From positions 434,001 to 498,000 of the forward strand of contig CM040102.1 in NCBI GenBank assembly GCA_022496805.1: DNA of 64,000 nucleotides, in the 5' to 3' direction. Below are positions 1-64,000 of this stretch, in pieces (the first letter of the stretch is position 1; each line of letters begins with the position of its first letter). The position numbers were made by a program, and so were the translations under genes. Below the pieces are notes generated by a model. The model ran no database searches. It had not been told where the DNA came from and saw only the letters and a list, made by a program, of their open reading frames with translations. Source of the DNA: Pohlia nutans (lineage: Eukaryota; Streptophyta; Bryopsida; Bryales; Mniaceae).

Positions 1-2782
1 CCCCATGCACTTGCGCGAACCCCTTGGCTACTAATCTTGCCTTGTGACGCACAACAATACCCGAAACATCCCTCTTTGTCCGAAACACCCATTTGCAACC
101 AATGGGGTTGCGATCCTTTGGAATGGGAGTTAATTGCCACGTACCGTTAGCAATTAGAGAGTCGTACTCCTCTTGCATGGCGCGCTCCCACTTGACCGCA
201 TCCTCACCTTGCATGGCTTCTCGAATGGTCAATGGACCATCCGATAATGCCACATTCGCATGCTCGTCCTCCACTTGAGGGAAGATGTGGTTCTTCCACC
301 ATTCTCCAGGTGGCTTGCGCGATCTCTCGGGGTACCGCCGCTCGCTTGAAGAAACTTGCTCCTCTTGCGTGCCCTTTGCGCCATTCTTGGCCTTTGAGCT
401 CGATGGCGCTTCAACAACCTCCGTGTCGCCAGCTTCGTCATCACCGTCATCATCACCTACATCAACAACACTAGGAGACTTGGAGGGTGTGTCCACCAAA
501 ACGTCTCCACTACTCCCACTTGGACCAACCTCCAAAGGAGCCTCCATCGTAGACTCCTCACAAAATGTCACATCACGTGACCGAATGATCTTCCTCGTGT
601 CCACCGACATGAGTCTATACGCCTTGGTACCTTCACAATACCCAAGAAACACACATTTCAAGGCCTTAGCCTCGAGTTTCGTCCTCCGTTCGTCGGGAAC
701 CTTCGCATATGCAATGCATCCGAAGATGCGCATGTGTGCAACACATGGTTGCCTCCCACTCCACGCTTGCTCCGGCGTCATGCCTTCAACCGCGCTTGTT
801 GGACACCGATTGCGTGTGTATACCGCATTCACCACCGCTTCCGCCCAAAGGTCCAACTTCAAGTTTTGAGCGTGCAACATGCTCCTCGCCATCTCTACAA
901 TGGTGCGATTTGCGCGCTCCGCAACTCCATTTTGTTGAGGCGTGTACGGGGCCGAAGTTTGGCGTGCGATGCCTTCATTCTTCAAAAGCTCGTCAAATTT
1001 CTTGGACATGTACTCGCCGCCATTGTCCGACCGAAACACCTTGATCTTCAACTCGGATTGGTTCTCCACCAATGTCTTGAACTCCTTGAACTTCTCAAAG
1101 CACTCACTCTTGGCTTTGATAGGGTAGAGCCATATCTTCCTTGAAAAATCATCGATGAAGGTCACAAAGTACTTGCAACCTCCCATCGATGTGGTCTTCA
1201 TGGGGCCACACACATCCGAATGCACGATCTCCAAAACTTTTGTGGCCCGTGTCGCCCCTTCACCCGCAAATGGCAACCGTTGTTGCTTGCCTTCAATGCA
1301 ACCTTCACACGTGAATGTAGAAGCATCCACTTTCAATTGATGAAGATCCATACCGCTTACCATGCCGCGTAGTGTCTTCACACTCTTGATGTTCAAATGG
1401 CCAAGTCGACGATGCCACAACGCCAACTTGTCGTCCTTCAAGTTTGAATGCGCCAACGCCGCCGATTCCTTCGAATGCACCTTGGAGAACTTGATGTGGT
1501 ACAAGCCCTCGTGTTCTTCAATGATGGCCACCTCATCTCGACTCGGTGACAACACATAACACCCCTTATCACTAAACTCAACCCTCAAGTGCTTTGCCAC
1601 TAATTGCCTCACCGATAGTAAATTTGCCGTTAATTTGGGAACGTGGAGGACATCTTGGATAGTGATTGTCTTCACACGACCCCTCACCTCGGTGTCTACA
1701 ACAATTTGGCCCTTGCCAACGGCCTCAAGCACCGTATCATCTCCCAAAATCACTCTCCTTGGATTAATGAGAGCATACGAATGAAAACAAGTTTTATGTG
1801 GTGACATGTGGCTTGTAGCCCCCGAATCAACAATCCAATCACTCGTACTACCATTGCACGATACATTGCTTGCCATGTTTGCATACTCATCACCAACCTC
1901 AATCCAATCACTCATGCTTGCATCACCCTCGATACCATCACTCATGCTTGCATCACCCTCGATGCCATCGCTCATGCTTGCCTCATATCTAGCCGTAAAT
2001 GCGTACTCATCATCGTCACGAGTTTTAGTGTTGTTTGCACTCTCCCCTTTCTCATCCCTCTTGCGTTTGAAGCAAAATTTGGCAATGTGGCCCTTCTTAC
2101 CACAATAGAAGCACACCTTGTCGCTTGAGCTCCCACCGCCTCCATTCTTGAATTGCTTCGCCACGAGTGCCGCTCCATCTTCTCGAGACTCGTTCTCCTT
2201 TCGCCGCGAAAGCTCGTGCAACAACCGTGAGGTCACATAGTCCAATGTGAGCTCCGTAATGGGTCTTGACTCCATCGCCACGATGAGGTACTCGTATGAT
2301 GATGGAAGGCTCTCCAAAAGTGTCATCATGATGTCACCATCCGTAACCGACACGTCGCAACCGTTGAGTTGATCCGCGAGAGCTTTGACCTTGTTGATGT
2401 GCGCCAACATGTCATCTTCTTCGCCCATCTTGATGGTGAAGAACTTGCGCCTCAAAAACAAAATGTTGGCCAATGTTTTCGCTTCGTGAATGTTGCAAAG
2501 CTTGGACCATGCTTCCGCGGGTGTCTTGCACGAACGAATGTGCGCAAGTTGCGAATCCGCGAGGTTGAGTGCCAAAATGGCAAATGCCTTCTTCTCCCTC
2601 CTCGTGTACGCTTGCATGATCCTAGGATCCGTAGAAGAGAAAGGAGGTTCCTCACTACCCTCGACAATCTCCCACAACTCCTTCTCGGCCATCACCATCT
2701 CCATTTTGAATTTCCACAAGTGGAAATTCACCCCATCGAACTTGTCCACGACCTTGGGACCCTCACCCTCAAAAGATGCCAT
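1..2782 (-). CDS. Copia Gag-Pol polyprotein (C-terminally cut by window edge)
   Basis: Single open frame of 927 codons with no stop, starting at ATG 2782 (MASFEGEGPKVVDKFDG), which suits a copia gag start. Domains by residue: gag about 1-210; CCHC zinc knuckle (CFYCGKKGHIAKFC) about 221-238; aspartic protease motif IVDSGATSH about 314-323; integrase HHCC zinc finger about 450-490 (WHRRLGHLN then CEGC); integrase core with D (FIDDFS), D (SDNGGEY) and E (NGVAERANRT) about 543-625; acidic/serine linker; RT beginning about 862 with WQLTPIPKDRNPIGCKWVF. All catalytic residues visible here are present and there is no frameshift, so the element looks young. Between knuckle and protease the protein carries a 10-residue tandem repeat (SMSDGIEGDA). 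Confidence 0.92.
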   Translation of the reverse strand, partial: MASFEGEGPKVVDKFDGVNFHLWKFKMEMVMAEKELWEIVEGSEEPPFSSTDPRIMQAYTRREKKAFAILALNLADSQLAHIRSCKTPAEAWSKLCNIHEAKTLANILFLRRKFFTIKMGEEDDMLAHINKVKALADQLNGCDVSVTDGDIMMTLLESLPSSYEYLIVAMESRPITELTLDYVTSRLLHELSRRKENESREDGAALVAKQFKNGGGGSSSDKVCFYCGKKGHIAKFCFKRKRDEKGESANNTKTRDDDEYAFTARYEASMSDGIEGDASMSDGIEGDASMSDWIEVGDEYANMASNVSCNGSTSDWIVDSGATSHMSPHKTCFHSYALINPRRVILGDDTVLEAVGKGQIVVDTEVRGRVKTITIQDVLHVPKLTANLLSVRQLVAKHLRVEFSDKGCYVLSPSRDEVAIIEEHEGLYHIKFSKVHSKESAALAHSNLKDDKLALWHRRLGHLNIKSVKTLRGMVSGMDLHQLKVDASTFTCEGCIEGKQQRLPFAGEGATRATKVLEIVHSDVCGPMKTTSMGGCKYFVTFIDDFSRKIWLYPIKAKSECFEKFKEFKTLVENQSELKIKVFRSDNGGEYMSKKFDELLKNEGIARQTSAPYTPQQNGVAERANRTIVEMARSMLHAQNLKLDLWAEAVVNAVYTRNRCPTSAVEGMTPEQAWSGRQPCVAHMRIFGCIAYAKVPDERRTKLEAKALKCVFLGYCEGTKAYRLMSVDTRKIIRSRDVTFCEESTMEAPLEVGPSGSSGDVLVDTPSKSPSVVDVGDDDGDDEAGDTEVVEAPSSSKAKNGAKGTQEEQVSSSERRYPERSRKPPGEWWKNHIFPQVEDEHANVALSDGPLTIREAMQGEDAVKWERAMQEEYDSLIANGTWQLTPIPKDRNPIGCKWVFRTKRDVSGIVVRHKARLVAKGFAQVHG

Positions 2783-3587
2783 GATCCTCACTTACGTATG
2801 CCTCCCCACACAAATGAAACCTCAAACTCAAACACACAACTTTGTTTTTGTGATTTTTTGCTTTGATATTGCACCTTTGTGCACCCAATGGGTTTAAAAC
2901 AACCCCAAACACTAGATCAGCACTTTTGTGCTCCACACACGCCTCCCAACACTCAAATGTGAGAACCCTCACCCAAAAATGCAAAGAGGCTCACCAAAAC
3001 CCCTCAAATCACTCAATGGAGCTCAAAACAACTCCAAATGCTTCAATACGACGCCTTAGTGTCCCCAAACACTCAATGCACGTCAATGACACCTTTGTGT
3101 CCTTCAAGAGCACTCACTCAATGCACATGAACTCACACAAGTCCCTCAAAACCCCAATCGCATTGAAATTGCTCAAAACCGCACCTTTGTGCACAAACTA
3201 GCTCCAAATGAAAATTTGAGCACCCCAAGAGCATGAAACACATGCAACACCTCAAAGCAAGTGCCTAATCACTAGGATCAGATGGTAGACCCTCCACGAG
3301 AGTCTTCACACCTCACAAATCACTTGCATTTACTCAAATGCTCACAATTGAACCAAACGAAGTTCCACTCGCAACGAAGAGATAGAAGAAAGAAAAGAAG
3401 GAGATCAAGGGAAGAAATTGACCAAAGAGAGTGCTCCAACATGTAACTTCAGCCCATGCACACCTCCAGGAAACACCAACGCTTCAACAAGCTCCAAAAC
3501 CTCCAACAATGCTCCAAAACCGCCCGTTGCGCACCGACCTCAAAATACTTGCACAAATGCAATCTAATACTCATGAAACACACATGA

Positions 3588-3604
3588 GTGGGCCCATAAC
3601 CTAT
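3588..3604 (-). promoter_or_regulatory. Candidate primer binding site (half-tRNA-iMet type)
   Basis: The minus strand reads ATAGGTTATGGGCCCAC directly after a CA-ending LTR (CTACCTTCA). It is complementary to the anticodon arm of plant initiator tRNA-Met (GGGCCCATAAC), not its 3' end. Internal tRNA-iMet priming is known for Drosophila copia and algal Osser-type elements. No conventional 3'-end tRNA-iMet site was found in the leader. Confidence 0.5.
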
Positions 3605-3859
3605 TGAAGGTAGAGAAGATTGCACAAGGCACACACACAAACACAAGGAATGCGTAGAAAGAGATAATCTTTACTCAAAGGCCTTCCACCTTAAGTAGTG
3701 TACACTAGGAGGTCACCATGGACAAACCATATGGGATAACTCATCACAAGGACACTCTAGAGATCAGCCCATGCCTAACCCCTCCTCCCACACACCATTA
3801 TTTAGCACCCGTACGTCTTTGGCTTCTAGCAATACTATGTTGCATCAATTACCTCAATA

Positions 3860-4241
3860 CCTTTACCAAAGCCTACTGTTCACCTCGAAGATTCTCATTC
3901 TGAGGATCCTGCCTAGAAGCTCGTACGACGCCAGAAGAACTGTAAGTAAGTCGGTTTTTTCACTTGGCACACCATTGTTCATCTTCTTCTCTTTCTTTAC
4001 TAATGCTTATGTATCCTCTTATATTCTTGTTTCCAGAGTTCCACAGGCGAGCCCGATCCGTGTTCTCCTTCCGAGCTTCTTTGGAACCCTTCCAAGGGAA
4101 TTCGAATTGCCATCGTATGCTGCTGAGGTTGCCCATCAGCAAGCGGTTGCAGCTTCACCACCCTCTCATCGCATGCAGAAGTTTGATAGGGGGGTGTTAC
4201 CGGACCAAGACACACGGCCGCCACGAAGGACAAGGAGATAG
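3860..4241 (+). pseudogene. 3' end of methyltransferase-like gene (truncated duplicate)
   Basis: Only the last part of the penultimate exon (to the GTAAGT donor near 3942) and the final exon (after a CAG acceptor near 4036, stop near 4241) are present; the catalytic region is missing because the duplication begins at 3860. The final exon encodes a proline- and basic-rich tail ending TRPPRRTRR. It differs from the right-arm copy by two or three substitutions. Confidence 0.6.
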
Positions 4242-5526
4242 AAGACGGTGGAACTGGCAGTGTTTGGCTTAGATTACGGACCAGGCTTAAGTATAAAAGT
4301 TGTGTACGATAGTGACGAGACACTCTTGGTTTTTGAGACTTATGAGCATTTAGTTATGCTCTGGTTTTGATGTACCAAGAAGTCATTCCTTGCTTATTCC
4401 ATGTTAAACCTGGATTCCATGGTTGAAAGTTTATGTAATACATGGGTTCAATTCCTCTGTTTAACATAGTTCTGTGGACTTAGTCTTTATACTGTATACG
4501 TGTGTTATTACATCCTTGGAATAAACATACGCTCTTACATTCTCTGTCTCTACGGTTCTGTCTTCACTACTCATTGTCACCTCAATGCTATCTAACTTGG
4601 GAGGCTGGGAAAACATGTTCTTCCCTGCTTAACTAACACTAACACAAGTACTTAGATAGACCGGCTATACTCTGACTATTCCTCGTACCAAGTTGTCATT
4701 GCTCTGAGCTCCGTCTTCAGGCATAACCTCACTTATACTCTGTCTTTCTGTCTTCAAAACACTCGTTATCCAAGGACTCCAAGGACGTCTAGGAACTGAG
4801 CGTTACTGAGTTTAGTTACTCACAGACTATCTCAGGTATCACACGACTTTCTCTGACTTTGTCTAACTCGCAAGGAGTCCAAGTACGCCAAGGAAGTCCA
4901 AGACTGTATACCATCGGCAATCCAGCGTATAAGTTGTATACATTATTGTATACTCTCTTGGGGAACCTAGGTACGTCTTGGAAGTTGGGGCACACACATC
5001 TTAAACTAATCACTGACTAACTCAACTTGACTTCTTAACTTCTGCCTTTGCTCCTTGTCTTCTTTGATTAGGCAGCCCTGCTGGCCTAAGACTAGTCTCA
5101 GTCATCTCCATACAATTACCCAGACTAACAGGGGGTATACCGATTTATGGATATAGAGGCTAAACAAGGCGAGGATAGTGATGTTGACAGGAGTCCTAGC
5201 CCTTGATTAGGCCTCTTCATTGTGGAGACTTGAGCTCTTTATGTTTTGGTTTGATTTGGATTTTATATGAAGTTTTTTGTGTTAATTTATTTACATCGGT
5301 GTTCACAAGAGTCCTTATTTTATTCGCACTTTTCTTGATTTTTGTAAGTAATACCGTGGAAAATCATTGAAAATCCATTAATTTGTTTTGAACTAGGATT
5401 TTGAAAATTCTACCCATTTCCACGGATTTGGGGTCCTTTTCTTTAAAAATAACCCTAAAAATAACCCAATGTCCACGGTCATAGGTATTTTTCCTACTAA
5501 AAATGATTTAAAAAAATGAAAATCTG

Positions 5527-5576
5527 CGCTCTCCAAACTCTGCTCTCCGATCTGCGCTCACACTACTAAGTTTTCC
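5527..5576. repeat. MULE TIR with degenerate GAGAGCG heptamers
   Basis: Reading inward from 5576 on the minus strand the end is GGAAAACTTAGTAGTGTGAG, followed by GCGCAGATCGGAGAGCAGAG and further GAGAGCG-like units, then AT-rich DNA. It pairs with the TIR at 59270-59331 and with its own duplicate at 47173-47222. Confidence 0.75.
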
Positions 5577-6545
5577 GCGCGTAATCTACTGCTACAAGTG
5601 CGGAGGACCAGGACATTACGCCAACAGCTGCCCACTGCCGTCTTCACAACAGGGCGAGATGTTACAGCTACCTTGCCAGAACTGTGGGAAGTACGGGCAC
5701 ACTGCGACTCAGTGTCCGGAACCACCTCAACCGCGAGTGCTGTTCAAAACTGTGGAAGTTCCACCCCGAGAACAGACCGGACTCAACTACGGCCACACGT
5801 CCGGAGTGGAAAATCCGGAAAAATGACATGGTGAGGTGGGGCTACCGGGAAGGGAGGACATTGCGGTGAATAAAGTGGCGACCCGTAGTTCCACCAAAGA
5901 AAAGGTCAGTGCTAGCTCTAGACGTAGAAAGAAGAATAGCCGGGGTAGCCGGAAATCTAGAAAGGAACCGGATTCGGAGAGTGACTCACCTGTCACTGTC
6001 CGAGTTCCTGTAGATGCTGCACCCACAGTAGAGCTAGAAAAAGGGGTAGAACCAAGTAGAATAGATAGAGATATTAGCCAAAAAGTCAGGCAGCAATTAG
6101 TGGATCCGGGTGACACCCCGAGTCTGCGGAAAGTCCGGTTTGATGATCAACCGGTTATTTTCCAACCGGATCCCAAAATCCGGGTAGATGAGTACGATAT
6201 TTTGCAGGACATTAAGGACCAGAGAGCCAACGTGACCATTGGTCAACTTTTGCATGATAATGTCAACTACCAAAAGGTGATCCGGGAAGCCTGGATCCAG
6301 CGACGGAAAAAGAGGTACAAGCTTCCGGGGGTAGCGGTGAATTTCGCAAAGGTGGAAGACTATGGTGCACCGGAAATTACGGTGGAGATAGACGGTTGTA
6401 GCATTCACCGTATTCCGGTTGATGGAGGATCGGGGGTGAACCTCATGCTGGAAGATACGGCTTTTGATTTAGGATACACCTCCCTGGAAGACACGAAAAT
6501 GGTACTCCGGATGGCAGACCAATCTCGAGTAGTTCCGGTGGGACT
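5577..6545 (+). pseudogene. Gypsy Gag zinc knuckles plus protease (left copy)
   Basis: Two CCHC knuckles (CYKCGGPGHYANSC and CQNCGKYGHTATQC) are followed, after an in-frame TGA at 5824-5826, by an acidic and basic linker and a retroviral-type aspartic protease whose active site reads PVDGGSGVNLM at about 6416-6448. Reading stops being gypsy at 6545, where a solo LTR is inserted; the frame then runs a short way into the LTR to a stop at 6672. The upstream gag is missing because a MULE once entered at GCGCGTAATC and the left copy is cut within that MULE. The TGA may be a gag/pol boundary or a CGA-to-TGA change. Confidence 0.85.
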
Positions 6546-7530
6546 TGTCGTAGCACGTGATATCGGATATTCCCCTAGAGCGCACTTTTTTGTATTAAAA
6601 ATGCTCGTAGAGGTGATTTCCGGGTTATCGTTCCGCGGAGACTCTGTGAAGTGGGAAGTTTCCGGGGACTGATCCGGATTGGTGACTACTCTCCTCCAGT
6701 CACCAATTAACTCCCTTCTCCTCTACTCAAACCGGATCTTCCCTACTAACTAATACGATTATGGATAGATCCGGTATCTGTCTGGGTTGGGAGTTTAACC
6801 AACCCTACTCCACCCGGTCTATCCTAACCTTTTAATCCGGTTTCCCTTTAACCTCTGTTTTCCCTCAGAGGGTTCTCCATTTGCATTTTTAAGGATGCTG
6901 GATTTAAAGCTACACCCTCCCCTATTGATTTCCGTGACAGGGGTTTCACAACTTCCGGGTTATCCAAACTCACTTCCTACTCCGGGTACTTTCCGTATTG
7001 CCCTTCAACTGTGGGTTTATCCCAAACCCCCAGCCGGTCACACAAGAGCAACCCGGTTTTCCCCTTAAAAATACTACAACGACTTGCTAACCGGGGTGGA
7101 CAGCATCTAGGGTGTCCGGAAGAGATGGAATTCCTCACGACCCGTTTTACTCTGGCTTCCCCGTACCCTGCAATTACAAGATCTACCCAGATGCTGGCAC
7201 CTCTACCAGACTACCCGTCCAGGAGTTCTGAGAGAACCGGAGTACCCCCTCCTGCTCACTCAGCCACTAATCCAGAGTATTTCCTGCAACCAGTCCCGGA
7301 AGACCCTACATTCAAACGCTCCTAATTCTCCCAAATCTTCTACCCGGACTCTGAACTGACTCTTACACCAGAACCCGGCTAATCCACCCGGTTACCAAAG
7401 GACTAATTAAGACACTGTTCCGGGCAATACCACAAGCAAACACACATGTGCACACACACACACACAGAGTTGGTGGAAAGAACATGTGTCTCTATTCATT
7501 TACACGGAACAATAGTACACAAAAAGACAC

Positions 7531-7553
7531 CCAAGAATGACAAGCATTCCTGG
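7531..7553 (-). other. Conserved LTR hairpin (type A, left)
   Basis: On the element strand: 9-nt arm CCAGGAATG, loop CTTGT, 9-nt arm CATTCTTGG. Its equivalents in the other LTRs keep pairing although bases differ. Confidence 0.6.
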
Positions 7554-7751
7554 ATAAAAAGCCGCCCCAAACGCCCAGATCCGGGAATTCCGTAGATCCT
7601 ACATTCCCGGGATCCGGAAATCCGGGGAGCTTCCTCCACGGCTTAGTTCCTATCCTAAGCCGCCATTAGCATTAAAGTCCTAAAAAGCCTATACACAAAA
7701 AGTCTTCTACTCTACCTACTCAAAAGGTCCTACTCTACACGACCAGATCCA

Positions 7752-10700
7752 CTAAATCCGGACCACTAATCCTGGACTCCCGGCAGTCCCGGGCAGCGGC
7801 TCATCCTCCATTGGCTGCCCCTCCTGGACTTCCGGGCTGTCTACCATGATGGGATCCGTGGGCCGAGCTCCTCGTAGTTCGTGCCCGGTCGGCTGCTCCA
7901 CCTGTCGTCCTCCGGTTGGCTCGCCTACTTGCGTACCTCCCGACTGGCTACCCGGGTGACCTCCTGGCCCACCCGGTTGCCTTTCCACCCTGTTCGACTG
8001 AACGCCCATCGCCTCCATTTCTTCCAAGAGGTTCCGGACTTCCACAGGGCTCACTCCGGCCGGTCGGACCATGTGGATTGGCTCCACATCCAACCTTACC
8101 CGGGAGGTGTGCTCCTGCGTTGAGCTCCCCTTCTGCATCAACCGGTCGATTTCACCCTCCTGAGGAGCATCTGCAGACACATTGAACATCCCCTGCAGTC
8201 CCTCCCCGGACCCTACTTTATCGCCCCGGTTGGCTGTCTCCTCCTGGCCCGGTTCTTCATCGGAGAAGCTCCCCCTCATGTGCTCCGCCAGTTCCTGGAA
8301 CTCCATCAGGTAGGCCTCCACCTTCTCCGAATACTCCCGGACCACGTTCTTCATTCGGGCTGCTCCTTCCAATCCCGGCAGACCTACTTTCTTGTCATAC
8401 AGCCGGGCTTTCATCTGTGCCTCCCCATCCGGGTGGAACAACCCCGACAGTTTGGTGATGCACTGCTGACTTGTTTTCCCTATCCTCCGGATGGTCTCCT
8501 CCTGTTCCCGGATCTGCAACTCGTTCTTCTGCACTTGGGCCTCCATTCTCTTGATGTACGCCACCTTCCGTTGCAGCTCCTCCTTCAAACCCTTCAAGAG
8601 AGCAACGGATTCGCCCTCATCCTCCTGGAGACTTTGTAGTTGTCCGGCCAACTTGCTCTCCTTCTCCCTGCTCCGGATCAGCTTCCTCTGGAGCTTCCGG
8701 ATCCGTGCCGGATACTCCAGAGCGTCCTCTGTTCGGAGGAGAGTTCCTGTCTCCCGGAGTGCGGCGAACATGGGAGTGTACTGCTCCGTCACCATGTCCA
8801 AGGCAATCCGGGTCTGCAGGATTATGTGCTCCGCCCGAAGTGGGGCCTCCCCTTCCTTCTGTACACCTCCGGGTGGACCTTCCTCCTGTACCGGTTCCTC
8901 CTCCAACGGTGGTTCCTGCCTCCGGTCGTCCTCTTCTCCTGTTTCCTCCCCTTCGTCCCCTGCTTCCTTGGGACGCTTGTTGAGCGGGGTTGTCTTCTTC
9001 CGGACGGGTCCTTTGTCCTTCCTAGGGGTGGTCTCTGGACCCTCCGGCTCCTCCTCTTCAATGAGGACCAACTTCCTCTTCAGGCCCGGAAACCGCACTT
9101 GAGACGTACCTGCCTCCTCCTCTGGTTGCTTCCCCTTCCTCAATCGTTCCTGTGGATCTTCCGGGGCAGGGTCTTCATCCATGAATCTGGAATCTGCTTC
9201 CGGTCGTTCCTGTGGCGGTGCTGGAGTGGGTCCTGTCTCCTTCTCTGGCCCGGACTCCACCACCGGGGTCACCTGAGGTTGCTCTTGGGTGGAACTTCCT
9301 CCCTGATTCCTCACCGTCTTCTTCCGGATCAGTTTCGGCTGCGGAGAATCCTCCTCTTCTTCCGGATCCTCCCTCCTCTTCGTTCTCAGCTCCCGCTGCA
9401 ACCTTGCCTCCCCCGGTTAGTCTGTCTCCGGGTCCCTCCTCCTCTGCTGCTCATCTTGACGCAGCCGGGTGTCACCCTGTTGGCCCCTCTCGGGCCGGTC
9501 TTCTCTCCTCTTCGTCCTCTGCTCCGAGTCAGCGCTGGCCCTTCCCGGTTGACTCCTCTCCGGGCGGTGTTCCTTGTCCTTCCTGCGCTCCTCTCCCCGG
9601 CTCCTACTCATGTCCGGTTGGGAGGTGGGTGGAGCCATTCTCCTTTCACCCGGTCGTGACGACGACCCGGGTCTGCTGGTCCCTGTTCCTCCACCCGGAA
9701 TAGCTACCCTCCTCTTGGTCGGACTCTTCAGCCCCGGGATGGGCGTTTCCTCCAACCTCTTCCGTTCCTCCTCCGTGAGACACCCATGTCTCTCGTACAG
9801 GTGGTGGAGAAATGGGGCCAACGGACACCCCTTCTTACTGTCCAGGTTCACTGCCCACTTCTGCGTATTCCGGTGTAGTAGGATCGCCCAGTTGATCCTC
9901 CTCCCCCGGAGCAGAGCGGAGTAGATGCCCCGGGCCAGCGTTACGGTGAGGGTGGTGGGCTTCTCCGGATTGAGGATGGGCACCACATATTGGAGCAACC
10001 GTTGCTCCCGGGGTATAATGCAGTCCGCCACCTTGAACCCGTCGTGTCCCGAAATGTGGGTGAATCGCGCCTTCACCCAATCCGAGTCGCCCTTGCCTCC
10101 CGGTTCCAGATCTACACTCGTGTCCGGGAAGCCGTATAACTCCCTCCACATCTCCTGGGTCCAGCTTCCATACTTCGCCCGGATGGTCGTCCGGAAGGCG
10201 CTCAACATAGACCCGCCCTCAATTTCCTCCAGCATCCGGGAATCCTGCACATCCCACACTCTCCCAAAGAGCCCCGCGCACCCCATCTTCTCGAGGTCCT
10301 TCATCAACTCGTCCAAGTCCCCCTCGTGCGGCGGGATGTCCGGACAGATGCGCTTCTCCGTAATCTTCGTTCCGGCTCCCCTCCGCGCCATGGCTGCAGA
10401 CTCCGGACGCGCTTCCTTACTCCCCTGAGAATGGCGCAGCTCCTTCTCCGGTAAACTGCTCTCCTCGCGCTCCGGACGCTTCCCTTTTCGCCTCCGTAGT
10501 GTGCGCCTGACCTCCCGGAGTCCCCGCGCCTCTCTTCCCGGCTGCGCACCTACTCCTCTCCGTAAATTCCGCCGGAAATGGCGGCTCTCGCTGTCCGGGT
10601 GCTCGCCTCTCCCAAATTCTAACCTTGCGCTATTGTTTCTCCCTGAGCGCTCAATTTCCCTCACTCCCGGGTGCTCCAAATCCTCACACACCGGCCGCTC

Positions 10701-11012
10701 ACTGCTCTTTCTCTTCGGGTGCGGAATGGAAACCCTAACGCTCTCCGGAGGTGCAAAAGCGGGTGTGCACGGAGGGCTGGAGGAACCGGGAAGGAATGAA
10801 CAGTGAGCCGCCCAGTTTAAGGCGGCCCAGTTCATCTCCAGGATCGTGGCCGGGCCCGGCAGAGGCCCGTTCCCCGACCCTCGGTTGTCCATCCGGTCGC
10901 CTGTCCGGTCCGCCGCCATTCTCAGATTCCGTAACAAACACTTAAGACGCGCGTGAGAGCACCACTCTCTCCAAATAAATAAAGAGGTCACTAGGAACGC
11001 CATTTCTTCCAT
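7752..11012 (-). pseudogene. LTR-encoded protein, type A (one internal stop)
   Basis: A frame of 1,086 codons on the sense strand of the LTR, broken once by a TAA (about 9417-9419), giving pieces of 531 and 549 residues in the same frame. The N-terminal half is basic and contains a globular block (about residues 220-420) with WRELYGFPDTS, LNPEKPTT and KKGCPLAPFLHHLYERHGCL that aligns with the LTR-B protein. The C-terminal half is highly charged, then coiled-coil-like with FHPDGEAQMKARLYDKK, again shared with LTR-B. No nuclease, polymerase or envelope signature is visible, and I see no hydrophobic transmembrane segment. Function unknown; resemblance to 'putative plant transposon protein' domains is possible but weak. 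Confidence 0.6.
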
Positions 11013-11086
11013 TTATGGCGGATGGGTTTACCTTTTACTGCCCTACAAACCCTAACTGCCCGTTTTTGAATAAACTAGGTTTGACA

Positions 11087-13135
11087 GGACTGTTATCCCA
11101 AGTCCCTTCATAGATTGGCATTCACACGTACCTACTCAACTACGTGATCATCCGGGTAGAGTCAGGGCGACCCTTTCGGATGCTGCTTGGTCGACCTTGG
11201 CTATATCTGGCTAAGGTAGTGGTAGATTGGGGAGAGAAGGAATTTCGGGTTGGGAAACGCCCATTCCGGATTCCTTGGTGCCATCTCGCACACGAAGGAG
11301 AGACTAGCGAGACAGACGGATACACCACGAATTGGTCAGATCCGGAAGATTCCAACACCCAGACTAGCTACCTGGTGGAGGAGTTTGCTAGTCTGATAGA
11401 GAAGGATTTCGAGTTTCCGGCTGGCGTAGAGGAGGAAGTGAAAATCCTTGCATCGGGAATCCCCAATACGGAGAGTCCGCAAGTAGAGGATCGCTCTTTA
11501 GGAGAATCCTGCGTGTCACTTTCGGAAATGTGGGTGCGACGGCAGATCACCGATCCGGTCGGACAGCCATCACGGATGACAGGGACAAATCCGGTGTCGT
11601 GGAGCCAAGTACCCTTATATCCGGAAGAACAGGAGCTGGAGAAGGTCAAGGGGGTGGTATCCCCTAAGGACTTTGAGGAGTTGGAGGTAGGGACCGGAAA
11701 GAAGTTTTTCATAGGAAAAACAATGAGTGCGGAAGAGAAGAAGGAGTACGGACGGTTGCTGGCCAGTTACGCGGACGTCTTTGCATGGGCCCCCACGAAT
11801 CTGCAAGGGATCCCGGCTGAACTAGGGGAGCACCAGATAGATTTGGTAGATGGTGCTACTCCGGTTCGACAGCGACAGTACCGGCTGAACCCTAGGTACT
11901 CCCTAATGGTGAAGGAGGAGATTGACCGGTTGCTGGAGGCCGGATTCATCTATCCGGTTAACAACTCCGAGTAGGTGTCACTGATAGTAGTGGTGCCCAA
12001 GAAAACCGGAGCAGACGGAAAGGTGAAGATCCGGGTCTGCCAGGATTTCTGGAAACTCAACGCAGCCACGAAGAAAGACTACTTTCCGCTGTCCTTCACG
12101 GATATCATCTTGGACCATGTGCCGGGACAAGAATTGTACAGTTTCTTGGACGGCTTTTCCGGATACAACCAAGTGTCTATCCGGGAGAACGACCAACTGA
12201 AGACAACGTTCACGACCGAGTTGGGAACGTTCGCTTTCAACCGGATGCCCTTCGGGTTATGCAATGCCCCGGGAACTTTCCAGCGGTTAATGATGGATAT
12301 CGTTAAAGATTTCCTTCGACATTTTCTGCAAGTCTTTATTGACGACTTCGCCGTATTTGGAAACCGGAAAGAGCGTCTGGAGCATCTCCGGAAGACCTTC
12401 CAAAGATGCCGGGAGACGAACTTGAAGCTGCATCTCGGAAAATGCTTCTTTGGAATGGAATCCGGATTGCTGCTAGGACATGTGGTTAGTGGGAAGGGCC
12501 TGCAGGTCGACATTGACAAGGTAATCGTGATCCTGGCTCTGCTAGCCCCGCGGAATGTCTGGGAGGTCAGGGGTTTTCTGGGATGTATAGGATACTACCG
12601 GAGGTTCATCAAGAATTACGCCCGGAGGGCCATGCTGCTGACGGAGCTACTGAAGAAAGCAGAAGAATTCCGGTGGACAGCCGAGCGACAAGCGGCGTTT
12701 GAAGATTTGAAGAAGCAGTTAGTTCGTGCTCCGATTCTGTCGCCCCCGGTTTGGACAAAGGAATTTCATGTGACCATCGATGCATCCGGATGGTGCCTCG
12801 GAGCGATTCTGTGGCAATTCGATGATCAGCAGAGGGAGAACCCAGTTTATTACGCAAGCCGGCAGATGAGTTTTGCGGAGCGCAATTACACCACCACTGA
12901 GCGAGAGGCGTTGGCGGTGGTTTATTCTTGCAAGAAGTTCCGGCATTATTTACTGGGGTACAAGGTGATTTTTCATACGGATCACGATTCACTAAAATAC
13001 CTTGTAAATAAACCGGATCTGTCCGGAAGGATTGCCCGATGGGTATTGCTGCTGCAGGAGTTCAACTACGAAGTCGTAGTGAAACCGGGAAAAGCAAACT
13101 CCAATGCGGACTACCTTTCCCGGATGCAAGGATTA
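11087..13135 (+). pseudogene. Gypsy Pol: protease end, reverse transcriptase, RNase H
   Basis: Continues the protease frame after the solo LTR (VESGRPFRMLLGRPWLYL, typical protease C-terminus) and reads through a full gypsy RT: VVVPKKTGADGKVKIRVCQD, MPFGLCNAPGTFQRLM and the catalytic FIDDFAVFG at about 12336-12362. RNase H follows (VTIDASGWCLGAILWQ, FHTDHDSLKYLV) to NADYLSRMQG. Two amber stops interrupt it: TAG 11111-11113 and TAG 11972-11974, the latter where NNSEW-VS is expected, so a Trp codon was probably changed. The rest is intact, indicating a fairly recent loss of function. Confidence 0.93.
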
Positions 13136-13432
13136 CTCGGGGAGGTCACTCCCTTGTATATTTTGTATACACGTGCGATAATGACCTATTTATTTGGGGG
13201 GTTATTTTAGCTAAAAATTTTAGCAAAATATATTATTAGGTGATGGTATTTTACATATAAAAAGCCTAAGAATATTATATGTGATGGTATTTTACATATA
13301 AACATGTTTCACTTTTTTAAAATCCCTTATTTTACATGTACATTTTTTACAAAATTTATCTACAATGAATATATTGGACACTATTTTTTATCGCATGTTG
13401 TTTCTAAAATTTTCGCCAGTGAATCCCCCGAG
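13136..13432 (+). mobile_element. hAT-like MITE, copy 1 (297 bp)
   Basis: Terminal inverted repeats CTCGGGGAGGTCACT (left) and CTCGGGGGATTCACT (right, reverse complement), AT-rich interior without ORF. Flanks AAGGATTA (13128-13135) and GAGGATTA (13433-13440) match at seven of eight positions, an 8-bp TSD as for hAT elements. Removing it rejoins RNase H to the integrase frame (MQGLAAVEDIS). Confidence 0.85.
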
Positions 13433-13440
13433 GAGGATTA

Positions 13441-15155
13441 GCAGCAGTGGAGGACATCTCCTCGCAATTTCCGGACGAGTTTCCGGAAGAGCAGACGCCC
13501 TTGGAAGTAGGGGTATTCCAGGTGGGAAATCCACAGTCATCAGAGTTCAGGGACATCATCAAGTACCTGATGACGAGGAGATACCCGGAAGGGATAACCA
13601 GGGAAGAGAAGAGCGTGTTCCAGTACAAGGTGGCTCCTTACACGTTGGTGTCCGGAGTTTTATTCCGGATGGGCGCGGACGATAAGATCAGGCGCTGTCT
13701 GGAACCCGGAGAGCAGAAAGGGGTGATGGAGGCTCTTCATGCGGGAGATTCCGGGGGACATTTCGCTACAATGAGCCGGATTAAGAGCGCCGGGTATTGG
13801 TGGCCATTCATCATCCGGGATGTGAGGAAGTTCATCCAGAGTTGTGACCAGTGCCAAAGAATCGGAGCACCCAGATTCAGAAATCATTGGCCACTAACTC
13901 CGATAGTACTATTGGCCCCTTTTGTGAAATGGGGTATTGATTTTGTAGGACCGATAACACCAATCAGTTCCGGAAGGAATAGATACATCATCCTGGCTAC
14001 AGATTATGCAACCAAGTGGGTGGAAGCCCGGGCGACCCGGAAAAATGACGCCCAGACTGCAGCCGGATTCTTGTTTGAGGAAATTATGATGAGGTTTGGG
14101 TACCCCTTGGAACTGGTGAGTGACCGGGGTAAGCACTTTCTGAATGATGTCATTGTGGACATCACGACCAAGTACGCCATCAAGCACCGGAAGACCACGC
14201 CCTATAACCCGAAGGCCAATGGGCTGACGGAAAGATCCAACGGGATTGTGGGGAAAATCTTAAACAAGATGGTTTCGGCGCACAAGACGGACTGGGACCG
14301 GAAACTTGCGTCAGCTATACATGCGTACAACACATCGGAGAAGACGACGACCGGAAAGACGCCGTATTTTATGGTTTTCAGTCAGGAGGCAGTACATGGG
14401 ATTGAGCTAACAGTGGAGACCTACTGGATTATGGCAGCCCGGTTGGGGGTCCGAGTAGAGGACCCTACGCTCTGGTTGCTGGCCATTGAGGATTTGGAGG
14501 AAGGTCGAGTTGAAGCACTCGAGAGAAACCGGTGGATCCAAGTCAGCCGGAAAGAGGCCTTCGATGATAGACTACCGGCGGACCATGGAATCCGGGAAGG
14601 AGGATTAGTGTTGCTGTATGATAGTCGCCACTAGAATTTTCCGGGTAAGTTGCACACCCGGTGGCTGGGACCCTACAGGGTTACGGAAACTATTCCCAAC
14701 GGATCACTCCAGCTTGAGGATCTAGAAGGAAAATGGATGGACACCTGGGTAAATGGATCTCGGGTGAAGAAGTCTCGGGGGGTTCACTGGCGAAAATTTT
14801 AGAAACAGCGTGCGATAAAAAATAGGGTCCAATATATTCATTGTAGATAAATTTTGTAAAAAATGTACATGTAAAATAGGGGATTTTAAAAAAGTGAAAC
14901 ATGTTTATATGTAAAATACCATCACATATAATATTCTTAGGCTTTTTATATGTAAAATACCATCACCTAATAATATATTTTGCTAAATTTTTTAGCTAAA
15001 ATAACCCCCCAAATAAATAGGTCATTATCGCACGTGTATACAAAATATACAAGGGAGTGACCTCCCCGAGGAAGAAGTATTATCCGGAATCCGTATCCGA
15101 AGAAGATTCCGGGTCAGAAAGAGGAGAATCCGGGGAAAGCTCCTCAGAAGAATGA
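13441..15155 (+). pseudogene. Gypsy integrase and C-terminal tail
   Basis: Integrase with zinc-binding HHCC (HAGDSGGHF ... CDQCQR), then core residues D (LATDYATKWVEA), D (VSDRGKHF) and E (NGLTERSNGIVG), and the C-terminal RWLGPYRV...WVNGSRVKK region typical of gypsy. One in-frame TAG at 14632-14634 replaces a residue before NFPGKLHTRW. A second MITE (14774-15070) splits the tail; after it the frame resumes as KKYYPESVSEEDSG and ends in an acidic tail at TGA 15153-15155. There is no chromodomain. The open frame starts near 13441 because the first MITE separates it from RNase H. Confidence 0.9.
14774..15070 (-). mobile_element. hAT-like MITE, copy 2 (297 bp, opposite orientation)
   Basis: Same element as 13136-13432 in reverse complement, same length. 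The 8-bp TSD GAAGAAGT is perfect (14766-14773 and 15071-15078). Removing it restores VKKYYPES in the integrase tail. Confidence 0.9.
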
Positions 15156-15192
15156 GTTTGAAATATGAGTGTTCGCGGGGACGCTCACATTT

Positions 15193-15202
15193 GAAAAAGG
15201 GG
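15193..15202 (+). promoter_or_regulatory. Polypurine tract
   Basis: GAAAAAGGGG three bases before the TGTCAAACC start of the 3' LTR; the usual plus-strand primer position in an LTR retrotransposon. Confidence 0.8.
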
Positions 15203-15440
15203 TAATGTCAAACCTCGTTTGACCTAGAAGTAGAGAGTTAGGGTTTTTGAGTAGCTAGGAGTAGCCCAAATCTCCATAAATGAGTGTGGGAGTGACCATA
15301 ATGGCACATTTAGTTATTTATGTAGAAGAGGCACTCACGCGCGTGGTAGAGTTATTGCTAGGGTCCGGTTTTGACGATAGGTGTCCGGATTGGTCACGGG
15401 ATCCGGATTGGAAACCGGGTAGGGGAGGGACGGGTCAGGA

Positions 15441-17990
15441 ATGGACCCGGCCACGTTTCACGCCTTGAAATGGGCGGCTTTAATTAGGGCGGTTCACTAT
15501 TCATTTTCACATAGTGTTTCCAGTCCACTCCTGCACCAGACTTTCGTGTTTCCGGATACTGTGAGAGAGAGGGGAGAGCGACCGGGTGGCGAGCAAGTAT
15601 TCCGGGAGCTTAGGCGGAGCGCGCGAAATCAAGGGAAGGAAGTTTCGGAGCCAGCAGCGATGGGACGGAAGGACGATTGGAGGCTCGGACTGCCGGTTCC
15701 GGATAAGTTGGTGCGCCCAGTTGCTCCGGCCGATGCGGGACAAAGGGAGCAGCTGCGGAAGGATTTGCGCAAAATGGGTTGTGAAGAATTTCAGTACCTA
15801 CCGTGGGAGCTCCACAGTGATACCATGTTGCAGGAGTTAGGTGGAAAACCTGTACCGGCGGAATTCCGGGACAGTGAAATCCGGGGACAGTGGAAGGAGT
15901 GGACCTCGGAACACTGGCGCGTGACATACAACTTCCCCGACAGCCCGTTGGGATACGACAAGACCAAGCAGGATTACGAATGGTTGAAGGAAAGGTTTTC
16001 TCAACCGGTCTCAGAGAAACACGGATTCCGGGTTCAGGACTGCATAGACGACCGGGAGAGGCGCCTGCTGCGGTTTCTGGTGCCTATTTTGAACCCGGAC
16101 AAACCCACCACCTGCACGATCAAGCTAACGAAGACCATTTACGGGGCCTACTTCAAAACCCGGAAGACCGGATGGGGACTCATTGTGGACGAGTTGGTGG
16201 AACGGGAAGCGCGCAAACTCGGAAACAAGAAGGGGTGTCCTCTAACCCCTTTCCTGTTTCATTTGTATGACAAATACGGGTGTCTTAAGACCAAGGAGAG
16301 GGAGCAATGGGAGAACAGCCAGAGGATCATGAACCGAGAGCCGCCAAGGGTCCGGGAGGGGAATCCGAATGAGAGCGAGGACGAGGACAGCCCGGACGAG
16401 GAAGAACGGGAAGAGCAGGAAGAAAGAAGAACGGACGAAGCAGCGATCAATCCGGATATAGAGGAAGGCCAGTCGGAACCGGAGGAGGAACCGGGTCAGA
16501 AGACACCGGTGGAGGCGGGCCACTTCAGGGCGCGCACCCGAGGCCAACGCAAGAAACTCCAGGAGATTCCAGATGAATCGGAACCTGAGGAGGAACCGGA
16601 CCAGGAGACACCACCCCGAAGACAGGTGAAGATGCACCTGAGGATTCCGGGAGAAGAGGAGGAGGAAGAGGATGAGGACCAGGACATGATTGTGACCGGG
16701 GTTAGGGTTCCTCCGAGGAAGAGACACAGGAAGGTGACACCGGTAGATAGCCGGAGGAAGAAGAAACCGGAGTCGAGCGGACGACAGAATAACGTCCGGG
16801 TGAAAACCAAGAGGGCGCGAGAATCGAAACCGGTGCGGGACGAAGAGGAGTATCCGGAGGAGATCCGGACTTATGAGCAAGCTCCCCGGGATGAAGGACC
16901 GGAACTGGAGGACATCCCCCTACGAGAATCGGAGGAGGACTTCCTCAAACCGGTCAGGGAGGCATTAGAAACGATGGAAGGTAAGTACCGCCCCATCTGT
17001 ACTTCGATGAAGGAAGTTGGGCGTGTCCTCCAGAGTACACAGGTGGAGAGGTACCCGGAGATCGTCCGGAGAATGAGGAAGGAAGTAGACAAGCTCTGGA
17101 GGGAAGCTTTGGAAAGGAGCTTGGCACTGGTAAGGCAACATGATGAGATCCGGGCTCTGAAGGAGCAGAAGTCTCCCACTTACCGGCTCCTCGCGTCACT
17201 GTTCAGACCGGATGGGGAGGCCCAAATAGAGGCCCGGTTGTACCGGGAAAGGATGGACGAAGCCGGATTGGACGGTGCCGCCCAAGTGACGAATGTGGCA
17301 AAGAAGTACGCCGCAAGGGTCGAGGCAGGATTGGTGGAATTCCGGAAACTGCTGGCGGAGCATCAAGCAAGATTTCCATCCGGGTCCGAACCGGATGAGA
17401 GGGTAGCAAGTCAGAGAGGTATGAATGCACCCTTAGCCAATAGTGAATTGTTGGCCGCATTCCATGTATCGCAGGAGGCACCCAGAACGGGAGAGATGGA
17501 TAGGATGATGGCCGGAGGTCAATCCACTCCGGAACAAACGTCAAGACCAGCTGCGAGTCCGGTGGAGAGTATGCCGCGGAGAAATCCGGATGCTAGTATC
17601 GGAGGGGACCAATCGGAAGGCAGCCTGGCTAATTTGGCAGACCAGGCTGCTGATTTGGCGGAGATCGGAACCACCCCGGGTAGGAAGTTAGGACCCGGGG
17701 AAGACCAAGAGGTAGACGGCCGACCGGATGTAGGTGACCAGGAAGACAGGACGGATGCCGGTGAGCCAGAGGAGTGCGAAGTGGATGCAGGCAAACCGGA
17801 GGAACACGAGACCCAGGAGGACGAGCCGGATGGGAGTCAACCGGAGTCTGAGGGGGAAAGTGACCAGGGGGAAGTCCGGGAGCGCCGCTCCAAGAAGATG
17901 GAGGATGCTTCTCCGAAATCTGACCAGGAAGAGGACGGGGGCTCAGAGGGCGACAGGATCAGTGGACCGGAAGGGCAGAAAGAGCAGTAG
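15441..17990 (+). CDS. LTR-encoded protein, type B (intact, 849 aa)
   Basis: Uninterrupted ORF lying wholly inside an LTR and in the same sense as gag-pol. Start chosen at the ATG of MDPATFHALKWAALIRAVHY. Residues about 90-290 form the block shared with type A (WRVTYNFPDS, DCIDDRERRLLRFLVPILNP, KKGCPLTPFLFHLYDKYGCL). Residues about 290-500 are acidic/basic low complexity with Arg/Lys clusters that could be nuclear localisation signals. Residues about 510-650 look like coiled coil (MRKEVDKLWREALERS, LFRPDGEAQIEARLY). The C-terminus is acidic and Gln/Glu-rich. Conservation of the two blocks between diverged LTR types while spacers differ suggests past protein-level selection. Not a polymerase, protease, envelope or transposase that I recognise. 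Confidence 0.75.
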   Translation: MDPATFHALKWAALIRAVHYSFSHSVSSPLLHQTFVFPDTVRERGERPGGEQVFRELRRSARNQGKEVSEPAAMGRKDDWRLGLPVPDKLVRPVAPADAGQREQLRKDLRKMGCEEFQYLPWELHSDTMLQELGGKPVPAEFRDSEIRGQWKEWTSEHWRVTYNFPDSPLGYDKTKQDYEWLKERFSQPVSEKHGFRVQDCIDDRERRLLRFLVPILNPDKPTTCTIKLTKTIYGAYFKTRKTGWGLIVDELVEREARKLGNKKGCPLTPFLFHLYDKYGCLKTKEREQWENSQRIMNREPPRVREGNPNESEDEDSPDEEEREEQEERRTDEAAINPDIEEGQSEPEEEPGQKTPVEAGHFRARTRGQRKKLQEIPDESEPEEEPDQETPPRRQVKMHLRIPGEEEEEEDEDQDMIVTGVRVPPRKRHRKVTPVDSRRKKKPESSGRQNNVRVKTKRARESKPVRDEEEYPEEIRTYEQAPRDEGPELEDIPLRESEEDFLKPVREALETMEGKYRPICTSMKEVGRVLQSTQVERYPEIVRRMRKEVDKLWREALERSLALVRQHDEIRALKEQKSPTYRLLASLFRPDGEAQIEARLYRERMDEAGLDGAAQVTNVAKKYAARVEAGLVEFRKLLAEHQARFPSGSEPDERVASQRGMNAPLANSELLAAFHVSQEAPRTGEMDRMMAGGQSTPEQTSRPAASPVESMPRRNPDASIGGDQSEGSLANLADQAADLAEIGTTPGRKLGPGEDQEVDGRPDVGDQEDRTDAGEPEECEVDAGKPEEHETQEDEPDGSQPESEGESDQGEVRERRSKKMEDASPKSDQEEDGGSEGDRISGPEGQKEQ

Positions 17991-18210
17991 GATCCGGATT
18001 GCAGTGTAAACCGGATCAGGCTAGGGAGTAGGCATTAGGCTAGGTAGACTAAACCCACTTGTGAATAGGACCTTGTCGTGGTAGGTTAGGCGCTTTTTCC
18101 AGTTGGGTAAGATTAGGATCTTTTGGATGAGATTTCCCTTGATTTCCGGATCACGGGTTTGTAGGATCTGGGCGGGAAATCCGGACCGGTGGCTGAGGGC
18201 CACTACTTGC

Positions 18211-18233
18211 CCAGGAATGCTTGGCATTCTTGG
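18211..18233 (+). other. Conserved LTR hairpin (type B)
   Basis: Arms CCAGGAATG and CATTCTTGG around loop CTTGG, about 220 bp after the LTR ORF. Located where an R/U5 boundary or 3'-end signal could lie. Confidence 0.6.
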
Positions 18234-19198
18234 GGTCTTCTTGTATTACTGTTTCCTTGAAAGCAAACTGCTGGAGAGCATTATCCAAAATTTGTATGTG
18301 CTGTGGGGTTGTTTGTGGAATGATACAGTAGTCAAGAGTCCCTTAGTAACTGGGTAGGCCGTCCGGGTTCTCGAGTGATTTGGGTGTGAAGTCTGAATAT
18401 GGTTTTTTGGGTGATTTGAGGACTGTTTGAAAGAGTGGTTTCTAAGTTCCGTACGCTAGGTAATTCGGGTTAGTGGCTGGGCAGGTAGGAGGGGGTACTC
18501 CGGGTTGCTCAGAACTCCTGGACGGGTAGTCCGGTTGAGGTGCCAGCACTCGGAAGGTCCAGGCGAGGAGAAATACGGGATCACAGGAGTAAAACAGGGC
18601 GCTAGAATTCCTGAATATTAGTTTCGGATTCTCCGGATAATGTCTATTCCGGTTAGTAAGTCGTTGTAGTAATTGGGAGAAAGGGGAAACCGGATCGCGC
18701 TTGCGTGACACGGCTGCCGGTTGGGTTAAGCTAGCAGTTGAAAGGGCAGTACGGTAAGTACCCGGGATTAGGAGTTTTGTGAGGATAACCGGAAGGTAGT
18801 GAATTTCCCATCACTTGAATCAGGTAGGGAGGGGTGTATCTTTCAATCTAGCACCCCTAATGTGAATGGAGAACCCTCTGAGGGGAAACAGAGGTTAAAC
18901 GAAACCGGATCAGATAATAACGGTAGACCGGGAGAGAGGAAGATTAGTAGAAGTCCTCCCCGGAAGGATACCGGATCTAGTTGTAACCGGGTAAGTCAGT
19001 AGGAGGAGGCCCGGTTTGGTAGGAAAGAGGAATTCAGCTGGTGACAAAGAGAGAGAGATCACCAGTCCGGGACCATCTCCGGAAGCTTTCCACTTCACAG
19101 AATCTCCGCGGAACGATAACCCGGAAATCACCTCTACGAACGCTCTTAATACGAAAAAGTGCGTTCTAGGGGAATATCCGGTATCACGTGCTACGACA

Positions 19199-19360
19199 AC
19201 TTACTAGCATACTGGTGCTTTTCCGTAGCCGACAGTCCATTATCTTAGTAGAAACTTCGTACTACTCCTCCCAATCTCTAGAAACTAGTCTAGAGTGGAA
19301 TAGTCTTAAGCGGAGTAGCTTCATTTGTTTAGGGTCGGTTCCTAGAAAACCCCCTTAACA
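19199..19360. other. Unassigned spacer between two LTRs
   Basis: About 160 bp with no ORF, repeat or motif that I recognise. It starts with ACTTA, the presumed 3' TSD of the gypsy insertion. Confidence 0.4.
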
Positions 19361-20971
19361 GAGTACATCTGGGAGAGCTCTTCGGAGGAGGAGCCGGATC
19401 AGGAAGAAACTACCAATCGTGGCAAGAGGGTAGGTTCCGGGGATGGGTTGTAGGGGGTGTTCGATCTTTTTGCAGATGCTCTTCAAGAAGGGGATATCGA
19501 CCGGTTGATGCGGAAGGATAGTTCAACACAGGAACATACCTCCCGGACCGTGTTGGATGTCGAGCCAATCCACATGGTTCGACCCGCGGGAGTAAGCCCA
19601 GAGGAAGTCCGGGATTTAAGCGAAGGTATGGAGGCAATGGATGTCCAACCGGAGAGGGCGGACAAGCAACAGGAGGGACCACAGGTGGGACAGCCGGCGG
19701 CGCATGGAACGTGAGGAGATAGACCGGCAGATCCAATCCTGGTAGGGAGCCCGGAAGATGAGGAAGAGCAGCCGCAATTGGGCCAGTAGCTGCCCGTAAT
19801 CATCGGAGGTCCGGAATCAGTGGCCCGTACTTAGTGGATCCGGCCATTTAGAACGGGACTTTTTGAGTAAGTAGGGTAGGACTCTGTTTGGGAGTTAGGT
19901 TTTCAGGATTCTAATGTTAGTTGCAGTGTAGGAAGAGAACTGAACCGTGGGGTAGCCCCCCGGTTTTTCTGGATCTGCGGGTTTTTCGGATCTGGTCGGC
20001 TTTGTGTTTTCTTTTTATCCAGGGATGTTCCTCATTCCTGGGGTTTTTTTTGTGTACCATTCTCTCTTTGTAAATGACCATAGGCATACTCTTCTACGGA
20101 CCGGAGTGTTTGTGTATGTGTGTCTGTGTGTGTGGTTGTTGATTGAGATCGTGGTCCAATTAGTCCCTTGGTAATCAAAAGTGTTGATCGGATTCTGTTG
20201 TAGATCTAGTTGTTCCACTCTCGGTTGCAAGGTATAATCCGGGTCAGTGGCTGAGTGGATAGGAGGGGGTATTCCGGTTCTCTCAGAACTCCTGGACGGG
20301 TAGTCCGGTTGAGGTGCCAACACCTGGGTAGACCATGTGATAAGGAGAGCCGGAATGATCAGAGTAAAACAAATTGTTAGAAGTCCAACCGATTTCGGAC
20401 ACCTCGGATAAGGGTCCATCCCGGTTATTAGGTTGTTGTAGTAATTTTTAGAAGGGGGAAAACCGGGTTGCGCTTAAGTGACCGGCTGTGGGTCTGGGAT
20501 GAATCTGCAGTTGAAGTGTAGTACGGGAATTACCCGGATTAAGGAGTTGAGTTAGCATAACCGGAAGGTAGTGAAGTTCCCATCACTTGAATCAGTAGGG
20601 AGGGGTGTGTCTTTCAATCCAGCACCACTAATGTGAACGGACAACCCTCTGAGGGGAAATAGAGGTTAAACGAAACCGGATCGGGTCATAACGGTGGACC
20701 GGGGGAGAGGAAGATTAGAAAGAAGTCCTCCCCGGAACGATACCGGATCTAGTCGTAACCGGGTCAGTCAGTAGGAGAAGGCCCGGTTCAGTAGAAAAGA
20801 GGGATTCAGCTGGTGACAGAGAGAGAGAGTAGTCACCAATCTGGACCATCTCCGGAAACTTCCCACTTCACAGAGTCTCCGCGGAACGATAACCCGGAAA
20901 TCACCTCTACGAGTGATCTTAATACGAAAAAGTGCGTTCTAGGGGAATATCCGGTATCACGTGCTACGACA
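19361..20971 (+). mobile_element. 5'-truncated LTR fragment (type A-like)
   Basis: Matches the last third of the type A LTR: remnant of the LTR ORF C-terminus (DIDRLMRKDSSTQEHTS, about 19480-19790), hairpin at 20019-20041 (CCAGGGATG / CATTCCTGG), a GT-rich stretch near 20110, and the LTR end CACGTGCTACGACA at 20971. The left two thirds are absent, and the ORF remnant is out of its original context and ends early. Confidence 0.85.
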
Positions 20972-21091
20972 CTGGGAAGTGTTAACTAAGCTATGGTTGT
21001 ACCCTAACGCATTTCCAAGCGTGCTGTTGTCGAGGTCCGAAGCCGTGGTGGTCTCTCGCTGTCCTCATTACAAGTAGTGGCGCTGGCCTAA
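20972..21091. other. Unassigned sequence left of the Tourist MITE
   Basis: Non-repetitive stretch with no convincing ORF. It joins without gap to 21397 onward once the MITE is ignored, so both sides are one older sequence. Confidence 0.4.
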
Positions 21092-21393
21092 GAGCATCTC
21101 CACCAATGCTCGCTAAAAGTGACTCGGTAAAATATTACATCTATATTTGAAGAGCCCTTGAATTCATACTCCCCAACCCTTAAACGCCCCTCAAGCATCA
21201 AAAGTGCAAGTAAAATAGTCAATGCACTAATCAGAAGTAGAATATCAGATTCATTCAACCAAATATAGATTTGGAGGGCCATTGCTTGATGCGCCAAAGT
21301 AGAGGGCCAAGAGGCATTTTTGAAGGACCCTTAGCAATTTTCATCCTCTCTTGGCGCATGTCAGACTCTTGGCGCGTGTGGGTGGCGATGCTC
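21092..21393. mobile_element. Tourist-like MITE (PIF/Harbinger type, 302 bp)
   Basis: Ends GAGCATCTCCACC and GGTGGCGATGCTC are inverted repeats with one mismatch, flanked by the 3-bp TSD TAA (21089-21091, 21394-21396). The GAGCATCTCCA terminus and TWA target site are typical of plant Tourist-like elements. No coding capacity. Confidence 0.85.
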
Positions 21394-21396
21394 TAA

Positions 21397-22515
21397 CCTA
21401 GTGATGCTGTCAGCAAACGAGAAAGGGTCCCTGGGTCTCCCCGTATGGGATCCTTGGCATTTGCGTTCTTCTATATCAAGCTGCTCGGTACCGAGCGGCA
21501 GCTGGGAACACTCCACAATCCCCTTAACAGAGCAATGCAAGAGCTATAGGGAACAGGGAGCAGGACAATACCTCGGGTTGAGTCTCTTGCACCACCAGAG
21601 CGCCATCGCCTTCCTCACTTGCTTCCAGTTCGCCTACATCTTCTTAGCGAACTGGAGATTGAAGATATTCCGAGTCAGAAACGATCGCCTCCTCACCGCC
21701 AGCTTCTTGCCTCCCCTCCATAGATATGTCCTTCATGCAGAGTTGACACACTAGATAAGATTATTGCATCCTAAGAATTCCCGTAAAGCCTAAAAATCTT
21801 ATTGCAACATTATACCTTCTTGGAGCTCCGTGTTCTCATATCCAGGGCAAAGCGGCCCCAAATCCACAGAGAGAAGGCGAGGGAGAAGGGAGTGACCTGC
21901 GGGAGAAGGTGAGGGAAAAGGCAAGATGACGAGGCGAGGGAGAAGGCGAGGCGAGGTCTTTACGTTTAGGGTTTAGGGAGCACGGGAGGGTGAAGGGAGC
22001 TGTCATTAAGGGTTTGGCACCTTCCGCTGAGTTGGGGAAGTAGGGTTTCCAACCTCTTAAAGGGCCTCTACTGCAACGATTTAGGGTTACAATCGTCTCA
22101 GTCAACTTCTTTGTATTACAGAAATAGGTCCTCCATCTAAAGCAGTTCTCGGAATTGGAATTGTACATATCATTTCATTATCAATGTCACAACTACAATT
22201 CCTTACCATTGATTTTGTTTGCTTGTATCCTGCTGTCGGAGACCTTGTTGGATGATCGTGTAGATCTATGAGTTGCGATAACAAGAGCTGCTGGCCTGTT
22301 TCAAAAACACTTTCTAGAAGAGCATTTTCCAACCTAGGTGGAGCAGTTATGGTTGACTCCGGAAAGGAATGGGTCCTCTCTGTTCCGAGCTGATCAACGC
22401 CTACAGATCGAGCCTGTTGTCTAACCATTCTAGACCGAAGAAGCTATCGTCTTGTCGAAAATCGATGCCCTCCTCTTCCTCTCTTCTTCCTAGTACATCT
22501 TGGGATAACCACTCC
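21397..22515. other. Unassigned region before MULE-1
   Basis: No ORF here is convincing as a gene. Visible structure: a purine-rich low-complexity stretch with GGCGAGGGAGAAG repeats (about 21865-21955) followed by two telomere-type units (TTTAGGGTTTAGGG, about 21963-21977), which at two copies mean nothing by themselves. It may be old host intergenic DNA or an intron-rich remnant. Confidence 0.35.
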
Positions 22516-22527
22516 GGGGGTGCTAGT

Positions 22528-25500
22528 TGTCAAACCTCGTTCGACCTAGAAGTAGGGAGTTAGGGTTTTAGAGTAGCCAGGAGTAGTCCAAATCTCCATA
22601 AATGAGTGTGGGAGGGACCATAATGGCACATTTAGTTATTTATGAAGAGGAGACACTCGCGCACGCTGTAGAGTTATTGCTAGGGTCCGGTTTTGATAGT
22701 AGGTGTCCGGGTTGGTCACGGGAACCGGATTGGAAACCGGGTAGGGAATGGACGGGTAAGGAATGGACCCGGCCACGTTTCACGCCTTGAAATGGGCGGC
22801 TTTAATTAGGGCGGTTCACTGTTCATTTTCGCATAGTGTTTCCAGTCCACCCCTGCACCAGACTTTCGTGTTTCCGGATGTTGTGAGAGAGCAGGGAGAG
22901 CGACCGGGTGGCGAGCAAGTGTTCCGGGAGCTTAGGCGGAGCGCGCGCAATCAAGGGAAGGAAGTTTTGGAGCCAGCAGCGATGGGACGGAAGGACGATT
23001 GGAGGCTCGGACTGCCGGTTCCGGATAAGTTGGTGCGCCCGGTTGCTCCGACCGATGCGGGCCATAGGAAACAGCTGCGGAAGGATTTGCACAAAATGGG
23101 TTGTGAAGAATTTTTGTACCTGCCCTGGGATCTCCACAGTGATACTATGTTGCAGGAGTAAGGTGGAAAACCTGTACCGGCGGAATTCCAGAACAGCGAA
23201 ATCCGGGGACAGTGGAAGAAGTGGACCTCGGAACACTGGCGCGTGACGTACAACTTCCCCGACAGCCAGTTTGGATACGACAAGACCAAGCAGGATTACG
23301 GATGGCTGAAGGAAAGGTTTTTCCAACCGGTTTGGGAGAAAAACGGATTTCGGGTGCAGGATTGCATAGACGACCGGGAGAGGCGCCTGCTGCGGTTTCT
23401 CGTGCCTATTCTGAGCCCGGGACAAACCCACCAGCTGCACGATCAAGCTGACGAAGACCATTTACGAGGCCTACTTCAACACCCGGAAGACCGGATGGGG
23501 ACTCATTGTGGACGAGTTGGTGGTCCAGGAAGCGCGCAAACTCGAAAGCAAGAAGGGATGTCCTCTAACCCCTTTCCTGTTTCATTTGTATGACAAGCAC
23601 AGATGTCTCAAAGCCAAGGAGAGAGAGCAATGGGAGAATTGCCGGAGGATCATGGACCGGGGGCCGCCAAGGGCCCGGGAGGGGAATCCGGATGAGAGAG
23701 AGGACGAGGACAGCCCGGACGAGGAAGAACGAGAAGAGCAAGAAGAAAAAAGAGCAGACGGGGCAGCGTTCATAGAGGAAGGCCAACCGGAGCCCTCGGA
23801 GACCCGAGCAGAAGGGGAGGAACCGGGTCAGAAGACACCAGTGAGGGATGGCCATTGCAGGGCGCGCACCCGAGGCCAACTCAAGAAACTCCAGGAGCCT
23901 CCAGACGAATCGGAACCGGAGGAGGAACCGGACCAAGAGACACCATCCCGAGGGCAGGTGAAGAGGCACTAGAGGAGGATTCCGGAAGAGGAGGAAGAGG
24001 ATGAGGATGAGGACCAGCACACGATCGTGACCGGGGTTAGGGTTCCTCCGAGGAAGAGATACAGGAAGACGACACTAGTGGATAGCCGGAGAAAGAGGGG
24101 ACGAGCACCGGAGTCGAGCGGACGTCAGAATAACGTCGGCGTGAAAACCAAGAGGGCGAGAGAATCGAAACCGGTGCGGGACGAAGAGGAGTATCCGGAG
24201 GAGATCCGAACTTATGAGCGAGCTCCCCGAAATGCAGGACCGGAACTAGAGGACATCCCCCTACGAGAATCGGAGGAGGACTTCTTCAAACCAGTCAGGG
24301 AGGCATTAGAGACGATGGAAGGTAAGTACCGCCCCATCTGTACCTCGATGAAGGAAGTTGGGCGTGTCCTTCAGAGTACACAGGTGGAGAGGTACCCGGA
24401 GATCGTCCGGATAATGAGAAAGGAAGTAGACAAACTCCGGAGGGAAGCTTTGGAAAGGAGCTTGGCACTGGTAAGGCAACAGGATGAGATCCGGGCTCTG
24501 AAGGAGCAGAAGTCGCCCACTTACCGGCTCCTCGCGTTGCTGTTCAAACCGGATGGGGAGGCCCAGACGGAGGCCCGGTTATACCGGGAGAAGGTGGTCA
24601 AAGCCGGATTCGACGATGCCGTCCGAGTGACGAATGTGGTAAAGAAGTACGCCGCAAGGGTCGAGGCAGGATTGGTGGAATTCCGGAAATTGCTGGCGGA
24701 GCATCAAGCAAGATTTCCATCCGGGTCCGAACCGGATGTGCTGTGGGGTTGTTTGTGGAAGGGTACAGCAGTCAAGAGTCCCTTGGTAACCGGGTAGGTA
24801 GTCCGGGTTCTCGAGTGATTCGGGTGTGACGTCTGAATATGGTTTCTGGGTGATTTGAGGACTGTTTGAAAGAGTGGTTTCTAAGTCCCGTACGCTAGGT
24901 AATCCGGGTTAGTGGCTAAGCAGGCAGGAGGGGGTACTCCGGGTTGCTCAGAACTCCTGGACGGGTAGTCCGGTTGAAGTGCCAGCACTAGGAAGGTCCA
25001 GGCGAGGGGAAATACAAGATCACGGGAGTAAAACAGGGCGCGAGGGTTCCTGAATACTAGTTTCGGATTCCCCGGATAATGTCTATTCCGGTTAGTAAGT
25101 CGTTGCAGTAAGTGGGAGAAAAGGGGAAACCGGATTGCTCTTGCCTGACACGGCTGCCGGTTAGATAAAACTAGCAGTTGAAAGGGTAGTACGGTTAGTA
25201 CCCGGGTTTAGGAAGTTTTGAGTATAACCGGAAGGTAGTGAATTTCCCATCACTTAAATCAGCAGGAAGGGTGTGTCTTTCAATCCAGCACCACTAATGT
25301 GAATGGAGAACCCTCTGAAGGAAAACAGAGGTTAATGTAAACCGGTTTGAGTTGTTTTGATAGACCGGACAGAGTACGGTTGGATAAATTCCCAACTCAG
25401 ACGAAAACCGGATCTAGTTGTAACCGGGTCAGTCAAGGAGGAGGCCCGGTTTGGTAGGAAAGAGGAATTCAGCTGGTGACAAAGAGAGAGAGATCACCAG

Positions 25501-25633
25501 TCCGGGACCATCTCCAGAAGCTTTCCACTTCACAGAATCCCTGCGGAACGATAACCCGGAAATCACTTCTACGAGCGTTCTTAATACGAAAAAGTGCGTT
25601 CTAGGGGAATATCCGGTATCACGTGCTACGACA
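22528..25633 (+). mobile_element. Solo LTR (type B, 3,106 bp) inside the MULE-1 TIR
   Basis: Starts TGTCAAACCTCG, ends GCTACGACA, perfect 5-bp TSD CTAGT at 22523-22527 and 25634-25638. Compared with LTR-B it lacks about 0.9 kb (equivalent of about 17396-18297), including the end of the ORF and the hairpin; the joint shows an ATG microhomology, suggesting a simple deletion. Confidence 0.92.
22763..24797 (+). pseudogene. LTR-encoded protein, type B, broken copy
   Basis: Homologous along its length to the 849-aa ORF of LTR-B but with a TAA at 23159-23161 (TTA in LTR-B), a frameshift near 23405-23460 and a TAG at 23970-23972. The 3' end is fused by deletion to non-coding LTR sequence after SGSEPD, giving a spurious tail VLWGCLWKG. 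Confidence 0.8.
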
Positions 25634-25638
25634 CTAGT

Positions 25639-25649
25639 ATGTGAGCCCA

Positions 25650-25700
<51 letters not shown>
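25639..25700 (+). repeat. MULE-1 TIR: GAGAGCG heptamer array
   Basis: Six to seven perfect tandem copies of the heptamer GAGAGCG (period 7) following the TIR proper. Degenerate versions occupy the same place in the three MULE-2-type TIRs. Confidence 0.8.
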
Positions 25701-25704
<4 letters not shown>

Positions 25705-28700
25705 TAGGATTTTTTGAGATTTTTTTCTGGCAATTAAGAAAAGAACCTATGACCGTGGGACGAGAGTCTATGACCATGGGACCATCAGGAATAGGGATTG
25801 AGGGATTTAGGATCATAAATGTTGTATCCATGCAAACTTAGGTTGAATTTTAGATCAGTGTTTAGGGTTCAGGGGTGAGCTCAGTCGTGATGTAGGTGAA
25901 TGTTGTAGAAAGGGTATATCAATTCGTGAATGCATCAACGACCACAAAAGACAGTGATGTGAAAATATATTGCTGCTATGAGAACCAAAGTGTAGTGGTT
26001 GTTTTAGTCTCACTACCAATCATAAAATAACATAGGAATGCAAAGTACATTACACTACGAGGAGTCATCAGAGGAGTCCTCATGTGTAGAAGAGGATGTT
26101 CTAGAAAAAGAGCTAGAACTATGGGTGCGAGATGACTCCGCAGCCTCTAAGTCCAAGTACTGTGAAACGCCGGTATCAGGTACTCCCTCAGTCATGTCCA
26201 CGTCATCCAGGCTATTCTCTGCAAATGCCCTAGCTAGTGGCTCCACGTACACCGGGAGCTCAAACGGTTTCGGAGGACTTGGAAAGAACATCCGGGCAGC
26301 AAAAAATGGCTTGTGTCGAAGAGGGCTCATTCCAATTGAGAAGCTATAACACATATGGATAACATTAGTACATTCAGCTTCCTGAAATGAGTTCAGAATC
26401 AAAGAGCTAGGGAATTTGAATTAAAACAGACTTACTTACTCGTTTTTCTTCTCTTGACCTACGATGGTACGACCTCCATATTGTCTGGGTCCTGAGAACG
26501 CTTCGATCCGGAAGGCTGTGGCGATGGTAGGGTAGCCTTCGCACGCGCCAAAGGAGCGATGAGAACATCAAAGATGGCCTTGTCTTCCTCTAAAGCCACA
26601 ATGTGGCGATTGACATTCCTGCAAGCATGAATGGAAGCGCCTGGAATACACATACAATGTTTATGAAAACAAGTACTATGAATAGATAGATAGAACTTCG
26701 TCGATTAAATGTAAAAACTTCAAAGCTAGTAAGGGTTTAGGGATTCACCAGTCATGGCGTGGCAGTCTAGAACAATGTCTTCGGGCTTGGAACAAGCCTC
26801 AATTAGAACTTGCCAAAAGCCTTTGATCTTCTCTCGGGGTCCACGCCAGGGCTTGGAGCCGTTCATAGCTTGGTCAATTTTGGTGGTGTAGTTTTGCAGC
26901 CACTCGTCCGAACCAGGGTCCACTCCGAACTCATTCATGGACGACACTGGATTGAACTCGAAGGAAGAATCCTCCGATCTCACCAGAAGGTAGGCACCGA
27001 ATCTTTGCGTCTGTGACATCAGAAGCCAATCAAAGGAAGAAACACATAAGGTTTAGGGTTTTATGGTATGATTTATATGGCATGGGCAAGTTGAGATAAA
27101 GGTCTAAGCAAAACGTACCGTCAAATCCTTCTTACTCGGATGACACAAGTGCAAGCGATTCATGCAAATCCAGTTTTTCCTCTCCATGAACCCGTAACTC
27201 TTCGCATACCCGAGTACAGAAGACTTCACCACCACGTCGTAAGGGTGGATGACGACCATCGCCCCACCGTCATGAATGTGATGATCTGCAAAGTCAAATA
27301 TAGCATCCACACTCCAAGTACCATTCAGCGCTACGGAGATGAGACGATGTCCACATCTTCATCTGATGAGAGCTGATCATACAGGTGTCACTAAATAGAT
27401 CACTCCATGTCGCCAAGAAAGGGGGTACAGCATCCTTGGTGATAGCCTTTTTCGGTACCTGCTCAAACATGATGTACCTGCATAAGAAAAGGTAATGATC
27501 AAATACATGAAATCAATGAAGTCTGTAATTCAAAGTAAATCAAAGTGTTGGATTTGAAGGAGATTTTGTAAACGAACCAGTATATGACACGATTGACTAA
27601 GGAAGTTGAATCCGCGTGTTTGGCGAAGTCGTCGTCCTTTTTGAAGCCGTTTCTCTTGAGGACATTTGGGAAGCCAACGTCCTAGAGCTTCATTCTCCAA
27701 ATCTCGAGGTACACGTCAATTTTATCTGCAACCTCGTAATCAATCACAAGCCCATCTTTCTCTGCGATGCTCCTGAAGGTGTCGATAGCCGCGTCCATGA
27801 ACTGCGGTGATCAATGTAAAGAGAATTAGCACAAGAAAGATTGAATTTCCAAAATCAACAAGTAGAGGAAGTGCATATAGACTCACCCCTGCATACCAGC
27901 AAGCCTTGTCTAGCCAATTACTCAGTATGTCTTTGGTGGTTTTGGAGGGGAACTTTCTCGCAGCCCGAGTTTGTTCTGAACTGTTCTACCACATCAACCA
28001 CTGAACCTTGCTATCCGGGCTTGCGATAGAAGTCGCAATGGCTTATAGCTTGTCAAGTTGCATGTCAGGTTCGAGGGAATTCCGAGCATAGTGTCTTTCG
28101 ATCTGCAGAATTTGCAATTATTAGGATTCAGCATTGATAAAGTAAATGCAACAATGAAAGAAATAAAAAGTAAATACCTCGTGCAGGAATTTGTCTCCAT
28201 ACAGAGGATTTGCAACTGCAGTCATTTTGCGCAGTTTGACCTTCAACTTCTTCGTCTTGTCTTTGACGCCCCTCAATATGGCATCCCTCATGCCATCCTC
28301 TGTGATGTCTTCGTCAAGGGTGTGTTCACAGTACTTTCAAAGCTCGGCATTGCCAGCCTTGGCAATGTCATGCTGCACCGCAAATGAAAGTCACTAAATG
28401 AATGACTAAATACAAATAAATAGAGAGGAAGGATGCAATGGGAATAGTTGGATAGATTCACTCACACGAAATATAAGAGTGGTTAAAGTATCAGCCGGAA
28501 GAGTAAACCACGATTGAGGAACATAGGCCTTGGCACGTTCGTACTCAGCGGGACTGATAATACCTTTCAACTGCTCCACTGTCATCATTCCATACTTACG
28601 AACTTGATACAGATCGTGTACCAAGTTCGTCTTCACATGTGAGTTCTCTGTTGATCTGTAACATCAACAGATATTGGACTTAGAATTTGTTATAAATGGC

Positions 28701-29027
28701 AAATTGATATAACAAAATAGCACTAGAGTTGGTTTCAGATATACTTACTTGTTAATCTCGTGCATAACCTGCATAACCTCTCCAATACGCCCTTTTGTAT
28801 CCAAAACAATGGCGTCAACAGATTAATGCCATTTCATCTCTAGCGGGTGGTCGCGAAGGATGACTTTCATCCAAGCTTGCAGACGGTGGTTGCCATCGCA
28901 TACAAAAAACTTGGCGTTGCTGAGATGTTGAAGGGACGGCTTGGTCCGCAGGAACTCCTCAAAATGGACATCCGCTACTCTCCAGTGCGCATTCCAAGAT
29001 TGCTTTTTTTCATCAGAGAAGGTATGG

Positions 29028-30976
29028 TGTCATAGCACGTGATACCGGATATTCCCCTAGAACGCACTTTTTTGTATTAAGAACGCTCGTAGAGGTGATT
29101 TTCGGGTTATCGTTCCGCGGAGACTCTGTGAAGTGGGAAGTTTCCGGAGATGGTCCGGATTGGTGACTACACTCTCTCTCTGTCACCAGCTGAATCCCTC
29201 TTTTCTACTGAACCGGGCCTTCTCCTACTGACTGACCCGGTTACGACTAGATCCGGTATCGTTCCGGGGAGGACTTCTTTCTAATCTTCCTCTCCCCCGG
29301 TCCACCGTTATGACCCGATCCGGTTTCGTTTAACCTCTATTTCCCCTCAGAGGGTTGTCCGTTCACATTAGTGGTGCTGGATTGAAAGACACACCCCTCC
29401 CTACTGATTCAAGTGATGGGAACTTCACTACCTTCCGGTTATGCTAACTCAACTCCTTAATCCGGGTAATTCCCGTACTGCACTTCAACTGCAAATTCAT
29501 CCCTGACCCACAGCCGGTCACTTAAGCGCAACCGGGTTTTCTCCCTTCTAAAAATTACTACAACGACTTGATAACTAGAATAGACACTATCCGGGGAATC
29601 CGAAACTAGTATTCAGGAATTCTAGCGCCCTGTTTTACTCCCGTGATCCCGTATTACCTCTTGCTTGGACTTTCCAAGTGCTGGCACCTCAACCGGACTA
29701 CCCGTCCAGGAGTTTTGAACAACCCGGAGTACCCCCTCCTACTTGCCCAGCCACTAACCCAGATTTCCTAGCGTACGGAACTTAGAAACCACTCTTTCAA
29801 ACAGTCCTCAAATCACCCAAAAACCATATTCAGACTTCACACCCGAATCACTCGAGGACCCAGACTGCCTATCCGGTTACCAAGGGACTCTCGACTACTG
29901 TACCATTCCACAAACAATCCCACAGCACATACACAATTTTCGGATAATGCTCTACAGCAGTTTGCTTTCAAGGAAACAGTAATACAAGAAGACCCCAAGA
30001 ATGCCAAGCATTCTTGGGCAAGTAGTGGCCCTCAACCACTGGACCGGATTTCCCGCCCAGATCCTACAAACCCGTGATCCGGAAATCAAGGGAAATCACA
30101 TCCAAAAGATCCCAATCCTATCCTACTGGCAAAAACGCCTAACCTACCACGAAAAGGTCCTATGCACACGCGGGCTAGTCTACCTAGCCTAATGCCTATT
30201 CCCTAGCTTGATCCAGTTCACACTGCAACCCGGATCCTACTAATCTTCCTGCCCCTCCGGGCCACTGACCCTGTCGCCCTCAGAGCCCCCATCCTCTTCC
30301 TGGTTGGATTTCGGAGAAGCATCCTCCTTCTTCTTGGGCCGACGCTCCCGGACTTCCCCCTGGTCACTTTCCCCCTCGGACTCCGGTTGACTCCCATCCG
30401 ACTCGTCCTCCTAAATCTCGTGTTCCTTCGGTTCGCCCGCATCCACTTTGCACTCCTCTGGCTCACCGGCACCCATCCTGTCTTCTTGGCCACCTACATC
30501 AGGTTGGCCATCTACCTCCTAGTCTTCCTCGGGTCCTAACTTCCTACCCTCGATTGCGCGCGCTCCGCCTAAGCTCCCGGAATATTTGCTCGCCACCTGG
30601 TCGCTCTCCCTGCTCTCTCACAGTATCCGGAAACACAAAAATCTGGCGCAGGGGTGGACTGGAAACACTATGTGAAAATGAACAGTGAACCGCCCTAATT
30701 AAAGCCGCCCATTTCAAGGCGCGAAACGTGGCCGGGTCCATCCCTGACCCGTCCATCCCCTACCCGGTTTCCAGTCCAGGTCCCGTGCCCAACGCGGACA
30801 CCTGTCGTCAAAACCAGACCCTAGCAATAACTCTACAGCGCGCGCGAGCGCCTCCTCTACATAAATAACTAAATGTCCCATTATGGTCACTCCCACACTC
30901 ATTTATGGAGATTCGGGCTACTCCTAGCTACTCTAAAACCCTAACTCTCTACCTCTAAGTCGAACGAGGTTTGACA
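29028..30976 (-). mobile_element. Solo LTR (type B, 1,949 bp, internally deleted) inside the ParB exon
   Basis: Plus-strand ends TGTCATAGCACG and GGTTTGACA, with perfect 5-bp TSD TATGG (29023-29027, 30977-30981). The remaining LTR ORF is only its N-terminus (30544-30756) and C-terminus (30218-30493). The hairpin is at 29995-30017. Removing LTR and one TSD rejoins the host frame exactly (DEHGVIH then TFSDEKK). Confidence 0.93.
29995..30017 (-). other. Conserved LTR hairpin (LTR-E)
   Basis: Element strand: CCAAGAATG, loop CTTGG, CATTCTTGG. Here the G.U pair at stem position 4 of other copies is an A-U pair. Confidence 0.6.
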
Positions 30977-32266
30977 TATGGATAACGCCGTGCTCATCTG
31001 TCGTGGACAAGTAGAAAACGGCTGCTCTTTCGCGGTATCCATGCACAAAATCAGCTTCAAGTAATGTCAAATCACACGACAAAGTCGATCTCACAATCGG
31101 CATGATAGTCATTCGACAAAAGGGAATCAGAATTCGAAAGTCCTCGATTGGCAGAAGACGAAGCTGTTCAATCGTTGTCACCGAATTCAGCGTGTTGATC
31201 GCTCGAAGCTGAAGAGTTGTCAAATTAGTAGTATCCTGGTCCTTGCCGTCGCTATTATCACCATCCGATTCTCCGAGAGTTGGCTGAGGATCGTCAGTGT
31301 CAGATACAACGACAAATGAAGTATATGTATTCTGCAAACATAGAATAAAAAATATATGAAGAATGAAGAAGTAACAAGGATTTGCTCAAGGAAAATGTGT
31401 AAACATATAGCTAGGCTAAGCGTCTACAAATGCGCCGTCCACGTGAGAAAGCCCGACGCCCTCAATGGCCACAATTGTCTACTCCGAGTAGCGGATAACG
31501 TGAGAATGGAAGAATAGAGTCCTGAAGCAGCAATAGGGGAGAAGAGGGGACAAACTCCGGCAAAGAGTAGGGAACACACTCAGGCGAGGAGGGGGTAAAA
31601 TACTCGGGAGGGAAAGAGGAAACAGAATCTCAAGGGCATGTAGGAGTGAAGGCAGTGGAAGAAATAGGAGCACACAGCGGGGGAGAGGAGGGAACAAACT
31701 CATCGGAGGAGGTGGGACAGAATCCCAATGGGGAAACGGGAAGTGATAGCGGAGGAGGGACACTATCATCAGAAGAAGAATACGGAGAAGACAAAGAGCG
31801 GAGAAGAGGAGACAATGACTGAGGCACTGGAAGACGAGTAGACCGATAATCATCAAAACTATCGAGATCGATGACAGGGTGCTCGCAGATACAGTAAAGA
31901 TGATCTGCACTATCGTCAGAGCTCAGATCGATAATCTCCACCTGGAATGCTGCATTCTCCAGAGTACAGTCCTATAGCAATGATAACAAACAGAATTATA
32001 AACATATACTCATGAAGAACTCTAATAACGTAGAAATAACATAACTCAAAACACAACAATGCAAACAAGAGAATGAATACCTCTGGAACGGGAGATAACA
32101 CGGGAGTCTGAGGCGTCTCCTGATCATGCACGACATCTTGGGTCTCAGCAACGATATTCTGCAAAAACACACATATCTAAACACAGACATATTTAAACAT
32201 AGACATATGAAATCAACATTGATGTATGTGAACCATTTCAGCGAAGAAAACGAGAAGTTTTCCTAT

Positions 32267-32350
32267 AGAAAACTTGAAAAGCCGGTGGGCCCCAGAGGGG
32301 TCGTCGCCGGCAACGCCCCCCTTGGGGCCTCCTGGCTTTTCAAGTTTTCT
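32267..32350. repeat. Perfect 17-bp stem hairpin
   Basis: AGAAAACTTGAAAAGCC (32267-32283) and its exact reverse complement (32334-32350) flank a 50-bp GC-rich spacer with GGGCCCC and GGGGCC. A foldback or tiny MITE; no TSD was clear. Confidence 0.7.
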
Positions 32351-32466
32351 TCTCAGAATTACCAAGTCAATGGACTCCTATATAATAGTAATGAATTAGA
32401 TGATTCAAAATAAGGGCAAATCGATAAAAGGAGTGCTAAACAAGACCGAGAGAGTGTGAACCAAAA

Positions 32467-33030
32467 ATGGCAGCACAACGATGAGCCTAGAAATCACCTT
32501 AAACAAAAGCCAACATCGCCCTAATTCTCATAAATTCACCATGGGTAATAAATACGCCAATGGGAGTTAGTTTTGAGATTAGAATTAGGCAAAAAGAGGG
32601 AAATTGCACCCCTTCCTAAAATGGCAGCACAACACTATCTAGGATTTGGACATAAGAAATTGTCCAATTGCATTAAATTCACTCCAATTTCCCACGGGTA
32701 CTGTGTACTCTAAAATGGGATTGGATTTTTACAAATACATTGGATAAGTGACGAAAATTGCTCCGTCACTTAGAATGACAGCACACACAATTTAAACAAA
32801 AATGAACAAAAGATGTTGAAATTGCCTAATTCTATTCAATTTCCCATTGGTACTAAGGGTCCAAAAAATGGGCTTGAATTGGGCAATTTGCAACCCTAAT
32901 GGCCCAAAATACGCAATTAATTAAAAATTACAGCACATTTTCATGACCAAAAACGAGCATCGTGGGCATTCCAAATTGAATTGACACTAGTGACACTGAT
33001 CACACCCACACGTTTTGCAAATTTGGTTGT
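32467..33030 (+). repeat. Degenerate ~154-bp tandem repeat
   Basis: The phrase ATGGCAGCAC or a close variant recurs at 32467, 32621, 32775 and 32927 (spacing 154, 154, 152), with weaker similarity (AATTC...CAATTTCCCA) in between. About 3.5 diverged units, possibly subterminal repeats of MULE-1. Confidence 0.5.
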
Positions 33031-36000
33031 AAAAATTACGACATGCGAGTAAAATGCAGGGTTTTAATTGTCGGCAGCGCTTCCGCGTCGAGCCCGTAAC
33101 CCTAATTTGCAATCCCAATGATTATTTTAACAAGGTGAATTAGGCTCGGGAAAATCGGGCAGCGCTTCTGCACTATACTGTCACCGAGCCCAATTTCAAA
33201 CCCTACACCAAGCATTACTCAAAAACAACCCTCTCACATTGAAGAAAAACCATTTAACGAGGGGAATCATACAACAAAACGAGAGAGAATTTCGCAATCA
33301 AAAATCACCATCTAGGTTACAAGTGTCCGTCCTGACCTAATTAACCTCAATAAGCCAATTTTCAACTAGATTGTGTCAATAATTGGAGAGAGGGAGGTAA
33401 GAATGTGTCCCCTCTGTAATTGGCCGCCACGCCCTCGTCTTTGCTTCAATCGCCACGGAACTTTAGCACAACATAGAAGACTTTGCTTTGTTTCAGCTCG
33501 CGCAAACGACACTCAAAAAGCGTTCGCCAATTGAAAGTTACAAGCCGCCAAACTTTCTGCCCTTAGATCTTGCGGTTGCCAACCTCCTTCCACTCAATCA
33601 GCCACCACGCCCTCGTCTTTGCTCCATTCTCCTCGTGACCTAGCGCCTTGCAAAGCTGACTTGACGGTGCTTGTGACCACAAAATCCCACTTTCAAATTC
33701 GTTACGAACACCAAGATATGGCTGTCCGAAGTTGGGGCTTTGATTACCGCAATCAAATAGCAAGACGAATAGCAAGAACACAAAGGCGATACTAGGGCGA
33801 TACAAACGACGGTGGCGGCAATAACGCGATCGGAGACGACCAGCACGGCAATTTTCTGAAGCAGCCCAGCAGCTTTAGCAATCCTTCCGGACCCAACAAC
33901 TCGGCCAGACCCTCACAGCAAACCTTCCGGACAGACCTCACAGACCCAACAACGCGGCCATCCTTACAGGAAATCCTCACCTGTATAGACGATTCGGCAA
34001 CGATTCGACGATCGTGTCCTCACAGTCCGTCGACGACACAATTACTATGAGCACCTGTGGACGATTCGGCAATGAATAGCAACCAGGCGATGAACAACCA
34101 GGCAATGAGCAACCAACCAAACGATTCGGCAATGAACAGCAATTCGTGGGTACAAAGCGATGAGCATGAGTGGGTTCGTGCAAGGTGATATACGAAGGTG
34201 ATACGTGCAATAGGCGGCTAGGGCAAAAGGCAGTTGGGTAAAAGGCAGCTGTGAAGAGATTCAGCTGTGATGAGAGGTGGCGACGCATGGAGCCACCAAC
34301 ACTAATTACCAACAAATTGACAATTAGTGTTAGACAAGTAGTAGGGGTAAGCACATTATTCATCACCTCACACTAAATATACTATTTAGTGTAGTCCAAG
34401 TCTCACTTCCCTAAAAGAAACCCAAGTTCCTACTCCTAGACTAAAATGTAGATTACCATCAAAACACTCAACAAAACCACAATTAGCCAATTAGAACAAA
34501 AATTACGGCAAAAATACCCGGAAAATAGGACTAATCAACCGGCGTCCAAAAACCCCAATCAAAACCACTAGGCATTTTACCAAAATAGATACTCAGCTAA
34601 ATCGCTGCACTTGCAAAAATGCAAAATAGAAAATCACGCAAAAAGGCCGTGGTAAGGGTTTACCGTGAGCGTGGACCGTCTTGACGGTTCACATGACTCC
34701 GTTACTGAGTTCCTCCAGAACTCACCTATGGATGAGAAATTATGCAGGAGATCACTTAGACAATGGCACACCAGTAGAGTAGAGTAATAGACATTACATA
34801 CAGTTCGTCAGTTACAATCTGGTGGCCATGTGTACTATTCGTATTTGTGGCACTTTGATGGGCCGTTGAGTCAAATGACTTTCATGATAATACCTCTTTT
34901 TCATGTAACTCATTTTTGTAATAGAAGTGACTATTTTACCATCTCCCTTCGTCTATAACTCTTCTTCTTCTTCTTTCTTTGGTCTCTGTGTGTTATTTGT
35001 ATTGTTATATTACTTTGTCCATACATTTTCACTCATGCAATTATGAGATGACATTTGTTCTTCCAAAAGAGCACTATATCGGGAGATCTCTAGATCCAAA
35101 CATTTAAATCATACATTATTCATTACAATGGGGCATGGTTTTACTAAGGCCCTTTCATTTTCTTTCGCTTTATCTGGACTCCACATAGTCCAGAATTCAA
35201 TGAATAGTCCAAAAATAGTTTAATATGGCATTTAGAAACCTTGAATGTAAGTATTGCTCTCCATTTTAGCCTCACGCTAGCGTTGCTACTAAAATTGTAA
35301 TGAAATTATATCAATAAAAATTTCACAATATCTTTTGAAAGAATCCAGACTTTGTAGATGTGAATATACTATGATGCACTCTTAAAGAACACTAATTTAG
35401 TTGTATTTGATTTTTATAAGACAATAAAATAGTAGATTTAGCAAATAAAGCAACTATACTCTTTATTGAATGTAATTTGGATTCATTACTTATGCAGATG
35501 ATAACCAACGAGTACAAGAGTGCCAACTTTTTAGCACTTGCTATTTTTGAAGTACAGGTATATAACTTCCAATTATTGTAGTGTAGGATTTTGGAGTACT
35601 ATCATCTACAGTACGAGTGAATGCACTGAAGTCTGTAGTAGTATGATCATCTCTAGTCTCCATTCATATTGATCAAAAACAAGATTTCTCATCCTCATGC
35701 AAAGCTCCCAATTTCACCACTTTGCCTCACTAGCTGAACACTCTCATTGCATTCAATGCAAAGTGACCTAGGAAAACAAGAAGCGGGACTGAGCACAGAT
35801 TAAAGAGCTAGAACAATATTGGATTTGTCCCTTGCTTTCTTGAATACAATAATACACTACTCAAGACTAGTACATGGTACCTCTCGTTATCAAGCCTAAC
35901 ATTTTCAAGTTAGGGTTCAAAGGTTTAGCATTTAAGCAACTTAAAGTTGGAGAACCTCTTCTCCTTAGTATAGCTCCTTCCGAAAAGACAAGAAAAAAAA

Positions 36001-36329
36001 ACACACCATACAATCAACAAGCTCTGCTCAAAGAACCATTTCAATTTCCAGTATATGTTATTTCTCAAAGGAATAAACTTCCATTTTGTTCATAAACAAC
36101 CAACAAACCCGAAAAACCAACTGTAGAAAATAAACATAAACAAAAACAAAACTATCTGAGACAATTAATTGCGAACCAACCAATACTATTTAATAAAGAC
36201 ACGAAGTTCAAAATTCCAAGAACAAGCAAAGATAAAACGAATGGCAAACCATGTAACAATACCAATGCCGCACTTTCTAGCGTCTTGCACATCTCCCGAC
36301 AACTTTCATTCTCAAAATTTCCAACCCCG
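33031..36329. other. Long stretch without a recognised gene
   Basis: AT-rich sequence with only short unconvincing ORFs; no LTR, TIR or RNA gene found. The last few hundred bases are downstream of the PPR stop codon and may hold its 3' UTR. Confidence 0.4.
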
Positions 36330-39188
36330 TTACCAATAATCACCACAAGAGCAGACGCCATCTTTGAAGTGGTGAAAGCGATTGGCATCCCTGGCCACAA
36401 TCTCCTGTCCAGTCACCTTGGAGATGAACTTGGTTGCTGTATGGCAATCTGAACACACCCGAAGATTCTTGTATACACGAATTGGCTTTTCAAGAGGCGT
36501 GTGCATCATGCCATAAGCAATAGCTAGCTTTTCACTGTGAGAGCAAAGAGCAAGTTCTTTGTCCTCCTCATCAATATTGCGCAAGACAAGCCGAGTATCA
36601 GGAATGTAACCTTCAGCCCTTAACTTTTTGGTCAAGTTATCCAGCACAGCATAGATCTGCTTTGCTTCTGGGTGAGAGGTATCTCCTACAACAAAGCGAT
36701 GAATCTTGTTATTAATCTCAATCCAGCTAATCCCTGGCTCCTTGCGAATACCTCTTTCCTGCATCATACACCGTATTGATGACACCTGATCCCACTGGCC
36801 AGCGGCAGCATAGATGTTGGAGAGGAGCACGTATGGAGCGGCACCCTCCGGTTCCAACTTAAGAACCTCTTTAGCAGCAAGTTCGCCCAACTCCACATTA
36901 CCATGACTTCTACAAGCACCAAGCAAAGCTCCCCAAGTAGCTGCACCTGCTTCAACTGGCATGTTATCAATTAAGAGCTTTGCTTCCTCTAAGTTTCCTG
37001 CCCGCCCAAGAAGATCCACCATGCAACCATAATGAATCACAGTAGGTTCCATGCCATAATCCTGCATCATAACCCGAAAGAGCCGACGGCCTTCATCAAC
37101 AAGGCCTGCATGACTACAAGCCGACAACACTGCCACAAATAAGTAATCATTAGGTTTCACACCATCAGCAATCAGTCTTCTAAAGACTTCCAGGGCTTCG
37201 TGTCCACGTCCATGGTCTGCAAGTCCACCAACCATCACGCTCCATGTGATGACATCACGTTCCTCCATTCTGTCAAAAACTCGTACAGCATCATCGATGC
37301 TGCCACTCTTTGCATACATGCGAACGAGCGCACTCGCCACGCGCAAATCCGACTCCAATCCATCTGCCAGGATATGGCTGTGCACGTCCTTCACCCACTC
37401 TAATGCACCCGCACTTGCACATGCATTCAAAATGCTCACATACGTGATTGCGTCTGCTACACAGCCCTCTCTTCGCATTCGAAGGAAACATTCATATGCC
37501 TCATGCCCACGTCCATGGTCTGCAAGTCCACCAATCATCACGTTCCATGTGACCACATCACGTTCCTCCATTCTGTCAAAAACTCGTACGGCATCATCAA
37601 TGCTGCCACTCTTTGCATACATGTGGACGAGCGCACTCGCCAAGCGCAAATCCGACTCCAATCCATCTGCCAGGATATGGCTGTGCAAGTCCTTCACCCA
37701 CTCTAACGCACCCGCACTTGCACATGCATTCAAAATGCTCACATACGTGATTGCGTCTGGTACACAGCCCTCTCTTCGCATTCGAAGGAAACATTCATAT
37801 GCCTCATGCCCACGTCCATGGTCTGCAAGTCCACCAATCATCACGTTCCATGTGACCACATCACGTCCCTCCATTCTGTCAAAAACTCGTACTGCATCAT
37901 CAATGCTGCCACTCTTTGCATACATATGAACGAGCGCACTTGCCAAGCGCATATCCGACTCCAATCCATCTGCCAGGATATGGCTGTGCACGTCCTTCAC
38001 CCACTCTAACGCACCCGCACTTGCACATGCATTCAAAATGCTCACATACGTGATTGCGTCTGGTACACAGCCCTCTCTTCGCATTCGAAGGAAACGTTCA
38101 TATGCCTCATGCCCACGTCCATGGTCTGCAAGTCCACCAATCATAACGTTCCATGTGATGACATCACGTTCCTCCATTCTGTCAAAGACTCGAAGGGCAG
38201 CATCAATGCTGCCACTCTTTGCATACATGTGAATAATCGCATTAGCTACACGCAAATCCAACTCCAATCCATCTGCCAGGATATGGCTGTGCACGTCCTT
38301 CACCCACTCTAATGCACCTGCACTTGCACATGCATTCAAAATGCTCACATACGTGATTGCGTTTGGTACACAGCCCTCTCTTCGCATTCGAAGGAAACAT
38401 TCATAGGCCTCGCACCCGCGTCCATGGTCTGCAAGTCCACCAATCATCACGTTCCATGTGATGACGTTGTGATTTATCATTCTGTCAAATACCAGTCGTG
38501 CATCATCGATACTGCCACTCTTCGCATACATGTGAACAAGCGCAGTCCCTACACGCACATCTGATTCAAGGCCATCGTGTCTGATGAGCGCATGAAGCTC
38601 TTTACCCCATTTCAAAGTTGCTGGACTGGCAAATGCCTTCAGGATGCTCAAGTAAGTAACTTCATCTGGCTGCACACCTTCTTGGCGCATTTGATTGAAA
38701 ACTTCCAGTGCATCTTTAGCACAATTGTGCTGAGCATAACCTCCAACCATGATGGTCCAACTATAAACATTCTTGTTCAGAAGTTTATCAAACACTTGGC
38801 GTGCATCTTGCAGCCTCCCACATCTGATGTACACACTCAAAAGGTTGTTCGCCACATATACATTTTGCTCCATTCCACTCTTGATGATGCAGTCATGAGC
38901 CTGCTTGGCCGCCATAAGGTCTTTCTGCTTCAAGCACCGCTTCAGAACTTCAACAAACATGTACGAGTCTATAGTGATGCCTTGTTGGAGTAGATTCTCC
39001 ATAACAGCAAGCGCTTCGCTCGTGGTACTTGTGCTCCAAATGTGCTTACTGCCAACAGCATGAGAATGAGATGTGCCCTGAGAGACTGATTTGAGTCTTG
39101 CCTTCACCCAAGTTGGAGTTTTCCAACCTTCTAGCCACAGTGCTTCTCTTTTCACCTTATGTTTGAAGTCAGGTGATCTGCGGTTCCT
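36330..39188 (-). CDS. PPR protein of PLS class with E and DYW domains (main exon)
   Basis: Organelle RNA-editing type PPR protein. The exon begins at AGGAACCGC after acceptor CTACAG (39189-39194) and ends at TAA 36330-36332 after GDYW. Order: end of a PDF motif (SPDFKHKVKREALWL), about 19 PPR motifs, E/E+ region (GALLGACRSHGNVELGE), and a complete DYW cytidine-deaminase domain with HSEKLAIAYG, CSDCHTATKF and the final CSCGDYW. In known DYW proteins this domain performs C-to-U editing in mitochondria or plastids, the PPR array choosing the RNA site. The centre contains five near-identical 101-residue blocks. The frame is intact, so it is probably an active host gene. Confidence 0.92.
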   Translation of the reverse strand, partial: RNRRSPDFKHKVKREALWLEGWKTPTWVKARLKSVSQGTSHSHAVGSKHIWSTSTTSEALAVMENLLQQGITIDSYMFVEVLKRCLKQKDLMAAKQAHDCIIKSGMEQNVYVANNLLSVYIRCGRLQDARQVFDKLLNKNVYSWTIMVGGYAQHNCAKDALEVFNQMRQEGVQPDEVTYLSILKAFASPATLKWGKELHALIRHDGLESDVRVGTALVHMYAKSGSIDDARLVFDRMINHNVITWNVMIGGLADHGRGCEAYECFLRMRREGCVPNAITYVSILNACASAGALEWVKDVHSHILADGLELDLRVANAIIHMYAKSGSIDAALRVFDRMEERDVITWNVMIGGLADHGRGHEAYERFLRMRREGCVPDAITYVSILNACASAGALEWVKDVHSHILADGLESDMRLASALVHMYAKSGSIDDAVRVFDRMEGRDVVTWNVMIGGLADHGRGHEAYECFLRMRREGCVPDAITYVSILNACASAGALEWVKDLHSHILADGLESDLRLASALVHMYAKSGSIDDAVRVFDRMEERDVVTWNVMIGGLADHGRGHEAYECFLRMRREGCVADAITYVSILNACASAGALEWVKDVHSHILADGLESDLRVASALVRMYAKSGSIDDAVRVFDRMEERDVITWSVMVGGLADHGRGHEALEVFRRLIADGVKPNDYLFVAVLSACSHAGLVDEGRRLFRVMMQDYGMEPTVIHYGCMVDLLGRAGNLEEAKLLIDNMPVEAGAATWGALLGACRSHGNVELGELAAKEVLKLEPEGAAPYVLLSNIYAAAGQWDQVSSIRCMMQERGIRKEPGISWIEINNKIHRFVVGDTSHPEAKQIYAVLDNLTKKLRAEGYIPDTRLVLRNIDEEDKELALCSHSEKLAIAYGMMHTPLEKPIRVYKNLRVCSDCHTATKFISKVTGQEIVARDANRFHHFKDGVCSCGDYW
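37180..38560 (-). repeat. 303-bp coding tandem repeat in the PPR gene
   Basis: MYAKSGSID recurs every 101 codons (about 38530, 38227, 37924, 37621, 37318). Each block is one P-L-S trio (HDNA of about 303 bp) and the middle blocks differ at very few codons. Recent expansion by unequal exchange or gene conversion is likely. Confidence 0.85.
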
Positions 39189-39454
39189 CTGTAGGCACCA
39201 CAACCCACCATCAAATATGCAACATGTGACGCATATTTAAGCCCGGTTAATCTGCACCCAACACTCAACAATCAAGGACAACATTTTTGTCAACCCTCCA
39301 GTGATCAGACTCCACTCCAAAGTACACAAAGCACAATACCTATGCTTGCCTACTGCCCACATCCTTTGTACAACTAAGAAATATCCACCTCACGTGTCTG
39401 ATCCAAGGCCTACATCCACTTTCTAGCATCAACCCACTGGCAGTCCTGGGATAC

Positions 39455-39682
39455 CTTGTCAACTCTGTTGTCCCACCACTGGGAAGGATCCGCAAAGTAC
39501 TCTTCCCAAAGTTCTTCAGTCCGCTCAGCTTTGTCTGAGGCAAGTGCAACACACTTCATGTCAGTCACGTTCTCTCCGGGGAAGACAAATCCCATCCACC
39601 TCATTCCACGAGAGCCTGTCACACACCTGGAGCTTCGGCACGCGTGGATGATCTTCTCCAAACCGATGATGTCGATAAACAC
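39455..39682 (-). CDS. Upstream exon: OSB-like PDF motif preceding the PPR exon (5' limit uncertain)
   Basis: Open frame ending AERTEELWEEYFADPSQWW...DK with a donor GACAAG/GTATCC at 39455/39454. Splicing the 266-bp intron 39189-39454 joins WWDNRVDK to RNRRSPDFKHK, recreating the WWDNR..K...PDFKHK...ALWL pattern of the PDF motif of plant organellar single-strand-binding (OSB) proteins. The part before it (RGMRWMGFVFPGE) could be the end of an SSB-like OB fold. The 5' exon boundary may be the AG at about 39683. A further upstream exon about 40250-40399 (starting MFLQKNEMHS) is possible but weakly supported. Confidence 0.6.
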
Positions 39683-39689
39683 CTAATTT

Positions 39690-41662
39690 GTCCACTACGT
39701 CCTCCATGAGGGCACAAGAGCACGGATAACAAAGGGTAGACAGGCCATGGAGACTTGAACAGTGTGTTCGCACGCACATCCTGCTCACAAAAAGCCCAAC
39801 AGTTTTTCAAAAAGCACACTAGTAGCAGAGCTCAAGCACACCTTCCTATCAATACTGGGGTCAGGGGTCGGGGTTCAGTCGACCAAGTTCACGTGCGGCT
39901 ACTTTGGAGAAAATGTAACAACCTAGATATCAAGCATTGCCTTCCGAGCAAGTGCTCACCCGTGATCACCACCTTAATTGTACACAAGGCAATTTAATCA
40001 AGAAGCTGACTGACAAATCTTTCTTTCCGCCCGCAAAGGTGTATATCCAACATAAGAAATGAGCCTCATCTTGATGCTCCGACGGTCTTTATGGCTCGCT
40101 AAGAATTTGAAAGAATCCTCAACTTTCAACCTGAAGGCGCGACCGGAAAGAGGCCAAACCTGGAGTTGTGGAACAGCTTTATGCACAAGGTTGATCCGTT
40201 GCCAGTTTTCACAGGCGCCTCTTATTCGAAAAGAACGTCCACAAGCTTTGGCTGCATGTCTTTGCTGACGAGTTGAAATAGAAGGAGGCCCCAAATATTT
40301 TGTAGAATACGAGGTGCTCGCGGTGATGGCATCAAGCGCCAACGCTGCCCGCCAGTCTGAAACCACAACTGAATGCATTTCGTTTTTCTGAAGAAACAAG
40401 TCGTCAAGCGTGAGAATCCACTAGATTGGGCATCGACGTTCTACCCGAAGAGCGTACTGCAAAAAGAACACATTCACCAATTCGATAATTAGCTAAAGAC
40501 AACATAAACCAGCTGTCCTACTTTGAATTGCCTTCTACAGAAACAACCAGTCAATTCAAAATCCGTTTGGTGATGACTTGCAAACGCCACTAACAAACCT
40601 GCAACAGGGTATGATCCAAAACACCATTCAGCTCTTACCAGCAATTCAAAAATACCGACACTGTAGCTTTAGCGCGAGAATCTGATCATTGGACACGGAA
40701 GTCCAGAGAAATGAATCAGCAACGTCACCAGCAAAGTCGACAAAAAAACAAACCCTATCTCTCTACACGTTCACGACCGCTTACACCGCTTGCAAGAAGC
40801 GCAAAGTTCACTGCCACACGAAACTGACACTCTCAACTAGATTACGCCTCATTGTGAACCCTAAAAACACCAGAAACTCCCCACCAGGCAAAGCCATTCG
40901 TTGCCATTTCTACAAATTCCAATCCACACCTTCTCCTCAACAACCACCTTAAAGCATCAAACCCCTCGCTTTCTCGCATTCAATTCCTCGCTGTCTCGCA
41001 CCATAGAGTGCTCCTCTGAACCCTGTGGAAAGAAAAGCATCTGAATCAATAGTCTACACAGTGACCACCAAGTGACCGATGTGAGGTCTAATTCTGAACC
41101 TTTAATCCGAGCTTGTACTCCCAAGAGGAAATGGGCAACACCAAAGGAGACGCGTACACCCTCGGAACTTGCTGAAAAGACCCCAGCTCACTGCCACGCT
41201 ACATAACTTAGTTAACTGCATGTAGAACAATCACTGAATCAGGGAGAGAAACTCTGGTCCCAAGGGCCAGCGTGAATGAAGAGTCTGTTTGGGGAAGTGC
41301 TTCTAAGTGGGTCATATACCATCTTTAGACATTATCACCTATGGGTAAAAAGAACGGGAACGCACCGCATATGTTGTGTTTGGACACACCGGGCTTACAA
41401 AGGGTCACACCCGTGTAACTCCGCCTTTAGGAATGCACGTGAAAAATCCAAATATTGTCCTATTTCGAAATTTCTTGAGCCCTCGGCTGATTTTTTATTG
41501 CAGTTCCATCGGTACGGGTCTCGTCCTACAATCCACCACCAATTGATTTCTGCATCCATACTCCAAGTGTTGTTTTGGAGACCGTTGCGACTTTTGGGGA
41601 GCCATATCTGATGCAGTTCGTATCCGATTTTGGAATTTTTTATGCCGATTGTGTGTGCTTTT
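39690..41662. other. 5' region of the PPR gene; no other gene recognised
   Basis: Holds possible small upstream exons (candidate transit-peptide frame 40399-40010 minus) and promoter DNA. ORFs at 40689-40952 and 41276-41611 are not convincing. The right end is cut exactly at the LTR terminus at 41663. Confidence 0.35.
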
Positions 41663-44600
41663 TGTCAAACCTCGTTTAATCAAAAACGGGCAGTTAGGGT
41701 TTGTAGGGCAGTAAAAGGTAAACCCATCCGCCATAAATGGAAGAAATGGCGTTCCTAGTGACCTCTTTATTTATTTGGAGAGAGTGGTGCTCTCACGCGC
41801 GTCTTAAGTGTTTGTTACGGAATCTGAGAATGGCGGCGGACCAGACAGGCGACCGGATGGACAACCGAGGGTCGGGGAACGGGCCTCTGCCGGGCCCGGC
41901 CACGATCCTGGAGATGAACTGGGCCGCCTTAAACTGGGCAGCTCACTGTTCATTCCTTCCCGGTTCCTCCAGCCCTCCGTGCACACCCGCTTTTGCACCT
42001 CCGGAGAGCGTTAGGGTTTCCATTCCGCACCCGAAGAGAAAGAGCAGTGAGCGGCCGGTGTGTGAGGATTTGGAGCACCCGGGAGTGAGGGAAATTGAGC
42101 GCTCAGGGAGAAACAATAGCGCAAGGTTAGAATTTGGGAGAGGCGAGCACCCGGACAGCGAGAGCCGCCATTTCCGGCGGAATTTACGGAGAGGAGTAGG
42201 TGCGCAGCCAGGAAGAGAGGCGCGGGGACTCCGGGAGGTCAGGCGCACACTACGGAGGCGAAAAGGGAAGCGTCCGGAGCGCGAGGAGAGCAGTTTACCG
42301 GAGAAGGAGCTGCGCCATTCTCAGGGGAGTAAGGAAGCGCGTCCGGAGTCTGCAGCCATGGCGCGGAGGGGAGCCGGAACGAAGATTACGGAGAAGCGCA
42401 TCTGTCCGGACATCCCGCCGCACGAGGGGGACTTGGACGAGTTGATGAAGGACCTCGAGAAGATGGGGTGCGCGGGGCTCTTTGGGAGAGTGTGGGATGT
42501 GCAGGATTCCCGGATGCTGGAGGAAATTGAGGGCGGGTCTATGTTGAGCGCCTTCCGGACGACCATCCGGGCGAAGTATGGGAGCTGGACCCAGGAGATG
42601 TGGAGGGAGTTATACGGCTTCCCGGACACGAGTGTAGATCTGGAACCGGGAGGCAAGGGCGACTCGGATTGGGTGAAGGCGCGATTCACCCACATTTCGG
42701 GACACGACGGGTTCAAGGTGGCGGACTGCATTATACCCCGGGAGCAACGGTTGCTCCAATATGTGGTGCCCATCTTCAATCCGGAGAAGCCCACCACCCT
42801 CACCGTAACGCTGGCCCGGGGCATCTACTCCGCTCTGCTCCGGGGGAGGAGGATCAACTGGGCGATCCTACTACACCGGAATACGCAGAAGTGGGCAGTG
42901 AACCTGGACAGTAAGAAGGGGTGTCCGTTGGCCCCATTTCTCCACCACCTGTACGAGAGACATGGGTGTCTCACGGAGGAGGAACGGAAGAGGTTGGAGG
43001 AAACGCCCATCCCGGGGCTGAAGAGTCCGACCAAGAGGAGGGTAGCTATTCCGGGTGGAGGAACAGGGACCAGCAGACCCGGGTCGTCGTCACGACCGGG
43101 TGAAAGGAGAATGGCTCCACCCACCTCCCAACCGGACATGAGTAGGAGCCGGGGAGAGGAGCGCAGGAAGGACAAGGAACACCGCCCGGAGAGGAGTCAA
43201 CCGGGAAGGGCCAGCGCTGACTCGGAGCAGAGGACGAAGAGGAGAGAAGACCGGCCCGAGAGGGGCCAACAGGGTGACACCCGGCTGCGTCAAGATGAGC
43301 AGCAGAGGAGGAGGGACCCGGAGACAGACTAACCGGGGGAGGCAAGGTTGCAGCGGGAGCTGAGAACGAAGAGGAGGGAGGATCCGGAAGAAGAGGAGGA
43401 TTCTCCGCAGCCGAAACTGATCCGGAAGAAGACGGTGAGGAATCAGGGAGGAAGTTCCACCCAAGAGCAACCTCAGGTGACCCCGGTGGTGGAGTCCGGG
43501 CCAGAGAAGGAGACAGGACCCACTCCAGCACCGCCACAGGAACGACCGGAAGCAGATTCCAGATTCATGGATGAAGACCCTGCCCCGGAAGATCCACAGG
43601 AACGATTGAGGAAGGGGAAGCAACCAGAGGAGGAGGCAGGTACGTCTCAAGTGCGGTTTCCGGGCCTGAAGAGGAAGTTGGTCCTCATTGAAGAGGAGGA
43701 GCCGGAGGGTCCAGAGACCACCCCTAGGAAGGACAAAGGACCCGTCCGGAAGAAGACAACCCCGCTCAACAAGCGTCCCAAGGAAGCAGGGGACGAAGGG
43801 GAGGAAACAGGAGAAGAGGACGACCGGAGGCAGGAACCACCGTTGGAGGAGGAACCGGTACAGGAGGAAGGTCCACCCGGAGGTGTACAGAAGGAAGGGG
43901 AGGCCCCACTTCGGGCGGAGCACATAATCCTGCAGACCCGGATTGCCTTGGACATGGTGACGGAGCAGTACACTCCCATGTTCGCCGCACTCCGGGAGAC
44001 AGGAACTCTCCTCCGAACAGAGGACGCTCTGGAGTATCCGGCACGGATCCGGAAGCTCCAGAGGAAGCTGATCCGGAGCAGGGAGAAGGAGAGCAAGTTG
44101 GCCGGACAACTACAAAGTCTCCAGGAGGATGAGGGCGAATCCGTTGCTCTCTTGAAGGGTTTGAAGGAGGAGCTGCAACGGAAGGTGGCGTACATCAAGA
44201 GAATGGAGGCCCAAGTGCAGAAGAACGAGTTGCAGATCCGGGAACAGGAGGAGACCATCCGGAGGATAGGGAAAACAAGTCAGCAGTGCATCACCAAACT
44301 GTCGGGGTTGTTCCACCCGGATGGGGAGGCACAGATGAAAGCCCGGCTGTATGACAAGAAAGTAGGTCTGCCGGGATTGGAAGGAGCAGCCCGAATGAAG
44401 AACGTGGTCCGGGAGTATTCGGAGAAGGTGGAGGCCTACCTGATGGAGTTCCAGGAACTGGCGGAGCACATGAGGGGGAGCTTCTCCGATGAAGAACCGG
44501 GCCAGGAGGAGACAGCCAACCGGGGCGATAAAGTAGGGTCCGGGGAGGGACTGCAGGGGATGTTCAATGTGTCTGCAGATGCTCCTCAGGAGGGTGAAAT

Positions 44601-46203
44601 CGACCGGTTGATGCGGAAGGGGAGCTCAACGCAGGAGCACACCTCCCGGGTAAGGTTGGATGTGGAGCCAATCCACATGGTCCGACCGGCCGGAGTGAGC
44701 CCTGTGGAAGTCCGGAACCTCTTGGAAGAAATGGAGGCGATGGGCGTTCAGTCGAACAGGGTGGAAAGGCAACCGGGTGGGCCAGGAGGTCACCCGGGTA
44801 GCCAGTCGGGAGGTACGCAAGTAGGCGAGCCAACCGGAGGACGACAGGTGGAGCAGCCGACCGGGCACGAACTACGAGGAGCTCGGCCCACGGATCCCAT
44901 CATGGTAGACAGCCCGGAAGTCCAGGAGGGGCAGCCAATGGAGGATGAGCCGCTGCCCGGGACTGCCGGGAGTCCAGGATTAGTGGTCCGGATTTAGTGG
45001 ATCTGGTCGTGTAGAGTAGGACCTTTTGAGTAGGTAGAGTAGAAGACTTTTTGTGTATAGGCTTTTTAGGACTTTAATGCTAATGGCGGCTTAGGATAGG
45101 AACTAAGCCGTGGAGGAAGCTCCCCGGATTTCCGGATCCCGGGAATGTAGGATCTACGGAATTCCCGGATCTGGGCGTTTGGGGCGGCTTTTTATCCAGG
45201 AATGCTTGTCATTCTTGGGTGTCTTTTTGTGTACTATTGTTCCGTGTAAATGAATAGAGACACATGTTCTTTCCACCAACTCTGTGTGTGTGTGTGTGCA
45301 CATGTGTGTTTGCTTGTGGTATTGCCCGGAATAGTGTCTTAATTAGTCCTTTGGTAACCGGGTGGATTAGCCGGGTTCTGGTGTAAGAGTCAGTTCAGAG
45401 TCCGGGTAGAAGATTTGGGAGAATTAGGAGCGTTTGAATGTAGGGTCTTCCGGGACTGGTTGCAGGAAATACTCTGGATTAGTGGCTGAGTGAGCAGGAG
45501 GGGGTACTCCGGTTCTCTCAGAACTCCTGGACGGGTAGTCTGGTAGAGGTGCCAGCATCTGGGTAGATCTTGTAATTGCAGGGTACGGGGAAGCCAGAGT
45601 AAAACGGGTCGTGAGGAATTCCATCTCTTCCGGACACCCTAGATGCTGTCCACCCCGGTTAGCAAGTCGTTGTAGTATTTTTAAGGGGAAAACCGGGTTG
45701 CTCTTGTGTGACCGGCTGGGGGTTTGGGATAAACCCACAGTTGAAGGGCAATACGGAAAGTACCCGGAGTAGGAAGTGAGTTTGGATAACCCGGAAGTTG
45801 TGAAACCCCTGTCACGGAAATCAATAGGGGAGGGTGTAGCTTTAAATCCAGCATCCTTAAAAATGCAAATGGAGAACCCTCTGAGGGAAAACAGAGGTTA
45901 AAGGGAAACCGGATTAAAAGGTTAGGATAGACCGGGTGGAGTAGGGTTGGTTAAACTCCCAACCCAGACAGATACCGGATCTATCCATAATCGTATTAGT
46001 TAGTAGGGAAGATCCGGTTTGAGTAGAGGAGAAGGGAGTTAATTGGTGACTGGAGGAGAGTAGTCACCAATCCGGATCAGTCCCCGGAAACTTCCCACTT
46101 CACAGAGTCTCCGCGGAACGATAACCCGGAAATCACCTCTACGAGCATTTTTAATACAAAAAAGTGCGCTCTAGGGGAATATCCGATATCACGTGCTACG
46201 ACA
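41663..46203 (+). mobile_element. Solo LTR (type A), right copy
   Basis: Duplicate of 6546-11086. Starts TGTCAAACCTCG and ends CACGTGCTACGACA. Only the protease-side flank carries the TSD (AGTCC 46204-46208). Non-coding part 45000-46076 includes the hairpin at 45196-45218 and a (GT)n tract near 45282-45302. Confidence 0.92.
41737..44997 (+). pseudogene. LTR-encoded protein, type A (right copy, one internal stop)
   Basis: Same as the left copy: 531 codons, TAA at 43330-43332, then 549 codons in the same frame. Differences seen: Phe for Leu in the FNPEKPTT segment and Arg for Gln in DRLMRKGSS. The identical stop in both arms shows that it predates the duplication. Confidence 0.6.
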
Positions 46204-47172
46204 AGTCCCACCGGAACTACTCGAGATTGGTCTGCCATCCGGAGTACCATTTTCGTGTCTTCCAGGGAGGTGTATCCTAAATCAAAAGCCGTATCTTCCA
46301 GCATGAGGTTCACCCCCGATCCTCCATCAACCGGAATACGGTGAATGCTACAACCGTCTATCTCCACCGTAATTTCCGGTGCACCATAGTCTTCCACCTT
46401 TGCGAAATTCACCGCTACCCCCGGAAGCTTGTACCTCTTTTTCCGTCGCTGGATCCAGGCTTCCCGGATCACCTTCTGGTAGTTGACATTATCATGCAAA
46501 AGTTGACCAATGGTCACGTTGGCTCTCTGGTCCTTAATGTCCTGCAAAATATCGTACTCATCTACCCGGATTTTGGGATCCGGTTGGAAAATAACCGGTT
46601 GATCATCAAACCGGACTTTCCGCAGACTCGGGGTGTCACCCGGATCCACTAATTGCTGCCTGACTTTTTGGCTAATATCTCTATCTATTCTACTTGGTTC
46701 TACCCCTTTTTCTAGCTCTACTGTGGGTGCAGCATCTACAGGAACTCGGACAGTGACAGGTGAGTCACTCTCCGAATCCGGTTCCTTTCTAGATTTCCGG
46801 CTACCCCGGCTATTCTTCTTTCTACGTCTAGAGCTAGCACTGACCTTTTCTTTGGTGGAACTACGGGTCGCCACTTTATTCACCGCAATGTCCTCCCTTC
46901 CCGGTAGCCCCACCTCACCATGTCATTTTTCCGGATTTTCCACTCCGGACGTGTGGCCGTAGTTGAGTCCGGTCTGTTCTCGGGGTGGAACTTCCACAGT
47001 TTTGAACAGCACTCGCGGTTGAGGTGGTTCCGGACACTGAGTCGCAGTATGCCCGTACTTCCCACAGTTCTGGCAAGGTAGCTGTAACATCTCGCCCTGT
47101 TGTGAAGACGGCAGTGGGCAGCTGTTGGCGTAATGTCCTGGTCCTCCGCACTTGTAGCAGTAGATTACGCGC
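46204..47172 (-). pseudogene. Gypsy Gag zinc knuckles plus protease (right copy)
   Basis: Duplicate of 5577-6545 with CYKCGGPGHYANSC, CQNCGKYGHTATQC and PVDGGSGVNLM; the same in-frame TGA lies at 46923-46925. One substitution (Thr to Ile) is seen in an alternative frame near 47050. On its right the 10-bp target GATTACGCGC (47163-47172) joins MULE-2, and the frame resumes in gag at 59342 (YAERVI/YCYKCGG). Confidence 0.85.
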
Positions 47173-47222
47173 GGAAAACTTAGTAGTGTGAGCGCAGATC
47201 GGAGAGCAGAGTTTGGAGAGCG
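47173..47222. repeat. MULE-2 left TIR
   Basis: GGAAAACTTAGTAGTGTGAG followed by GCGCAGATCGGAGAGCAGAG and GGAGAGCG; aligns with the right TIR with gaps. Confidence 0.75.
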
Positions 47223-48507
47223 CAGATTTTCATTTTTTTAAATCATTTTTAGTAGGAAAAATACCTATGACCGTGGACATTGGGTTATTTTTAGGGTTAT
47301 TTTTAAAGAAAAGGACCCCAAATCCGTGGAAATGGGTAGAATTTTCAAAATCCTAGTTCAAAACAAATTAATGGATTTTCAATGATTTTCCACGGTATTA
47401 CTTACAAAAATCAAGAAAAGTGCGAATAAAATAAGGACTCTTGTGAACACCGATGTAAATAAATTAACACAAAAAACTTCATATAAAATCCAAATCAAAC
47501 CAAAACATAAAGAGCTCAAGTCTCCACAATGAAGAGGCCTAATCAAGGGCTAGGACTCCTGTCAACATCACTATCCTCGCCTTGTTTAGCCTCTATATCC
47601 ATAAATCGGTATACCCCCTGTTAGTCTGGGTAATTGTATGGAGATGACTGAGACTAGTCTTAGGCCAGCAGGGCTGCCTAATCAAAGAAGACAAGGAGCA
47701 AAGGCAGAAGTTAAGAAGTCAAGTTGAGTTAGTCAGTGATTAGTTTAAGATGTGTGTGCCCCAACTTCCAAGACGTACCTAGGTTCCCCAAGAGAGTATA
47801 CAATAATGTATACAACTTATACGCTGGATTGCCGATGGTATACAGTCTTGGACTTCCTTGGCGTACTTGGACTCCTTGCGAGTTAGACAAAGTCAGAGAA
47901 AGTCGTGTGATACCTGAGATAGTCTGTGAGTAACTAAACTCAGTAACGCTCAGTTCCTAGACGTCCTTGGAGTCCTTGGATAACGAGTGTTTTGAAGACA
48001 GAAAGACAGAGTATAAGTGAGGTTATGCCTGAAGACGGAGCTCAGAGCAATGACAACTTGGTACGAGGAATAGTCAGAGTATAGCCGGTCTATCTAAGTA
48101 CTTGTGTTAGTGTTAGTTAAGCAGGGAAGAACATGTTTTCCCAGCCTCCCAAGTTAGATAGCATTGAGGTGACAATGAGTAGTGAAGACAGAACCGTAGA
48201 GACAGAGAATGTAAGAGCGTATGTTTATTCCAAGGATGTAATAACACACGTATACAGTATAAAGACTAAGTCCACAGAACTATGTTAAACAGAGGAATTG
48301 AACCCATGTATTACATAAACTTTCAACCATGGAATCCAGGTTTAACATGGAATAAGCAAGGAATGACTTCTTGGTACATCAAAACCAGAGCATAACTAAA
48401 TGCTCATAAGTCTCAAAAACCAAGAGTGTCTCGTCACTATCGTACACAACTTTTATACTTAAGCCTGGTCCGTAATCTAAGCCAAACACTGCCAGTTCCA
48501 CCGTCTT

Positions 48508-50110
48508 CTATCTCCTTGTCCTTCGTGGCGGCCGTGTGTCTTGGTCCGGTAACACCCCCCTATCAAACTTCTGCATGCGACGAGAGGGTGGTGAAGCTGC
48601 AACCGCTTGCTGATGGGCAACCTCAGCAGCATACGATGGCAATTCGAATTCCCTTGGAAGGGTTCCAAAGAAGCTCGGACGGAGAACACGGATCGGGCTC
48701 GCCTGTGGAACTCTGGAAACAAGAATATAAGAGGATACATAAGCATTAGTAAAGAAAGAGAAGAAGATGAACAATGGTGTGCCAAGTGAAAAAACCGACT
48801 TACTTACAGTTCTTCTGGCGTCGTACGAGCTTCTAGGCAGGATCCTCAGAATGAGAATCTTCGAGGTGAACAGTAGGCTTTGGTAAAGGCACGGGATCCC
48901 GCATGGGGCGAAGGATGACCTCAAAGATTTTCGTGTCCGCCTCCAACGCCACAATGTGGCGCTCACCTTCACAACACGCACTAATGGAAGCACCTAGAAG
49001 AAACAAAATGAATGAGCGAAACAAAACCACTAGAACTGCAAGAAATGAAGAACAAAGACAATTATGCAAGGGAGGTAATGGAGAAACCTGTGGCTGCGTG
49101 CCAATCCAAGACAATGTCGTGCCTTTGGGTGAGAGTGTGGATGATGATGCTCAAAAATTCCTTGTGCTTCTCCCGAGCCCTTCTCCATGTCACAGTGCCA
49201 TCCTTGAAGAGTTGGGTGTTCTCATCTGTGAAGTTGTGAAGAAGGGAATCCTTCTCAAGTGAGAAGCCCAACTTTGAAAACTCCGTGGCCTCATACACGG
49301 TGAGAGAGGCGCCAAGGGGCACAAGCACCTTGATAAAAAAGCGCTTAGTCTGCACAAAAAAAACCACATACTTACTGACAAAGGGAGGAGATTGAAACTT
49401 GAAGAGAAATTGGGTGAGAAGAGAAAAAACCTACAAACATATTTGGATCTTTGAGCGGAGATAAAGTAAAGGTCATTTACACCCCACCAATCCCTTGCCA
49501 CACTCCATTTAGCCTCTTTGCACCAATTGCGAAGTTTTTTGTGCACCTTGGGATCATCGCCATATATGATCACAAGAATACCATTGTCAGAAATCGGAGG
49601 TGGAGCTAGAAATAGCGGGCATATGGAGGTTCTCTGGAACATCTGCAAGGATGAGGTCGATGCCAGAGTGGGACTTGGGCTTCCTTGTGTTGGAGCAAGA
49701 GCGGCGCCTCCAACCTGGAAAGAAAAATAATAATTATCAAACAAGGAAGAAGAACGCTCGTAGAAAACAAATTGGATCAATGCAAAAGGAGATAACTCTT
49801 ATCTTGACAAGGAACTCTTCAATTCAGAGGAAGGCTTCGTGGGGGGTCTTGGTCTTATTGAAATGCTCCATGAGGTCCCCATGTAAACATTTGCAATCAG
49901 AGTGTACGTCGAAGTACCCTCTGCGAAAGTAACACTCGTAGCCGCACCAAGAGCCTTTCTCTTGCGAGTAAAGGCGGGGGCAGTGGCTGCGCTATGAGAA
50001 GGTGCAAGGAGAACTGAGGGACAACCAACAACGGTGGGAGTAGGGGCAGCCGATGCCAGTACTGCAGCCTTTGTAGCAGAACGGGTAGTGATAGTACCTT
50101 GCGAAGCCAT
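48508..50110 (-). pseudogene. N6/N4 DNA-methyltransferase-like gene, copy 2 (in MULE-2)
   Basis: Starts at ATG 50110 (MASQGTITTRS). Visible blocks: CLHGDLMEHFNKTKTPHEAF, motif IV-like DLILADVP (near 49660), strand GILVIIYGDD followed by WWGVNDLYFISAQ, a further exon ending DIVLDWHAATG, and after an intron GASISACCEGERHIVALEAD, the motif I/X region. The intron sits at the same place and phase in motif I as in copy 1. The final exon (48508-48713) follows a GTAAGT intron. A frameshift, an in-frame TGA after PHEAFL and another near SDF show that it is broken. The ParB-like part seen in copy 1 is absent here; that side is occupied by the minisatellite. In this family motif IV is ADVP rather than DPPY. 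Confidence 0.65.
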
Positions 50111-50504
50111 GATTCAAATTGGATTGGAATGTAGACTTGATTCCCTATTTGAAAATATTTTTTAATTTCTATAAAAATGTTCTCTCTATTTCGGGCAGCT
50201 TGTAAAAAAAGGTCAGAGACCATAAAATAGTTGATCCATCACTTCACGGTTAATAGGCTTTACAAGGCGACTTGGATAAAAATCATCATAGGTTGTATGG
50301 AAAAGTTAGAAGGCTTCAAATATGTCCATGATCCAGTTTCTAAATGCAAAAACGTGTAATGGCCATTCAAAAAAGAATTAAAAATGGTAAACGAGAGTAA
50401 GACAAAACAAGAAAGAATGTAAAACTAGAAATAGTTAAAAATATGAAAGTAGGGAAATGGTGAAGGAATGAAAGAACTAAAATGATCAAGGATTGAATAA
50501 AACT
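50111..50504. other. Spacer between methyltransferase-like gene and minisatellite
   Basis: AT-rich, no ORF or repeat recognised; may contain the promoter or an intron end of the neighbouring gene. Confidence 0.35.
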
Positions 50505-53500
50505 ACATGGTGCTTAATCCCATGGATTTCGTGGGATTGACCACCATAGACTTTGGTCTTTAGAAACTCTCCACAAAGGCTAATCCCACGGATCCGTGGG
50601 ATTGGCCAGCACGGAGTTCCTCTCTACACAAAACTCCATGTTCGCTAAACCCATGGATTCCGTGGGATTGGCCAGCACTCAGTTCCTCTCTACACAAAAC
50701 TCCATGGTGGCTAATCCCATGGATTCTATGGGACTGGCCACCATAGAGTTTGGTCTTGAGAAACCCTCTATAATGGCTAATCCCACGGATCCGTAGGATC
50801 GGCCAGCACTGAGTTCCTCTCTACACTAAACTCCATAGTAGCGAATCCCGTGAATTTCGTGGGATTGGCCACCATAGAGATTGGTCTTGAGAAACTATCT
50901 ATAATGGCTAATCCTACGAATCCGTGGGATAGGCCAGCACTGAGATCCTCTCTACACTAAACTCCATGGTAGCTAATCGAGTGGATTCCTTGAGATTGGC
51001 CAACATAGAGTTTGATCTTTAGAAACTCTCCATAAAGGCAAATCCCACGGATCCGTGGGATTGGCCTGGACTGAGTTCCTCTCTACACAAAACTCCATAG
51101 AAGCGTATCCCAGGGATTCCGTGGGATTGGCCACCATGGACTTTCTCTCTACACAAAACTCCATGATAACTAATCCCAGGGATTCCGTGGGATTGGCCAC
51201 CATGGACTTTCTCTCTACACAAAACTACATGGTAGCTAATCCCGACGATTCCGTGGGATTGCCCACCATGGACTTTCTCTCCACACAAAACTCCATGGTA
51301 GCTAATCCCAGGGATTCCGTGGGATTAACCACCATGGACTTACTCTCCACACAAAACTCCATGGTAGCTAATCCTGTGGATTCCGTGGGATTGAACACCA
51401 TGAACTTTCTCTCTACACAGAACTCCAGGGTAGCTAATCCCGTGGATTCCGTGAGATTGGCCACCATGGACTTTCTCTCTACACAAAATTTCTTGGAAGG
51501 TTATCCCGTGGATTCCGTGGGATTAACCACCATGGACTTTCTCTCTACACAAAACTCCATGGTAGCTAATCCCAGGGATTCCTTGGGATTGGCCACCATG
51601 GACTTTCTCTCCACACAAAACTCCATGGTAGCTAATCCCAGGGATTCCGTGGGACTGGCCACCATGGACTTTCTCTCCACCCAAAACTCCATGGTAGCTA
51701 ATCCCAGGGATTCCGTGGGATTAACCACCATGGACTTTCTCTCCACACAAAACTCCATGGTAGCTAATCCTGTGGATTCCGTGGGATTGAACACCATGAA
51801 CTTTCTCTCTACACAGAACTCCAGGGTAGCTAATCCCGTGGATTCCGTGAGATTGGCCACCATGGACTTTCTCTCTACACAAAATTTCTTGGAAGGTAAT
51901 CCCGTGGACTCCGTGGGATTAACCACCATGGACTTTCTCTCTACACAAAACTCCATGGTAGCTAATCCCAGGGATTCCTTGGGATTGCCCACCATGGACT
52001 TTCTCTCTACACAAAACGCAATGGAAGCTAATCCCATGAATTCTGTGGGATTGGCCACCATGGACTTTCTGTCTACACAAAACTTCATGGTAGCTAATCC
52101 CAGGGATTCCGTGAGATTGGCCACCATGGACTATCTCTCTACACTAAACTCCATGATAGCTAATCCCAGGGATTCCGTCGCATTGGCCACCATGAACTTT
52201 CTCTCTACACAAAACTCCTTGGTAGCTAATCCCAGGGATTCCGTGGGATTGGCCTCCATGAACTTTCTCTCTACACAAAACTCCATGGTAGCTCATCCCA
52301 GGGATTCCTTGGGATTGGCCACCATGGACTTTCTCTCTACACAAAACGCAATGGAAGCTAATCCCATCGATTCCGTGGGATTGGCCACCATGGCCTTTCT
52401 GTCTACACAAAACTCTATGAAAGCTAATCCCAGGGATTTCGCGGGATTGGCCACCATGGACTTTCTCTCTACACAAAACTTTATGGTAGCTAATCCCGTG
52501 GATTCCGTAGGATTGGCCACCATAGACTCTCTCTCTACACAAAACTCCATGGTAGCTAATCCCGTGAATTCCGTGGGATTTGCCACCATGGACTTTCTCT
52601 CTACACAAAACTCCATGGTAGCTAATCCCGTGGATTCCGTGGGATTGGCCACCATGGACTTTCTCTCTACACAAAACTCCATGGTAGCTAATCCCGTGGA
52701 TTCTGTGGGATTGGCCACCATGGACTTTCTCTCTACACAAAACTCCTTGGAAGGTAATCCTGTGGATTCCGTGGAATTGGCCTCTATGGACTTTCTCTCG
52801 ACGCAAAACTCCATGGCAGCTAATCCCAGGGATTTCGTAGGATTGGCTACCATGGACTTTCTCTCCACACAAAACTCCATGGAAGCTAATCCCAGGGATT
52901 CCGTGGTATTGGCCACCATGGACTTTCTCTCTACACAAAACTCCATGGTAGCTCATCCCAGGGATTCCGTGGGATTGGCCACCATGGACTTTCTCTCTAC
53001 ACAGAACTCCATGGTAGCTAATCCCGTGGATTCCGTGGGATTGGCCACCATGGCCTTTCTGTCTACACAAAACTCCATGAAAGCTAATCCCAGGGATTTC
53101 GCGGGATTGGCCACCATGGACTTTCTCTCTACACAAAACTTTATGGTAGCTAATCCCGTGGATTCCGTAGGATTGGCCACCATGGACTCTCTCTCTACAC
53201 AAAACTCCATGGTAGCTAATCCCGTGAATTCCGTGGGATTTGCCACCATGGACTTTCTCTCAACACAAAACTCCATGGTAGCTAATCCCGTGGATTCCGT
53301 GGGATTGGCCACCATGGACTTTCTGTCTACACAAAACTCCATGGTAGCTAATCGTGTGGATTCTGTGGGATTGGCCACCATGGACTTTCTCTCTACACAA
53401 AACTTCTTCGAAGGTAATCCTGTGGATTCCGTGGAATTGGCCTCTATGGACTTTCTCTCGACGCAAAACTCCATGGTAGCTAATCCCAGGGATTCCGTGG

Positions 53501-55435
53501 TATTGGCCACCATGGACTTTCTCTCTACACAAAACTCCATGGTAGCTCATCCCAGGGATTCCGTGGGATTGGCCACCATGGACTTTCTCTCTACACTAAA
53601 CTCCATGGTAGCTAATCCCGTGGATTCCGTGGTATTGGCCACTTTGGACTTTCTCTCTACACAAAACTCAATGGTTGCTAATCCCAGGGATTCTGTGGGA
53701 TTGGTCACCATGGACTTTCTCTCTACACAAACCTCCATGGTAACTTATCCCTGGGATTCTGTGGGATTGGCCACGATGGCCTTTCTCTCTACACAATACT
53801 TCATGGTAGCTAATCCCAGGGATTCCGTGGGATTGGCCACCATGGACTTTCTCTCTACACAAAACTCCATGGTTGCTAGTCCCGTGGATTCCGTGGGATT
53901 GGCCACCATGGACTTTCTCTCCACACAAAACTCCATGGTAGCTAATCTCGTGGATTACGTGGGATTGGTACCATGGACTTTCTCTCTACACAAAACTCCA
54001 TGGAAGCTAATCCCATGGATTCCGTGGGATTGGCCAGCATGGACTTTCTCTCTACACAGAACTCCAGGGTAGCTAATCCCGTGGATTCCGTGAGATTGGC
54101 CACCATGGACTTTCTCTCTACACAAAATTTCTTGGAAGGTAATCCCGTGGATTCCGTGGGATTAACCACCATGGACTTTCTCTCTACACAAAACTCCATG
54201 GTAGCTAATCCCAGGGATTCCTTGGGATTGGCCACCATGAACTTTCTCTCTACACAAAACTCCATGGAAGCTAATCCCATGGATTCCGTGGGATTGGCCA
54301 GCATGGACTTTCTCTCTACACAAAACTTTTTGGAAGCTAATCCCGTGGATTCCGTGGGATTGGCCACCATGGACTTTCTCTCTACACAAAACTCCATGGT
54401 AGCTAATCCCGTGGATTTCGTGGGATTGGCCACCATGGACTTTCTCTCTACACAAACTCCATGGTAGCTAATCCCAGGGATTCCGTGGGATTGGTCACCA
54501 TGGACTTTCTCTCTACACAAAACTCCATGGTAGCTAATCCCAGGGATTCCGTGGGATTGGCCACCATGGACTTTCTCTCCACACAAAACTCCATGGTAGC
54601 TAATCTCGTGGATTACGTGGGATTGGTACCATGGACTTTCTCTCTACACAAAACTCCATGGAAGCTAATCCCATGGATTCCGTGGGATTGGCCAGCATGG
54701 ACTTTCTCTCTACACAAAACTCCATGGTAGCTAATCCCAGGGATTCCGTCGGATTGGCCACCATAGAGTTTGGTCTTGAGAAACTCTCTATAATGGCTAA
54801 TCCCACGGATCCGTGGGATTGGCGAGCACTGAGTTCCTCTCTATACTAAACTCCATGTTAGCTAATCCCGTGGATTCCGTGGGATTGGCGACGATAGAGT
54901 TTGGTCTTGAGAAACTATCTATAATGGCTAATCCCACGAATCTGTGGGATTGGCCAGCACTGAGATCCTCTCTACACTCAACTCCATGGTAGCTAATCCC
55001 GTGGATTCCTTGGGATTGGCCACCATAGAGTTTGGTTTTTAGAAACTCTCCATAAAGGCTAATCCCACGGATCCGTGGGATTGGCCTGGCTGAGTTCCTC
55101 TCTACAAAAAACTCTGTGGTAGCTAATCTGATGGAATCCGTGGGATTGGCCTGCATGGAGTTTTGTGTTGAAAAAAAATCTATAGTGGCTAACTCCACGG
55201 ATCCGTGGTGTTAGCGTGCATGAAATTTTGAGTTGAAGGGAACACCTTGGTGGCTAATCCCATGGATCCGTGGGGATCGCCAGCGTGGAGTTTGCTGTAG
55301 AAGTAGACTCCATGGTGGCTAATTGCACGGATCGATAGAGTTGGCCACTGTGGAATTCTCTGTAGAAAAAAAGTCTATGGTGTATAATTCTAGGTATTCT
55401 TGGGTTGGCCTCCATGGAGTTTTGTGTTGCGACAA
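50505..55435. repeat. 66-bp minisatellite, about 75 units
   Basis: Unit core: CTCTCTACACAAAACTCCAT, GGTAGCTAATCCC, GTGGATTCCGTGGGATTGGC, CACCATGGACTTT. Central units (about 51060-54770) are very similar. Outer units on both sides are a diverged variant with TTTGGTCTTGAGAAACT, and four exact copies of the 20-bp palindrome atcccacggatccgtgggat (50583, 51042, 54800, 55062). A higher-order period near 660 bp (10 units) is visible, for example 52430 versus 53090. Because 66 is a multiple of three, long ORFs exist on both strands (1,005 codons on plus, 51055-54072); they are by-products of the period. Confidence 0.97.
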
Positions 55436-55507
55436 GATGCATGGTCGCTCCATACATGGGTTTTAAGAATGTTAATCCAAATGGTGTTAGACTTACAATT
55501 TCCACAA

Positions 55508-55918
55508 TTTGTTGTGTTCGGTTTGGTGTCTCCATTTCCTGGCGCTCAATCGTTGTTGCAGAACTCTCCGACGCCTTGTTTGCGTCTTCCACTACGACTA
55601 TTGAATCAAGATGCTGCGATCGAACCTTACGCCTCCCTCTCCAACTTCCTCTCTCTTCCTCGTCTTCACTCTCGTTCAAATTTGTTGGAGTCCCTTGTCT
55701 CTCAATGCTCGGCGCTCCTTCGTGAGCTTCTTATTCTTCTGCTTTGAATTCGTGAAGTTTGTTCTCTCTCGCTTCTTCCTTTTTTTCACTGGTTCAGTCT
55801 CCTTTGCGACGACAGTCTTCTTAGACAGCTCTTTATTCTTCGCTGGTTTAGTTCTACTTACTATCTCCTTCCTCCCCGGTTCAGTTGCACTCACTGTCCT
55901 CTTCCTTGTTTCCTTCAT
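55508..55918 (-). CDS. Lys/Arg-rich ORF beside the minisatellite (uncertain)
   Basis: Minus-strand frame from ATG 55918 (MKETRKRTVSATEPGRKE), strongly basic, shifting frame near 55678 to an acidic stretch (ESEDEEERGSWRGRRK) that ends QQIVEI at a GTAAGT donor near 55508. It could be a 5' exon of the methyltransferase-like gene, which would put the minisatellite in its intron, or an independent remnant. No domain recognised. Confidence 0.3.
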
Positions 55919-56059
55919 GTGTGCTTCTCAATGCCTCTCTTTAGACCTAATTTCTGCACTCTAACACCACAACTCCCTCCACACTCTAGTAGACGGTCGT
56001 CTCTTAACTTGCGAAGTCCATAAGACTCGTGTCTTAGGGTTTCACCTTCTAACTACCCA

Positions 56060-57980
56060 ATGCGAAAGTGCGCAAGCGAACTACCCATGGCCAATAGTGC
56101 GCAAGCCAACTGGAACGCCGTGCGTATCGTCTACGGGTCCGGGGATCCCAAGATTATAATGGAGGGCCACAAGAGGACGTGCTTCTTCCATTGGAAGCAA
56201 TCATTGGAGAAGCACACCAAACAATATATCAAGCACGATTTGCAGGAACAACACAAGCATCTCTGCCTCCAGTATCGCAACGCCTTGTCAATGCTAGAGG
56301 TAGAGACACGATATTGTGCCATCAAAGCTTGGTGGAGCTCATCAAATTGTACCTCCGACGATGGATTGCTACATCTTGATCTCTGGCTTGCGTTTTGGCA
56401 TTTCCGATATCTTCAGTGGGGTGGCTTCATGGAACTGGTTAGTCTTTTGCTTCCCTAGTCTTGTAAGTTCTTCACTTCTTTGATATATTCAGATTTTCAC
56501 ACTTCTCTATTTTCTTTGAACAAGAGCATCGCATGTCGGAGTCGGACTTTGCTCAAATGCCCTCGTGCAATCTTGCCGAGTCCGTCCACAACAAGTAGCT
56601 TCAAGCGTCAGGCAACAAGGGTGGCGATTTGTATGTTGCCACCGTGGATGACTACATCCGAGCATTCTTGCAAGTGGTGGCCTACTATCAATTCCTCAAG
56701 GGGGGCAATGGTGGCGATGCTCCTAGCAAGGAGGAACTGAAACCTGTAGCGTCCAACGACGTGCCGAGCGCACCAGTGATCCTACTGTGCTGCAGAAGGT
56801 CTTCTTGGACATGCCCGGAGGCGAGGAATTCTCCACTCCCAATCCACACCTCGAGAGCGCCGAGGTATTTGGATCGCAGAAGCGTAGGCCCGATACTCCC
56901 ATTAGTGCAGATGATGAGACACACCACCCCGACACCATCAACGTTTCTCGCACCCGTCCCGGCAAGAGACTCACTAGATCTAATCCCGTAATTCTACCTA
57001 CAATTGTCGAAGAGTCTTTCCCAAACGTGCAAGAAGTTCAAGCGCCTCCACCGTCCGGGCTCGATTTCCGCTGAGTCACCACTGTTCAAGAGACCAAGGT
57101 TGACGAGTTGCTTTGGCATATAGCCCATCTCCCTTACAATTCCGGCAAGTCTTGTTGGGCCATGCATGCGGGTACTAGGAAGAAATGCACAGCAAAGCTT
57201 GTCACCAACAATCAGAGTGTCCCTTGCCCGGCATACTTTGGAGTTTGGGATTTTTACACAATGCAAAATCGAAAACCTATGAAGTTCTTTTTTTGTCCAG
57301 ACGACATCGAGCGTTGTGTGAAGGGATTCCGTCGCAAGTGGGTTGTTCCATTTTCAGACACCCAAGGCAAGCCCCCAATTCCTCCCGTGTGGCCTGTTAA
57401 GGTTGGTACTAGACTCACTCGCTCGGAGATCATGGCCCTTGAGAATGCAGGATTCCAACTTCCTTCTAAGAAGCGCATCACTCTCACTCGACTATTCAAC
57501 AACTCTGCTCACCCACTCGACTTGTCAAGAGTTTGAATTCCCGACAACCCTGACTACATTCCTCCCACGAGGAAATCCAAGGCTACTCGACGCTCTGGCA
57601 CTGGACCCTCGATAAAACACAAGCAGAATGTTGGATCTGCTCGAGCCATGCACGGAACCGTTTTGAAGTTGACCATGATCCCCCACCCAGGATTCGGTTG
57701 TGTTATCCTGTTGCAGTCCAAACCTCCTCCTACAGATGCCATTTACCAAGTGACGGTGAGCTCTCACCCAGAGTGTACTTGCGCGGCCTTCAAAGATACA
57801 ATTATCAAGTTCGGGAGCAAGCGCAATTCCTATCTGAATTGTAAGCATTTGTACTACATATTTGTTAAGGTTTCTAACTTAGATCCTGAAGTTAACCTGT
57901 TCATACAAGCCCAAACCTTTAGTTTCAACGAGGTCAAGTTCATCCTTGAAGGTGGCCTTTTGACACATTCTACCACCTAG
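56060..57980 (+). pseudogene. MULE transposase (C-terminal part) with SWIM zinc finger
   Basis: 5'-truncated and broken transposase. 56060-56427 resembles the end of a MULE DDE domain (CFFHWKQSLEKHTKQYI, RYLQWGGFMEL); an intron to about 56522 is likely; 56523-56780 continues (MSESDFAQMPSCNLAESVHN, DLYVATVDDYIRAF). The C-terminus carries a SWIM finger, HPECTCAAFKD then NCKHLYYIFV (about 57765-57870), as in Mutator transposases. Stops: TAG 56596-56598 where Trp is expected (HNK-LQASG), TGA 57072-57074 and TGA 57534-57536. The N-terminal catalytic region is not recognised upstream, and PMANSAQANW has Asn where an Asp is usual. Not functional. Confidence 0.8.
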
Positions 57981-58201
57981 ACTTGTTCCCGACTTAGGAA
58001 TACTTTGTCCCTAATGGACGTAGTTGTTTGTTGACCACGTGTGTACTTGCTCTATCACTCATAAAAATACATATATGTACTTCTACACTCTACAAATAAT
58101 ACAAACCATATTCAATGATCAATCTTTATTCTTGTCCAATCATTGCAGTACAATAATTCTTGCATGTCTCTCACACCGTCCAACTCTAGACTTCCCGCTT
58201 T

Positions 58202-58741
58202 TTAACTACGCCTCCGACGTCCCCAGCTCCTTGAAGCACTTGCTGCATGTTCTCCGTGTGATTTAGGCGTGCTTACTAGATTGGGCCGAAGTAAATCTAC
58301 ATAGCTAATGGTTCGGTCCTTCATCCGTTCTCCCAATTGCAAAGGATGTGGTGATAACCCTCGCATGCTCTCATAGAATGACAATGGCTGTGAAGAATCC
58401 ACTACCTCCGTGACCTCTTCTTGCTTGTCAACCGTGTTGTCCTCATCCTCCACCTCTTCTCTTTCCTCCACTGCGTCTACTTCTCTTACCACCACATCTT
58501 CCTTCCTCAATTTGTCCGCAGATCGTTGCCGCTTGTCTTGCTCCACCCTCCACTTCCAAGCTTGCGTGGATTGTGAGAAGAGTGTCATCACATATTCAGG
58601 ACAATATCGTTCTGCAGCACTTTTCTCATTCCTCTCACATTCCGGCAATGGATTAAATCATTAAATGGAATACAGGGATCTTCTAAACTTACTATCTCCT
58701 CATCCCATCCTAGGCCGTCAAACATGTATCTCTCATCTCCC
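58202..58741 (-). CDS. Small acidic gene in MULE-2 (two exons, unknown function)
   Basis: Likely start ATG 58741 (MGDERYMFDGLGWDEEI), donor at GTAAGT about 58690, acceptor before about 58630, then RNEKSAAERYCPEYVMTLFS, a basic helix, a Glu/Val-rich acidic stretch and a C-terminus ending SWGRRRRS at the stop near 58202. The intron is short (about 58 bp). No known domain. It lies between the transposase and the right TIR and points inward, opposite to the transposase. Could be a second transposon accessory gene. Confidence 0.4.
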
Positions 58742-59269
58742 ATCGTAGACTACTTGTCTACATTCTTGTTGTGTTTGAGTGTAAGGACGTCCTTATATAT
58801 TGAGTCGTGACAACTTTGTCTACCACAATGAATTATTGCTACAGTCCAAGTTGTAGCAATCAAATCAACAAGTAGCTAGAACAAAGACAAAATTGATGAG
58901 ATAAGAATGCCACAACTACGTGCTTTGTCTCTTGTGCCTTGTCCTTTTATTCACTTAGTCTTCAATAGCATCAATCTTGTTCACTCATTGAAACCTTTCT
59001 TGACTTCTTCATTTGCTTTGATTTTATACTTAGCCTTTATTTCTCAATTATCTATTTATGTGTCTATTTTAAGTAATTAAATTCAATCAAGAGTGTACCA
59101 AAAAAAAAGTGGTTGTTTTTTGTGGACCTCAATTCCACGGTAATGGGTCAAAAAAATATACTATTATTAACAGGAATCTCGAATATTCTTCGGAATATTC
59201 GAATCTTTCAAAAAATTAGCTAAAAATTACTAAAAATATTTCTATTTTTAATTGCTGCCCGCTCTACGC
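58742..59269. other. MULE-2 right subterminal region
   Basis: AT-rich, no ORF. Contains CCACGGTAATGGGTC, resembling CCACGGTCATAGG of the left subterminal side, supporting pairing of the two ends. Confidence 0.45.
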
Positions 59270-59331
59270 TCTCCAAATTTGCGCTCTCTGCTCTCCGCTC
59301 TCCGCTGTGCACTCATATAGAAGTGTCGTCC
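59270..59331. repeat. MULE-2 right TIR with GAGAGCG heptamers
   Basis: Minus strand from 59331: GGACGACACTTCTATATGAG, then AGCGGAGAGCGGAGAGCAGA and further heptamers. The upstream gag frame runs into it (RAESRERKFGERRAG), which is not real protein. Confidence 0.8.
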
Positions 59332-59341
59332 GATTACGCGC

Positions 59342-60726
59342 TCTGCGTATCCGATTAGCTGACTCCCCGGATTTGCGCTCGATCCGACCCCCGGGAAGCT
59401 CCTAGGTGGTGCGATCTGGGGTCGAGGAGCTTGGCCCCTTCCCCTTCCGTAACCTGGCTGGATCTGATACACCTGCTGCATTTCCTCATCGTCTTCCTCC
59501 TCCGGAATAGTATAATACACACCGGTTTTCGGGTCTACAAATTGGACTGATCTCCTGAAAACCGGTTGTGTACACTCGCTGGCGAAGTGGCCGTGCTCCT
59601 TGCAGCGTGGACACCAGACATTGGACCCGCTGGTAGGAACGATCTTCCTAGGCATCCGGTTCTCTGCCAAGTTCACCCGGATTGCGTCCAGCGATTCCTT
59701 GATACTCTTCATCACATCATCTTGCTCTACCTTGACTTGAACTGTACCCTTGTCCCGTCCGGACTTCACTACCTTCGAACTCGTGGTCTTCCCGTACTTC
59801 GACTCTGGTTCACTCTCCGAGCTTCCGGATTCTTCCGTATTGCTGTCAGCACTACTCGAGCTGTCTGAGCTCTTGGACTCGGAGTACTGCTTTTTCTTCT
59901 TCCGATCTCTATGGCAGTGCTTCTTACTCTTTCCTTCCTTCTGGTCACTCCTCTTTAGCGACTTCCGGAGTGACTGGGCGGAGTTCTCATAGTTCTGAGC
60001 AGCCTCCATAGCTTCCCGGAGACTAGCCGGTCTGCTCTGCCGGATATGGAATCCCATTTCCTTGGGAAATCCGGCCACATACCACTCCACTTGTACACTA
60101 GGGGCGATCTCCGTGGTGAGTTTCTGAATGAGCCCCTTCACTCGCTGACCATACTTCCGGACGGACTCCGTCCTCTTCATGGTCATAGTACTCAGACGTC
60201 CCAGAGCTCTGGCTTCTTCTCCAGCTTCCCGGAAAGTCCGGACAAAGGCGTTGGTCAGCCTGTCCCAGTCTTCCCGGACGTCTATCGGAACATCCAAGTA
60301 CCACTTCAGGGCCTCTCCCTTCAGCAACCCGGCAAACACCCGGAGTCTAGATTCCGGATCTTCCTGGTTAGCACGGGCAGTGGCCACAAACTCATCCAGC
60401 CAATCATCCACGTCATTCTCCCCATCTCCCTTAAACCGGTTGTACTTCAACCGTGTGAGTGGACCTCTCCGTACCACCTCCATGGGATCTTCTTCTTCTT
60501 CTTGTTCTGAATCTGGGTGGGCATCTCCTTTCGGTTGAAATTCTCTACCGTACTGCTCCACAATCGGGACCACAACTTCTTCCGGTTGAGCAGCGTAGTA
60601 AGTTTATTCCTCCGGAGGGCTGAATTCTCTTGCTAACGCTGATGGCCCACCAGTGGCGCTCGCCTTCTTCCGTGCGGATCTTGTAACTCTCCTAGTGTCC
60701 GTTTCATCAGATTGTCCTTGAGTCAT
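59342..60726 (-). pseudogene. Gypsy Gag (N-terminal and first zinc knuckle)
   Basis: Start at ATG 60726 (MTQGQSDETDTRRVTRSARK). One in-frame TAA at 60604-60606 after REFSPPEE, then open to the MULE-2 insertion. Capsid-like retrotransposon gag domain about residues 85-230 (FKGDGENDVDDWLDEF, LLKGEALKWYLDVP), a Lys/Ser-rich spacer, a CCHC knuckle WCPRCKEHGHFASEC, and a Gly/Arg/Pro tail to YAERVI, where MULE-2 interrupts. The remaining two knuckles lie at 47172 and below. Three CCHC knuckles in total. Confidence 0.9.
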
Positions 60727-60890
60727 GAAGCAAATCCGGTATCCCTCGGCTGCTTCTCCTCTTTCTTTAGGACTTGCACTTGCGACTTCCACGGGTAGGA
60801 TCTCTTCTTAGTGAAACCGGTTCACAGATCAGCCTTCGCGCCTTCCGCACTTCAGATCCGGTATATCTCTGTTGCTTCCCAGCTCTAGAA

Positions 60891-60908
60891 TCCCAGGCAG
60901 CGGCGCCA
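60891..60908 (-). promoter_or_regulatory. Primer binding site (tRNA-Asp-like)
   Basis: Minus strand TGGCGCCGCTGCCTGGGA, 14 nt after the LTR end, one or two changes from the TGGCGCCGTTGCC site of Athila/Tat-type gypsy elements, complementary to tRNA-Asp. Confidence 0.75.
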
Positions 60909-60922
60909 AAATTTTTGAGCCA

Positions 60923-63900
60923 TGTTGTAGCACGTGATACCGGATATTCCCCTAGAACGCACTTTTTCGTATTAAGAGCGCTCGTAGAGGTGATTTCCGG
61001 GTTATCGTTCCGCGGAGATTCTGTGAAGTGGAAAGCTTCCGGAGATGGTCCCGGACTGGTGATCTCTCTCTCTTTGTCACCAGCTGAATTCCTCTTTCCT
61101 ACCAAACCGGGCCTCCTCCTACTGACTTACCCGGTTACAACTAGATCCGGTATCCTTCCGGGGAGGACTTCTACTAATCTTCCTCTCTCCCGGTCTACCG
61201 TTATTATCTGATCCGGTTTTGTTTAACCTCTGTTTCCCCTCAGAGGGTTCTCCATTCACATTAGGGGTGCTAGATTGAAAGATACACCCCTCCCTACCTG
61301 ATTCAAGTGATGGGAAATTCACTACCTTCCGGTTATCCTCACAAAACTCCTAATCCCGGGTACTTACCGTACTGCCCTTTCAACTGCTAGCTTAACCCAA
61401 CCGGCAGCCGTGTCACGCAAGCGCGATCCGGTTTCCCCTTTCTCCCAATTACTACAACGACTTACTAACCGGAATAGACATTATCCGGAGAATCCGAAAC
61501 TAATATTCAGGAATTCTAGCGCCCTGTTTTACTCCTGTGATCCCGTATTTCTCCTCGCCTGGACCTTCCGAGTGCTGGCACTCCAACCGGACTACCCGTC
61601 CAGGAGTTCTGAGCAACCCGGAGTACCCCCTCCTACCTGCCCAGCCACTAACCCGAATTACCTAGCGTACGGAACTTAGAAACCACTCTTTCAAACAGTC
61701 CTCAAATCACCCAAAAAACCATATTCAGACTTCACACCCAAATCACTCGAGAACCCGGACGGCCTACCCAGTTACTAAGGGACTCTTGACTACTGTATCA
61801 TTCCACAAACAACCCCACAGCACATACAAATTTTGGATAATGCTCTACAGCAGTTTGCTTTCAAGGAAACAGTAATACAAGAAGACCCCAAGAATGCCAA
61901 GCATTCCTGGGCAAGTAGTGGCCCTCAGCCACCGGTCCGGATTTCCCGCCCAGATCCTACAAACCCGTGATCCGGAAATCAAGGGAAATCTCATCCAAAA
62001 GATCCTAATCTTACCCAACTGGAAAAAGCGCCTAACCTACCACGACAAGGTCCTATTCACAAGTGGGTTTAGTCTACCTAGCCTAATGCCTACTCCCTAG
62101 CCTGATCCGGTTTACACTGCAATCCGGATCCTACTGCTCTTTCTGCCCTTCCGGTCCACTGATCCTGTCGCCCTCAGAGCCCTCGTCCTCTTCCTGGTCA
62201 GATTTCGGAGAAGCATCCTCCATCTTCTTGGAGCGGCGCTCCCGGACTTCCCCCTGGTCACTTTCCCCCTCAGACTCCGGTTGACTCCCATCCGGCTCGT
62301 CCTCCTGGGTCTCGTGTTCCTCCGGTTTGCCTGCATCCACTTCGCACTCCTCTGGCTCACCGGCATCCGTCCTGTCTTCCTGGTCACCTACATCCGGTCG
62401 GCCGTCTACCTCTTGGTCTTCCCCGGGTCCTAACTTCCTACCCGGGGTGGTTCCGATCTCCGCCAAATCAGCAGCCTGGTCTGCCAAATTAGCTAGGCTG
62501 CCTTCCGATTGGTCCCCTCCGATACTAGCATCCGGATTTCTCCGCGGCATACTCTCCACCGGACTCGCAGCTGGTCTTGACGTTTGTTCCGGAGTGGATT
62601 GACCTCCGGCCATCATCCTATCCATCTCTCCCGTTCTGGGTGCCTCCTGCGATACATGGAATGCGGCCAACAATTCACTATTGGCTAAGGGTGCATTCAT
62701 ACCTCTCTGACTTGCTACCCTCTCATCCGGTTCGGACCCGGATGGAAATCTTGCTTGATGCTCCGCCAGCAGTTTCCGGAATTCCACCAATCCTGCCTCG
62801 ACCCTTGCGGCGTACTTCTTTGCCACATTCGTCACTTGGGCGGCACCGTCCAATCCGGCTTCGTCCATCCTTTCCCGATACAACCGGGCCTCTATCTGGG
62901 CCTCCCCATCCGGTCTGAACAGTGACGCGAGGAGCCGGTAAGTGGGAGACTTCTGCTCCTTCAGAGCCCGGATCTCATCATGTTGCCTTACCAGTGCCAA
63001 GCTCCTTTCCAAAGCTTCCCTCCAGAGCTTGTCTACTTCCTTCCTCATTCTCCGGACGATCTCCGGGTACCTCTCCACCTGTGTACTCTGGAGGACACGC
63101 CCAACTTCCTTCATCGAAGTACAGATGGGGCGGTACTTACCTTCCATCGTTTCTAATGCCTCCCTGACCGGTTTGAGGAAGTCCTCCTCCGATTCTCGTA
63201 GGGGGATGTCCTCCAGTTCCGGTCCTTCATCCCGGGGAGCTTACTCATAAGTCCGGATCTCCTCCGGATACTCCTCTTCGTCCCGCACCGGTTTCGATTC
63301 TCGCGCCCTCTTGGTTTTCACCCGGACGTTATTATGTCGTCCGCTCGACTCCGGTTTCTTCTTCCTCCGGCTATCCACCGGTGTCACCTTCCTGTGTCTC
63401 TTCCTCGGAGGAACCCTAACCCCGGTCACAATCGTGTCCTGGTCCTCATCCTCTTCCTCCTCCTCTTCTCCCGGAATCCTCAGGTGCCTCTTCACCTGTC
63501 TTCGGGGTAGTGTCTCCTGGTTTGGTTCCTCCTCAGGTTCCGATTCATCTGGAATCTCCTGGAGTTTCTTGCGTTGGCCTCGGGTGCGCGCCCTGAAGTG
63601 GCCCGCCCTCACTGGTGTCTTCTGACCCGGTTCCTCCTCCGGTTCCGATTGGCCTTCCTCTATATCCGGATTGATCGCTGCTTCGTCCGTTCTTCTTTCT
63701 TCCTACTCTTCCCGTTCTTCCTCGTCCGGGCTGTCCTCGTCCTCGCTCTCATCCGGATTCCCCTCCCGGACCCTTGGCGGCTCCCGGTTCATGATCCTCC
63801 GGCTGTTCTCCCATTGCTCCCTCTCCTTCGTCTTGAGACACCCGTACTTGTCATACAAATGAAACAGGAAAGGGGTTAGAGGACACCCCTTCTTGTTTCC

Positions 63901-64000
63901 GAGTTTGCGCGCTTCCCGTTCCACCAACTCGTCCACAATGAGTCCCCATCCGGTCTTCCGGGTTTTGAAGTAGGCCCCGTAAATGGTCTTCGTTAGCTTG
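60923..64000 (-). mobile_element. 5' LTR of the gypsy element (type B, continues past the edge)
   Basis: Ends GTGCTACAACA at 60923 (element strand) directly before the PBS region. Nearly identical to LTR-B (15206-19198) over the visible 3.1 kb. Hairpin at 61888-61910. Its location immediately 5' of PBS and gag shows that the ORF it carries lies in the LTR and upstream of gag. Confidence 0.92.
62131..64000 (-). pseudogene. LTR-encoded protein, type B, 5' LTR copy (edge-truncated)
   Basis: Same protein as 15441-17990. Two in-frame stops at sites where LTR-B has Gln codons: TAA at about 63241-63243 (TYE-APRDEG) and TAG at about 63703-63705 (EEREE-EERR), both explained by one C-to-T change each. 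Otherwise the sequence is almost unchanged. The N-terminal part is outside the window. Confidence 0.85.

Follow-up and report, generated by a model that had tools for sequence, protein, structure and literature searches.

A high-copy Mutator-like transposon family of a land plant with a ParB- and methyltransferase-like accessory gene

We found that the window, the whole stretch of 64,000 nucleotides analysed, in all likelihood contains two members, both decayed, of a Mutator-like DNA transposon family that is present in high copy number in a land plant, probably a moss. We regard the anatomy of this family as practically certain. Full-length members have terminal inverted repeats (TIRs), 10-bp target site duplications (TSDs), a transposase gene and a divergently transcribed, intron-rich accessory gene, the predicted product of which combines a ParB/sulfiredoxin-fold domain with a beta-class amino-methyltransferase-like (MTase-like) domain. 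Palindromic arrays of a 66-bp satellite sit between the two genes. The original prediction, that the window holds two TIR-linked MTase-like genes, is borne out overall, with corrections. As to its interpretation, the gene is indeed regular cargo of a TIR transposon and both domains are supported as real, while the claims of newness in kind, of DNA modification and of a prokaryotic or viral source fared less well.

Copy 2 belongs to a Mutator-like element of 12,159 bp (47173..59331) that sits inside the gag gene of a Ty3/gypsy retrotransposon. The same 10-mer flanks the element on its left (47163..47172, plus strand) and right (59332..59341, plus strand), and the gag frame with its CCHC knuckles is continuous once 47173..59331 is removed. 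The left end, with a TIR and GAGAGC-type repeats (47173..47329, plus strand), and the TIR-bearing right end (59181..59331, minus strand) match the full-length element described below (nhmmer, E=1.1e-36 and 1.2e-35, respectively), and the two ends match one another across ~52 bp (local score 24 versus at most 17 in 2000 shuffles). The MTase-like gene remnant (48508..50110, minus strand) is broken by stops and frame changes and has no ParB part; it is collinear with the full-length gene from E18330 onward and reads ADVPE at motif IV, in another frame. The transposase remnant (56024..57977, plus strand), which has 98% identical copies on other contigs, carries a SWIM-like CxC..CxH close to its end. 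Because the ParB part and the transposase N-terminus are absent by comparison with the full-length element, we judge the copy 2 element to be a shortened derivative. The end of a second copy of the Mutator-like element (3860..5576, plus strand, TIR end at 5576) is found in the other arm of a large inverted duplication, the arms of which are 99.82% identical over 7,227 bp.

Copy 1 (26055..32190, minus strand) is a ParB- and MTase-like gene that, from sequence comparison and its internal stops, is also broken. A solo gypsy LTR of 1,949 bp (29028..30976, minus strand, TSD CCATA) lies in its ParB exon, between a first half (30978..31337, minus strand, 89% identical to residues 1-120 of the ParB relative P0027) and a second half with DGNHR (28718..29026, minus strand, 91% identical to P0027 residues 120-222). 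The MTase exons past motif IV, including motif I as LDCHAMTG, are found at 26462..27325 (minus strand), and by eye the C-terminal exon (26058..26345, minus strand) resembles the final exons of copy 2 and the full-length gene. The motif-IV stretch is missing from copy 1, which P0021 matches at 94%, but only from residue 45; of the motif IV-then-I block order claimed for both genes, the homologous MTase blocks stand and motif IV of copy 1 does not. An explanation of all the stops by C>T change was rejected once the relatives had been compared.

The inner part of the copy 1 TIR, with GAGAGCG heptamers, occupies 25639..25760 (plus strand), a second solo LTR lies in the TIR at 22528..25633 (plus strand, TSD CTAGT), and the outer end is placed by eye at ~22515-22527. 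This 3' TIR is related to both ends of copy 2, by nhmmer (1.2e-8 to the left TIR, 1.6e-5 to the other end) and in a shuffle test (local scores 39 and 37 versus at most 18 and 19 when shuffled, with 2000 shuffles for the copy 2 pair); the search of the window for a right TIR of copy 1 found none. Both genes run towards a TIR, as predicted, but the GAGAGCG array said to mark both is exact and strong only at copy 1 (25650-25704) and degenerate in the copy 2 TIRs. The window is rich in Ty3/gypsy elements, with LTRs up to ~4.5 kb, and the reading of two 99%-identical gypsy LTRs as one simple element was ruled out by a TSD check. A PPR-DYW gene detected in the analysis points to a land plant, and the Ceratodon relative described below to a moss.

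The element occurs repeatedly in the genome searched (G000, 698 Mb in 332 contigs), where the transposase exon, the copy 2 MTase exon and P0027 each have at least 150 matches (all of the 150 scored out of 1691, 1470 and 1489 candidates, respectively), those of P0027 up to 99% identical. Among the matches listed, 42 of the 150 for the MTase have a transposase match no more than 20 kb away; in 41 of these pairs the two are on opposite strands, and in 40 they are divergent. In 500 trials of random placement, with the largest coordinate listed for a contig taken as its approximate length, such pairs averaged 2.3 and never exceeded 10; a few of the matches appear to be local duplicates. The other 108 have no transposase match listed within 20 kb.

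Intact copies between TIRs together with a transposase, the proposed check on the prediction, were looked for in G000 and three full-length copies were found. The copy on contig C2 (25766528-25782473) is bounded by TIRs at both ends and contains satellite arrays as well as two transposase ORFs, of 902 and 482 aa; its ParB exon (38% identical to P0027, E=2e-37) is accompanied by linker exons and by MTase exons, in open frame. By exon order and open frames the ParB-like and MTase-like parts are antisense to the transposase, and we infer that the ParB and MTase exons form a single gene. The other two copies, on C6 and C18, are 17,215 and 23,309 bp long. These copies moved very recently: identity to C2 is 99.84-99.91% in the longest aligned blocks (7,126 bp, with a satellite array included, and 5,397 or 5,720 bp) and 100, 99.35 and 99.04% in the remaining blocks listed (shifted satellite matches left out), and over 351 MTase and 117 transposase codons C6 has zero differences from C2 and C18 one nonsynonymous change. 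When ends were examined in 15 stretches (the window, 13 other element loci and L002), both were found in 10 stretches, a single end in four others, and none in L002; all 10 two-ended stretches have a TSD of 10 bp, nine exact and one with a mismatch (by eye).

Within the 150 listed transposase matches, 18 begin at the first residue of the query and are 88-100% identical, the window copy included; in the three full-length copies the match starts at residue 22 instead. The 17 other loci that share the transposase start of copy 2 are probably shortened derivatives too. A locus at 21.06 Mb of C3 holds a 99% copy of the copy 1 type with a related TIR and a transposase that is divergent from the ParB exon and 44% identical to the 902-aa ORF; its accessory gene is cut by a further TIR-like stretch. 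Given this diverged transposase, the divergent arrangement appears to be common to diverged lineages, that of copy 1 being represented by one locus.

The transposase carries CxxHW, NLAESVH and the SWIM-like CxC..CxH. Pfam returned no match at E<=0.1 for the 902- and 482-aa ORFs, and because no transposase domain is recognised we use the label Mutator-like rather than call the element a MULE member. The TIRs and 10-bp TSDs, within the 8-11 bp range given for MULEs in the accessible part of PMC6446971, agree with the predicted Mutator label, and so do the antisense position of the second gene and the SWIM-like motif.

The MTase blocks reported to be shared by the two window genes are 33% identical over 200 aa (E=1e-28), and both genes have, by eye, the predicted common intron, of phase 1 and inside motif I, as well as a second, phase-0 intron before T[QK]RF. 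In the proposed check against PF01555 the copy 1 fragment scored 27.0 bits versus a cut-off of 26.7, and all other constructs fell below it (longer copy 1 construct, 25.0; copy 2, 15.1 and 13.9; P0001, 25.2 bits); a PF01555 family search of G000 gave zero matches at E<=1e-3. We found 26 MTase relatives among 261 candidates, five of which match PF01555 at E<=0.05. The only named relative is KC19_5G032000 of the moss Ceratodon purpureus (50% identity), for which a PF01555 match is precomputed and which scores 25.2 bits in our scan. An AF2 model of the MTase part has a pLDDT of 55.

Motif IV precedes motif I, an order that we take to be that of beta-class amino-MTases. The canonical amino-MTase motif IV is (D/N/S)PP(Y/F/W), e.g. 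DPPY, and the canonical SAM motif I is FxGxG. The catalytic motif IV is found in none of the 19 sequences that cover it, comprising six relatives (VDYPE in three, VDYQE, ADIPE and IDVLE) and 13 copies from the genome (11 with DVPE, one with ADVPK and one with VDVSE); D[VYI]PE is present in 15 of the 19, the exceptions being VDYQE, IDVLE, ADVPK and VDVSE. At motif I, both window copies and the full-length ones have HAxTG in place of FxGxG, most relatives have TAMTG, HAMTG and similar, and GxG is kept in two of the 21 relatives that cover the motif, P0005 (CGTG) and P0012 (CGIG); P0004 keeps the first glycine. Since not even the full-length copies have canonical motifs IV and I, the predicted role in DNA modification is doubtful, and we infer that the MTase-like domain has lost catalysis. 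The MTase exons nonetheless appear to be under moderate constraint: ten short copies compared to the full-length element give pN/pS of 0.36-0.57 over four MTase exons, and the window copy, with a frame-slipped motif-IV exon, gives 0.69, evidence that is only moderate since these are simple pairwise counts.

The predicted fold of the ParB-like part is that of ParB/sulfiredoxin, and the ParB-type motif FVCDGNHRLQAW is present in copy 1, as had been noticed. The PF02195 profile, the search proposed for this part, matched neither copy 1 nor any of 23 relatives, so the ParB call is made from the motif and the predicted fold; DUF1015 matched two of the 23 relatives weakly. In the copy 2 element the 66-bp satellite forms ~71 units (50499..55163), each with a 47-bp near palindrome of two 23-bp arms around one base that match at 20 of 23 positions, a value reached by none of 3000 shuffles. 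The units of both arrays of the full-length element also reach 20 of 23, whereas 300 shuffles gave no more than 17 and 15. A test for even-length palindromes found none, the palindrome found later being odd-length, and a PWM scan for the satellite had no hits elsewhere in the element or in the parts of the window that it covered. Our guess is that the palindromes are putative binding sites.

Tentatively, we propose that the accessory protein serves the element by binding DNA. Its ParB domain would allow it to dimerise or to bind DNA under nucleotide control, with the palindromic arrays as a possible site; the MTase-like domain, its catalytic DPPY lost, would bind DNA instead of methylating it, and the complex may favour transposition or shield the element from silencing, in the way that VANC acts for VANDAL MULEs. 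A bolder form of this proposal, which we think improbable, is a eukaryotic partition-like or anti-silencing system in which the ParB/MTase-like protein would sit on the ~47-bp palindromes and spread in the style of ParB from parS, the dead MTase serving as a DNA reader, such that the element is kept transcribable and mobile. The accessory protein might instead be an active N4-cytosine or N6-adenine MTase with unusual motifs, guided by the ParB-like domain to mark the transposon's own DNA, the role suggested for an Ectocarpus gene in the accessible part of PMC12477816. The same domain pair in those algal genes, the similarity to PF01555, a pN/pS below 1 in the MTase exons and the GxG kept in P0005 and P0012 are consistent with activity; D[VYI]PE in 15 of 19 sequences with DPPY in none, and HAxTG or TAxTG in place of FxGxG in most, full-length copies included, argue against it, and we consider it doubtful.

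A further possibility is that MULEs captured host gene fragments by chance, in the manner of Pack-MULEs, and that the gene has no function for the element. Gene capture by MULEs is known (PMC6446971 and PMC13317346, both in part), and both window copies are broken; however, the same divergent arrangement recurs for 40 of the matches listed, diverged lineages share the gene (at its one locus the copy 1 type has its own, 44%-identical transposase), and open frames and pN/pS below 1 are found, which makes capture very improbable. That the genes are ordinary host genes flanked by retrotransposons, their TIRs mere LTR ends, we give almost no weight. Gypsy LTR ends (TGTC...GACA) do abut or interrupt both loci, but the TSD, the restored gag frame, the TIR pairs and the genome-wide co-occurrence with the transposase refute LTR ends and support the original prediction that the gene is a part of the transposon and not a chance neighbour.

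The proposed prokaryotic or viral source is not demonstrated. Phage searches with the copy 1 MTase part gave 30 records of weak similarity (best E 4e-4 among 20 of the 30), none covering 80% of the query among the matches listed, and phages searched with P0137 gave no matches. MTase and ParB alignments found no relatives in the viral and prokaryotic contigs searched, and a search with a 722-aa copy 1 construct had no matches.

With these results, transposon genes of the ParB-MTase kind known from algae are found in a land plant as well, in an element with Mutator-like hallmarks, the high copy number and very recent copies of which open the role of such genes to experiments in a plant. Alteration of the catalytic motifs, together with some exon constraint, suggests that these proteins may not exist to methylate, contrary to what is currently proposed for their algal counterparts. 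Caution is also warranted for plant genes with a PF01555 match, such as the Ceratodon protein, which may be transposon genes.

Accessory genes of this kind are already known: transposons of brown, red and green algae are reported to carry ParB plus N4/N6-MTase genes in the accessible part of PMC12477816, the one description found in the open-licence PMC literature as available; that literature gave no land-plant or MULE instance. As described there, Sola1-1_Ec32 of Ectocarpus likewise has a prokaryote-type ParB-like domain and amino-MTase in one protein (1104 aa), encoded in a large DNA transposon antisense to its transposase; that description does not extend to the state of the motifs or to satellite arrays. 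The likeness is one of description; Sola1-1_Ec32 is a Sola1 element of an alga, and the present element a Mutator-like one of a land plant with 10-bp TSDs. Marchantia MpDN4MT1a/b (PMC8566409), from a bryophyte, and bdelloid N4CMT (PMC8885841) are likewise prokaryote-type amino-MTases in eukaryotes; they are reported to deposit 4mC, and the accessible parts of these sources mention neither transposon cargo nor a ParB part. Compared to ParB/Noc/KorB and the sulfiredoxin fold, the element's domain is only 13% identical and has no PF02195 match, and it is followed by an MTase-like domain. The MULEs of PMC6446971 (MuDR, VANDAL and others), as far as the accessible text goes, resemble the element in their TIRs and TSDs within 8-11 bp, in many having a second ORF antisense to the transposase, in many having SWIM and in some having a minisatellite. 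They differ in that the element's transposase escapes Pfam recognition and in that their extra ORFs and motifs (among them PMD, FAR1, SET and an ovarian tumour gene) are unlike its ParB-MTase, the word 'methyltransferase' having zero occurrences in that text.

Among the listed matches to the ParB relative in the moss's own genome, each of 45 at 52-56% identity contains a TGA within the match, and most of these 45 listed matches carry just one. The TGA in these listed matches may be due to an in-frame intron, may reflect common decay or may have been copied along with a broken lineage. Close to the 5' end of copy 1, the broken ParB and methyltransferase-like gene, lies an imperfect palindrome of 84 bp (32267-32350, 83%).

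The Mutator-like element that holds the methyltransferase-like remnant, copy 2, has a further open reading frame of 151 residues (58205-58657, minus strand) between its transposase remnant and its right TIR; it has no Pfam match and may be a third gene, besides those for the transposase and the methyltransferase-like protein.

The window's long-LTR gypsy family (15206-19198, 6546-11086, 41663-46203 and 60923-64915) has LTRs of ~4-4.5 kb, inside which an open reading frame of up to 855 residues is found, again with no Pfam match. A PPR-DYW gene of 968 residues occupies a single open frame (36333-39236, minus strand). Within it a 303-bp unit is repeated in tandem 4.4 times with a 93% match, which amounts to a recent expansion of PPR repeats.

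The segments 3860-11086 and 41663-48889 are the arms of a large inverted duplication (7,227 bp, 99.82% identity, 13 mismatches). One arm continues into C18:424001-434000 (L002), where the copy 2 gene occurs once more. The same arm is interrupted by a copia-like-looking insertion, whose terminal repeats measure 259 bp.
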